Assembly (NCBI RefSeq): GCF_032362555.1
Contig: NC_083518.1
Location: 3,484,501-3,548,500, forward strand
Reading direction: 5' to 3'
Length of the DNA stretch: 64,000 nt
From: Amyelois transitella
Lineage: Eukaryota > Arthropoda > Insecta > Lepidoptera > Pyralidae
Shown: piece by piece, positions 1-64,000 of the stretch
Position numbering within the stretch: the first letter of the stretch is position 1
How the letters are laid out: every line of letters starts with the position of its first letter
The notes under the pieces: generated by a model
Seen by the model: the letters and a program-made list of their open reading frames with translations, nothing else
The model's database searches: none
Told to the model about the DNA's origin: nothing
Translations under genes and position numbers: made by a program

Positions 1-1965
1 CATTCCTTTTTACCGAACAATACTTCCAAGACTCCCCCACCACACAATTTCATTACATCTCAATATTTTATAAGAAATTTCATAACGGGGCTTAGGATCC
101 CTCATAGGGTAATGCGCAATATAGAAATGTATGCGAGGAAAAAGTGTTTCCCAAAGTGATTTTAAATTTGGTAGAAGCTTACACTAATCAAATTTATATA
201 TTTCGGCAGTTTCGCCTTCACACACTACAGCCTGTTCTGAATAGGTACTCTATTTCTTTCGCCTTCATTAAAATCTACTACGAGAATAAAATATTTCACA
301 ATATAATCGAAAATTATAAACAAAGTACCTATACATATGGATTAAAGTCAAATTTTGGAAAAATAAACTTCTTTGACAATTCGCATTATTCAAATAATAG
401 CAATATGATGCACATTTTTATATATGTACATTTGATTATAAAAAAAAAAACAAAATTTGAGAAACACTGAACTAGAAGGACCATGTATCAGATATGTAGA
501 TTTTTCTAATTCCCTTTTCGGCGTAGCAGTGGTGCCTAAAATGTATTTTATTTTACGTGGCCATAAATCTGCAATATGAAGCCTGCGCTGAGTCCGCGTA
601 TAAATAATTTAGCATTTTCTCCAATATTGCTGTTCGCACTCAAATCCTTGGTTGGCGAGCCTGAAATACTGTCCATTATTTAGTGATTAAATTGGGCTAT
701 AAACCTCTCTGCTTTTCATATACATAAATAACGATAGTTCCAAAGTATGGAGTGGACTACTGCACGTATTGAAGATATTGCATTAATTATAACAGCGCTG
801 CTATAAATAAAGCCTCGTTTACGATCACGCAGGGCTTGGCGCGGGCGCAACGCGGCACAACATTGAATCATACTATTAATGCACTAACTTTGTTTAAGTG
901 TAAGGAATATTTGTTATACTCTTGAGCGAGGTTGGAGCTGCTAGCAATTTAAATACCTTTTTCTTTCATTCTAGAATTTCTTATCTATACTAATAAAGAT
1001 GAAAAGATATTTGGAACCTCTAAAACGGTACGTACCCGTTTTCAGATTTAACTTCACATTTGTTTAACATCATCAGATATACAAGGAAGTGTGGAGGGAA
1101 AGGTCGGAGTGGGAACGTACGAACGAACGTATCTTGATCAAATGAAGGACGTCCTGGTAAAGGGTTAGGTCAAAAGTACCCGAAACCGCCGAGCTTGCAT
1201 GAAGAGAGTTATGAATGTGGATGAAGCGAAGGAACTATGCAGAGATCGTGGCAAGTGGAAAGAGGTAGTCGCTGCCTACCCCTCCGGGAAAGAGGCGTGA
1301 TTTTATGTAAGTATGTATATTGTTTAACATCACAGCTTATTTACATTTAAAAGTCAAACATCATTACAGGATTTCGTTCCAATATGTGTCTGATTTAGCC
1401 AAAATAAATTGAAATCTTTTTACGAAACGTTAAATCATTTTTGGCGTTCTCAAAGCTTTCCCGAAATACCTCCAAATTATCAGTAAAAGAGCCCTTTAAA
1501 TTAAAGACACATCTAAAGCTCACATACAGGCGGATTGAAAATAATCCAAGTAGAAAATTAATCCTTGATTACGTCCCACTCCTCCAAGATTTGAGGGATG
1601 ACGGGGAATAAAGTTCACTAGAAGTGACTTATGAAAAAATATATAAAATTGCAAATTTTTTCATCTCGTCTGGCCCCGGGTCTTGGGGTCTACTTTCGTC
1701 ATTTTTAAATAAATAAATATACATTTATAACTCTCTTCATGCAAGCTCGGCTGATGTGGTGTACTCTTAACCTGTTCTTTCCTAAAATGGGAAAAAATAA
1801 ACAAATTGAAGTATCACTAAAGTAAATTCGAGATAAGTATGCTATGAGTAAATTAACACAAAATTTTCTGACAATTACTAACTTATAAACATTCAATATC
1901 CAAGAAGAACAAACAAAACCGACGCCATATCGGCACTTGGTACAGTTACATGTTACAATGTATAT
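1..1965. other. Intergenic, repeat fragments only
   Basis: AT-rich DNA with no supportable gene. Open frames here (for example 144-470) have low-complexity, AT-driven composition and resemble no family. It holds two fragments of the family C interspersed repeat (about 1130-1310 and 1725-1790) and the approach to a SINE on the minus strand. Confidence 0.6.
1130..1310 (-). repeat. Family C interspersed repeat
   Basis: This segment matches, in reverse orientation, the copy at 37460-37690. The shared core is the CCCCTCCGGGAAAGAGG-type motif with an adjoining ATGAATGTGGATGAAGC block. Shorter pieces recur near 1725, 14108, 19893, 30745, 35302, 36262, 43740 and 50815. No coding capacity or terminal repeats are visible, so the class (SINE-like or LINE 3' end) is undetermined. 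Confidence 0.6.
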
Positions 1966-2216
1966 AATAAATAAATAATAAATATATACGGGACAAATTA
2001 CACTGATTGAGTTAGCCTCAAATTAAGTTCGAGACTTGTGTTACGAGATACTTACTCAACGATACTATATTTTATAATAAATACTTATATAGATAAACAT
2101 CCAAGACCCAGATCAATCAGAAAAAGTTCTTTTCTCATCATGCCCTGGCCGGGATTCGAACCCAGGACCTCCGATGTCATAGACAAGCGTACTACCGCTG
2201 CGCCACAGAGGCCGTC
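1966..2216 (-). repeat. tRNA-derived SINE, copy A
   Basis: Near full-length copy on the minus strand. Read from 2216 downwards it has a tRNA-like head with an A box (TGGCGCAGCGG) and a B box (GGGTTCGAATCCCGG), then a unique body and an AT-rich tail ending in TATTTATT-type repeats. Copy B at 22906-23167 is collinear along its whole length. The head looks like a decayed tRNA, but the body continues past it, so this is a SINE and not a tRNA gene. Open frames inside it (2038-2301 and 2085-2276) are by-products. Confidence 0.85.
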
Positions 2217-2483
2217 GTATGAAATCATAAAACTTACGTTTAAACCAATTGATTTTAAGTACATTATTCTATGCATATCTAGTAGACGTATATCTAGATA
2301 GGCTTACAACTTCAGGCGAATTGGGAGAGAGTCTCACCCTCACCTGAGTATTCTGTATTCTAAGATAAACGACGTGTGTTCTGTTTGCTTAAAAGTGTTT
2401 CATGAGCCGAAAATTATTTTCAAATCCACGTCAGTACCCAAGATAATTATTTACAATTAAATTTCGTGGATTCGCGGATTAAC

Positions 2484-2546
2484 AATCTACATGTAGTTCT
2501 GAATAAATACACAAATAAGAATTTAATTCAGAACTATGTGTAGATT
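2484..2546. repeat. Imperfect 21-bp inverted repeat
   Basis: The 21-base arms at 2484-2504 and 2526-2546 are reverse complements except at two central positions, with a 21-base AT-rich spacer. It could be a small foldback or a MITE remnant. No target duplication is evident. Confidence 0.6.
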
Positions 2547-5500
2547 CACATTAAGGATCTTTTTCTATATTAATAGCTTTCTCCTACGTAGATAAACTGC
2601 ACATAGGTATTGTGAAAGTGTCATTGTTTATGAATACCAAAGGATCGAAATCATGAATGAAATCAAGTGAATATGTTTATTTCTTGAATAATCGTGGAGA
2701 CGATCAATCCACTCATTTTTAATTTTACCTTACAAACCTACAAAAACCAAAATATCAAGAAATAACGTCAGTTATTTCTTCATATGTAAATGATACGGAA
2801 GGAAATATGAAAAAAATAATTCTACATAAAAAAAATGGATTCAGCTCATTCGATTATGTAAGCAATTAAATAAACTTCTCAAAACTTGCACAGAGTTGGC
2901 AGTAAGTAATTTTATTTGAAAGTAATCCAGGCTTGAAATCCGGCGACCGATGGCGTCTGAAGTCCACATGGAGAAGTTCCCAACTTTACTTCGTGAAAGA
3001 AATTTAAGATGTCTGTCTTTTCGAATAGAAAATCAAAAGTTATGAGCGTATTTCATATAGACGCTTTATTTCTTTGAAGAATTTTTATATTTATATAAGT
3101 AGATATTTATTAACAGGAAATTGGGATTTCTGTGTTTAAGATTACGTTTATAATGAATAAATAATTGAATGTTGAGTTTTCTTACTAATTTTATCAATGT
3201 TGATGATACTGAAAGCCAAGATGATCATCGGTTAGTATAGAAATAGATAACATTTTATAGACAGTAGAATCTTTAAGTAAGTGTCTTATGCCACAAGTCT
3301 TTTTTAACTTTTCTGTCTAGAGTTATTTTAACTCGGATTCTGAGCACTGAAGAAGCTTCACACGGTAGAGGCTTCGACGCGGGAAACGCAACGATGAGGA
3401 ACAAATCAATTTAATTATAGGAGACTTTTCTATAATAGTCCTCTATTCCTATGAGAGCGGAAAAAATAACTCTTACTGACATAAAATAAAAAAAAATAAT
3501 ATTTCCAGTTGAAACAATTAACACTTTTTAATCTAAACCCTGCATTCCCGTGAGGGCTCAATATCAATAGTGTCGTCTCCAATTTATATTTCGATTCGGT
3601 TGGTCGGGGCATGCCACAGACCTTATAGAAAAATAGACTCACATCGTATTACAATAATTTCACGTCACACGTAAAAAAATACATCCTTTTCAACTTCGAC
3701 GCAGATACTTATGTGATCCTTTAGAAAGATGTTCTCATTATTAAATTGTGTTTAAAGAATTGAATCAATTTATTTTTAAATCTCAAATAATGGAAGTGTA
3801 ATTGCCTAAAACAAAGTAATAAATTTTGCAGTTTTTTTATATTTAGGACCGGGCGAATAATATATTAACACCCTATTGATCAAGGACCGCATCTATTGTC
3901 TATTTAGTTATATGTCTTCAAGTCCGCCCATCCTAAAAGATCAATTTCGCGCTCCGCCAGCCTTAATGCAAACTTGAGGGCAGGGTAATGTTAACAAATG
4001 TCTATATTGAAATAGAAAGACCCTGGGGCGTGCTTTCTACAGGCTTTGGCTGCTACAATATAAAAAAGTATTGATTTAAATATCTCATATGTTTAATGTT
4101 GTGTCAGTAAGTCATCTAGGGATGCAGTCACTAATAATTTATAATTATGCCGATACTCTAGGCAAATAATACTATTAGTGAATGTCACAAGACAGTTAGT
4201 TGACATAAGAAAAAATTCAAATCCTAAAAAATAGTATCTACTTAATTTTAAGGCCAAGGTACAAGCCCTATTAATATCATTACAATATCTACAAATTTCT
4301 TTTTTTTATTATTCGTTAAGTTATTAGTCCGGGATATAAAGAAAATCAACACTATAAAATCTAATTTGAAATTGCTCTTGCATAAATCGCAAATTTTAAA
4401 CTCGTAACTTCGAACCGCGGGTCGAGATGGTGGCAGTGTTTGCGAAGATACCAGAGTTTTAACATGCTTCCGTATGTTTCTGAAAACTTTGATGAAAACC
4501 GCGGGAGCGATCGAAAATGTGGAGGCTTGAATTTTATTGAATATGCTGAGGCTACACAAGCGCTATTCGGAAATCGTCTTGCATGTTGTAAGATGTCTTG
4601 TCCAACTTCTAACTTTTGTGCAGAAATATTTTGTGTAAAATCCTCCTTTAGATTCTCATTTACGGGAATAACTGAAGATAAAAGTAAATTATTTATAACT
4701 TAGTTTAGAAAATACAGGAGCTGATGTTTGCGGACGATGCGGCACATTTTCGATTATCTTACGAAATCACGCAAGGTAGTTTTTTCCGGAATTATATCAC
4801 TTGCGAAGTGAAGAACACTCTTATGTTCATAATTTAATAAAGTATTAAAAAGTATATTATTAACTATGATTCGATTAAATATAGTAGTACTACTAGATAT
4901 TACAAACACTATATTATGTTTATTGTACGTTTATGTAACTATACAACTGAACGTGGCCTTACAGTTTTTTTGAGTTTGTTGGCTCTGTCTACCCCGTAAA
5001 TGATAAATACGTGATGATATATATGTAACGATGCGTTCTTTTCGTAAGGGAAATAGCAATACAAAATAACGTCATAAAAATAAGCGCGAAACAAAACAAT
5101 TTCTTATCTACCACCGACAAGTTTCCTCACCCAAGACATTGTCTTACGCAGCAAAAATCTTCGTATTCTGTATTTGTACTCTCGCTCGTGAGATGGATTC
5201 CGATTGATGTTATCGGAGCGTGTTTGTGTTCGCAAAAAGTTGGAGCCAACATATCGTAATGATGTGCTCTTAATATTAATGTCCTCACGACGAGATCTTG
5301 TCTTTTATCTGATAGGATAGGTAGTAATGACAGGTGTTATTAAAAAAGTTGTAATATGACAACATACCAATACTGAATACACTGACTAATGATACATACA
5401 TTAATACATACAAAGTATATACATATTTCCCTGAGAAGTAGGAAGAAGCTACAACTTCTTACATTTCATGAATCCGAAATATTTTTATGATCTTTACGCG

Positions 5501-7094
5501 ATGGATTGCATACTCGTTCATTATACCTACGTTGTGACAATGATTTACTTAAAACTGAAATAATATGTTTCTGAAACAAAATATATAAATATAAAGCCAT
5601 TTATTTTGTATTTGTGCTACCACGATTTTCATTAGTCTTGTAATTGTATTAGTTACATAAGGTATGCCAATATTTTTACAACAAATTATGCTTATATTTG
5701 TTTGAGAATATGTTTTTTTCTTTCATTAATGTAATGTCAAATCTTGTCGAATAATAAGTCCTCTTTACCGTACGCCTCCATTAAAGTTCCACATATTTAT
5801 GAATTATAATTCGATAAATACAAAATACTATCGAATTTCATGTTTCTCGCTATAGGTTGTATGTAAGTTAAGCTACTTCTCAAAGATATCTAAAAAAAAC
5901 TCATCAAAACATAAAAAAGCCATCTATGACACAATTATATATATAAAAAAAATCTTTCCGTTAAAATACGTATGAGGAGACGAGAGACTTGCATCATTTA
6001 CATAAAATACGTTAGTTTTCGTTTTCTCAGCCCAAAATCAATTGCAACCAATTTGCCAGCAGGTGCGAGTCCGAGCCATTTGTTTGCGTACAAGTTCACC
6101 TTGTAACCCTGAACTCTAATTGGGTTCCATTCCATTAGGGAGAGGTCCGAATGGGACCCCTTAATTGCACCGACCGTAGGGACTATGTTTGTAAATTACA
6201 GGTTTGAAAGACCGCTTACGGTCTATGCAACGCATTTATGAAGTACATAATGATTTGACGATATATGAGTTTAAGGAATTTATTGGTTTACAACTATAGT
6301 ATATTTCTTTTGGGTACCTAAAAAAAAGTCCGAAATAAAAAAATTATAATAGCAAATTTTTTTTATTTTATTTTTATTCCGCTCATTAATATTTATTATA
6401 TTTTTTTATAAATGTATTTTGCAATAAAGAGACTTAATCACAATTGTTTACTAATATATTAGTGCCTAAAGAAATTGACTATACAATATCCATTGATTAT
6501 TTTATGACAATGTAAACGATTCACTGATTCTGATTAAATTACGTAATTGTAGATAAGCAGTATGTTTGGCAAATTATTAAAAAAATATTGCAGTCTGTCC
6601 GTATGGGCGATGTACGGACGAATAAAAATGGTTTAGGTTATAGTATAAATATTAACTTCAGTTTGAGCCACTAATTGGGTTGTTTATGCTTCTTTACATG
6701 TATTTTTTAAAAGAAATTTACTATTCGATGTTTGACTATGGGAAATCCTACTTCCAAACTTAAAATAACCAATCTTACTGAACAACATAATTTTCTTTTT
6801 GAATTGTAATAAGTCAATGCAGATAACAATTGACAAAACATGACAAGATACCTACAAACATGTGGCAGATCACGTACTTTTACTACACTTCAGATATTGA
6901 TATTGTATTGATTTGATATTGTTCAAGTGTAATGACATAATTCAAGAACAAATCCTGATACAATCTTCGATAAGTAGGTCTTTGGGGCTTTACCCTTGCG
7001 TCTTGTGATTCTGATCTTGACCCTAGCAGGACAAAAATAATCCCTTTTTAATTTGTCATAAGAAAATGTTACCCGTATTTAATCATCATAACAC

Positions 7095-7200
7095 ATAGGT
7101 ATACAGACAACACCAGTTGCCTGAATGAGCAGTTTTCCACGCGGTGTTTTTCTTTACCGTAAGAGCATCAGTTAGCAATCCATTAAATGCACATATCTCT
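7095..7200 (-). repeat. Family D interspersed repeat, fragment
   Basis: Shares the TTGCCTGAATG and CCGTAAGAGCATCAGTTA blocks with the end of the minus-strand family D copy at 59036-59300. Only the terminal part is present. Confidence 0.55.
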
Positions 7201-7981
7201 AAAAAACATGACATCAATATTGAATCCGTGTCTACCTTTGCATCAAGATTCGGATACCTTAACAGTTCGACCAAAACTATACTTAATATTATTTACATAT
7301 CGATAAATCAGAAACAATTCAAAATAGTCACGAAACCAATGAAGCCGTCTTAGCCGGCACGTAGCGTTCTCCCAACGGCGTCCACGGCCTAAGCGGCTTA
7401 ACCCCATTAATTAGGGGCCACCGGTGACCCTAAATATGCAAACCGCATCCACCACATTTCAATAAGCTGGTCAGGTTGCAAATCAATGTTTGTTTTTGAA
7501 GATATTTTAGGTAAATACTCTCTTATATTATCCTGTTTTGAGTTGCGCCCTCCGCAGCAATATTTGAAACCCGGAATTTACGCATGCGACTTATAATAAA
7601 CAACTATGTACTATGGGTTTTTCTCTGCACTAGATTGATCAGCCAATAGCCCTGATCAACATCTCAGTCAATAAATTGCCCGCCAAGCATCTTTTAGTGA
7701 AGATATGTAAATAGTGCTTCGAGCCCCTAAACATTGTACAAATATTATAACACAATAAATACTTTAGCTAAAATAGTGCACAAAACGAAACGAAATGTAA
7801 AAATATAATTGTAAAATGTAATAAATAAGGTAATTGTTAAATGTAATAAATAACTCACGTAGCTCTATTTAAGATCACGAGGCCGGTCACCCACACTCAG
7901 AAAAAGGGCTAAATCCCTATTCAGTTCTATGAAATGATGGTGGCTACATGAAACCGGAGTCGGTGGAGAAAGATTGTGAGC

Positions 7982-8036
7982 TAATGAGTTTCAGTGACCA
8001 CAATCCACTGAGGATTGTGGTCACTGAAACTCATTA
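7982..8036. repeat. Perfect 25-bp hairpin upstream of gene 1
   Basis: Positions 7982-8006 and 8012-8036 are exact reverse complements, separated by a 5-base loop (ACTGA). The arm contains GTTTCAGTGACCACAATCC. It lies about 390 bases before the start codon of the first b561 gene. It might be a recent foldback duplication or a structured RNA or DNA element. Function unknown. Confidence 0.85.
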
Positions 8037-8424
8037 TGGGTGAGCGACTAGACATTAAGTTTAATGAGTAAAAAAATAATAATTATAAATCGTTGTAGGT
8101 TACAGTATCAATTTTTGATACACACCTTTATATTATTTTCCAACCGAAATATATCTTAAGCTGCACGAACACTACTTAGAAGGCAAACACAAAAAACATG
8201 ATCTTACTTCTAAAACAAGTAACAAACAAACATAGACGCTTCATCGGTAGTATTCCGGTCAGTACCTACGAAGTCTTATTGCAATTGATTAGACGGACAA
8301 CACCCACTTTTATCAGATTCACTAAGAACATAAATCATCTTGACACACGAAAAACACACATTTTATTTTCACTGACATTGAAGAGAAGAGATCATATTCT
8401 TTATTTTTTTACTTTTTCACAAAA

Positions 8425-9949
8425 ATGGCTGACCTTTATAAAACTAAATCCACAACTATATTAGTACCTGAAGATGTAAATGAGTCGGTTTATAAATTGA
8501 AGATTTTTAATAGTTCTATGAATGTTTTGGTTCATATTTTAATTGGAATTATTGTGGGCGTGACAGTGATATTGGTGTATAGTTTTGGATCACCCCCCAG
8601 TTGGGGAATGCTTCATATGCTGCTATGTGTTATTGGAGTAAGTTTATTAAGTTATTGCCATGCTTAAAGTATTCAGTTTTCAAAAGTACTATCAACTACT
8701 TTATAACAAAAGCAGTTTGAATTTCCGAGCCTTAAAAACTGCTGCACATAAGTTCTGCATGATTAATGTTGTACAGAATTACTATTTTTAAATGACATCA
8801 AATATCTTTTATATTTTGTGATCTTCAATTTTGTTTTTATGTGTATTTGATGACCTAGTTGTTAATTTGAAGCTTCAAAAATCAAATTATCAAAAAGGTA
8901 TACGAAACCAGACATCTATCAATGGTTTGATTTCTGTGGAATTAAATAAAATTAACTCTAACTTTACTGATTTTTGTCAAGATTTTGACTATTCTTTAAT
9001 TCAGGTTAATAAAAGCAAGTTCCAAGTAATTAAATATTCAAGAAGTAAAAAAATACGATTATTCTTTGCAATCAAATTATTTTTAAAGGGCGTGTAGTTA
9101 AATCTATAATAATCATTTAAACAACAACCTATTTAACTTCCAGTACCAACTCCTGATGGCGGAAGGAATACTGAGCCTGTCTCCTGACAACGGGTGGTCC
9201 TCATTCATGAAACTAAGGGACAAGAAACGAGCCCATTGGATATTGCAAATTGTTGGCTCTGTTCTAGCCATTATTGGGACTGTTATGGAGATCATGCAGA
9301 AGAACGTGCATTTTGACTCTTTACATGGGAAATATGGTAAGTTTAATCTCATATTTTATCATTTATCTGAAGAAAAGGGCGACTGACATATTAATTTGGC
9401 AAAGAAAGTATTTTGATAATACATAATTTTAGATAATTTATAATACTTAAATGAAGCTAGAATAACACATCTCTTTGACAATATACTCCATAAGTAAACA
9501 AACAGATATTGATAACGATATTTAAAAATACTGCAGAATGTGATAAGTGTAACAACGCATTAATGCATCATTATCATTTAATTCGCGAAGATGACAAGAC
9601 AATTATAATAATAAATTATAAAAATTTTAATTGGTCTTTTTCAGGACTGGTGGCAATGGTGTTCACAATTCTATCATTGATCAACGGCCTAACGTCATTA
9701 TATGCGTATGAGTGTCGAAAAATTATACCCCCGATAGTTTCCAAAGTTAGCCATAGTTTGTTTGGATGCTTTGCATTTGTCACCTCGTCTATATCTTTAT
9801 GTTATGGGTTTGATATGCAATGGTTCAGGGAATGGTTAATTATTGAAGAATTAGGAACAGTCATAATAGTATTTACTGCTTTATTTACTTTCATTGTTAT
9901 TATTAATCCATTTGCAGTTTTATACACTAAATATGTAAGTAAAAGATGA
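8425..9949 (+). CDS. Cytochrome b561 / CYB561D2-like transmembrane reductase, gene 1
   Basis: Exons 8425-8637, 9144-9336 and 9645-9949 join to 236 aa. Introns are GTAAGT/CAG (phase 0) and GTAAGT/CAG (phase 1), at the same two sites as in the other copies. Six hydrophobic helices are visible. Helices 2-5 carry the four candidate heme ligands His64 (LHMLLCVIG), His102 (RAHWILQ), His132 (LHGKYG) and His172 (VSHSLFG); the 38-residue gap between the first two is constant in the array. The family moves electrons across a membrane from cytosolic ascorbate to an acceptor such as ferric iron or monodehydroascorbate; that function is inferred here. The ATG at 8425 aligns with the starts of genes 2-5. 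Gene 1 is the most divergent of copies 1-5 and lacks the TATA-ATG arrangement seen in genes 2-4. It keeps the HG motif after the third His with a following Gly, as in vertebrate CYB561D2. Confidence 0.9.
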
Positions 9950-9995
9950 TTTGAAAACTTGTTTTACTTTGTTTTATTATACAAACAAACTTTAT

Positions 9996-10001
9996 AATAA
10001 A
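9996..10001 (+). terminator. Poly(A) signal of gene 1
   Basis: AATAAA lies 47 bases after the stop codon of gene 1, a normal distance for an insect mRNA 3' end. Confidence 0.55.
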
Positions 10002-10263
10002 AAGGAGAAAATGTTGACTAAAGCTTAGGAAAATATATAAGAATGAGATAGGTGACAAACTTTTGGAGTTACATTGTTTTTTTTTTTAATTTTAATCTGA
10101 AACAATATTTAGTTCTCGATGTTTAATAATTACTAATTATAAAAAGATAAATTAAAAAATATGATAATTGAACTAAGTTAAGCAGCTAAACTTAGTTCAA
10201 ATATTATTTAAAGGAATAAACACCGTGTAAAAATAAAAATACTTAACTGAAAATCCAAAGAAA

Positions 10264-10424
10264 CGTACGTGCTCTTGACAGTAGCAATCATTAAATCGCA
10301 AGTAACTTTGAAATACATAATACATAAATATTAATAAAGTGCACGCAGCGATATGATTACATCTATTGAAAATTCTCAGATTACAATCAGACTTCTATGT
10401 ATTAGGAAGAAAGATATATATAAG
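10264..10424 (+). promoter_or_regulatory. Upstream region of gene 2, shared with gene 3
   Basis: Blocks here recur in the same order before gene 3 (13069-13230): CGTACGTG followed by ACAGTAGCAATCAT, then AATAAAG(T/C)GCACGC, then GAAAATT(C/G)TCAGATTAC. A TATA box (TATATATAAG, 10415-10424) sits about 90 bases before the ATG. The conserved GCACGC is the reverse complement of a GCGTG core that bHLH-PAS factors can bind; this is only a suggestion. Confidence 0.6.
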
Positions 10425-10505
10425 GGCATATCTTGGAATACTACCACTTTTCCAAACTTTCCTAACGCAAGTGCACTGTTTGTTAGTTCATAATTTTGTC
10501 AAAAT

Positions 10506-11838
10506 ATGGCACTGACTACTAATCACAAAGATGACTTTGATGCGGAAAAAATTAAGAATTCAAAGGAAATGCTAGTTCCAGCCGAAGATTCTGATGTGAA
10601 ACTGAAGACTTTCAATAATTCTTTGAATATCTTGTCTCACATCCTCATTGGTTGTACGGTAGCAATATCAGTTCTTTATACCTTCAGAGAAGGAACAATG
10701 AGCGCCACAAGAATGCATATTATTTTATGTGTCCTGGGGGTAAGTCGTTCGTAAAAATACTTAACCATCGTGAATTAAAAAAAATTGTTTTTAGTTCTTT
10801 TTAGTCTTCCATTACTTTTGTCTTAATGTTTGTTCAATGAACTATGCGATATTTTTTATCATTAATATGACAAAAAAGGCAAAGAAATCAGTTTCATAAA
10901 TATATCCCATAATAGGTTTGGACTCAGTGATTACAGTACTGATATTAGATGCTGAAAAAGAAAATCATATAATTTTTTATGAAAATTTAGCAAAGCATAT
11001 GGACTTGAAAGTAATTGATTCTAAAATTTAATTTTTATCTTGCTTTTCAGTACCAATTACTAATGGCCGAGTCAATTTTAAGTCTATCACCTCACAACAG
11101 TTGGTCGTCTTCACTAAAACTTGTTCATAAACGTCGTGCCCATTGGATTCTACAAATATTAGGATCAGGATTAGCAATTGCCGGCAGTATCATCATATAT
11201 ATGCACAAAACGGTGCACTGGAATACACTTCATGGACAGTTTGGTAAGTTTTCTACTTTAATGCGAAAATATTTCTTTTTCTTAGTAACAAAGTTGTTTT
11301 CATTATCTCACGATATATATCAATGATGAGGTAGACAGAGCCAACAGTCTTGAAAAGACCAAAAGACCACGTTAACAGCTGTATGACTTATTGATGGAAT
11401 TAAGATTCAAAAAGTGACTGGTTGCTACCCCATCGCTTAATAAAAGTATCTCAAATTGGTCAGCCTTTGCCTTAATTGATTTAGTTTTAAAAATTACATA
11501 TTTTATCATAACAATTTATTATATCTTCAGCTCTTGTCGCCGTGGTCTTCACCTGTGTTTCCTTCATCAACGGCCTATCATCACTCTATGCCTACGAGCT
11601 TCGACGCTTTATACCTGGCATACTCTCCAAAATTACCCATATTCTCTTCGGGACCGTGGCATTTGTTACAGCATCAATAAGTCTCTGTTATGGCTTTGAT
11701 AAGAGATCCTTCAGAAATTGGTCTACATCAGAAATGGCTGATACTTTTATAGCGTTCACCGCTATATTTACATTTGTAATTATAGTGAATCCATTGATCG
11801 TATTTTTTGATAAGACTGTTAAATCATTCAGACGATGA
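10506..11838 (+). CDS. Cytochrome b561 / CYB561D2-like transmembrane reductase, gene 2
   Basis: Exons 10506-10739, 11051-11243 and 11531-11838 give 244 aa. Both introns are GT-AG, phases 0 and 1. Candidate heme ligands are His71 (MHIILCVLG), His109 (RAHWILQ), His139 (LHGQF) and His179 (ITHILFG) in helices 2-5; a further His134 lies five residues before His139, the same spacing as in CYB561D2 proteins. The charged N-terminus (FDAEKIKNSKE) is probably cytosolic, and the protein ends in basic residues (KSFRR). It should be an integral membrane two-heme electron carrier using ascorbate; substrate unknown. Its closest relative is gene 3, with a similar upstream region, so the pair looks recently duplicated. 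Intron 2 carries a degraded family B repeat. The start is the first ATG in frame and sits about 80 bases after a TATA box. Confidence 0.93.
11309..11466 (+). repeat. Family B interspersed repeat in gene 2 intron 2
   Basis: Diverged copy of the family best seen at 17401-17655, with the GTAGACAGAGCCAACAGTC core and the later GACTGGTTGCTACCCCATC block. It ends about 65 bases before the exon 3 acceptor. Confidence 0.7.
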
Positions 11839-13068
11839 ACGAAAGGATTCTCTTGAAAATTGTTATGTTTTTCTTTATGGGGTGTAGCAGTAAAACTTTG
11901 TCCTTTTTTTATTGCTGTCTAAAATAATGTATTTTTATTACAACTAATATATATATATTATATTTTTTACATTTGCATACGTTTAAAGATTATGTAAAAA
12001 ATAGGTACCTGCCAGAGCTAATTTGTCTCTCTTTTCCAATAGTTCACTACAATATATAAACTCAGCCATTCACACACAATACACGAAATATTGTGTGTGA
12101 AATGGTTGCGTTTGTTCATATTAAACAAATGATTTTGGTTTTAATTTTTTCCTCATTTCCTCCCAAAGTTTATCTTTATGAAAATAATGAATAATAAGAA
12201 TTATCCCTGCATTATTTTTTAAGATGAATAGTAGTGAGGAATTATTGAATTTTAAAATTGAAAAATAATTGCTAAGAGTGTCGGTGGTCGAATCTACAGA
12301 TTTAAATGCGTGTGCCTGGTGAAAATGCGTAATGAATGAAAGGCATACGTTCAAATCCCACCTCGGCCATGTTCCAATGACTCTTTTTTAAAGTTTATTA
12401 TTAGTATTAGTTTGAACACCAACCAATGCTCTGACCAAGAGGGAAAACATCGTGAGGGAATCAGGGACATATTCAGGCAACTGGATGTGAAACCATGGAT
12501 CCGTAACGGGTTAGGTTTACCTGCAAAGGTTGCGATGGTCAGATGGGAGTCATTTTGTGTAAAATTTGACTCACCCAATCCAAGATCCATGGTCAAAAGC
12601 ATACCCCGAACTCCTCTCCAGATAGGCGAGGTTGCAACCGGGACTAAAACCAGGAGGAAGAGGAAGTAGTGAGTGTTTGTAGTGAGTTTTATTTTCATTT
12701 TAGCCAGGCAAGTTTCAGAATTGGGAAGCTCTGCAATGGCTTGTCTATCCGTGGCGCTCAAGCGTTAATTCATTTATTGGCGATAAGCATTCTTTATGAT
12801 GCTATCCCACACCACTTAAACTAAAATTTGATACTTAGTGATGATGCGATGAGACAGACAACGTGTTTCGTCTATCAGTTACTCTTTATCATGTAGGTGG
12901 CGTGAATTTGGAATAAATATACTTATTCCAAATTACTTACTATTAATTTTACAAGTTATATAAAAACAAAAAGGGTAAGTAAATAGGAAATAACACTTAA
13001 AAGTCAGAAAAATATATACATTGTTTTTTAAAAAATATTATTATCCATGTTAAAACAAAAAAGAAAGG
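11839..13068. other. Intergenic between genes 2 and 3
   Basis: No gene. It holds a 15-bp-arm hairpin (12066-12080 with 12090-12105, core ACACACAAT/ATTGTGTGT), a family D repeat (12445-12668) and a 12-bp-arm palindrome at about 12905-12933 (AATTTGGAATAA). The open frames at 12351-12761 lie within the repeat and are not genes. Confidence 0.6.
12445..12668 (+). repeat. Family D interspersed repeat
   Basis: Matches 25008-25216 (same strand) and 59036-59300 (opposite strand). Shared landmarks in order are AACATCGTGAGG, AACTGGATGTG, GGTTAGGTTTACCTGCAAAGG, GATCCATGGTCAAA and CCGGGACTAAA. No terminal inverted repeats are seen, and the element class is not resolved. Confidence 0.7.
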
Positions 13069-13230
13069 CGTACGTGACCTTTACAGTAGCAATCATCAAA
13101 ACTTAAGCAGTTATCATTTTAATACCTAAATAATAATAAAGCGCACGCTTCGATAACTCAATCAATTGAAAATTGTCAGATTACTTACAATCAGATTTAT
13201 GTATTTATAGTAAGAAAGAGTATATATATA
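13069..13230 (+). promoter_or_regulatory. Upstream region of gene 3, shared with gene 2
   Basis: Carries the same ordered blocks as 10264-10424 (CGTACGTG, ACAGTAGCAATCAT, AATAAAGCGCACGC, TCAGATTAC) and a TA-rich TATA-like run at 13221-13230, about 85 bases before the ATG at 13311. Confidence 0.55.
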
Positions 13231-13310
13231 TATTACGGTGCATCTTTGGACATCCTCATTTTCGTGAATTTTCTCAACACGTGTGGTTTACTTATTTATA
13301 TTTCATAAAA

Positions 13311-15361
13311 ATGTCACTCGCTACTAATCACATAGATGACTTCGATGCGGAAAAAATGAAGGATTCAAAGGAAATGTTAGTTCCCGGAGCCCACTCTGAT
13401 GTGAAGTTAAAAATCTTTAATAGTTCTATGAATGTCTTGACACATATCCTCATTGGATGTACAGTAGCAATAGCAGTTCTGTTTACCTTCAGAGAGGGAG
13501 AAATGAACGCCACACGAATACATATAATTCTATGTGTTCTTGGGGTAAGTTGTAATGAATCCTTATTCTTTTGTCCGCATAAATTTTATAGATTTCTTAC
13601 TCGCTCTTAGTTCTAGCACAAAATATGAATAGTACTTTCTAGTTTTTTATCTCTCATACTTCTTTGCAAAAGACAAAGTATTTTTTGGTTGCCGCATTAA
13701 AACCGTACTTAATTTTTAAAAAATCTACAAAAAATTTGATGCGATATTACATATTTTTCCCATTCATTCTTAATTCCATAAAAAAGCATACAACTGAACG
13801 TGGCTCTTTAGTCTTTTCAAGGCTAAAGTCTCTTCCTACCTTTTAAGGGAAAAAGACGTTATAATTGCCTATAATTAAAATGTATGTACATATTTTCTAC
13901 AGTAGAAATCAAATTCAAGATATTTCATATTTTTTCTTTGACTATACGAAAAACGTTGTCTTAAAATGTAAGTAGCCTTGTAGGTTACTCTGAAGATAAC
14001 GATGAATGTATTTGCTATCGCTAACCAGATGATTGTGAACGTGTAGTGTGTGTGTAGAAATTGTTATAATATCTCATATTATTCTTAACTCATTACCGTG
14101 GAGAATAATGAGAAGAGAATTATGAATGCGGATGAAGCTAACAAAAATATGTAGAGATTTTGGTAAGTGCTACCCCTCTGGGAAAGAAGCGTTATTTTAT
14201 GAACGAATACTTATTTAACTCAGTAGTAGTGTGTGTGACGGTTTAGCTGAAATTAATCGACAAAAACTGCACGATATTTTTAAATAGTTATCTACTGTAC
14301 ACACCAATTTTTATATAAAACTCGTCATTAGAAGGTAAACTTGTCATTTAGTCTACTCGTATAAATATCACTAGTGACATTAAAATTACCGTGGAAATAT
14401 AAAAAATTAAATGTCTGCTTCGAAAGTATTGAAAATTTATTTCTTCTTTCCAGTATCAATTATTAATGGCAGAGTCAATTCTTAGTCTGTCACCTCACAA
14501 CGGTTGGTCGTCTTCACTCAAACTGGTTCATAAACGTCGCGCCCATTGGATTCTACAACTATTGGGATCAGGTCTAGCAATTGCAGGCAGCATCATCAAA
14601 ATTTTAGACAAATCTATTCACTGGAATACTCTTCATGGGCAATTTGGTAAGTTTTCTATATTATTTCGAAGATGCATGTTACGGAGACACCATAAGTTGA
14701 TAACTTGTTGTTTTTTTGTTATACATTTCATAAAGTGTAACTGCAATTGAAATATTTATTTGTCAACATTAACTACATCATAACAAACGTATGCCAAATT
14801 TTTTTTTTTTTTTAGCGATTGTACGGTAATAATTATGTCAATATATAATTTAATTAAGATTTACCAAAACTAAAACTGGTGTAATAATACAATTAATCTA
14901 CAAAAACTGAGTAAAATATATCGAAATACATAACAGATTTACTCGTCCAAAACGCACACCTGGTTTCTTGTTTGCGTCATGAACTTTATTATTTAGGAAG
15001 CTACATATAAAATATATCCCATTTTTCATAATGATGTGTTATTTCCTCTTCAGCTCTTGTCGCCATGGTCTTCACCGGCGTTTCTTTTATTAACGGCCTT
15101 GCATCTCTCTACGCGTACGAGCTTCGGCGTTTAATACCTGGAGTACTCTCTAAGATCACCCACATTATTTTTGGAACTGTTGCCTTTGTATCAGCGTCAA
15201 TCAGCCTCTGTTACGGTTTTGATAAGAATTCTTTTAGAACTTGGTCCACATCAGAAATGGCTGATACATTTATAGCCTTCACCGCTATATTTACATTTGT
15301 AATAATAGTCAATCCATTAGTTGTATTTTTTGATAAAACTGTTAAATCATTCCAACGATGA
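13311..15361 (+). CDS. Cytochrome b561 / CYB561D2-like transmembrane reductase, gene 3
   Basis: Exons 13311-13544, 14454-14646 and 15054-15361 give 244 aa. The ATG at 13311 (MSLATNH) is chosen over an upstream in-frame codon because it aligns with the gene 2 start (MALTTNH) and lies downstream of the TATA-like run. Introns are GTAAGT/CCAG (phase 0, 909 bases) and GTAAGT/TCAG (phase 1, 407 bases). Candidate heme ligands are His71, His109, His139 and His179, at the same positions as in gene 2. Six helices are visible, with HWNTLHGQF before intron 2 and a basic end (KSFQR). By eye most residues are identical to gene 2, with the differences concentrated in the N-terminus. Expected role: transmembrane electron transfer with ascorbate as donor (family inference). 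Intron 1 holds a family C repeat fragment. Confidence 0.92.
14108..14210 (-). repeat. Family C repeat fragment in gene 3 intron 1
   Basis: Contains GAATTATGAATGCGGATGAA and CTACCCCTCTGGGAAAGA, matching the copy at 1130-1310 in the same orientation. Confidence 0.6.
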
Positions 15362-16146
15362 TGGATTGAAATCTCCTGGCACACTTAAAAATTGTGTTTA
15401 TTAAAATCTTAGTCATTTTGATATGTTTATTTACCTATCTGAATATCTAGTTTAAAATATCTATGACGCAAGTATTATAATATTGGTATATATAGTATTA
15501 TAATGACCATGCAAAACTTAATCTATAATTGTCTATAATCTTACACAGACAGAATTAAGCAATAATTATATTATCTGCTACAGATAAAGACTGATTTTCT
15601 GCAATGTGTAATTTTAATAATTTATGAAATATTATAATTGTATCTAACTACTTATGAATAATTTTGTAACGCAATATTGAAGTAAGTTAATAAGTTTTTT
15701 TTTATTTTTTTAGCGCAATTTGTTTAAATTTGTATTAAAATTTAATCAAATTTGTTTGATTTTCATTCATTAACTAATTAATCGGTATTTTCTTCATTCC
15801 CATTAGTGTTTCCTTCTCTCCTTCCTTTAGCACTTTCCCAATTTCACTCTTCGCCACTTCGCTTTGGGGTACGCTTTTGACAGTATATCCTTTAATTTTC
15901 GAGTCAATTATATGGTTTTACCTTATAACTTCCTTTTAACATTGGTTTTCATAATAATTTGTTGTTAGAAATTGACGGAAGAAAACACCAACTTTGTGGC
16001 CTATATTACGGCTAACACACGTGTGACGACGAAAAATAATTTTTGAGTCACGCGAGCTGTAAATTGTTATCATAATTTATGTTTTAATGATTGTGAACAC
16101 TTTGTTAATCAAATAATCGTCAAATTTAAGATTATGATCTCATTTC
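15362..16146. other. Intergenic between genes 3 and 4
   Basis: AT-rich sequence with no gene and no clear repeat. Unlike the 2/3 pair, it shares no obvious long block with other upstream regions. Confidence 0.5.
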
Positions 16147-16156
16147 TATATATAAG
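16147..16156 (+). promoter_or_regulatory. TATA box of gene 4
   Basis: TATATATAAG lies 80-90 bases before the ATG of gene 4, the same sequence and spacing as before gene 2 (10415-10424). A TCAGTG start-site-like motif follows at about 16198. Confidence 0.5.
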
Positions 16157-16235
16157 TGGGACAGTGATTATGTTCAACGTCATTTTTAAATATTTGCTCA
16201 GTGCGCGGTGTTGTATTGCTTTACAATAATTAAAC

Positions 16236-18006
16236 ATGACATTCACTCAGAGTCAGAACGATAAGTTTGATGCTGAAAATTTGAAAGATTCAAAAGAAAT
16301 AGTTTCTTCAAACACAAATTACAAGCTGAAGATTTTCAATAATGGTATGAATCTTTTGGCTCATATCCTTATTGGAACTGTGGTAGGAACAGCAATACTA
16401 TTTTGCTTTAGAGCTGGTACAATGGATGCAACACGGATCCATATTATTCTATGTGTGTTAGGGGTAAGTTGTTGCAGATTTAATTATTTATTTTTATAAT
16501 GTAAACATTTTCTTTCCTTTTATTGATTTAAAAAACAATAAGTCATAAAAAAAAATTTTTTACTCTGATTCTGATAATCGTTTATTTTTCTTCAGTCGTA
16601 GTTAAAATATTAAAATATAGAGTGCCTTAAGATACTGTGTGAAATACGTCGTATAATTGTAATGTAATACTTTCTTTTCCCATAGCTCATAATAAATGTA
16701 TTATATGTCATGTCTTTAGAGAGTAGACAAAGCCAGCAGTCTTGAAAGAGGCCACATTCAGCTGAATGGCTTAATAGTGGATTTGACATTAAGATTTTTA
16801 TAGGTTAAAAAATTTATCTCAAATTTATAATTTTAGAAAGACACATGTATGTCTTAGTCGAATAATATTTATCTCGTTGAAGATGTTAAAATTGTTGAGG
16901 CTAAATTACATTTTAAACAACAGTAATAAACTATTTTAATAACAACTTTTCTTTTCTTTTTTTTTTCCAGTATCAGCTACTAATGAGTCAAGCAATTTTA
17001 AGTTTATCACCTCACAATAGCTGGTCTTCATCACTTAAACTCGTACACAAACGTCGGGCTCATTGGGTTCTCCAGATTTTAGGATCTGGACTAGCAATTG
17101 CTGGCAGTATCATCAAAATTTTAGACAAAACTGTCCACTGGAATACTCTTCACGGACAATTTGGTAAGTTTTATGCAATACAAATGGTATATAGGCTCAA
17201 TTTATTTTTATTTTTGCTCCTTTAAAGTTTCACTTAAAAACATGCTTAGCAATAAATACACTTAAATTGTAACACTATCGATTGATAACTTTATTCTTAA
17301 AATCATGAAGTTTCCAATAATATCTAACCTAACCTATCTAACTGTTGAATGGTCCTAAAGTATTATCATAGAAACCTGGCTTTGGGACGAAAACTAACAT
17401 ACATACATATGGTCACGTCTATATCCCTTGTGGGGTAGACAAAGCCAACAGTCTTGAAAAGACTGACAGTCCACGTTCAGCTATTTGGCTTATTGATAGT
17501 ATTGAGATGCAAATAATGACAGGTTGCTAGCCCATCGCCTAAAAAAATAATCCCAAGTTTGTAAGCCTATCCTTAGTCGCCTTTTACGACATCCATGGGA
17601 AAGAGATGGAGTGGTCCTATTCTTTTTTGTATTGGTGCCGGGAACCACACGGCACGAAAACTAATCAGGTAATAATATATTGTTAATTTTCTCTTCAGCT
17701 CTTGTAGCCTTGGTCTTCACTGGCGTTTCGTTCATCAACGGCCTCACATCTCTCTACGCCTACGAGCTCCGTCGCATTCTGCCTACAACTCTCTCGAAGA
17801 TCACCCACATTTGCTTCGGAACTGTAGCCTTTGTTGCAGCTTCCACCTGCCTCTGCTATGGCTTTGATAAGATGTTTTTTAGAAATTGGGCCACTCCCCA
17901 GTTGTCTGCCACTCTGATTGGATTCACCGCTGCCCTTACTTTCATTATTGTAGTTACTCCAGTATTCAACTTTGCCGATAAAACCCTAAGAGTATTCAAG
18001 CGGTGA
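16236..18006 (+). CDS. Cytochrome b561 / CYB561D2-like transmembrane reductase, gene 4
   Basis: Exons 16236-16463, 16971-17163 and 17699-18006 give 242 aa, with GTAAGT donors and pyrimidine-rich acceptors (phases 0 and 1). Candidate heme ligands are His69 (IHIILCVLG), His107 (RAHWVLQ), His137 (LHGQF) and His177 (ITHICFG). The six-helix plan, the YAYELRR segment after helix 4 and the basic C-terminus (RVFKR) match genes 2, 3 and 5. Intron 1 contains a degraded family B repeat, and intron 2 contains a nearly complete one ending about 43 bases before the exon 3 acceptor, yet the acceptor (CTCTTCAG) is intact. Role as for the family: membrane electron transfer, substrate not determinable. The ATG aligns with its paralogs and follows a TATA box at the usual distance. 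Confidence 0.93.
16705..16833 (+). repeat. Family B repeat fragment in gene 4 intron 1
   Basis: Diverged copy with the GTAGACAAAGCCAGCAGTC core followed by the CCACATTCAGCTGAATGGCTT block. Its 3' part is missing. Confidence 0.6.
17401..17655 (+). repeat. Family B interspersed repeat, near complete, in gene 4 intron 2
   Basis: Best copy of the family. Landmarks in order are TCACGTCTATATCCCTTG, GTAGACAAAGCCAACAGTC, GACAGGTTGCTAGCCCATCG, TTACGACATCCATGGGAAAG and GGGAACCACACGGCAC. Copies occur throughout the window on both strands. No coding capacity or A/B boxes are visible. It resembles a non-autonomous repeat common in moths; I cannot name it with certainty. Confidence 0.8.
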
Positions 18007-18055
18007 TGTCAATTTATTCATTTAATTCTAAGTTAAATTGTAAGATCATCACAAG

Positions 18056-18061
18056 AATAAA
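18056..18061 (+). terminator. Poly(A) signal of gene 4
   Basis: AATAAA about 50 bases after the stop codon of gene 4. Confidence 0.5.
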
Positions 18062-19975
18062 TACATATAACTTCTATAAATGTTTAAATTTCTAGAAAAT
18101 ATATGTATTTAGTCTTCTGTCATAAGTCTAACTACAAATTCTGTTGTACATATTACATTCTTTCATATTTAAGGTTTGGCGACCCTTCCTTGCCGGAAAG
18201 CATTAGTAGCTATATAACATTTGATTTTAGAACTATATGTACGTTATTATCAATAAAATAAAGTCATATCGCATCTGCTATCTAGATAAAAACTATTACT
18301 ATTGATAAAGTAAATGCCTGATTAGATATAGTCTAGACTTGTATTGCTTGCTGACAATGTAGTCACGATACTACTAATTACAAATATTATGTTAATAGGT
18401 AGGTATGTGATTGATATTTTGACTAAATCTCTATGACATCACCATCGTGTACAGTTAGTTATTAGTTTGTAAAATAGAACTAAGTTACTCTAGGTGCAGT
18501 TTTTGTATGTAGGTATGTTTTAGTGACGAATTACATACGAGTATCTTGAGGTCTACGTTTGCAGCAAAAGATAATTAAGCTTTCATTATTATTCATTGTG
18601 ATGATTAATTTTTATTTCAATTTCTGTTTGCAAATATTTGTTCTAAATAACTGTAAGAAAATATTTTTAGGTACTTTTAAGATTTTTTCTAACTACATAG
18701 TTCTGTTATAGGAACATATTTTTTTAATAAAAAAATATAATACGCTCTGATTTTCTATTATTTATTCCTGCAGTTTCATTTGGAATAAACAATTAAAACC
18801 TTTTTAGGCTAATCAAACTATATTACAATATCCTTTATTTATAATTTCAGAGAAACCTTAATACTGCATAAAAAACTGGATTTAAAAATATTGTTAGAAA
18901 ATTATGTCACTTAATTGTCAATAACAATCCAATTTATTATTGTGTAAATTAAAACTAGAAACTTTCATAAGAATATGATTGCTTTACTAGCAATTATTAA
19001 ATATAATTAATTACACAAACAGCCAGATCAGTACCAATTTTCAACCCTTAACGTGATACCCATACTCGTGAATGATAAAGATATGATATCCACTTTATTA
19101 TTTTACATGCAATTCGATTAATTTATTATATATTTTTATAAATATAAAAAAAATATCTATCAAACTAATAACTAGTAAACAATTTCATTAGCTTTTAAAT
19201 TTGGCATAGGTTTGCACTTTTAGTTGTTGTAGTCGTAGTTGAAAATAGTTTTACCAAAAAAAAATACACACAGACATTCGCGCAAACACACGCAAATGCA
19301 ACGCGCGTTTTATATTTTTAACCCATCACAAAAAGCGCACAACGCCGCTTAGTTTTTAAAGCAAATTAATTTCTATTCGTATTAACGTTTCCAAATCAAA
19401 TAATTTGTTAGAGAATAACCACATACTATACAGAAGTACATATTCACACATACACATTAATTTAAAGAAGTTTTAAACGTTGAAAATATTGGCTGATTTT
19501 GTAGATGAATTGTTAACAAATTCTATAAATTTACACTATCCAAAATTTTGTTTCCAATAATTAAAAATAATATTTAAGTTAAGTTTTGCGAAATTACAGA
19601 TTCTTCAGCAATTTTCCTTATTTTCTTTCCAGTGAAGCTATCATTGTTTTTGTTAATTGTCGGACTTAGCCAATTAAACGAGCAATATACATCTCGTTCT
19701 GCATTCTCGAAGTATTTTTGTTGAAACAATTTTTTTTATATTTTTCCTATTTTTCGTTGTTTGTCTGACGTCCGCCGATTTTTCCCGCTCAGACAACCAG
19801 GTACTGATTTTTTAAATAAGGAAAAAAGTAATTAAATATACTTTTCTTTCTCTAACTATTTATTTGTCTGTGATACCAATCGTAACACAATTTATAGTTA
19901 CGTCTTTCCCGGAGGAGTAGGCAAAGATTTCATTTTTCCATTTGCCATGTTCAATGTATATATTTGTCATGTAAG

Positions 19976-19996
19976 CTGGTTGGTTGGTTGGTTGGT
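19976..19996. repeat. TTGG simple repeat
   Basis: About five tandem GGTT units. Confidence 0.8.
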
Positions 19997-20917
19997 ATAG
20001 TACTCATGACCTGATTTTTCACCAGGTTTAATCAAAATTTTGTGTTAACTTTAACATCATGACTTGTATCATTTGAGTCGAATATATTTTTTCGAAAAGG
20101 TCATTATAAAATCTTTAGGTATGTATGTAACGTGATTCCACAAAAAGTTATAATAGGATTATTACGTACGCGAATTACGTATATAAAATTTGATCATGTG
20201 AAATGTTCATGTAGTGTATGACTAAAGTCCGTTAGGCAATGATGCGGAAAAAGCTGATAATTGATATCCTGTGTAAAAATTATCTATGATATTTCAATAT
20301 CCATAGTTTCGGCATTATAATAATTTTGACTTTTTCATAGTGTTTTAAGGGAGACCAACTTCGCATTTTTGAATCTAAGTATTTGGGAGAACGAGCAGTG
20401 ATCGGTGGATGTAGTAAAACCTCATACCTTTTATTTTTGGGGAGAATGTCGATTGCGACATGCTCTTTTTTTGAAGTCAGTAATTTCTAAAACTTATCCT
20501 TAAGTGTAACAAAGATTTTCATGAAAACCGTATCAAAAAACTGGTTCAACGAACGCAAGATAATCGCGGACAAACCTACATACATACAGGTCAAATTGAG
20601 AGCCACATTTTTTAACACCGTTAAAAAAGTAAAATCAAAAAGTCATCAACAAAACCACAAAAAAAACTCAGAATACGATAAGAATAGAAAAATAATAATC
20701 GTAAATGTATTATTGAAAAAAAATTACAAACAAACATACATTTTTATCATTTTTAATGATAATGTTAAAGTCGCGATAGTGAAATTACTTCTATTTTCAC
20801 TGAAGCGAAAAATCTTGATAATGATGTTATGAATAAATACAGCTCTAAAAATTATGTTCGTTTCATTAATGATTTTATTAAAGTGGATTTCGTTTCTTTT
20901 TTTTTATTTGTTATATA

Positions 20918-22527
20918 ATGTGTGCAGATAAAATAGATCCAGAAAATATCACGGATTCCGATACAATATTACTTCCCAATAAACAAGACGATTATAAACT
21001 TAAAGTTTTCAATGGATCTATGAATCTCGTAGCTCATCTTCTCATTGGAGCAACAGTAGGAGTTTCAATACTGTTTTCATTTACATATGATTTCGAATAT
21101 TATGGCTCTAAGATTCATATTATTCTTTGTGTACTTGGGGTAAGTTTAGTTTTGGCTATGACTTACGAATTTAAACATTATCACTTTATTTATTTCTATT
21201 AATACAAAAGAATACGTTACCTTAACGACATGTTGATTATTATATATATTTTTAGGTAATTATACGACAAAATCTCTAAAATTTTATCAACTTTTTGTTT
21301 TTAGTTTGTAACGTTTGAAGCTATCGTTAGTATATATATTTTTTTTCTTCTTAATCTATCATCTTATGTTTTTTCTTCTTTTTAAAATCCCCTATTTTTC
21401 TGCCCATGAATGGTTCCTAGCGATCTTATACCTTCTTGTTCATCCTAATTCACTAATTATTTTAATGTTCTTATTTTATAGTATCAATTACTGATGGCAG
21501 AAGCAATTCTAACTCTTTCGCCTCACAACTCTTGGACATCTTCATTTACTTTCGCACACAAGCGACGAGTACATTGGGTTTTACAAATTATGGGTTCAAT
21601 CCTAGCAATAGTTGGCAGCTTTATTAAATACATGGATAAAACGGTTCACTGGGATACTCTTCATTCCAAATTCTGTTAGTATATCTTCTTTTCTAAAAAA
21701 ACTAACATTTTGTTTCAGTATGTCCTCTTGTGGAAATTAATTATTATTTTACTTTCACTAAAATTTGTTTGTGAACATTCATGCAGTTAAAAGGACCGCA
21801 TTTCTTTATAGTGAATACTTCAAATGATTAAAACTTTTATCTCTAAACTAAAGAGCGCCCGCGGCTTCGACTACGTAATACAAAAATCTCGTTATCTGCC
21901 GTAGATACGTACCAAAATTACAGCCCGATCAGTCTATGACTTTGGGCTGTGCGTTGGTAGATCGTTCAGTCAGTCATCTTTGCGTTTTATATATTTCGGA
22001 TAGAATAATCAAAATGATCATGATTGGTTTTTAATCTAAGCAACACTTTAGTTTCCAAACACATATTTAAAAATATTTACTATCTGACATAGGTACTTAA
22101 TTATAGTAGGTACTTTACTAGGTACTCCAATAAAAATTGCTTTCTTTCTAATATAGTTTTAAACATGGAAAAGTATACTTCAAACTGTATTTCAAATTAC
22201 TTTTTTATTTTATTTTCAGCGCTCGTGGCATTGATTTTCACAATCGTGTGTTTGGTTAACGGCGTCACTTCACTCTTCGCTCACGAGTTGCGTCGTGTCA
22301 TTCCCGGGACTTTATCTAAAATAACTCACATTTGTTTTGGAACTGTGGCATTTGTTGCATCATCGGTCTGTCTTTGCTACGGTTTCGACAAATCTTCCTT
22401 CAGCGGATGGGCCACGCCGCCAATGAAGGCTACCTTCATTGCTTTCGTCGGTATCTTTACTGTTATCATCATTGTCAATCCGATCATCAATTTTGTCGAT
22501 AAAACTGTCAAATCAATTAAGCGGTAA
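20918..22527 (+). CDS. Cytochrome b561 / CYB561D2-like transmembrane reductase, gene 5
   Basis: Exons 20918-21139, 21482-21674 and 22220-22527 give 240 aa. The intron 2 donor is GTTAGT instead of GTAAGT; reading through it would hit a stop at once, but the phase 1 junction restores the family frame. Candidate heme ligands are His67 (IHIILCVLG), His105 (RVHWVLQ), His135 (LHSKF) and His175 (ITHICFG). The Gly that follows the third His in genes 1-4 is Ser here (HS for HG), the only such change in subfamily 1-5. Other family marks are kept: the KLKVFN N-terminal block, six helices and the basic end (KSIKR). Role is inferred as membrane electron transfer from ascorbate. No TATA box at -90 is evident. 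An RTE-like repeat fragment lies in intron 2. Confidence 0.92.
21845..21990 (+). repeat. RTE-like LINE 3'-end fragment in gene 5 intron 2
   Basis: Begins with GCGCCCGCGGCTTCGACTAC, the typical start of a repeat widespread in moths, and ends with GGGCTGTGCGTTGGTAGATC and a CAGTCAGTCAT run. It resembles RTE-type LINE 3' sequence; the class is assigned from memory of similar moth repeats. Confidence 0.55.
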
Positions 22528-22680
22528 AATGTTTTTAGTTTTAATCTCCAAAAATGCATTTTCATTCGCATCATTATAACGTAGGTAACGTTGAAAAAAA
22601 AATTAAAACATATTTCTTTTAAGTGGCACTCAACTAAAAAAGAAATGATTCGTTTTAGAATCTGCATACATCTAATCACG

Positions 22681-22853
22681 AGGTAGACAGAGCCAACAGT
22701 CAGAAAAGACTGTTAGGCTACGTTTAGCTGTTGTTTGGCTAAATGATAGAATTTATATTCAAATAGTAGTTCTATAGTCTAAAAGAAGAATCCCGAGTTT
22801 ACAAGCCTATCTCTGAGTCAACTTTTACGACATCAGTACGTCACCCGGGAACC
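22681..22853 (+). repeat. Family B interspersed repeat
   Basis: Partial copy starting at AGGTAGACAGAGCCAACAG and ending at CACCCGGGAACCAG, with internal losses relative to 17401-17655. It lies between gene 5 and SINE copy B. Confidence 0.7.
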
Positions 22854-22905
22854 AGAATTATAATCTGATTATTATAAACTTGGTATTGATTATTATTGTG
22901 ACACA

Positions 22906-23167
22906 GACGGCCTCTGTGGCGCAGTGGTAGTACGCTTGCCTGTGTCACCGGAGGTCCTGGGTTCGAATCCCGGCCAGGGCATGATGAGAAACGAACTTTC
23001 TCTGATTGGCCTGGGTCTTGGATGTTTATGTATATAAGTATTTATTATAAAATATAGTATCGTTGAGTTAGTATCTCGTAACACAAGTTTCGAACTTACT
23101 TCGAGGGTAACTCAATCTGTGTAATTTGTCCCGTATATATTTATTTTATTTATTTATATTGTTATTT
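22906..23167 (+). repeat. tRNA-derived SINE, copy B
   Basis: Best-preserved copy of the SINE. The A box is TGGCGCAGTGG (22917-22927) and the B box GGTTCGAATCC (22960-22970), within a head resembling a tRNA. A body containing GAAACGAACTTTCTCTGATT follows, then a TATATTTATTTTATTT-type tail. It is collinear with copy A on the minus strand at 1966-2216. Because its promoter boxes are intact it could still be transcribed by RNA polymerase III. The open frame 22893-23084 on the other strand is an artefact of this element. Confidence 0.9.
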
Positions 23168-24327
23168 AAATGATCCTTATTTCCTTAATAAATTAATTAA
23201 ACACAACTTCAACGTGTTCTCACATCCACATTTCTAATTCTAAGCTAGTCCTTATTGTAAAGTTGACGTGATTGAAGAAAGTGCTGCAGCGCAATTTTTT
23301 ACCGTTTCTTCTGCACTGACGCTTTGATTTGAAGATTATGTAAAAAAACTTTTTATATTTATGTATAATATTATATTTTATTACATTCAGTTATCTGTTC
23401 ACGAGACTATGACGCGATTTATCGAAACATTGAATTAGCAAGATAAAATTCATAAACAAACCACATTGAAAACCGGAGCAAGGAAAGTATAAAAATGCGC
23501 ACACGTCAATATAGATATTGTAATGATTATCATGTTAATCTTTATAATTATAAGTGATAATATGGCAATTACAAAGCTATCCCAGATTGATATCATATTA
23601 TCAATGTTAATTGGATTCTCTGCGATATTATTAGACATCAAGTACTTATACTTATTAGTCACGTATACATTTTATGGACAGTAAGAGCTGTATTGTATTG
23701 TGAGATGTATCACAACAACACAACAACAACACAACAATGTTTAATATATTACTTTTCTTAGTAAAGAATTTATTTTATTCAAGTTTTCAAATATTTCTGA
23801 TATTATAGATGGTACATATCAAATGTTATCAATTTATCTAATAGCTATCGTGGGTTTTTCAGTAAAAAAAAATTGGGATAGTATTTGTCGTGGTTTTTCT
23901 ATCTTAAGTCACTTAAATATAAGTGCGATTACGAATTATATACCTACTTCAAACTAACCAATAAAAATATCCAAAAAATTGCATATTATTATGAAATCGT
24001 ATCGTTATTAGGAAGTTCTTGTAGCTGTTATACACCTATATTTATTTTTCCCTATTAAAACAACATGGAAGCTTGTACGAGATATAAGATATTGTGTACT
24101 TATTCCTTTAGTCGGCTTTTACGACATCAATAGTGAAAGAGATAAAGTGGTCCTATTCTCGAGACGTGTTCGTCTCGTGTTATAACATGATAACGAAAAA
24201 TCAAAACGAGAAATGTTTCTTTAGCCTTCGTAAACCGATGACACTAAAAATATTGATGACAAAAGTCAAACGTCAACTGACTTATTTTAGTTGTGTTTGA
24301 ATAAAAAGCAATATATATTTATTCAAA
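23168..24327. other. Intergenic between genes 5 and 6
   Basis: AT-rich with no gene. It contains an ACAACA simple repeat (about 23708-23738) and the 3' end of a family B repeat (about 24104-24165, TTTTACGACATC and GTGGTCCTATTCTC). Confidence 0.55.
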
Positions 24328-27300
24328 ATGTTTGTCGTTATTTTACATTCGGGCTCTGAATATTGTAGAATGGTAACCTGGGCCGTTCTAGTCGGTTTAA
24401 GTCACACACTCATCGGTGCAACTGTTATGTCCGTTCTAATGTATAGCATTCATACGAAATTTTATGACAAACATATTATCCTGTTCGTTTTTGGGGCAAG
24501 TATCTATTTATATTTATTATTTATATTATAACTAGTTTCCATCTGCGGCTCCGCTTGAATATACATATGAGTACATTAGTAAATAACAAAAAAACGCAAC
24601 TCTTCCCTATCCCAACTCATATTATAAATACGGTAGTGTATGTGCATATGTATAAGAGTGAAAGAGAAAGAAGTATTATGTTGTCTCCAGCACACATGCC
24701 ACCATGATGGATTTTGGACAGCAGTTCATGATAGAAGGTACAGTGAGCGTGTGTGTCTGAGAACCTATAAGCCGGTGGGTAAGCGAATCACATCAAATAC
24801 GACAGAAAGCTTGCTTGTTAGATTTTTAACTCTTCACAGTTAAACGATTGCAGCAATTTTGATGTATACTGGTAGAAATATGGGAAAGTACATACAGAGA
24901 CTTTTTTTGGTGGTTTCGGAAACAATTACAAACATGTGAGACAAAAGTAAATTATAGTAGTAAAAGTAATATATGAATATAACTTTTACCTTTTTTAATA
25001 AAGATTACCGTTTTATCCATCGTGAGGAAACCTGCACATTCATGTAACTGGATGTGTAACCCTGGATACAATATGCGTTAGGTTTATCTGCAAAGGTCAG
25101 ATGGGATTCGCTTCGTGTAAAAACTCACCCGATCCAGGATCCATGGTCAAAGGCATACCCTGGGCTCCTCTAGAAAGGAGAGGATGTAACCGGGACTAAA
25201 GCCAGAAGGATGAAGACAAAAGTAAGATTATAGTAGGAAATTGACTTATGCAAGCCAAAAGTCGAATTGCCTTTTGGCCTTGCAACATATTGATAGGCGT
25301 TAACAAAATACGAGTATAATAATGCCAACACATTAACGCCTTTATAGTCTGAGACGTCGATGACGATGCTTTAAATTAGAAAAAGTAGAGAAATAAACCT
25401 TGGTTTATTATGTATTGTCAATAAATTTATACTCCATACTCTGATGCGAAAAACTCTTACCATATCCATTATATAAAAACAATATGAAAATTATTAAACT
25501 ATCACCTTTCATCGTCCTTTTGAACAAGTATTTTTTGATACAATATCAATGGTACAAACATATAATCTTCCTCATAAATAGGGTCTTATTTTCTTAAAAA
25601 AATAAATGCGTTTGACGTAAAGCTGCCTCATCGTAAGCAAAATGCCTTTTTTACATTTCCTTATCGTTTCTACTAAATTTCTTTTAAGTTATATTCTTAT
25701 TTTTTTCCTTGATGTACATAAAAAAATTTAAATAACTTAGACATCATTTATTTATTTATGTACACATCACGGAAAAAATAAAAATATAACTTAAACTAAA
25801 GAGAAATTTAGTACAAGGGCACTACTTATTTCTAGAGAAATTGCTTGCAGTAGGCCCACGACGGTGTGGTTTACAGTACACGCCACCTTTACAAACTCGC
25901 TATTTTGTGCGAACACTTCAGCGCAACCAGGGTAAATACCGAGTATTAGCACACAATGGCCACTATTGTCGCTATCAGTTTTATGCCAGCTATAACGTAG
26001 ATCACTTGTGACTTTATTGGCGCCAAAGACTAGTTTCAGGCTCATTGAGGCTATTTCCCTAGTGAGTGACAAGTATATTTAAATGAAGCTTTGTCACGAG
26101 CTTTAATGTATGATTCGTTCGTAGACAAGACCTAGATTACCTAACTCTTCTTCTTGCTTAGTCAGAAGCCACAGCTAAATCGTTTGTCTGACATGAGTAA
26201 AGTTGGCATGCAGTTTCTTAATGTGGTCTGGGGCTGCATTCGGAAAGGGTTTGCCAAAATTCAATTATTTTTACACGGGCAGAACCGCTAATGTATTCTA
26301 ATGGTCCCATAAAATAAGACAACCAACTATATAATTATCCTCGATGAATTAGTCGTAGTTATTTTTAGATAATTTTTTTTTTAAAAAAGGTCCTTTTGTT
26401 CCAGTTCCACTTTTTCACCGCTGAAGCTATACTATTCTTAAACTTTGCGAACGGCTTGGCTACTCCTATGCGGGTTAGGTATTGTCCCCTGACGTTATAA
26501 TCTCAACATGATGCTCATTAATATCTCTTTTTACAATTACAATTATTTAGTACTGTAAGATATTACAAATTTGATACGACGTAGAATGACCACTGCTAAA
26601 CATAGGCCTCCCCAAATGACTTCCACCTCGAAGAAAACTTTAATTGTTATTCTTCTGTTACTTTTACTCTAAAAGTAAATCTGTTTATTAACCATTTAGC
26701 CGAATCATAAATAGTCTCCTTCTAACCGCAAATCATCACATGTGATATTATCCCATAATTTATGAATGATAAAAAGTAATGTAAAATGTCGTTTCAAAAT
26801 AAATACTAAATGTGTTTGGGTAAAATTTAAAGAGTTGAACAGGGACTTTTTTGTTATCCTGCACATTCTTATAGAAAACTGCGGGCAAAAGTCTAGTGTC
26901 TCTAATAAAGCTTTTGGTTTAGTTGAAGCACCGTCGATTCGCTCACGGCCTCCTGCAAATTTGTGGATTTATCTGCATCGTTTTGGGAACCCTGTTCGTC
27001 ATCTCAGAGTTTGAATTATCAGGGGCACCTCATGGTATAATAGGTAAGTTTACACATTCATTAAAAATTAATGATTTGATAACTGTTGTTTCACTCTGAT
27101 CAACTAAAGTGACCAATTATAATGGATCAATGTACAAAATAAAATTTTTCATTTTTAAATTGTTATATCAGATTTCTGGTATGAAAAAAAACGTAATTAT
27201 GTATATATCTTTCATATGGCACGATTCCTTAATTGTTCTTTTGTATCATCGACATTTATCAATCTTTGAATGTAAGCTCATCAGTTAAGGTTTGTCTTGG

Positions 27301-27728
27301 CTTGATCTTTCACTTATTTTTACATTCGCCTTACATTTTGAGAACTCAATTTTAAAGCGTAAGTATATTTACTTAATTTACTTGGTTCCCATTCGTCCTC
27401 TCAACATAAAAAAAACATTCATTCCCTCTTTTATTCCTGTAAAAATATAAAAATATTTATTTGTTCATCAGGTCTTGTATCTGCAGCGTTAGCTCTATGC
27501 AGCTGTCTTTCAAGTATATTTGCAGTTTTTGGTAAAGGCGATATCAAACTCATTCACATCGTCATAGGTTTGCCCACATTCCTGTTATCTTCCATCAGCC
27601 TTTGCCTGGGATTCCTTGAAACGGAGTTCGAGATCTGGGCAGGAAAATCTGTGGTCTATACCCTTATAAGCTTTGTAACGTTTTACACTTTGATCATAAT
27701 TATTAAAGTTTTAATGAAATTGTTGTAA
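24328..27728 (+). CDS. Cytochrome b561 / CYB561D2-like transmembrane reductase, gene 6 (divergent, extra intron)
   Basis: Four exons, 24328-24495, 26405-26473, 26923-27043 and 27472-27728, give 204 aa. Junctions 1 and 3 match the family sites (phases 0 and 1); the intron at 26474-26922 (phase 0, donor GTTAGG) is unique to this copy and falls in the loop between helices 2 and 3. Intron 1 uses a GC donor (GGG/GCAAGT). Joined, the segment from AEAILF to HRRFAHGLLQ has the same spacing as in gene 2, which supports the model. Candidate heme ligands are His49, His87 (38 apart, as in all copies), His116 (APHG) and His148 (LIHIVIG). The N-terminus is the shortest of the array, with an in-frame stop just upstream of the ATG. 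The loop between helices 4 and 5 is about eight residues shorter than in genes 1-5, and the His five residues before the third ligand is absent. Likely a membrane electron-transfer protein; it could also be weakly expressed or decaying, but no frame break is seen. Confidence 0.82.
24533..24600 (+). repeat. RTE-like repeat start in gene 6 intron 1
   Basis: ACTAGTTTCCATCTGCGGCT resembles the ACTAG…GCGGC start of RTE-type repeats seen at 28512 and 46544. Only a short piece is recognisable. Confidence 0.35.
25008..25216 (+). repeat. Family D interspersed repeat in gene 6 intron 1
   Basis: Collinear with 12445-12668: ATCGTGAGGAAACCTGCACA, AACTGGATGTG, GATCCATGGTCAAAGGC and AACCGGGACTAAAGCC occur in that order. 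Confidence 0.7.
25791..26072 (-). CDS. Unrecognised antisense open frame within gene 6 intron 1
   Basis: A minus-strand frame of 84 codons from its first ATG (the internal MSLKLVF start, near 26045) has a balanced, coding-like composition and higher GC than its surroundings. A potential splice acceptor (CTCACTAG) lies just upstream of that ATG. I recognise no domain. It could be a single exon of an unrelated gene, a decayed gene fragment or chance. It sits opposite to gene 6 inside its unusually long first intron. Confidence 0.2.
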   Translation of the reverse strand: MSLTREIASMSLKLVFGANKVTSDLRYSWHKTDSDNSGHCVLILGIYPGCAEVFAQNSEFVKVACTVNHTVVGLLQAISLEISSALVLNFSLV

Positions 27729-28054
27729 CAAGTACGATGTTTTATTTCTTTAATTTCCAATTTATACGGTAAAAGAAATAAAATATACTAGTATACTGAT
27801 GCACAAAGTAAATACCTTTTTGTGTGATGTTACTCGTAATTCAGTGCAACAACGAATTTACAATTAAGATACAACCCGCAGAATAAGAGCATTGTGCATT
27901 GTTATTTACTTAATGTCTTATTATGTACTACTAAAAATTTGTTATATACAATAAAATATTCACAAAAAAAAAACAAACAAGAGCTTTAAAATGTATGTAA
28001 CATGGATTAAATTAAATAAACATAGTAATTTACATGAAAGTTATTTTAATAAAA
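27729..28054. other. Convergent gap between genes 6 and 7
   Basis: 326 bases between the 3' ends of gene 6 (+) and gene 7 (-). AATAAA at 27777-27782 is the likely poly(A) signal of gene 6. Nothing else seen. Confidence 0.6.
27777..27782 (+). terminator. Poly(A) signal of gene 6
   Basis: AATAAA 49 bases after the stop codon of gene 6. Confidence 0.5.
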
Positions 28055-29796
28055 TCAACGGCTATTGTCACAATGCCGTTCGTAACAACACAATAGTTTC
28101 ATGAATCCATAACTGACAATAAGAAGTGTAGCTAAAATACAAATGCATGCCATAAAAATTGCTATTTCCTGTGATTTGTTGATCCACTCAAGAAAATTCC
28201 CATCTGGCGAAAACAGACATGCAACAAAGCAGATCGATGAAAAGACATAAGCGGTCAATCCAAAAAATGCATGCAAATATCTGAAGCATCTGGCGCCAGT
28301 CGCCTTTGCCAATACACATGGACCTATTAGCATTCCTAGTGTCATCAATGAAAGCGCTATTACACCTGAAAACAATTTTAATATACATCAATTGTTAGGA
28401 AATAAGTCAATGTAAACAGTTAAATATCAGACACATGCTTAGACAAGGAATTTGCTTCAAACACAATTGCACTTTGAATAGAGCACTACCTTGGTCAACA
28501 TACATTTATAATACTAGCTATTGCCCATGGCCCCGCCCGTGTAGGCTTTTATTCAGACCTATAATAGACATAGTTTATCCTACCTATCCTATCCCCCTGT
28601 CAATTTTATTTAGAGACGATTACGTTAACCAGATGTTACTCTTCTTTGATCGCCACCTATCAATTTGTTGAAAAAATATTTAATATACAGAAACTCAATT
28701 TTTGCCGTCTTATTATATGTATTATATTAATTATTTAATTCAATGATAAAAAATTGTGAGCCTTTATATTGTGAGCAGTATTGATTTCCTGTGGCCTTTG
28801 CCTGAACGAAATACTATATAGATAGGTCAATTGTTGTAAGAGCTAGACGCGTTAAGAGATTTTCTTACAACGGCATGAGAAACTGTACTGCAGTTGAGAC
28901 AAAAAAGCCAATTACCAAACAGACAATGTGTGTTATCCACCAGTAAATCCGGCAATTCGTCTGCCTTAGAAACTAAAAGTAGGGCAGATCCAGTAATGTT
29001 TAGAATAGCAGCAGTCAACTGAAGGATAATGTGGTTTATCTTCCTGTCACGAGGCTTCAATGGAATCGTAGGTCCGTGCAGGTAGGTCGTCATCAAGATT
29101 CCTGCCGGCATGAGCAACTGAAACTGGTACGAGTAATATTGATAGTTATTGATAAATACAACAATGTACAACTAGGTATACTTCAAAGACGTGGACCTTT
29201 AAAAGCATCTTAACATTATTCCTATAATAAGGTATTCAATTATAGAATTCTGTTAACTGAATGCTTTATACATCAATTCCAATGCTAAGTTTTTATTCAT
29301 TAATACAGGATATTACGAACATCACGTCTTAATAATTGTCATATTTTTTGGTTTCACAACATTGGTGGACATCGAATATAAGTAAGAATAATTAATCAAA
29401 TATAATAGAAAGTACTTAGAAAAAATAATCCTAGCAAAAGGTCAAAGGAGACATGCTCGCATTAAAAATGTAGTTTTTCCTCTGCAAAATAGGTATGTGT
29501 GAATAAATAACATGACGAAATGTACCAACCCCGGCTGTGCAAAAGAAGATGTGTAAATTAGTTTCAAAGTGCTGTTCTGTCCACGATGCGGAATATAGTA
29601 ACATTACGATCGTATAAAATCCCATCAAAATATAAGCGAACGCCACAAATCCAGCCCACCATATTCTTCTGCAGTACTCTCTTCTAGGGATATCAACAAG
29701 AACTATTTTCACGGGACCCTCGAATGTCTTCACCGCATTTCTTTTGAGACATTCAAGGTTACATGTGTTTCCTTCTACTGGAGGGTGGGATAACAT
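28055..29796 (-). CDS. Cytochrome b561 / CYB561D2-like transmembrane reductase, gene 7 (inverted copy)
   Basis: Minus-strand exons 29796-29530, 29123-28916 and 28365-28055 give 261 aa. Introns have donors GTTGGT (phase 0) and GTAATT (phase 1), the two family positions. Candidate heme ligands are His82 (NLHIFF), His120 (INHIILQ, 38 apart), His155 (NTHCLF) and His190 (YLHAFFG). The longer N-terminus with CNLEC and a VKIVLV strand-like stretch before helix 1 is shared with gene 8, so these two form a subgroup. The HG pair after the third His is HC here, and the C-terminus is Cys-rich (KLLCCYERHC) rather than ending in K/R-R. It is the only copy on the minus strand, convergent with gene 6 and divergent from gene 8. 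Likely a membrane electron carrier; changes around the third His may alter substrate use. An RTE-like fragment lies in intron 2. Confidence 0.88.
28512..28625 (+). repeat. RTE-like repeat fragment in gene 7 intron 2
   Basis: Starts ACTAGCTATTGCCC and contains CCCGCCCGTGTAGGC, typical of degraded RTE-type repeats in moths. It is opposite in orientation to gene 7. Confidence 0.45.
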
Positions 29797-31178
29797 GGTT
29801 GAGCACTAAAAGTAAAATTTATTGCGGCAAATCTTGTTTTTATTATTATAATTTGTTATTATGTAAGCAAGAAACATAATATGTTATAAAATAAAATTGT
29901 AAAAATGTAATATTTTGAGGTGAAAGTATTTTAAATGACAAATACAGTTGTAGATCTAGATATTAGCTATAAGGAGCCGTCAAACCTTAGAGTATTTACT
30001 TGAGTATGAGTAAAACGCCTTTTTGAAAATGTGCGATTGTGTTAATGATTAAAAAACATTAGTTTATATTTATATGTCCGTGAATTGAGTGAAGAAATGG
30101 CCTGCCGTTTAGACCTGGTAGGTAGGTATGTACTTATGATAAGCCTGCGGGGATTGTACACAACCTTAATAAAAAATCATTTTGGTGAGGTCACACTTTT
30201 TAATATACCCAGGCCAAGTTCAATGCTATTTCAGATTTCCAAACATTCACCATGTCGACTCGTCAAAGACCCGAATATAACAACGGCGCGCCTATACAGC
30301 TACGTCCCATTCACGGAGCTCCAAAAACGCCCGACTTTCTGCTTTTATTTATATGTACAAAGGATGTTTTCATCAACGGCTATGAAAAACCCCTCTCATT
30401 TTTTGAATTTCGGATGAAGTTTGCTTTCCGCGCGACATCGCGCACAAGGGATCGCGCCATGTGTGTGTACGATCCGCTTTTTCACGCTCCCATAACTGAA
30501 TTACCTACCCACGAATATTTTTTTACATTCTACCTCACATTTACTGCATGGGCTTAAAGTGTAGTTTGCTTTAAAAAGGATTAAGTTAAATTTGCTTTGG
30601 AATAGGGGAGCGGAAAACGTCCCGCGGGCTCGTCCTGTGCTGGCTAAATGTGAAACATTGGATTCTCTTCAAATATTAATTGTTCAAGATTTTCCTTTTT
30701 TATACCTCTATGGTGAGTAAATGTAAGAAAAAGTTATCACCTTTTTCTCGGGTAGAAGTATGCACGAATGTGGCAAGTACAAAGAACTGTCTACCCCTCC
30801 GGGAAATAGTTACTTCAAACAATACAAGAACTATGTAAGCTCTTTTACCTCTATTCTTAGAAAATAGTACGAAACTACGCAATACTTTTCTTCACTTTCT
30901 CAACCCTTAGTCTCAAACTCAGTATCTCATTAATTAAGTTAATGGAAGCAATAAGAAGTACCTACCTAATTGTCTATTTTTGAATACAATACTTACTAAG
31001 ATATCCTTAAAATATCTACATCTATGCTCAAAGGGCCCTGAAAAAAATAAAGTGAAAATTTGTTATCTGTGATTCTTTGATCTATCAAACAATAGTCAAA
31101 GCTTTTGTTTATTTTAATTCTTTTATTGTAATAATTTTTAATGAATCAACAAATCCAATGCAAAATTCTACATAGATC
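29797..31178. other. Divergent intergenic region between genes 7 and 8
   Basis: Upstream region of both gene 7 (-) and gene 8 (+), so it probably carries both promoters. It contains a GC-richer stretch (about 30180-30480) with two overlapping open frames and a short family C fragment at about 30745-30805. No TATA at the spacing found in genes 2-4. Confidence 0.5.
30252..30557 (+). other. GC-richer open stretch between genes 7 and 8
   Basis: Two overlapping plus-strand frames stay open (30085-30417 and 30252-30557) across DNA that is clearly GC-richer than its flanks. Neither translation resembles a known family, and they cannot both be real. A regulatory island or an old gene fragment are alternatives. 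Confidence 0.25.
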
Positions 31179-32753
31179 ATGGAGTGTTTTAATATTCCAG
31201 GTTGCAACCCGCAACCTGCAGATTGCAATCTGGAATGCGTTAAAGACCGTGAAGAAATTGCAGAGTATACAGGCTTAGTAAGAATAGTTTTGGTCAGAAC
31301 TCCAAGGGTAAAGTACTGGTGTAGAATACTTTGGGCTGGGTTAATTGGCCTGTCTTACATCTTGATTGGGGCTACTTGTACTATTGTGTTCCTCTTTATG
31401 CAGGCCAATAAACTGCCCGCAGCTGAAAATGTACATGTAGGGCTGTGTACTATAGGGGTGAGTTTTATTTCTTTTATCACTACATAACACCTATTAAGTT
31501 CCCATTTTTCTTTGTGTGTATGTATGCGGTAATCAATGAAAATTGTGAACAGATTTTGTTCCTGTTTGAAATATTGGAAAGAGGGTTTTCTGTGAAAGTG
31601 TTGTATTTATAAATGCTACCGGTATGAACGCCGGGGCGGGTCGCTAGTTTTATATATTTTAATAAGCAATTTCAGTTAGCTCTGAGCTAACTTTTTCGGA
31701 GTTATGAAAACCCCAACTTTATCTTGGCTTCAAGGAGTACACATAAATATTAAGGATGAGATCCTCGAACTTTTTACGCCAAAAACCATGCCGATAGTTA
31801 ATTTTCAATCTTCCAGCATCAAATTAAGTCTTTTTAGTACCAGCAGCATAACATTTTACAGTCTTTATCTAACAACGCTTCCAAAAGTAATAAGCCATTT
31901 TACTCGTTTCAGTTTCAATTGCTGATCCCTTTAGGGATTTTGATGTTGAGTGGCCTCAATGGCCCTTCAGCTCCTATGACTGTGAATCATAGGAAATGTG
32001 GCCATGTCCTTATACAGACTATTGGAATACTATGCAGCATCGTCGGGACGTTTGCTGTCCTAATGTTGGGAAAAGTACAATCGGTCTCAATTTTTACACT
32101 TCATTTTTTTGTAGGTGTGTCATGTATAAAATGTTTTATTGAAGATGTATAAGATTATTAGTAACAATTTCCCTCTCTCTCAGCTTCGCGTGTACCCAGT
32201 TGTACCTTTCGGCTTATAATACTTTATCTTTGGTAACATTTAGTAAAATAATACTATTTAAACCAAGAATCGGGACAGTTTCGTCAACTATTTCGGTATT
32301 TTATTTCGTATTTTCAATTATGGTGTTGTGTAGAATACCTTATTATGAGACTTTTATTTTTTACGCTATATAGGTAAGACTTATTGTATGGGCTTGATGC
32401 TATGGTCGTAATTATTAACTTACTGGTTAAATACCTACTATATTATAAGTTTAATTTCAATTTCAGGTACATTATCGTGTATTATGGCTCTGGTTGGTAT
32501 AGTTTTTGGACCTCTTATGCTCTGTTTGGAAAAGGACAACTGTTGCGGGGAATGTTTGCAGACAGTCCATAAGAGTGCTGGTATATTATGTTTACTGCTC
32601 TCATCTTTATGCTTTATAACTGGTCTAAAGAAATTATCATTTAAACAATGGTTACCTGTTCCAAATTGGTTTTTATGGATAACTGCGCTATGTGTTATTT
32701 ATACACTTATTATATTCACTGTACCTTTCATTAGATGTTTATATGATAAATGA
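31179..32753 (+). CDS. Cytochrome b561 / CYB561D2-like transmembrane reductase, gene 8
   Basis: Exons 31179-31457, 31913-32114 and 32467-32753 give 255 aa, with GTGAGT and GTGTGT donors. The exon 2 end (GTAG before GTGTGT) was chosen because it makes the spacing from the third His to the helix 4 GP pair identical to gene 7. Candidate heme ligands are His86 (NVHVGL), His124 (CGHVLIQ, 38 apart), His157 (TLHFFVG) and His195 (TVHKSAG). The N-terminus (CNLEC, VRIVLV, WCRILWAG) matches gene 7, which defines a two-gene subgroup. The HG pair after the third His is HF, and the loop before the fourth His contains a CCGEC cluster. No basic K/R-R end. Expected to be a six-helix membrane electron-transfer protein; substrate unknown. 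It is the last gene of the array. Confidence 0.88.
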
Positions 32754-34652
32754 TTGAAATCTGAGACATGTGAACTTATTTTATGAATTTAATATTTTTA
32801 ATATTTAAGACACGTGTTTTTTAAATACTGTTTTAATATAAATTATTTCTTGGATAAATGCTGCGATTTCTTGCAATCTGAAAAAAAGGTTAGCTTCCCT
32901 TTACACAGTCAATTTAAATGTTCTCAACCATAGTGGACAGGTATAACGTTTATATACTTTTATATAAAGCCATAACCATAAATGACTTCCTACCGAGATT
33001 CGGCGGCCTCCCAAAAACATTACCTTTTATTAGGTAGGTACAAGAGTTTGCTTTTTTGACGCAAAATTACGAGATATGTCGTCATAAAGGGCTTCTAAGG
33101 GCGTAATGGAGCTGTAACCTAAACGTACGGAATGCTTTCAACCAAATGGCGACGGAAAACAGTTTTATTTTATTGTCACAGAAGTTTTCGGTGCTCTTAA
33201 TTTTAAGTTCGACAAAAAAAAATTAAAAAAAAGTTGATTATTGCACTGAAAAAAGTTTAACCTTAAGCGCGTATCCGTACGATTAAGAGATTCAGTAAAT
33301 AAAGTAATTGAAAGAGCATATTTACTATAAGATTACTTTATAACTGCAACTTACTTGTAGTCTTAATGTTGCTAGCTAGCACTAGCATGTTTCGAAATGT
33401 TCTTCTATCTTTTATAATACCAAATGAACTTACTTGGATGGCTCTTGTCGGTGGTACGAATTTTTTAAATTGTTGCATACAAACCAATTTTTTTAAATTC
33501 TGTAATTCTTTGTAAATCATCGTCTATAATAAAATCAGTTTAATAAGCCCACAGCAGAATCGGTTTCAATCTTGCATAAACTCGATTAGCCGACGTATCG
33601 ACGGAATCAATTACAAAAACTTCTCCATAAAACAACCATCAGACACCACTTGTGCATTGAGTTTAAATGATAGAGATGGCACGGTACCAATTTGAAGTTA
33701 ATAACTGCCCTGGAATGTATTTAATTGCTTATGTCTTTAATAAAACATAAGTTCATCATGCACATTTGACAAGTAAATACTTACTTTCTTTTTACTTATT
33801 TTAATGTTAGTTTTTTCCTTTTTATACCTAAACCCAAGGCTCAAAAGTAAGTAAATGAGTTTTTAAAGTAAATCAAAGAACTCTTAGTTTTGTATTATTT
33901 TATATCGGTAAAATTTCAGAATTTATATTATGCAGCTACTGTTATTTTGAAGTAACGGTATTCTGAACATCGCAAAGCTGCTTCCCTTCCCATACTGTTT
34001 GTGATTGCAAAAATCTATCAAGGAAAAATCTTGGTACCTATAATTTTTTCGCCCATGGGGACCTTATACTTTATCTCTGAATCTCAATTCAGTCTGTAAG
34101 CAGCTTATCGTCGACTTCCGAGTCTTTCGCAAAGGGGATTGTCATCTCCATTTGTATATTTCAAAGGCTGCCTGCATCCGATTGGCTGCAATTACCAACA
34201 GTCACGATTGCTGATTCACGGCAGTCATGGCGCGTAAATATTGCGATTTACATAGCGGAGAACAAATATAAACGAAAAGAATTTAAAAATTCCTTGCGAT
34301 TTACATAGAGGCTAGCAAAAAATTTATGAAAGACATTAAAAAAGTCATATCTTTCTTTCTACCGAATTGAAAGACTTAGCGGATCGACTGAGAGGCTACG
34401 TACGAGTACCACGGCCACGTACGCTATATACTGAGATTTTAATACCTAGTAACAAAACAAGTTGCCAGCTCATCACATTAAAGAAAATTCCAAGTTTATG
34501 AGCTGTTCCTTGATTGAAAAATGATAAGCTTCGTATTTGTTGTAAAATTATAAAGTATATTTACGACATTAAACAGCACTTATAATTATCTTAATACCCT
34601 TTCAACATCTCTGAACCTGTGACTTGCAATTAATTAATCTGAAAAAAATAAT
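32754..34652. other. Intergenic, nothing recognised
   Basis: About 1.9 kb downstream of gene 8 with no gene, clear repeat or RNA. The short minus-strand frame at 33338-33520 has no support. Confidence 0.5.
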
Positions 34653-34900
34653 AATAGGACCACTCCATCTCTGTCCCTCTCTCTATCATCTCTCTCATCA
34701 TCGTAAAAGGCGACTAAAGGATAGGCGTATAAACTTGGGACCCTTCTTATAGGAGACGGGCTAGAAACCTGTCACTATTTAAATCTCAATTCTATAATTA
34801 AGCAAAAAAACAGCTAAATGTAGCCTGGAATCAGTTTTTTCAAGACAGTTGGCTCTGTCTTCCCCGCAGGGGATACAGTCGTCATTATATGTATGTATGA
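34653..34900 (-). repeat. Family B interspersed repeat
   Basis: Minus-strand copy from AATAGGACCACTCCATCTC through GTAAAAGGCGACTAAAGGAT and GTTGGCTCTGTC to the outer end. Nearly complete, with a short CTCT-rich expansion. Confidence 0.75.
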
Positions 34901-36360
34901 CTTGTGAAATTAATGAATCTAAACGTTAGATACTAGTACATGGACATATTATGTTCTACACTTCACAAGGGCCTACATTGCAAGGAAGTACAGCATACAG
35001 TCCCCGGACAAATCGCTTAAAAGCATTGTCTTGTTTTCCAGAGACATTTCGTGAGCCACAGGAAATAATGCTAGCACAGAATGTTATCTACGTTTTCTTC
35101 TGCCCCAGCACAAGTTTATTGCTTACTGTGAACACTCAATAGTGTTATGTATATTGTATTACATACTACATATGTGTGAAGCTAGGAGGAAAATTATGTG
35201 TCGTAAAGGTCTCGCATAATCAAAAAATTATTGTGATACATTATTAAAATTATGTTGTTGAAAATTAAAGACATGTAACGGTTATGAGCAAATTTGCATA
35301 CATACATAAAATCACGCCTTTTTTAGAGGGGTAGGCAGACTACAGCTTTCCACTTTATAAGTTACTTTTTGTAATAAATACTCGGCCTTCGTACAAAAAG
35401 CTTCTTTTAAATGAGCAGTTTTCGTTTGCTTTGAATTTATAGAGAAGAGTTTATATTCGGATCTGCAATTTTCAGCACCTCCAACTCCGTATTTTATCCC
35501 GATAATGTGGACCAACTTTATGAATATAAAACGCGCCCTTCACCCCATCAAGGAGAAGACACATCAACAAGACATGATCCCCAAAAAGTTTGGAGATTGT
35601 TGACTCGGATTTAAATACAATTTTAATGTAACATACTTGGATCAAAGGAAAAAGTTTTGTTGAGTGACGTATAAAATTAATGATTCTTCATTTTGATATC
35701 AATGAATAAGAATTTTTATGATTCTACTAGAGGCCGCCCGCGACTTCGTCCGCATGGAAACCCTATCAATCCCGCGGGAACTCTGGGATAAAAAGTAGCC
35801 TATGTGTTATTCTGGGTCTTCAGCTACCTACATACCAAATTTCATGGTAATCGGTTCAGTAGTTTTTGCGTGAAAGAGTAACAAACATCCATACATCCAT
35901 ACAAACTTTCGCCTTTATAATAGTAGTAGGATAGCCTAACGAAAATCCATAATGAGAGTATAAAGAAAATGGAATGATAGATAGTATTAACTTTTTTATT
36001 TTACACTTCGACCTAATTTAACCAACCTTGGATCATTGGTAGTATAATAATACTCGGTCTTAAACAAAGTCAATTACATGTCTTCTTAAGGATGTGTTAA
36101 TATGTTAAGACACAACACAAAAAGACAAAGGACTAAAAGCTAGAGGCTAAAAACTTAAAGTTGGCGTAAGGCAGATAACCGACCGTTAAAACTTTTTAAG
36201 GTTAAATGTGATTTGTATCGCTAAAGAAGCATCTAAAAATATTCTATACATACACAATAACTACCCGTCTTTCCCGAAATGATAGGCAGAAATTTCATCT
36301 TTCCACTTGCCACGATCCCTGCATATTGGTTTAACCACATTATATTACTCTCTTAATTTT
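34901..36360. other. Intergenic with repeat fragments
   Basis: No gene. It holds family C pieces at about 35302-35360 and 36262-36345 and an RTE-like element at 35730-35935. Confidence 0.55.
35730..35935 (+). repeat. RTE-like LINE 3'-end repeat
   Basis: Contains GGCCGCCCGCGACTTCGTCC, AACTCTGGGATAAAAAGTAG, CATGGTAATCGGTTCAGTAG and CATCCATACATCCATACAAA, ending in TAATAGTAGTAGGAT. This is the hallmark layout of a repeat ubiquitous in moth and butterfly genomes, usually placed with RTE-type LINE 3' ends. Well preserved, so fairly young. Confidence 0.7.
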
Positions 36361-36557
36361 GACGGCCTCTATGGCGCAGCAGTAGTGCCACCGCAGGTTG
36401 TCTGTGACACCGCAGGTTCCGGGTTCAAATCCCGGCCAAGGCATGATGAGAAACGAACTTTCTCTGATTGGCCTGGGTCTTGTTTAACACAAGTATCCAA
36501 CTTACTTTGAGGCTAACTCAATTTGTGTAATTTATACCGTATATATTTATTTATTCA
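36361..36557 (+). repeat. tRNA-derived SINE, copy C (internally deleted)
   Basis: The head (GACGGCCTCTATGGCGCAGC), B box (GGGTTCAAATCCCGG), central GAAACGAACTTTCTCTGATT and 3' tail are present. About 50 bases of the body between GGGTCTTG and the AACACAAGT block of copy B are missing, and the head has extra bases near the A box. Confidence 0.8.
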
Positions 36558-37459
36558 TCCAAGCTCATCGGTTGAGGGTACTCCTGACTTTACCTTTTGA
36601 TTTTGAGTACCTTACCTTTCGCAAGGTCGTCCCCGATTTGATTTCAGTACGTTCCTGCCTTCCATAGTTCCAATTCACAATCTCTTCTCATTCATTCTCA
36701 TTCACTTACAAGAATGATGAGGGAAAAAGCAAAAAAGAGCGAACTTCCATATAGTGGAAATGGAATCCAATAAAGAACAGCCGGGCCAATATTTGCAGTG
36801 CTGTGTTGCACCCGCACTGCACTTTTATCGTTGTATGTAGACCATGACAGATTCATTGTGTAATTATTGAAAAAGAGAATGACTAAGAGACAAAATGACT
36901 AAAAGAGAGAGAATCATCGATATAAGCTATGAAAACATAGATACATATTTTCTTGCTTGCTCTGCGTTTATTTCGTATCCCAATGATTGCCTTGTGTTTA
37001 ATAGATTATTATTTATAAAAGAGCTTCACGATAAGCGAGCAATATCATTGGACTTTAAAAAGCCTCTTCTCAATTCGCGTACATTTTTTGTCGAGCCGAA
37101 GCGTTTTGTTTCATGAATGTAGGGCCTGTCCATTGTCTGCATTGTGGAATTCAAGCTGTGGCAGCCAACGAGCTATTTTCCCATTCTCCATTATGAACTG
37201 TAATTATTTCCATTGTTCGACACATACATATTGTCTTATTAACGGTCTAATACGCTGAATAGAAAAGGATGGATGTTTGAATGAAACTTTGGGCCGTACA
37301 AATAGGTTTTTGTGTGGTTGGATAATACCTTTTTTAGAACCTAAGTATTAACCATCATAATTAACGCCCCGTAGTCTTCTCATTTCAATCATGACTAACT
37401 TCGTCTCTTTATAGTCCTATTGCTTTATTTTTTTTAGTCCTATGCTTTATACTCGCGTA
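36558..37459. other. Intergenic, weak repeat traces
   Basis: No gene. 36558-36690 has weak similarity to the distal part of family C (AAGCTCATCGGTTGAGGGTA). The open frame at 36895-37116 is unsupported. Confidence 0.4.
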
Positions 37460-37690
37460 CATACATAAAATTACACCTCTTTCCCGGAGGGGTAGGCAGA
37501 GACCTACTACATCTTTCTACTTCACACCATCTCTGCATACCGCTTTAGCTTCATCTATGTTCATATATAACTCTCTTTATGTAAGCTCGTTAGTTACGGT
37601 TACTTTTAAACTCTTAACCTGACCTTTGACCTTGTTAAGTTTCGTCCTAGTTGCGATTTTCCTTACTGTAGCGTCATTCCACATTCAAAG
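37460..37690 (+). repeat. Family C interspersed repeat, best plus-strand copy
   Basis: Order of landmarks: ACATAAAATTACACCTCTTT, CCCGGAGGGGTAGGCAGAG, CTTCATCTATGTTCATA, ATGTAAGCTCGTTAG. Reverse-orientation match to 1130-1310. Confidence 0.7.
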
Positions 37691-39154
37691 GCTTTTTATT
37701 TGAGATCCCAACGTTTCTCACGTCTATTCTTTATGACGACAAGCGCGATTTAAACCTAGTATTTTTAATCACCGAATTCTCAAGCGTACAAAGAAAAGCC
37801 TGGTTCCGCTTTAATGAATACCTCTTGGAAGGATTCTTTCCGCATAGTTCCGATCAAGATGGCGTCGAAACTTCAAATTAAGATTCTTGGAGTTTCCACT
37901 AGATTAATGAACGGCGTCACCTGGATAACGATCTACGATGAAGAAAAGACGCGAATTAATTATTCTGAAAAGACTTTTAAAAGGCCCCTTTGGTTGGTTG
38001 GTATTTCTGTGATAAGTTAGAGGCCAGGCTAACCATAAAAATTGGCCCAATGTTTTCAGAACATCTACGAGCGCATAGCCAAAAATTGGCATTTTTGTTT
38101 ACTTTTTTCCTCAAATAAACTCAAAAATTACATGATACATACCTAACATACAAAACCTTTTTTCCTTTTGGAAATTCCAGAATAAAAGCGAAAGCAATAA
38201 TCAATACATTCCCATACTCACATAGAGTATAAATGGCAAAATGTTGGAGTAAAAATAACAAAGAAAAAAACGTAAGTAAACGTCGAAGAGGGATCATAGT
38301 GGATCAGACTTGGTAAGCCACCGCGATAAAACTTAGTTTCTGCTTGCTTACCGATAAGTTACCGATTTGAATATAATGTACTATGTTATCTTCTGAATGT
38401 AAAAAGGGGGCACTGACTGACTGATCGAGTTTATCAACCCAAACCGTTAGTTATTTGAAGTTTGGCATATAGGGGCGCACTAACAGGATTTCCCAAATTT
38501 CCGGGAAAATTTAAGGGAACCGCGGGCATACTCAAGTTTTAAATATCTCACAGTCAATATTGATGACTTAGTCCTTGAATCTGGATCACAAAAAGATGGC
38601 TTTTAAATTTTGAAGTCTATAAATTGCCAAATTCTAACCGAGTGGTCAGAAACTTTTTAAATACATATAACATAACATAGTAAGTAGTATCAGGTAACCT
38701 TGTAGTTGTATATAGTATGAGCAGCCAGACGAATCTAGGAGCAGTAACGTACCACAACATCTCATATGACTTGCTTAACTCAAGGAACTCTTGGTGTTTT
38801 CCTCCTGCGTCTATAAAGATCTTATTTTGTGTTAACTATAATGAAAGGTGCAAACATACAAAAAATTAAAATCAAAAAGGTTAATAATGGAACTGAAAGT
38901 CAGATGATGACGTGTTTTTAGCTCACCGCGTACAAAAGAAAACCTACATTTATAAGCTCTGAAAAAATAAACTGGAAATCTTTTATTAAAGTAGGAATAT
39001 AAATATAAACATTGTCTTACATTATCTTCTTTGTCGTTGACGAAATGACAACTATTTATTCAATTCATAATATACACATAAAATTACACATAAAATTGGG
39101 TATAACTTATTGTTGCACTATCTAACATCTATTACTAATATTATTCATTCATTC
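37691..39154. other. Intergenic, no gene seen
   Basis: No supportable gene. About 38400-38530 has the ACTGACTGACTGATCGAG and TTTGGCATATAGGGGCGC motifs of an RTE-type LINE-derived repeat. The frame at 37814-38020 has no known relatives that I recognise. Confidence 0.45.
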
Positions 39155-39400
39155 ATATAATCACGTTTATATTCCTTGCGAGGTAGACAGAGCCAGCAGT
39201 CTTGTTAGACAGACTTGAAAGGCCACGTACAGCTGTTAGGCTTACTTAATGATAGAATTAAGATTTAAATTGTGACAGGTTGCTTGCCCATCGCCTATAA
39301 GAAGAATACTTAGTTATCCCTTAGTCGCCTTTTACGACATCCATAGGAAAGAGATGGTGTGGTCCTATTCTTTTTTATATTGGTGCCGGAAATCACACGA
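39155..39400 (+). repeat. Family B interspersed repeat
   Basis: Nearly complete copy from TCACGTTTATATTCCTTGCG through GTAGACAGAGCCAGCAGTC to TTTTACGACATCCATAGG and the terminal CACACGAC. Confidence 0.8.
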
Positions 39401-39429
39401 CAATAATAAAATTATTATTATAATTATGG

Positions 39430-39516
39430 CTGTAAGTCAAGGGATCGCCCTTAGCTACTCTCCAAACCGGTGAAGATATAACCGGGACCAACACCGGGAC
39501 CGATAGGGAGTAGATC
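39430..39516 (+). repeat. Family D repeat, 3' fragment
   Basis: Has the AACCGGGACCAACACCGGGA block and preceding CTCTCCAAACCGGTGAAG of family D. The 5' portion is absent. Confidence 0.5.
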
Positions 39517-39874
39517 GCTCAGGAAATTTTATAGATGCACGTTATCAATTCTGACAACAAAAGAGATTATTTCAGGGGAGTCAAAAACTATGGGATCCAA
39601 CGGGAACACCTTAGAACGGGCTAACTTAGTTCGGACAAACCGTGGCGTCTTAATGAACTTGCCAAGTTCCAGCCACACGCCACTAGCAAACTTACTGTTC
39701 AGATAATAAGTTTCGGATTCCCCTGGCGAGCTGCTAACTTCAATTGGTTAAATTTCGTGGTCAGTGTGTGTTGCGGATACTCGGCGAATGGTTCGTAACT
39801 TCCTATGTGGCGATACGTTTCTTTTAACATGTAACAAAGTTTGAGGTAAATTGCCTCGTCTGGACGTGAGATCA

Positions 39875-39882
<8 letters not shown>

Positions 39883-39916
<34 letters not shown>
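39883..39916. repeat. (AT)n microsatellite
   Basis: An uninterrupted run of about 17 AT units following a short CA run. Confidence 0.95.
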
Positions 39917-39918
<2 letters not shown>

Positions 39919-42900
39919 CAAGTATTTATTCTTTATGGAAGACTTGCCCTATAGTCTTGAAATGGGTGAAATGCAATGCTGAGCTGAATGGCTTGATGAT
40001 GTAATTGAGATTCAAATAGCGATAGGTTCGAATTTTAAGTTTATTTTACCTTGATGAACTTTTTACAATATAAAAGTGACCACATCAACCGGATGTCGGT
40101 GAACTTGGCATAACAACTGTCAGCATATAAAAGTATTGTAGGAGTTCTATTCGCATTCACAATAGTTACTGATGGTTTTTAGAAAAGTTCTAGAGCTATC
40201 TTTTTATAAAAAAAAAAAATTGAAAAATTGATTTGCCAACTTCCGGTAGCATATCAGTTCGGACCAATTGCAATTTTAATGACTGACTAAATGATGACGA
40301 ATAGTGACAAATTGTCAAACATCCTATCAGACAGTACTAGACTACCGCTAAACGCAGAGACTGAGAAGAAAGACATTCTATATAAATTTTGGTTGGTAAA
40401 CCTAGCTACCTCGAACGTTTCATGATTTCATTAAAATAATAAGCCTAGAGTTTTCGCCATGTAAAAGTTTATAAAACAGAGCAATAACAGTTAGCTCTGA
40501 CCATAAAATAGCCCACACTGCTACCCACCCACAACAGCGGAGATTAAACGTAACAAACATGAACTGCTACTATCCACAACAATTATTTATTTACAAAAGG
40601 TCTAAAATGCACTTTTTACACTAACAAGCTCAGTGTAGTGTCTAGCATTATATGTTTGGGCGTTGAGACTGAATTAAAATAAGCTATTAATAAGTGCTTT
40701 TGGCAAAATTTTAATGAATATAACGATGAAATTGCTATATAATTAAGTCAACAAATGTCAATATCTCTTTGCCACAAGCAAGCAAAAAATTCTAAATCAG
40801 ACAAGCAAAGTTTTTATAGATTACAGCTTTAAGGTGGCCGACCTTATACTTATCGTCGAAGCCGCAATTCCTCATTCCTCCACTTTGGTGGCGATAGCCC
40901 TCGAAATAATACTCTCACTAACATAAATTTGAAAATAAAAACGCTTAGAACTTAAGAGAAAATATAAATTAATTTAAGATAAATGATAACTACGCGTCGG
41001 AAATCAAACCAAAGTCTCAAAGTAGTTAACTTTCTGACACACATATCTGCTACAATAAAGCCCTGCTAGACGATCGCATTATGCGGTAATATCGTTAAAA
41101 TTTTATTGGCCCACTTACGCCGCCATATTTATGACTACCTTAGTTTATTGTTCATGCTTGAAGAGCGACAATGAATATACTCGCACTGCTAACTTTACGT
41201 CGTAAATGTACAACTCCTTTGTTCACTAAACCCCGATGATTTGGGGTGAATGCGACATTCAGCGAGGCCTGATCGTAAAATGTCACACGGATAAAGTATG
41301 CGGGTATAAACTTACATGGTATAAAAACTCAAATGCTTCTAGAAATAACTTAACTAGGTCCTGATAAAAAAAAAATATGTAGGTACAAATCTTTTACCCG
41401 CAACACCGCCCGCGTGGAAAGTACCCTGATGTCCTTCTCCGTACTCCACACTATGTATATGCAACATTTGGAAGGCGGATCAGTGGTTTTGACGTAAAAG
41501 CTGGACAAATAATTACACTTGAACATTTAAAATATTAGTATAGGCTCCTTTTATTTTATTGCAATCATGAATCCTAGTGTCAATGATGTCTTCACTGGGG
41601 ACGAGCTAGGGTTCACCTTAGACTAAAAATGAAAAAGTGGGTCACCGAACGATTGCATCACCAGCTGCTAGATCTAAATCTTAATATCGTATAAGTCAGT
41701 ATTTCAGTGGCAATCTGAAACTGTTTAATATCCTTATAGATACTGATGAAGACAACTAGTCCTCCTAATTTATAATTTTATAAAATACTGGACACGATAA
41801 ATGATGTGTATTCGGTGAGCGTTCGAAAAAGGCGGGAAGATATTACTTTTTTTTATACCATGGAAAATTGCGCTCTGATACTAATTAGACGCAAACAAAC
41901 ACAACTGCGATAATAGTAAGTAAGTACATTCTGGTATTTTTTTTCATATTACGAACCCCAGTCTATAACCCCATAAAATTTAATAACCAATAATTAGGTA
42001 CGCTTCTGTTTAAGAATCTAACACGTTACCAACTCCACTTATGCAATAGACTATTTTAATGTATTTCGTAACTACTCGATACTTGCAAAATACATCAAAA
42101 CTGTTGTAAATAGTCTCCATAGTAGTTTGTACATTAGTTTACAAAGTAACTTTACGGGTATTTTGTGGTCATATAGTAGTAACCGTTAACTGATGTATAG
42201 GAGTAATAGGCTGTTAGCGGGAACTATTCGTAAAACTAAACACTGGATGGGAGTTTTATTAAAGTCATTACTACATCAAATGCATGTAGGATACGTAGAC
42301 TTCGTATATTATCCATCTATCTCCAAGTTTATTATAAAAGTCGTCGTTCGATCTTATAAGTTCGACGTACCCATAGAAATTAGAAAAACAGCTCAGGCGC
42401 TTAGACGAGATGTGCGATTAATTCTTTTAAATAAGTATATATATTAGGTAAACGCATGGATCATTCGAGACCACGACTAAAAATTATTTACGGTTAGAAG
42501 TTAAATTTTCCACCATAAATTGAAAATTTGAAAGAACTGGTTCATGTGATGAAACCAATACGAACATCGATTGATATTCTGGCAATTTCCCTCCAAAGCC
42601 ATCGATCTTGTTTAAGTTCACACTATGAGTGACCCGGCGTGACTCGGCCGCGATCTATCATGCGGTAGTAAAAACTGAACGAGAGACATATATCACTCGG
42701 TCACTTGTCAGGGTGGACAGGGCCTAAGTTAAAAATTAACAGCGTGTGAATTTCATAGCATTTCCATTTATCAAAACGAAAAGATCATGTCATTTTGAGT
42801 GGATTTCGAGGTGCAACGTTGGATGCAATGTTCTTTTGTTAGAAAACTGTTATACGTAAAGAAGAATGAATGGAATGGTTGACGAAGCTTTATACAAGAA

Positions 42901-44518
42901 AAATGGAAATGGGAAAGTGGAAGATCTAGACAAACTTACCTGTAACAAATCGGGTATATTCTAGTAAAGGTCCGAATAAGCTTTAAATGTGGATAAGTTA
43001 TAGCTTTTGTCAAGTTTTGCTTAACTGTTTTGACCTACGCGTCTATGAATTAATAACTTTTTTCAGAACTATGCACATAAGTTTATTTAATGAGGCTCTT
43101 AGGGTGAAAAAAAATTGAGAGGAAATCTTCTGCCATCTTAAGGCAACTTGATGTGTAAAATCCAATCTGGTGTTTAATTCTCCCTGCAAAGTCAATTCAT
43201 ATTAACACACAAACATGTGATGGTCTCCAGGCTCCAGTCCAGAAAGGTGGAGAAGGGTGAGGAGATCCCAATTACGACCAACAGCAGGAACTGTTTTGAA
43301 ATTTGTTTCAATCTGCATAACAATTTATTACAATGAAGATAAACGCTTACAACTTGTGTCACACCACAAAAAAACTTATTAACTTTAACATATGATATAT
43401 CACAGCATTTAGCATCTGGGCCATATCGTTTAACTGGACCGACACGTTCCTGCAAAATGTGGTAAAATGTTTTTTCATTTCACTTTTTAACACGAAGCTC
43501 GCGTAAATTCTGCAGTTGGCTTATCATATATTATTTTTAACTGCATGTGCCAATTAGCAACGTTTTTGTGTATCTTCATCCTTCGTTTATTCTATATACC
43601 TATACAAGTTCCATCTTCCGTTCATCATCGATAGTCTTAGTTAAATGATGAGGAGACCATGTTCTCTGAAATGACACGGCTAAGTATGCAACTGAAAACA
43701 GATGATGATGTTATTTATTAGAACACTTAAAGTTATTAAAGCTAAGGGTACCCTTAGCCGACAAATCTGCATGAAACGATTGATGAATGTGAATGAAATA
43801 AAAGACGTATGCAAGAATCATGACAAGCGGAATGACGAAGAATCTGGCATTACTCTAAGAAAGAGGCATGATCATATGCTTAGATAAAGATGCTGCCTTA
43901 TCTAAGCCTTGAAGGCTCCTTCTCTATGTGATTTTTTTCTTTACATACACAAAAGCCGTTAATGTTCATAAAACCTAAATAAGTTTTAAATTCTTGGAAT
44001 AATGCCAACACAAGAAAAATACAAACGAAACAATTAAAAGATAGCAGGAAGGATGATTAGCATACTACATTAAAGTAGATTGCACTCAAAAAGATGCAAC
44101 AGGCGTCATATTACCTAACATACTCGTAGTTTTGCTATATTCATATTTTCTCTTAGTTTTTCGTTCATAAAATAATCTTTTGATGATATTATGGATTCTT
44201 TTAAAAGAGGCCTAGCCAATTCGATTCGACTACCTTTCACATGCATACAAAATATAAATAAAATTGTTGTAAACATCACTTCAATAAAAGGACCTTTGCC
44301 ACCCATCCGTTAAATGTTAGTCATTACCTCTGTAAATTACGTCCTGGGGGACCGAGGGGACAGACAGACCAACAGGATTACACCTTAATCGCCTAATACG
44401 TTGATCGATGCTCGCACTTGCTGGACCTGACGCGTTGGTAAACTGTAGAGGTAATAGCAGAATCTCTCCCTCTCATTAAATCAAATCATTTATTTTAATT
44501 AATTATAACTACACCACT
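39917..44518. other. Intergenic, no gene seen
   Basis: About 4.6 kb with no gene. It starts with a weak family B trace (about 39940-40032), and a family C fragment lies at about 43740-43885 (CTGCATGAAACG, GTGAATGAAAT). The open frames at 42193-42447 and 43192-43455 lack recognisable domains. Confidence 0.5.
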
Positions 44519-44640
44519 ACATACAAATGATCTCCTCTTTATCCCTTACGGGCCAGCCAGGACCAAGAGTCTTAAAAAGACTAGAAGGCCACGTTCAGCT
44601 TAATGATGTTAAGAGGCTTGATGGAATTAAAACTCATACA
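44519..44640 (+). repeat. Family B repeat, 5' half
   Basis: Contains ATCCCTTACGGGCCAGCCAG and AGTCTTAAAAAGACTAGAAG, followed by the CCACGTTCAGCTTAATG block. The distal half is missing. Confidence 0.6.
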
Positions 44641-45731
44641 TTTTTTTTCTGAAGAGTTATTCTTTTAGGTTCAGCATTCGTGTCAAGAGCATCTTAATTA
44701 TTAACTTATATAGGTGTTTCCTTTCACAAATAGGTATACAGAGAGCTTCCTCGCCGTAGAAATACGAGTATGCGAACATGAAAAGACGCAATATAAATGG
44801 TATTTCCACTTCTATTTCGCTTCATCCAAATTCGTCAATTATTTCATGACAGCTCGGCGGTCTATGGTAAGTGTTTTTCTTGGCCTCTAAACGTTCGAAT
44901 TTACTCTCACCTTGTATTTTTGCTCAGTAAACCTGCTTTCAATAATCCTCACAACATTCCAACTGTCACTATATCTTCTTTCACATAACAACATCCTTGT
45001 GTTGTGAAGAGGTAAACAATAAAACCTTAATTGATCGATCGTCGTCCGCCCCAGCTCTGACGCAGCGTCAAATTGGTAGACGAATTACGTGGAGTCACTC
45101 GAAATAGCAAATAGGGGTAGATCGGACTCCATTATCAAACTTAATTATATGCACCACTTACTTTTATGTCCGAACCGCTTGAATGAAGTAATGATTCCCT
45201 TAAACAAATTTGCAAATTGAAATTTTCTATTAAAAATGGACTATGAAGTAGGTACAGTGCATAATTTTTGATCAGGATTAGTAACAGTAATATTAATTTG
45301 CCCAATTCTGAGGCGTTTTAAATATTGCCCTTTATTCATGAGTGATTAAGGTGTCTGTCTAAAGTTCCAAAAATATGTTATAAAGAGTTAAAAAGATATA
45401 ATAATTTGATACGGGAAATAATGGGACACAGTGAAATAAATAAACATTATACGACTACGGCGGTATTAAATATTTGACTTAAAAAAAAATCGTTTCTATT
45501 GCTCCATAATAATTAATCATCTCAATGAACTTTAACATGGCAACATTAATTGCAATTCCGGCAGTCTGTGGGTGGCGAGCGGGGCCGGGCCGCGAAACTA
45601 GTCGACTATAAATCCGCGTCGTCTTACGCGTGAAATATTAACCTGCCGACGGTTTTGACGCCGCTAAATAATAAAGTACGGTTGGGAAAAAAATCCATTT
45701 TACTTCTAAGTAAATATTTTTTTAACCATAC
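44641..45731. other. Intergenic with a GC-rich island
   Basis: No gene. A short GC-rich patch at about 45560-45650 (containing GGCGAGCGGGGCCGGGCCGC) stands out from AT-rich flanks and might be regulatory. No transcript evidence can be read from sequence alone. Confidence 0.4.
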
Positions 45732-45888
45732 AAATTACACAGATAGAGTTAGCCTCGAAGAAAGTTCTAGATTTGTGTTACATGATACTAACTTAACAAT
45801 ATATAATAAATTATTTACATATTTCATACATTTATCATGCCCTAATCGGTACAAGATCCCGGCTGTGTACTGTGTCACAGAGGCGGTC
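45732..45888 (-). repeat. tRNA-derived SINE, copy D (degraded)
   Basis: Minus-strand relic. Tail (ATACAAATTACACAGAT), TTAGCCTCGAAGAAAGTTC body and a damaged head (GTGTCACAGAGGCGGTC) remain. A central part and much of the B box are lost. Confidence 0.7.
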
Positions 45889-47646
45889 ATATTCCAAATT
45901 TTCGGTCTTTGTTTGTCTACGATGTTATGACAATATAACTTTTTTAATTTTCAGTGTTATGGCTTCTGAATAACAAAACCTCAGTTTCGGGCGCTGATCA
46001 AGCGACAATATAATTATTTTTTTACATGTACTTCTGTGATATCATTAAGTTATGAAAAAATATTGTCTTCTTTCGGCTCTTATCGGTGGATTTTAAGTGG
46101 AAATCAAAAGAAGGTCAGCAATTTCAAATAAAACATAAAAAAATTTCGAACTATTTTGTCGACCGTACCGAGTAGTGGCTTACAAAGCCTGTGTTCCGCG
46201 AGATAGTGGGTTCAGGTCGTCTGCAAACGGGTCAGGTACACGGCTAATTACAAGCCTTCAAATGTTGGACGAAAATAAAAACAACAGGGCAAGTGGCATC
46301 GTCTCTCTAACTTACGTATTATATAGGTACTGAAACGAGTGACTTGGCCATCTTCCATAGATACAACTGTATATTTTGTGACTGTGTTTTTTTTCCTTGT
46401 TAATCTAGATTTTACAAATTCATTCCAAGAAAATCTTAAAAAGAAACCATGTATGTCCAGAACAAAATTTAAAGTCAGTAAGTAGTCTTCTTTGAGAATC
46501 TATGAATGTTTCACTATTTTCGATTCTGTGCTTTATTTAAATAACTAGCTTTGTCCGCGGATCCGTCCGCGCCAATTTAGCGCAACCTACAAAAGAATAC
46601 AGGTTTTTCACAAATCCTATAACTACAGTTATAACCTTAGCTTAGTTTTATATGCTTTTTACTACGCTTTTATTAGCTTGGGTTGTATGTATGTATGTAT
46701 GTATGTAACGGAATCTTTGAGCTTAATTTTCACTGATTTCTAAACGTCTGATCAACTTGAAACTTTGCACACGTATCAAGGACCGATGACAATGCAATAT
46801 TTTGATAAGAGTTTCTCATTATCCTTATTAAAACTGCCAGGATTAATAAATTCATTTTTAGATCCTTCGTATGAGAGTAAGAGAGACAGAGATAGCACCA
46901 GTGCCAGTAATCTCCATACAAGAAACCAAGAAGTTCTGACGTATAAGGAGTCCAAAAAGAGATGTAATATATTTCCATATAATGTTACTATTAACCTGAG
47001 GCTTTTTTTATTTCATCGCATCGCTCCATTTAGAATTACCATTAGAAACAATAGTAGAATTAGTAGAATATTTTAAAACAATAAAAAATATATAAGTAAT
47101 AAAACAAAAGTAATAAATGAAAATTGAACAACTAAATTTACAACAATACAAGAATAAAGTTACTACCTAGAGAACTTTGCGATATTTAATACGTATTTAA
47201 CATATTAATGCAATTCTTGAATTAACATTAGGTATCTTTTGCCTATTTATAATAGCAACACTGTAATACTCGTTTAAGACATGAGTGACAGTTTTTTTAT
47301 GTCAAATAAGTTTTGCAGTAAGTTTTGTTTTGAATTCGATTAGAAAACCTGTAAACTTTCTTTCTGTTTTTTTTATACCGGTGCCTGTGTATTTACCTAT
47401 TTGCACTTTGTTTTGTGCTGATAACTTGTCGTTATTTGTAGTTTGGAATCTTCCGTTGAGTCGAGCTTTGTTCTTCCGGATATTCGTGTGATTTTATCAT
47501 CTGAGATTGGACTCTGACTGTGTTCACTGTGTTGTGCAGATATTTTTTAGATAGGACTCCTGTAAAAAGTACCTGATTATTTGAGATAGGAGTCCCAAGT
47601 TTGTGTTTGTTTTTGTGAAAGACAGTTTTACAACGAAAGTGCCACG
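45889..47646. other. Intergenic, LINE-like repeat and unassigned sequence
   Basis: A repeat starting ACTAGCTTTGTCCGCGGATC runs about 46544-46800 with a GTAT microsatellite at 46685-46707. The stretch 47280-47640 could be the 5' untranslated leader of the possible THAP exon that follows. Confidence 0.4.
46544..46800 (+). repeat. LINE-derived repeat with GTAT microsatellite
   Basis: Starts with the ACTAGCTTTGTCCGCGGATC type of motif found at the beginning of RTE-like repeats, passes a GTAT run (46685-46707) and continues with CTTGAAACTTTGCACACGTA, a phrase typical of moth LINE-derived repeats. Confidence 0.5.
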
Positions 47647-47695
47647 ATGTCTTCAGATAAACATTGTTGCGTTCCTGGTTGTAAAGGCAGTGGAG
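47647..47695 (+). CDS. Possible first exon of a THAP-type zinc finger protein
   Basis: The ATG at 47647 opens MSSDKHCCVPGCKGSG and is followed at 47696 by a good donor (GTATGT). A start followed at once by CC-x3-C is typical of THAP domains, whose first two zinc-binding cysteines lie at the N-terminus of the protein and whose gene is often split soon afterwards. The remaining ligands (Cys and His about 40 residues on) would be in later exons, which I cannot find nearby; a family B repeat starts 170 bases downstream. It may be a real gene start, a transposase relic or chance. Confidence 0.3.
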
Positions 47696-47862
47696 GTATG
47701 TTTGAAATATGTTTGTTCCTGTATCAATCTGCCTCTTAATCTTGTGGTTTGATTCCTGGCAAGGCCACAATCGAAAATAATTATGTTTGCTGGATAGTCA
47801 AAAATATTATTAACAGTGATTTATCACTATAAAATTCTTTTCAACTGGGTTTAACAATCATC

Positions 47863-48016
47863 ATACATACATATAATCACGTCTATATCCCTTGCGGGGT
47901 AGACAGAGCCAACAGTCTTGTAAAGACTGATAGGCCACGTTCAGCTATTTGGCTTTAAGATAGAATTGAGATTCAAATAGTGACAGGTTGCAAGCCCATC
48001 ACCTAAAAAAGAATCA
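47863..48016 (+). repeat. Family B repeat, 5' two thirds
   Basis: Well-preserved TCACGTCTATATCCCTTGCG and GTAGACAGAGCCAACAGTC, then GTGACAGGTTGCAAGCCCAT, ending at the CACCTAAAAAAGAATC junction. Confidence 0.8.
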
Positions 48017-48173
48017 TCATTATGAGAATATTATGAGATTTAATCCAATCAGGCCACATATAACTTTAAGAAAGTTAGTTGTGAAAACCTCCGGCGATGG
48101 GCGCATGGTTGAAAAAGTCTTTTCTAGTATGATAGTTATACTAGAAGTGTTAACTTCCAAAAAATAATTGTAT

Positions 48174-48230
48174 AAAAAAACTAAAAAACTATGCGTTTTA
48201 TTGCTAATCGAACTAAAAAATAGAAAATAA
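48174..48230 (+). repeat. Direct duplication flanking the foldback element
   Basis: The block with ACTATGCGTTTTATTGC and AACTAAAAAATAGAAAATAA is repeated with a few changes at 48240-48297, inside the left arm of the foldback. It therefore looks like a partial extra copy of the outer arm. Confidence 0.7.
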
Positions 48231-48724
48231 ATAATAGTTTAAAAAAAACTAAAAAACTACGCTTTTATTGCTAATCAAACTAAAAAATAGAAAATAAAAA
48301 TTAATGACAAAGGAATTATAAAACAGTAGTAGCAAGTCGAACAATCAGTTATAGTCAATTACCTCCGATTAAAATTATAACAAAATTAAATTTATAAACA
48401 AAACAATTTAAATCGGAGTAAAAAGCGTGGGGTGCATTTTACTTCATTTTCATAACTCTCTTGTCATAAATATGTATATGCTAATAGAATGATTTTAATA
48501 TTTACTACATCAAGCACCCCACGCTTTTTACTCAGATTTAAATTGTTTTGTTTATAAATTTAATTTTGTTATAATTTTAATCGGAGGTAATTGACTATAA
48601 CTGATTGTTCGACTTGCTACTACTGTTTTATAATTCCTTTGTCATTAATTTTTATTTTCTATTTTTTAGTTTGATTAGCAATAAAAGCGTAGTTTTTTAG
48701 TTTTTTTTAAACTATTATTTATTT
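48225..48724. mobile_element. 500-bp foldback element with 211-bp inverted arms
   Basis: Positions 48225-48435 and 48514-48724 are reverse complements over 211 bases with one mismatch (CGG against CTG near the inner ends), around a 78-base spacer. No coding capacity. The near identity implies recent formation or gene conversion. It could be a foldback type DNA transposon, a long-TIR MITE or an inverted duplication; no clear target-site duplication is visible at the ends. Confidence 0.85.
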
Positions 48725-49985
48725 ATTAATGAAAGGAGAGTACACTGTACAGTGTTGACACACAAGTCATTATTATGTATACTCTGCAGATTTAGGAGTA
48801 AAAAAATGGGAATTGTAAATGTAAATTGTAAATGTTCGGATTTTAAGCTATGGGCTAACAATCTGCCCTGTCCTGTCACTCTCAATCTCAATTCTATAAT
48901 ATAGCTAACCTGCTAAATACTGCTATCTCTAGTGTATATTATTTCTGTTTAAGTAAGGGACAATGTCGATGAATGATGAATGATTTATTATGCATTGAAT
49001 GAGTCATAATGCAGTTGTTACATTTGTTTAAAGCACTTAACATTCAGCCGCAGTTGGCATGCAAAAATATAGTCTTATGAATTTACATGATTAACATTAA
49101 CAAATAAATTAAGCAATACACTAAATGATTATATGGTAGTTTGTTGAAAAATAACATTGTTATTTTGACACTCCAACATGACTTGAAAATCTATCCTTCA
49201 CATGTATTATAAAAAATATGTACTAGGCTTTAGAACACTTTGTTATTCAGTTTTTGTATATCAATCCAGAGGACTGCTTTGCCAAATACATGTTTACTCA
49301 TTTGGCACCCGACCAAAGAATCTATGTTCAGAGTGTTCTTACATCTTGGCTCTGTTCTACACCAACTTCGTGTTTTTCAACTTGAAAATTACTAAGACAT
49401 TAGACCATAAACATAAGGATTCATGAATTATTTAGTTTTGGACTTTGCAATTTAAAAGTTGACTCTATGCTTGATAATTATGATATTTTCAGTTTAGTTT
49501 TTAACTAAATAATATTTCTTATAGGTTTTTGAGATTATACGCACACGTTTTTTTACGTGTTGCAGTGATTCAGGAAATTTACTTTCCAGATCGTTCTAAT
49601 CCCATTGAAGATATTTTTATTTTGATGTTATAGTATTGCTTTTAAAGTTAACTACATATTAGTTTCACACCTAAGCGAAATTTAACCTCGACAGCATAAT
49701 AACAAGACTATGACCATCACATTGGACTATTAGGCAAATTGCACGACTCATTGTCCGAAATTCGTCTTCTCAATTTGGCCGGCTAATTTGCATATATTCT
49801 GGGTAAATATTCACAGTGTCCCCTGATTAACCGACATTAGTCGGCGGCTAGATGATGACATTATGCAATAATGCACCGCGCTGCATCGTTACCGCTGTTA
49901 GGTAATCACTGCTATTCATGTATAGCGTACTAGCTTGATAATCTTGTTCACAGAAATTTGAATTAATTTCATTTATTTATTATCA
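48725..49985. other. Intergenic, nothing recognised
   Basis: No gene. A minor family B trace lies at about 48865-48905 (minus strand). The frame at 49202-49426 is unsupported. Confidence 0.45.
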
Positions 49986-50182
49986 TCATCGTGGATACCG
50001 GGATACCGTATGACCATGATTCTGGATTGAGTAAGTCAGGTTTTTATACAAAACGACTCCCGTCTCACTTCCGTAATCTTTGCAAAGAAACTCAACTCAT
50101 ACTGAATAGTATCGGTTACACGTCCAGATACCTTGAATACGCAATTCTCTTTGCGATTTCCTCAAATACAGAAAGAGCATAG
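49986..50182 (-). repeat. Family D interspersed repeat, diverged
   Basis: Minus-strand copy parallel to 59036-59300: ACCATGATTCTGGATTGAGT, GTCAGGTTTTTATACAAA, CTTTGCAAAGAAACTCAA and GGTTACACGTCCAGATACC occur in order. Confidence 0.65.
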
Positions 50183-53100
50183 CTTAGCAACCAAGGTTAG
50201 ATAAGACGTATGCCATCTAAGTTCATATCAAAAGCGTCAGAAATACTTTTGCGGTGGAGGGACCAAAATCATAACAAGGTATTTCTAACATTATTCATAT
50301 TCTACCTTACACCACCCTCTCTAACTTTAAACAAACTTATCACAAAGTCATGTTATCGGTTCCAACTCACGTGTTATCGTCACGAAACTTTTTTATTTGC
50401 AAAATCTTTATAGCTTTTCCTTTTTACCCCGCCGATAACTTCTCACCCCAGTTGACATGGGGTGAATAACTCGAGCTGACAGCTAGAGGGGCATAGGCTT
50501 TATTGACCCCTGAAATGCATTCTACAACTATTTATAATGGGGAAATTCCTATGGAAATTGAACGCGTTACGATAAAGTCGCTAAAACCAGGGGGGCTGTG
50601 AGTTATGTCTTGCACTTTCAGTACTATGCGAGTTGTTTTTTTGGGTTACGCTGTGAAGAAGAATAATGGTATTTATAGTAAAAATTCATTTATTTACATC
50701 ATGCCGTCCCTTAATCTTTAATGGAGTAGGATATATAAACTTTGTATGAAATACAGAGAGAGCACATTTAGTTTTTCCATTTTAAGAGACATTAAGTGAA
50801 TGGCCAATTCAAGACTACAGTAGAATTTTGGTAAATGTGGACAAAGCAAAAAAAAAATACAGTGATCGCTGTGGAAAGTGGTAAGACGTAATTTTTGCAC
50901 TTCTGGAGTGACAGAAAAGAGGCAAATAAAATGTATAAAATAACTAAAACCAAAATATATATATATGTCTAGCCCGTAAGGGATACAGACGTGTATATAT
51001 ATCTACTCAAAATTTTCCCAGACCTAAAGCACCTTTAGGTTCCATAAATCTAAACGCACCCACCATACATCAACCTCAAAGTCTGGCACCGTAAGCACCT
51101 AGATTAAAATGAATTACTGTGGCAAGTGTACAAATTACTTAGACCCCTAGTAGCCTCTTGACCCACTTCGTGTTCCGTGCATTCCGACGCGACAGACTTC
51201 CTGCGATGCCACACACAAGGCCGTCGCAAGTTACAGGATTCAGAGGGACGAATTATATAGAAATCTGTATGTAAGAACTTCATAGTCTGTCACCGTGGTA
51301 AGTGTAACAACATACCAATAATAATTAGAATACCTTAAATTAAATCATCCGTTTTTTGAAATAGAAACATGTATTAAAGTCTATGGAAAAAGTAATAAAT
51401 TGTTTATTGGCAGAATGACGGGCGCATTGAGACGCATCGACTGATGGCATCGAGTTATTTGTACCAGTTTTTCACGGAGAGCAGCACAGCTCAGGTTGAC
51501 TTGGGTAGATTTGGCAAGTCTGGCACAGAACACTGCTTGTCCGAACAAGCAGTTATTAAGGATGTCCACCATGTTCTTAGAAGTTCTCCAGATTATGTTA
51601 GTTGGATCCAGTATACTATACTACTCCGACCTCGTGGGATCTGAGGCAAACGTGGGATTAAACGCGGCTTATATTATAATTCGCACATCGGTTGCACAAG
51701 ATGTTGGACACTTTCTTTGATAAGCCAGCATATATTTGGAATTCTTATTAACAAAACAAGAAATATTAGATCTTCAGGATAAAAACTACGGGAAACCATT
51801 CGGTTATAGCATGGCTACGCAAGGCTTAACTTATAACCATCAGATCCGCTTACTTCTCATGCATTGGAGACATAATGATGAATTTACATGTAGTGTCGCT
51901 ATATTTGACTCTGTGGTGGAATTCGTGGAATCAGACATTTCTCTAGTAGGATCTTATATACAACGTCAGACAGTACAGACCCGATTATGTATAAGTTACA
52001 CAATTTATTTTATTTGCTTCTTCATAATGGTCATTTTCGAATTACATGTAATTCTTATAAGTAACCTTATAAAAGACAGCTATTGAGTTAGTATAATAGT
52101 AAAACAAGGGTGATATGCTACCTCGACGATACTCCCTATCAACCTTACTGTAAGACTAGTTAAATCTTTATATATAGATTTAACTAATAACTAATAATAA
52201 TATTTTAAGCTGTAACTTGTAGAAATTTTTCTTATGTGATCCAGGATTATCTATATTGTGAGGTTAACATATTGTCCTAATAATCAAATTTTGCAGTAAC
52301 CACATACCTACGACATTTTACCAATCTATGTCTATACATGGCCTAGACTAACCTGCAGACAATCGATGGCCAACTGCTGATATGATATCGGCAGAATACA
52401 GCATCGATGCAATTACTAATAATTCGTATGCAGAGAATAGAACCTTCCTATATATATTATCTTGTAATATTCGATGCTTATTGTAGTTGCAAAATATCTA
52501 GTTGCTGATAGTATGATTACTATTATTAGTTTCATTCACACGCTTTCTAATAAATAACTTCATCCTCAAAATTATCATCGCCTGATCGAACACGTACAAC
52601 ATGTATGAAAACACTTGTTATTAAGAAATTAATAACAAATTCACAAATATAAATAAGAATAGGACCACTTTCACTTCTTTTTGGGATTCTTCTTATAGGT
52701 GATGGGCTAGCAACCTATCACTATGGTAAAAACTATGCGTTTCCGCTAGCGAAACATAAAATATAAATTTCCAAAGATCTATATCTCAGCACATGTTTAG
52801 ATGACAGCATATCGACCCTGTATTAGTTTAGCACGTCTCAGGTCAAGTAGTGTCCCGCTTAAGTACTTAGACGTCGTCTCCTTATCACTTGGTGACAGCC
52901 ACAGGGCACTGAAGACCACGCCCAGCCAAGACGCCCTCTGCGTGACGTTTCAAGCTCTGTGATGACAGCCGTGTCGACAACCGCTCGTCGAGATTATTGT
53001 GTTAACGAAGGTCAAGATATCTTATATCAAATAAAAGTGATCAAAATTCGATAAGAAGTACTAACAGACAAGGTATCTGACAAAGTAGTCACTTAGATTT

Positions 53101-53351
53101 TTGTTTGTCTATAAAAGACACGAAACTGTTATTTTAATCGCAAAATTACAACTTTAAATCGTATCAACAAACCAGAAAAGGTAAAGGTTAAATATAAAAA
53201 CTATTTTATTGATCCAATTGAAATCCATAGGACCGAGTTTACCTACAAGCCTATTAAACATTGGGTATGTAATGAAATAGATACCATAATAGAGCACTTA
53301 ATTTTCTGATCACAAAATTAAAATAAGACCTGCAATTAGATTTAAAACAAA
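50183..53351. other. Intergenic with unassigned fragments
   Basis: No gene that I can support. It contains a weak family C trace (about 50815-50900), a family B trace (50950-51000), a GC-richer open stretch at 51381-51720 and a minus-strand family B end at about 52656-52722. Confidence 0.4.
51381..51644. other. Unclassified open stretch, both strands
   Basis: GC-richer than its flanks. On the minus strand 51381-51572 reads as a 63-codon frame with membrane-like and basic segments; the plus strand also stays open (51444-51644, and another frame to 51720), followed by an open frame to 52086. No family recognised. It could be a decayed exon. Confidence 0.2.
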
Positions 53352-53688
53352 TGTTTGGCAGCGAATAAATTGCTCATATTTTATACGCGGATGCTTTGTA
53401 TGTTATATATTAAACTGTATTATTGTGACGTCATGCTGCTTCAGTCTCCCCTGCGCCCCTCTTCACATCCCGGGAGCCCTATAAAAGCGCGCGCCCCGGG
53501 ATCTTTGGACTACTACAGCGTTCACCAAGTAGCTCGCTATCCTCTGGCCGGATAGCGTGTCTATAGCTAAACCCACGACCTTTATAAATTTGTAAAAATA
53601 TTCCCTTATAATGGTTAATGTAGTTATTTTATGTATCTTTAAATTATATCTCATCTCTCTTACATGCGACGTTTTACCTAAAACACCA
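53352..53688 (+). mobile_element. LTR of a retrotransposon (truncated element)
   Basis: The candidate LTR runs from TGTTTGGCAG to ACACCA, one base before a primer binding site. Inside are a CRE-like TGACGTCA (53426-53433), a TATA box (TATAAAAG, 53480-53487) in a GC-rich stretch and an 8-bp stem-loop (CGCTATCC/GGATAGCG) about 50 bases downstream. The right border is firm because of the primer binding site; the left border is a guess from the TG start. No gag or pol follows: the internal region gives way to a family B repeat within 60 bases. So this is a broken remnant. Confidence 0.6.
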
Positions 53689-53689
53689 A

Positions 53690-53707
53690 TGGCGCCCAAC
53701 GTGGAGC
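53690..53707 (+). other. Primer binding site complementary to tRNA-Lys
   Basis: TGGCGCCCAACGTGGAGC matches, except for one base, the complement of the 3' end of a lysine tRNA (CUU anticodon type, TGGCGCCCAACGTGGGG). This primes reverse transcription in many LTR elements and fixes the end of the preceding LTR. Confidence 0.7.
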
Positions 53708-53760
53708 AAATTATTTATTTGTTTTAAATTTTGGTATTAAGAAAAACATCTCTTATTTTT

Positions 53761-53938
53761 ACATATATACATCGTCACTTCTTTATGCTTATCGAGGTAG
53801 ACAGAGCCATCAATCTTATAAAGGCTGAAACGCCACGGTCAGCTGTAAAGCTTAATGATGGAATTGAGATTTAAATAGTGATAGGTTGCTAGTTCATCAC
53901 CTACATGAAGAATCCCAAGTTTATTAGCCTTTCCTTTA
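53761..53938 (+). repeat. Family B interspersed repeat
   Basis: Copy with GAGGTAGACAGAGCCATCAA and GATAGGTTGCTAGTTCATCA, ending before the TTACGACATCC block. It lies directly after the LTR remnant. Confidence 0.65.
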
Positions 53939-56900
53939 CTTCTCTTTCCTTGTATCATATATTTTCACCTCAAAATATTTTGTCTATTACTTAGTTAGTC
54001 TATAGTTTATACGGTTACAAGGCGTTAACTGCGCGCAGAGCCATAGAGCCGTGTTTATGGCCCATCTGCCCCGGGACTGTTTGTGCGAGCGGGACTTAGC
54101 GAGTCTATTTGTTATTGAAGTCATTGTCACAATATATTCTTCTATAGGTTCATGGCGTTTCGTTATGTCGCGTGTGGAAAATTTACCGTTTTCAAAGTTA
54201 CGAATTTTCAAAGAGACTTTATCTCATCATAGATCATCATAGTAGGTCCTAATTGTATTTTTCAACCACTGTGATTCAAAAGACATAATAGCCATTACAT
54301 ACATACAATACATGGTGAAATGATGTTTTACGTTTGGTTGACGCCCTGCCACACCATCATCTTGGAATTTTCAATTAGGAAAAAATAAACAATGACGTTT
54401 TCTGTAAATCGCCTATAAAAATAAGATATCGCTAATGAGATCAAATTTAAAATTCAAATTAATGACAAAATACACACGTACATACGTCTTTATCCCTTAC
54501 GAAGAAGACGGAGCCAATAGTCTCGCAAAGATTAGTCTTCCACCTCGGTCGCGTTCAGCTAACCCTTACAATTACCTATAAACCTGCAATTCTGATAAAA
54601 TCAAAGATATAGGGGAAAAAACCTCATCTAGCATCGCGTAGGTATCCAATATGCACTTGGATCATTCAAACAGCGTCAAATTCTCCTATCTGGTGAACGA
54701 GCAGTTCTCCCTACATTCAGCTGATGTTATCTGCAACTGAGCTTAAGATTTGAAGCTAAAAGCTGACTCAGCAGTTGAATGAACCAAGGTCGTAAGTATA
54801 ATCGGTGGAGAAAATCTGTAATCTTGTCTTAGATCTGCTCAACAGTATATTGCTCTGAAAGATTTATGTTCTGTTATTATAGTAAAGTAAAAAATAAATA
54901 AAATGCTTGCAGCTTTTTAACTTAATAATCTACTTCCTTTATTGTTTGCCGTTTGACTGGAAGATACCTTCATGGAATAAGCCTGTATTTGCAAGTGATT
55001 TATTAATTTTATATACCTATATTATAACTTCTAATTGTGTAAATTTCTGTGTAATAAAGATATTGTAAACAAAAAGGTAATTTCGAAATTTTATGACATT
55101 AAAAAAATCTTGAAATTTGATATGTGAGAGAAAATTTCCCAAAATTTCAGTTGAAATTAGCGGGATGGGAAGCCTAGTGCACACTCTAATAAAAAAGGTT
55201 AAAACAAACAGTTGTTTGAAACCTTTTAAAAGGATTCAAAACAATAGTTCGTTATACTTTCACGTATAATTTTCGTAGGTATCTGATGTTACGCACTGAG
55301 TGTGCATTAACGATAAGGCCAACACTAGAATCTGTCAATTATTTTCCAGTAGGTATGTCAGAAGAAATTGAAACTTAGAAATCGTTATGAACTGTTTGGC
55401 TTTCGTTATATTTTATTTGTCTTAAAGCTTACTTCAATGAGAAATTCTCAATATAAAATGTGATCAATAACGTAATGTAATTGGTATCTAAATGTTATTA
55501 GAATAACAGGTAGCTAAAAGGCAAATACGACCTGATTTTCAGTTGCTTTTGTTTACATTTACAACCGGCTCAAATAAACAACCACTTCTTTGAGAAGGTT
55601 AAAAGCAATTTTTAATTTTAAATGACTTTAATCACAATATGTTTAACACTAAGTGTAACATCAATTGCCTCGAGAGTTTTACTTTTAAATCCACCATGTT
55701 TATTTAAAGGTTCCTTGAAAACTAGCCACCGTTGTGCACTCCCGTAAATAAGCAGCGGTGGCCACACTTTTAATTTTAAAAGGCTCTCCGCCTGATTGCG
55801 CAGTACCAGCCGCGGAATGGCTCTTGCGAACCACTTTATATTTCCACTTGAAATACAATGTTGCCACGAAAGCTCACTAATTTCTGAATTTTTGATAGCA
55901 TCTGCAGACATATTTCTTACAATTTGTTATAACAGCTTTGAGGAATTCGTAGGAATGAAGTTGGAGAACATTAATTATGAAAATTTCTTTGTAAGTGACA
56001 AGTTGGTAGGAGTGAGTGGAGAAATAATTCCACCATAAAGGACAGGTAGAAGAACTAGTAAAATAACTGTTTATTTAACCTACTAAGATGTTGCCACATA
56101 CTGGCAACAAATACGGAGCCATATTCTCAAAATGAATCGACGGCTGTCCTCAGGGAAATAATAACGTCTCTATGTTCACCTCCTATAAAATTTTATATCG
56201 ACAGAATTTGCGAATACACGTCCACTTATTTGGAGGCCGGGTACAGCCGTAAACATTATACTGGCTATAAAACATAACAAGCCTATGAAGCCGCCGCGTA
56301 ATCGCCGGCTCGTCCCACCGGGGCCATCCCGCTGTCATAGCAAAAGTTTCAGAATTACAGAAACGACGAAATGTTGAACCGGTAAACTATTTCTTTCTTT
56401 CTCATCCTTGCGTGTCACCGATTGCACCCTCCGTCACTATTCTTCCGGCCCTGGGGCCCGCTGTCATCCTGAATATGTATTAAGATATGGTTCGCAAGCC
56501 ATGTGGTTTTTAGTAGAATAGAAATGAGCAATGCGAGCAATCCTCTGAAGTCCACAGCTGGTTAAGTTATCGGAGAAGGATACATTTCGTTCTAATAGCA
56601 CATAAACAATTTAATGAAAATAATTTCTATTTTTGTATATTAATTAATATGCCAACAATATATATTTAATCTTACAAAGCAACGTACATATCTGAAACAT
56701 AAGCAAGTAAGTATTTTCCTTCTGTTTAATAACATATGCTGTGGTTTCGCCCCCAAATTACTTGGGCCGCGTAATTTTGACCTTTCTTTTGTTATTCTTT
56801 AAGGCCCTAAGGGATTCGCGACGTTATGATCTCATTTTGAGTTATGAGAAAAAACTCTTAGAGGTCCCGCGACGGGGAATTATTGTCCACAGGATTAGGC

Positions 56901-57049
56901 ACGGAGAATCATGCTCTCGAATTTTTCACGAAGATTACACTTTTGACTAATTTTGTTTAATAAGGTGTTGGCGAAAATATACCTTTTTGTCACAAAAATC
57001 TGCAGATTTCTTTGCTTCTATAAAGCACGTGCGAAATGTACATAAAATA
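53939..57049. other. Intergenic, no gene seen
   Basis: No supportable gene. A degraded family B piece lies at about 54473-54600. A GC-richer patch at about 56280-56470 is non-repetitive and unexplained. The minus-strand frame at 55618-55911 and the plus-strand frame at 56741-56950 match no family I recognise. Confidence 0.4.
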
Positions 57050-57258
57050 TACATATATATCCCTTGCGGGATAGACAGAGCTAATCTTGTCTTGAAAACA
57101 CTAATATTAGAATTAAGATTCAAATAGTGACAGGTTGCTAGCCTATCCTCTAAAAAAGAAATCCAAGTTTTTAAGCCTATCCCTTAGTCGCCTTTAAAGA
57201 CATCCATGGGAAAGAGATGAAGTACTTTATTAAATTGGTGCAGGGAACCACACGGCAC
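57050..57258 (+). repeat. Family B interspersed repeat
   Basis: Nearly complete but with an internal loss after the AGAGCTAATCTTG segment. Ends with TCCATGGGAAAGAGATGAAG and GGGAACCACACGGCAC. Confidence 0.75.
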
Positions 57259-59035
57259 ACAGTCACGCCTTACGGCAGTGGTAAGTACTTTCTCGTCCAA
57301 ATCAGAAATATCGTGGAGTAACACCAAATGTAAAATTATTCAGATGTTCATAATGTACCTAACTAATTATGTGCGCTAATTTTTAGTACACCTTTGGAAT
57401 TATACTTTATTGTGACTCAATTTTTTTTCATTTGTTTCCAACATTTATGAGGCGTCTCAGAAGTGCTTTTCAAATCTATAATTTCGACAATAACACTTAC
57501 TCTATTGATCTTCCTGCTACCTATCGCTCTCAAGGGATAAATAAATATGAACCAACCTCACGCATTGAAACATACTACAAGAGCAGTACAAAAGTTTCCT
57601 CTCTGATAAAACAATATCAAGATAATTGCCTCCACTTTGTTTTTATTATACCAGAATAGTATTGTATATAAAAACGCACACTGACTGATTGACTGCAAAA
57701 TAAATTATTAAAGTCGCCTATGTCGTTGGTCCTAATAAAGCTAGTTTTTATTTGAATATCTCTTTATTTTATTTTTTTACCTGTTATCCACAATATCAAC
57801 AGAATGCATTTTACATAGCATACTCATATATAATCACGTCTATATCCATAGTAGGTAGAGCCAACAGTCTTGAAAATACTGAAAGGCTATCCCCTAAAAA
57901 GAAATCCAATTCATCTAAATTGAAATTTTGCACTAATTCCACCTGTTTTAGTTGCAATGTTTATATGTTTTTCTCAAGTATTTAAACGTGTATAAACAAT
58001 GTCGACTCCCAATATAACAGCTCAATGCGCTACAGGGGAAATATTTCGCGGTGAACCGTAGTGTCCGAAGAAACCGCGCTGATTGCACAAAGGCTCCCCA
58101 GGGCTCGGATTATCACGTACGGCTTCGTTAGTTCACACCCCAGACCCACGAATTATATTGACTGTGTCCACAGAGCGTCTGAAATCAAATATTTTTATCG
58201 AGATATCTTAAAAAAAAATTTTACGGAAAAAAAGGAAAACGCTTTCGATAAGTCCAACGACAAGGGCTGGGACAAGCTATTTAAAAAGTGACGTTTTGTG
58301 TAAAAGTTTCGAAACAAATAATTATGTATATGTATGTCACGCCTAAAATTAGCATAGATGTCATTTTAAAACCTTAATTTTCCTTTGTAAACAATGTATT
58401 TTACAAATTCTCGAAAATTAATAAGAACCAGCCAAAGAAGCACATCAAATAATATTACGTTTCTGGAAAGCTGATGAAGTCACGCACAAAAGCAGTTCGC
58501 GTAATTAAAACCCATATTCATATCTCCGTTTCATTACAATAAGCCCGAACGTGTGTATTAACTTTATGGGAATAATTTGTATGCTGAGCAGAAATTTAAA
58601 CTGCATAATGATCTGGGAGACAAACAATTTAGTCCAAAGTCTTAACTGAATAACATTAAAAAAAACAGTTCGTAATCGTAAAAACTAATAAGAACCTACG
58701 AGCCAGAGAAGTTTTAGTCAAGAGGAATGTTTCCTTTTTAACGTTACGTACAAAGATCTTAAGTCATGATCAGATCATAAATTACATCTACCCAAATCAT
58801 AGATATCCTGATTCCAACACCCCAATAATCTCATTCTGAATACGCATTTGTACCGAATCAGTAAGAATGTCCGTTTAAGAATTGTAAAATTTCAATCGAA
58901 GGAAGTGTGAGAGCTTCAGAATAGGCTTCCAATATAAAGTGACAAAAATATACATATGTCATAAAGTAATTTCGAATGATACTATGCTACGAGAACGGAA
59001 AATGATCTAAATCACTCTATTAGCATCTCCTTTTT
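57259..59035. other. Intergenic, no gene seen
   Basis: No gene. A short family B fragment occupies about 57820-57912. The open frames at 57432-57659 and 58061-58291 have no recognisable relatives. Confidence 0.45.
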
Positions 59036-59300
59036 AGCTCAAGTCCCGGTTGCATCCTCACCTCTCTGGAAAGGATCCTGGGGTATGCCTTTGACCATGG
59101 ATCCTGGATTGGGTGAGTCAGGTTTTTACAAGCGAACTCATCGACTCTCGCACGAAGCGACTCTCATCCGACCTCCACAACCTTTGCAGGTTAACTTAAC
59201 CCGAATTGGATCGATAATGGTTACACGTCTAGTTGCCTGAATGTGCAGATTTCCTCACGATGTTTTTTCTCGCCGTAAGAGCATCAGTTACTATTCAAAC
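59036..59300 (-). repeat. Family D interspersed repeat, longest copy
   Basis: Minus-strand copy from AAGTCCCGGTTGCATCCTCA via TTTGACCATGGATCCTGGAT and CCACAACCTTTGCAGG to the GTAAGAGCATCAGTTA end. It is longer than 12445-12668 and shows that the 7095-7200 fragment belongs to the same family. Confidence 0.75.
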
Positions 59301-59989
59301 TAATGTGCATGTACTGGATCACTCTATTAGCATAGATGGCATAATTTTATTACGAAGACAAAATAATAAATAAATTTGAAAAGAGAGTAGGCGCCTTTGA
59401 GAGTGTCGAATTTCGCCGTCGTAAGAACCTAAGGTTTTGCTTGTTTCAGTAATTTTCTTCACAATTTTATCTTCCATTTCACTCACGTAAAAAAAATGCA
59501 AGAAAGTTCCTACAATCGCGTTGGCTACCATTGCCGGAGTTCCGGCTAACTATCGCGTTTTACGCAGGTAATAAACCGGCTTCATTAGATTTTTTATTTC
59601 CGCCGTAAGGCCGGCACGTAGTTCATACTTCAACTGCTCGTAAAGTGAAGGCGAATTTACTCACGAACTCGGGTTCTGTTGCCAACGGTCTCTGATGAGA
59701 AGGCGCTAAATCGGTCTTAAATAATCGCTGGGTGCTAAAACCAAACATCTTTGGAACAATTTTAATGAGCAAATAAAATGTCGTGTATCGACTTTTGTAT
59801 TTAATTTATTGAAATTTGAGGAAAACCTTTTATTTTGACGAACTTAATTGTGCTCGCCGGCTTAAGTTTTACTTTAATTTACCCTCAAACTACCGGAAAC
59901 CTTTAATACTCGAATCAATAGTTAAAAACACAGCGCTAGATTTTTAAAAAAAAGATCCTAGCGCTAGCGCCGAATTTTGAGCGTTGGCA
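59301..59989. other. Intergenic before the TIR element
   Basis: No gene. GC-richer patches at about 59560-59720. Imperfect continuation of the terminal inverted repeat may begin at about 59955. Confidence 0.4.
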
Positions 59990-60887
59990 CAATAGGCTAT
60001 TTGACTGTATTAAAAATATACATTTCTTTTATGTCATCAGTCTTAATATTATTTTTTTGGAGCGATTTGTAATAACGCGAGATAAAAATATTGCATTATT
60101 TTAACAAAATCCGTCTCAGAAAATTAGGTTTTTTTATGCAGCTGTCACGTGACTAAAAACGAACGTGATTGGCTATTTCTATTATGACGTCAATTATCCA
60201 TAAACAGACTGTGGATCGTACCGTTCCTTAGTGTTCGCTATTATTTTTCAAGATTTTATAAGTGTTTGATCGCTCAGGATTACTCAGATAACATAGGTAT
60301 TTAATAATGGAAACCAATTCCGCGAAAGCTGACAGTCGAAACCTACCAAAAGTGGACGCAATAATGGTTGGCGTCTTCTTCAAAGACAATCCAGTTTTCT
60401 ATGCTGCCGAACTGGGGAATGTGAAAACATCAATGTAAGTATATCTTGGTAACCACTGATCTTAGATCATGATCGGAAACCACTTCTTGCGAATATTTAA
60501 ATCCATCGGCATAGAAAAAAACAGTTTCGTAGGAGATTTTATTGTTGTATTAGTGCATTGAGGCACTGCACAACATTTATAGGAACTCATTTTAATAATT
60601 TTCACACATATGACGTGGCACTAGTTAAATAAAACAAGAGAAAATCAAAACTTTTCGAAACACCAACAAGCTTTGTATGATATTTACACGAAATTTACGT
60701 CACTGCATGCCATGCCCGCCATATTGCTAAAAGTCGCGTTTTGGCGGCATATTTGAATATTTCATTTTCTTTTTCGATTTTTTAATAAAATAGCTGTAAT
60801 AAAGGCTGAAAAGTATTTTTGTAGGGCTCCTTATAAACAAATAAATACCCTAAGATAGTTTTTAGAACTTTGTCAAATAGCCTATTG
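59990..60887 (+). mobile_element. About 0.9-kb terminal-inverted-repeat DNA element
   Basis: CAATAGGCTATTTGAC at 59990-60005 and its exact reverse complement at 60872-60887 bound the element. Outside them an imperfect match continues (TAGCGCCGAATTTTGAGCGT against the reverse complement of ACGCTGGATTTCGCGCTA), so the true ends may lie 30-40 bases further out on each side. The interior has a short coding exon (60307-60434) but no transposase. Likely a non-autonomous DNA transposon or a deleted autonomous one. The superfamily is unassigned because no clear target-site duplication was found. Confidence 0.65.
60307..60434 (+). CDS. Short 5' exon inside the TIR element, unknown protein
   Basis: The ATG at 60307 opens a 43-codon frame (METNSAKADSRNLPKVDAIM at the start, then an aromatic-rich part with VFFKDNPVFYAAE) that ends at a strong donor, GTAAGT at 60435. 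The composition is coding-like, and a splice donor just before the stop suggests a first exon whose partner exons are missing. It may be the start of the element's own protein or a captured host exon. I do not recognise the family. Confidence 0.35.
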
Positions 60888-63800
60888 ACGCTGGATTTCG
60901 CGCTAAGTTGGAAACACTGTACCCGGATAGCGAGGTTGTACTAGGTTCGTAAGTTAATTCCAGTTTGTACCGAGTGATTCGATCTTGCAATTGCATAGCG
61001 ATTGGTGAATTTTCGGCTGAACGGACAAAACCATAAAGAAAATTGACAGGGGCGTGTTTTCACAGACACGAAAATTAACACAAAACGGTATTTGGTTAGT
61101 CACTAACTAGTTAACTAAAAACGTTATATGTTGGACTGCATGGCAAATTAAAATATAATAGAATAATAGTGTAATTGAAGTTTTGAAGCGTAGAAACCCC
61201 ATTTAATAATGTCGTTGCTCATCTAAAACACAATTGTGTAATTTGTCCTATATATTTATTTATCTAAAACATAGATTTAGCTTCAGGTTACTTATTATAT
61301 TCATTTAAATAGTGTATCTAGAGATTTTGCCATATTGTATTGCCGTGTGGTTTCTGGCGCTTTAAAATAGGACCAACACAATTCATTCTCTCGCGTAACG
61401 TCTTTTTGAGCACATTTAAAAAAAAACAAAGCAACCCTTTCTACTCTATATAAGATAAAAACGTGACATTTATATGTTTGTATATGTTACAGTCAATTCT
61501 CTTCAATCTAATCAAAACTACTTTTAACTGAAAATATTTCTACAATGTAACGACCTAGTTTAAACCCAAAAAATAACTATCACAAACTGGTATCGAGGTT
61601 TTCGTAGCAGCTGCAGCTTGCACTGGGAGTGGCCGACATCTGCGGCTGATTGCCGACGGGGAGAACCGACGCTTTCCCGGTGGAATAACACTTCTGGGGA
61701 TTTCCATTTCAATGCATCGTTACAAGACTTGCTGTTCAAACAAATGAGACTAGATCTTTGTTTGATTTGCTTTTTGTTTTATTTTCTGGAGAAATCTAAT
61801 TGAATACATCATTACAGGGCTTGCTGTATGAAGTGGGATGCGAGAATCTGTAGATTTTCATTAAAAACAAAACGTAAAGCAAAAGCAAAATATTGCTTGA
61901 ATGATTAGAAACTACTTTAATTATCTTTTAATGGATTATGGCCGACATTTCATTTTAAATATTTAAACGTTTTAGTTATTAATTTTAAAATCAAATTAAT
62001 TTGTCAGTTTTACATAAAGCTATTATTTTGCTTTATTCTGCATTTTATTAGTTTTTGCGGCTACGTCGTTAGGTTCCATAAACTCTAGTACGGCTCGTTA
62101 AATTTCATAACTATTTACTCCCATCAAACGATAACAATCTCTTTGTTTGCGTGCTGTTTACGATAGTCGCAATAATGAATTTACGATATTCTCGCAGTGT
62201 GCGCCGCACGTCGCTGTCAAACTTTTATTTGCGACATTCAGACGAAAGGCGAATCGGCTCTGCCGCGCCGATTTGCGACTTTCCCGACAATAGCGCCTGA
62301 TTTATCGGCCCGCTCGTCTCGCCCCTTTCGAGACGTCCTGAAAGTCCCGATATTCCAACGGTAATGTTATTTTTATCTTGCACCATCGGGGCTTGAGTAC
62401 ATATACTTACGAGAATTTTGTATGCATTTTACTAAGCTATTGTACGTAGATGTTTTCGTATCTTGCTCGTGGCTTCAATAGCTCGACTAGCGCTTGAATG
62501 ATGTTATAGATTATTGCAAACACTTTATACCCTTATCATCTTTTCATTATTAAGAAAAATGTAAGGGTTAAATAATCCAAATAATCTTGTCATTACTTAG
62601 TATAGAAGGGGCAAACATTTTTAACGTAAACGATGTGTAATGAAATTACAACTCAGTAGAAACTCGATTAATCAACATTAAGAAATACACATATGATACT
62701 TTGAATAATTTACCAAAGACGCCTCTTTATTCGCGAGCAAATCTTTGAATTATAAAGTGGGTGAAGAAGGGGGAGGTCACATTGCGTCGCCATCTGCCGG
62801 CTGCCGAGTTAACAAGTTACATTCATACATATTAACTTAGTGTCGGAGTCGTTCCATATTCATGCGAGGCGAGGTGACGCTTCCGAATTCAACTTTTTGG
62901 GCGTTGCAGCAAAAACCCTACTTTATGTTACAGCTTGCTGCATTACGTCTTTAATAAAACATTTTCGCTAGAAATTACTCGCTTGTTCGTGCGCTGTGCA
63001 AATGTGGTATTTATAACTCTGCATGAAAAGGCGTTCTCAATGACAAATTTAAGTAGGACTGTTGGCATTTCATTCAAGTTTCTGAAGGGTTTGGTTAATC
63101 TTTGTCGATAATGATACATCGTAAAATCTTTAAATTGTTATCAAATCTACTTTTCGCTTTTTGGTGTACCATGATCACGAGTCGATCCCCAGTCAGTTTT
63201 AACAGGCATATTTTTTAAAGAAAGATCGATATAAACATATATACCGTGAAATAATCTTGCGGACTAATACATTTATACTAGACTTCGTCCAACATTCCGA
63301 AGAATTCCTGCAGAAATCTTCTCGGAATCTCTTTGAAATTGTACAGATTTCAATCGTGAATTTATTGCTGGCGACCGAGCGGTTCCATAACACGTGGATT
63401 GCCTTTGACGACGGAGCTCGCTATCCAAATCCGTTCTACATGCGAGAAACACCGGAATTGAAAACGTAAAGTTCAAATTGTTTCACTTTTCCCTGTAGGA
63501 CGCCTTACCTGACGTGCGGGTAAAGGGAAATTGGTATCACTCAGTTAGTTTAAAATGGTGTAGACATTTCGATTTTCAGTACTACAAGAATTTTGATAAA
63601 TTGAAGTCGTTGATGTTATAGCATGTTTACTATGTTTTCATTTTAATTTATAATCCCAACGGAACTATTCGAACCTCTATCTGGTTCATTCTAAAACTTA
63701 GATAATTATGCCCCTTAATTGGGTGGTGGTATATCAAATTTTTAACTAAAAGAAAATTTTTAAAACTATATTTTTTTATTGTTTGTTTACCGCCAGGACA

Positions 63801-64000
63801 AGAGGACAATTTATAAAAACAATCGCGACTGTTTCGATCGAGAAGTGGTCAGATGAAGTCTCTAAGTCTCAAAAAGATACATAAGTATAGGTAATCTCTT
63901 ATGTGTACGTATATTACGTACGTATATTTGTATTTTCTAATATTTTATTAAGAGTAAGTGGATTTTTTAATCAACGCTTTTTACGTTGTTGTAGCAGTAT
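60888..64000. other. Intergenic to window end, no gene seen
   Basis: No supportable gene. A bare SINE 3' tail lies at about 61228-61265 (ATTTGTCCTATATATTTATT). GC-richer, non-repetitive patches occur at about 62195-62370 and 62750-62900. The frames at 61618-61803 and 63199-63476 (both strands open at once) have no known relatives. Confidence 0.45.

Follow-up and report, generated by a model that had tools for sequence, protein, structure and literature searches.

An intact tandem array of eight cytochrome b561 genes in Amyelois transitella with the features of insect Group 4B

Positions 8425-32753 of the 64,000-nucleotide stretch of Amyelois transitella DNA analysed here (the window) hold eight intact cytochrome b561 genes, tandemly placed within 24 kb. 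The cluster is real and intact, and stands as a bigger instance of an insect gene family that has been described before. We consider it probable that the array arose through repeated local duplication of six-helix, two-haem b561 genes of the Group 4B type, whose products would act as trans-membrane electron carriers, some of them delivering electrons to ferric iron in the gut.

Eight spliced genes had been proposed for this region in an earlier note, and all of them were recovered, with the first ATG at 8425 and the final base of the last stop codon at 32753, which coincide exactly with the limits given there. The spliced models are all in frame, contain no internal stops and encode proteins of 202-261 aa:

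8425-9949, plus strand: gene 1, exons 8425-8637, 9144-9336 and 9645-9949; 236 aa; clade of genes 1-5; PF03188 E 1.1e-24
10506-11838, plus strand: gene 2, exons 10506-10739, 11051-11243 and 11531-11838; 244 aa; PF03188 E 3.5e-19
13311-15361, plus strand: gene 3, exons 13311-13544, 14454-14646 and 15054-15361; 244 aa; PF03188 E 1e-18
16236-18006, plus strand: gene 4, exons 16236-16463, 16971-17163 and 17699-18006; 242 aa; PF03188 E 3e-18
20918-22527, plus strand: gene 5, exons 20918-21139, 21482-21674 and 22220-22527; 240 aa; PF03188 E 1.6e-19
24328-27728, plus strand: gene 6, exons 24328-24495 (GC donor), 26405-26473, 26929-27043 and 27472-27728; 202 aa; PF03188 E 1.5e-12
28055-29796, minus strand: gene 7, exons 29796-29530, 29123-28916 and 28365-28055; 261 aa; PF03188 E 1.1e-11
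31179-32753, plus strand: gene 8, exons 31179-31457, 31913-32114 and 32467-32753; 255 aa; PF03188 E 6e-10

The gene-model details required two corrections. Gene 7 (29796-28055) lies on the minus strand, inverted relative to the other seven, and gene 6 carries an additional intron (26474-26928) as well as a first intron of the GC-AG type, because of which its model is the least certain of the eight. The two conserved intron sites described earlier are common to all eight genes. Placed from exon lengths and His positions, one is in phase 0, seven residues after the haem-ligand histidine H1, and the other, in phase 1, falls within the codon four residues after H3. When the 13 b561 proteins of the genome were compared with the window by tblastn (E up to 0.1), all 160 hits fell in modelled exons, so no additional or broken copies were found there.

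Membership of the cytochrome b561 family is well supported. The PF03188 search suggested in the earlier note matched all eight models above the gathering cut-off of 23 bits (39.9-87.6 bits; E 1.1e-24 to 6e-10), and PF03188 is the sole Pfam family found across them at E up to 0.01. With the limit relaxed to E 0.1, four unrelated families appear, each in one member (0.014-0.056), none of them reeler or DOMON. As had been claimed, the predicted proteins each show six hydrophobic segments by Kyte-Doolittle analysis, and the four haem-ligand histidines (H1-H4) are kept in every one, as they are in 13 of 13 aligned b561 proteins of the genome. In the PDB, a sequence search up to E 1 returned 4o6y alone, a 'probable transmembrane ascorbate ferrireductase 2', at a weak E of 0.067. 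Chance resemblance is ruled out by the Pfam E-values together with three families of direct repeats at the DNA level, two of which join genes 2-5 and one genes 2 and 3. The earlier proposal of local duplication is also right.

Tandem arrays carry a general risk of misassembly or uncollapsed haplotypes, and this risk is all that speaks for an assembly artefact, which is extremely improbable here and was rejected on the divergence between copies. Even the closest pair, genes 2 and 3, is only 84.8% identical, differing at 15% of residues, with a dS of 0.73 (dN/dS 0.11), which also indicates that the array is not recent. Moreover, blastn at E 1e-5 gave no long intergenic match between copies, save for exons and adjoining bases, a stretch upstream of genes 2 and 3, and dispersed repeats, and the inversion of gene 7 likewise argues against an artefact.

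Genes 1-5 are under purifying selection. Over the ten pairs with computable dS among these genes and a dispersed copy on contig C3, dN/dS is 0.10-0.22, nine of the ten dS values exceeding 1. An infinite dS was returned for 25 of the 36 pairs, for which dN/dS is meaningless and was left unused. For genes 6-8, synonymous sites are saturated in every comparison with another gene (no dS could be computed), save that genes 1 and 7 gave 2.78.

Trees built from the genes of this genome support two clades in the array, genes 1-5 and genes 6-8 with 7 and 8 as sisters, when the distant Nemy-like row is excluded. In two trees without Nemy, ultrafast bootstrap/SH-aLRT values were 98/95 and 98/98 for genes 6+7+8 and 100/97 and 95/92 for genes 7+8. 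The two subfamilies of the earlier note, with genes 7 and 8 paired, thus stand in these trees; a 13-row tree that included Nemy instead grouped gene 6 with Nemy (87/85). The tree program warned that genes 7 and 8 each sit on a long branch. The clades also differ at the outer face, where a histidine at H3-5 is present in genes 1-5 and missing in genes 6-8.

These differences bear on whether the whole array is functional. Genes 6-8, or gene 6 alone, might be functionless, decaying duplicates: genes 6-8 lack the H3-5 histidine and rank lowest in the array by Pfam score, and gene 6 is short (202 aa), with its GC donor and additional intron. We regard such decay as quite unlikely, since genes 6-8 retain uninterrupted frames and splice sites that can be used, along with six hydrophobic segments and four haem histidines, an intactness not expected from neutral decay at their saturated dS (or 2.78 for genes 1 and 7).

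Genes 2 and 3 share more than their coding sequence, as an alignable stretch lies directly upstream of each:

10256-10505, plus strand: stretch preceding gene 2 that aligns with its gene 3 counterpart; candidate shared promoter
13061-13310, plus strand: stretch upstream of gene 3, counterpart of 10256-10505

Between the two, 167 of 238 aligned bases are identical (70%), versus 49% and 58% in the two introns. A random control of 100 pairs averaged 45.7% (SD 8.7); its maximum of 100% probably came from overlapping picks. These were the only two places in the genome at which the stretch was found.

By its features and by exclusion, the array, together with three dispersed genes, appears to match the insect type that Holst et al. 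2023 call 'Group 4B'. The residue at H2-4 is basic in all eight proteins and that at H4-3 in seven (Gln in gene 8), positions at which 23 of 25 Group 4 proteins from insects are reported to be basic (Holst et al., PMC10691727). H3+22 is hydrophobic throughout, being Val in gene 6 and Leu in the other seven, and the proteins are single-domain, without the motif of Group 4A. That motif, KXXXXKXH before H3 (Lys H2+22, Lys H3-7, His H3-5), occurs in none of the eight, nor does any have Lys at H3-7; it is present in a two-exon gene on another contig (C5:4.99 Mb, L013), which is of the CYB561D2 type. The earlier label 'CYB561D2-like' was therefore right as to the b561 family and approximate, even misleading, as to the type. 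Arg H1+20 and His H2+22 are both absent from all eight, and both are carried by a Nemy-like gene at C4:4.86 Mb (L012). The reeler and DOMON domains fused to b561 in CG8399/SDR2 (CYBDOM) are missing from the eight models. Dcytb binds cytosolic ascorbate through three basic positions, H2-7, H4-7 and H2-3 (PMC10691727); the array is basic at these in none, one (gene 6) and eight of its proteins, respectively.

The function of the array can be approached through the fly members of this group. Drosophila Fire (CG13078) and Fire-like (CG13077) are described as adjacent duplicates of the fly Group 4B set, each raising ferric reduction ~2.5-fold in S2 cells, and their double knock-out lowers larval iron by ~55% (PMC12218971). 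Since these two are proven gut ferric reductases, electron transfer, probably to gut ferric iron for some members, is the function that we favour for the array. The authors of that study hold that only Fire and Fire-like reduce dietary iron and their neighbours CG10337 and CG10165 do not, so not every array member need be such a reductase. Also counting against the favoured function are the residues that the array lacks, namely His H2+22, the CYB561D2 motif and a basic H2-7 (with H4-7 basic in gene 6 alone), and the failure to find a cytochrome b5 nearby.

From what is known of the family, ascorbate or a cytochrome b5 in the cytosol would donate an electron to the cytosolic haem (H2/H4), from which it would pass to the outer haem (H1/H3) and on to an extracellular or vesicular acceptor. 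By analogy with Fire and Fire-like, the products of at least some of genes 1-5 may use Fe3+ as acceptor at the apical gut membrane of the larva, and the Fe2+ so made would feed a DMT1-type Fe2+ importer. In keeping with a gut role, a larval-gut microarray of the moth Ostrinia nubilalis carries two treatment-responsive b561 transcripts with the best-match names CYB561D1-like and D2-like, which may be relatives of the array (PMC5343837, PMC4014733). Genes 6-8, strongly diverged and without the outer-face histidine, probably serve another acceptor or tissue. A division of roles among the array genes is plausible.

Alternatively, the proteins may carry electrons for ascorbate recycling or to some other acceptor, in vesicles or non-gut tissues, with iron not the main substrate, a reading to which we assign a lesser, still appreciable, chance. 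Holst et al. (PMC10691727) report that Group 4 showed the least evidence as ferric reductases and that all but one fly Group 4 gene is moderately to highly restricted in expression. In addition, the metal-site histidine of Dcytb (H2+22), critical there for ferric reduction (PMC10691727), is missing from the whole array. However, this histidine is likewise unconserved in the group of Fire and Fire-like, and these two, with their proven role in the gut (PMC12218971), belong to that same fly group.

Other observations concern the surroundings of the array and the rest of the genome. Beyond it, its contig (C14) has no b561 match, all C14 hits lying within window positions 8452-32750; a hit on C11 (E 0.49, with an internal stop) was dropped as being at chance level. 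Of ten open frames chosen by eye from outside the b561 exons, none matched a Pfam family above its cut-off (one hit, at E 0.035, fell below), and the ~9.5 kb past each window end contain no open frame >103 aa. No linked cytochrome b5 that could serve as electron donor was found nearby, the nearest on the contig among the best-scored candidates being ~1.46 Mb off. Rfam at gathering thresholds, which would cover iron-responsive elements, for example, gave no match in the window. Two families typical of Lepidoptera and near kin match elsewhere in the genome, Chorion_1 16 times (15 of them on C28) and L-fibroin four times (on C20), as befits a lepidopteran genome; the 30K lipoprotein family PF03260 gave no match, which points the other way, although this result does not prove that the family is absent.

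Should ferric reduction by gut proteins hold for genes 1-5 in caterpillars, these genes would offer precise targets to studies of how plant-feeding larvae take up iron. Such larvae have an alkaline gut, in which ferric iron is poorly soluble. A broader and rather doubtful proposal is that Lepidoptera shifted ferric reduction to Group 4B genes expanded into an array. Genes 1-5, along with the dispersed C3 copy, would then reduce iron in the gut, possibly with adaptations to its alkalinity in caterpillars, with genes 6-8 serving another acceptor and genes 2 and 3 co-regulated by iron through their conserved promoter. CG1275, which among insect genes comes nearest to Dcytb, is reportedly absent from Lepidoptera. 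Failing a gut role for genes 1-5, what remains is a clear annotation of a family whose expansion in insects is already known. Judged by their listings, none of the papers returned by a literature search was on a lepidopteran b561 tandem array; for b561 gene duplication in butterflies, Holst et al. 2023 (PMC10691727) is the relevant source.

Among known systems, Dcytb, CG1275 and Nemy share PF03188 and the four histidines with the array, and differ from it by the Arg H1+20 and His H2+22 that all eight genes lack. CYB561D2/TScytb (Group 4A) belongs to the same Pfam family, and the C5 gene shares the phase 0 first intron site; in contrast to the array, this gene has KXXXXKXH, lies on a separate contig and lacks the second intron. 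The closer likeness is to insect Group 4B, which is single-domain and multi-copy, with four histidines, basic H2-4 and H4-3, and species-specific expansions that include a butterfly. The earlier yardstick of vertebrates, with one or two CYB561D-type genes, is therefore misleading, and other insects are the proper comparison: their Group 4 genes are already multi-copy with species-specific expansions, five in Drosophila and seven in Papilio xuthus (PMC10691727). Papilio xuthus is listed with six Group 4B genes (e.g. XP_013172799, 802, 804, 813; PMC10691727), whereas here eight lie in 24 kb and three are dispersed. The Fire/Fire-like complex resembles the array in its adjoining duplicated Group 4B genes, with CG10337 and CG10165 18.5 and 37 kb off and four of the five fly Group 4 genes near each other (PMC12218971). 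It differs in having fewer genes, with other genes separating CG10337 and CG10165 from the pair, and in that its iron function is proven, whereas we infer that of the moth array.

Eight cytochrome b561 genes, numbered from left to right, occupy window positions 8425-32753. Exons were read by homology and splice sites, and all eight models are in frame and without internal stops, with products of 202-261 aa.

Array genes (window positions; basis, homology and splice sites)
8425-9949, forward strand, gene 1
10506-11838, forward strand, gene 2
13311-15361, forward strand, gene 3
16236-18006, forward strand, gene 4
20918-22527, forward strand, gene 5
24328-27728, forward strand, gene 6
29796-28055, minus strand, gene 7
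31179-32753, forward strand, gene 8

Seven genes have three exons and gene 6 has four, its first intron being GC-AG. The array limits given in the earlier note are exact; the note made no mention of the inversion of gene 7. The two conserved intron sites it described recur at the same places in all eight genes: one, of phase 0, is seven residues beyond H1, and the other, of phase 1, falls within the codon four residues beyond H3 (H1-H4, the haem-ligand histidines). The six helices and four histidines it claimed are borne out by six hydrophobic segments and a complete H1-H4 set in every protein. A Pfam profile search against PF03188, which the note had proposed, matched gene 1 (E 1.1e-24), genes 2-5 (3.5e-19, 1e-18, 3e-18 and 1.6e-19) and genes 6-8 (1.5e-12, 1.1e-11 and 6e-10). 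Up to E 1, the sole PDB match to the array profile was a weak one (E 0.067) to 4o6y, a plant enzyme.

Genes 1-5 share 47-85% identity, while genes 6-8 are 22-32% identical to them and 27-30% among themselves. The proposed division into two subfamilies, with genes 7 and 8 paired, was recovered in an 11-row tree leaving out C4 and C5 (C-numbers denote contigs of this genome) and in a 10-row tree that takes in C5 and leaves out the C4 and C18 genes. Genes 6-8 were united at 98/95 and 98/98 (ultrafast bootstrap/SH-aLRT), and genes 7 and 8 at 100/97 and 95/92, respectively. However, for the 11-row tree the program warns that genes 7 and 8 both have long branches and that these meet, and in a 13-row tree gene 6 grouped with Nemy, whose branch is very long (87/85); the program rates such a position as unsure for long rows. 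Genes 1-5 have the C3 gene and both C18 genes on their side, with little of the branching resolved.

In our own Nei-Gojobori calculation (36 pairs of nine genes), genes 2 and 3 were least diverged (dS 0.73, dN 0.08, ratio 0.11); among the other 35 pairs, dS exceeded 1 in 10 and was not computable in 25. It follows that the duplications are not recent and that purifying selection acts on genes 1-5, judged pair by pair. For genes 6-8, the sole computable dN/dS was 0.32 (genes 1/7, dS 2.78).

The 250 bp preceding genes 2 and 3 are 70% identical (167 of 238 aligned bases), compared with 49% in intron 1, 58% in intron 2, 42% on the 3' side and 53% in the next 250 bp upstream, and against random pairs (mean 46%, SD 9, maximum 100%). 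In a genome search the stretch, which includes a TATA-like run, occurs at these two places only, the second of which matches over bases 2-167 with 76% identity. On this one gene pair, it is a candidate shared promoter.

A dispersed repeat, with copies ~68-90% identical, occurs across the window, including the final introns of genes 2 and 4.

Copies of the dispersed repeat (window positions)
11328-11474
17398-17655
22666-22834
34646-34899
39146-39402
47862-48010
53761-53936
57108-57258

Inverted copies of a repeat at 1967-2216 and 22906-23157 are 93% identical, the highest value among the repeat pairs listed, all of which touch 8-33 kb. Elsewhere, Chorion_1 has 16 matches in the genome, 14 of them clustered at C28:1512795-1577089, and L-fibroin has four; both point to a lepidopteran genome. 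PF03260 gave no match in the genome search, a result that does not show absence of the family.

Across 327 Mb in 33 contigs, PF03188 gave 12 matches among 19 scored candidates, and genes 3, 7, 8 and 6 served as additional queries. Five b561 loci lie beyond the array: C3:11.96 Mb (exon-by-exon identity to three-exon gene 3 of 49, 60 and 65%), C18:5.37 Mb, C18:5.44 Mb, C5:4.99 Mb and C4:4.86 Mb. None of these searches matched C14, on which the window spans 3484501-3548500, outside the array, which thus appears complete on that contig. The two C18 loci are Group 4-like genes ~68 kb apart with both array intron sites. The intron 2 site is common to the array, C3 and both C18 genes and is missing from C5; the intron 1 site is common to C5 and the array, and therefore probably predates the latter.

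The C5 protein reads K-IINN-K-P-H ahead of H3, the KXXXXKXH motif given by Holst et al. (PMC10691727) for Group 4A and human CYB561D2; this locus is the CYB561D2-type gene of the genome. The array lacks that motif, and its earlier label, CYB561D2-like, is approximate. In the C4 protein, H1+20 is Arg, H2+22 is His, and the loop joining the first pair of haem helices contains two Cys, reminiscent of the cysteine-rich loop of Nemy (PMC10691727); this set, too, is absent from the array. After the Nemy-like C4 gene come two similar frames, RYSTLVDEAVIINTIGVV... and EKYEKLDEESIVTNAIGMS... (about 5666-5923 and 7273-7533 of the C4 locus, L012), possibly alternative C-terminal exons. A CG8399-type gene may also exist, since DOMON matches five times elsewhere in the genome; its b561 part is not among the genome's PF03188 matches.

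A Lys at H2+22 and a His at H3-5 are present on the outer face in each of genes 1-5; the His is missing from all of genes 6-8, and the Lys recurs there in gene 7 only. Cytochromes b561 hold two haems, one per membrane face. In the array proteins, electrons would cross the membrane through such a pair, and the haems and basic cytosolic face would fit trans-membrane electron transfer, judging from family knowledge and Holst et al. (PMC10691727). Basic residues stand at H2-4 and H2-3 in all eight proteins and at H4-3 in seven, with none at H2-7 and one at H4-7. In that paper, 23 of 25 Group 4 proteins have basic H2-4 and H4-3 and only six a basic H2-3, so the doubled pair (H2-4 and H2-3) may be a lepidopteran trait.

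No description of this array was found in the literature searched, which mostly lay outside subscription journals. Drosophila Fire and Fire-like are adjacent Group 4B duplicates and proven gut ferric reductases, aided by the cytochrome b5 Firewood (PMC12218971), and CG1275 is reported as not found in Lepidoptera (PMC10691727). Papilio xuthus is listed with one 4A and six 4B genes (PMC10691727); the accession numbers of four of the six 4B genes lie near one another, so these genes may also be clustered. Multiple copies and species-specific expansions of Group 4 had already been described (Holst et al. 2023, PMC10691727), which makes the array a new and larger case of a known kind of expansion.
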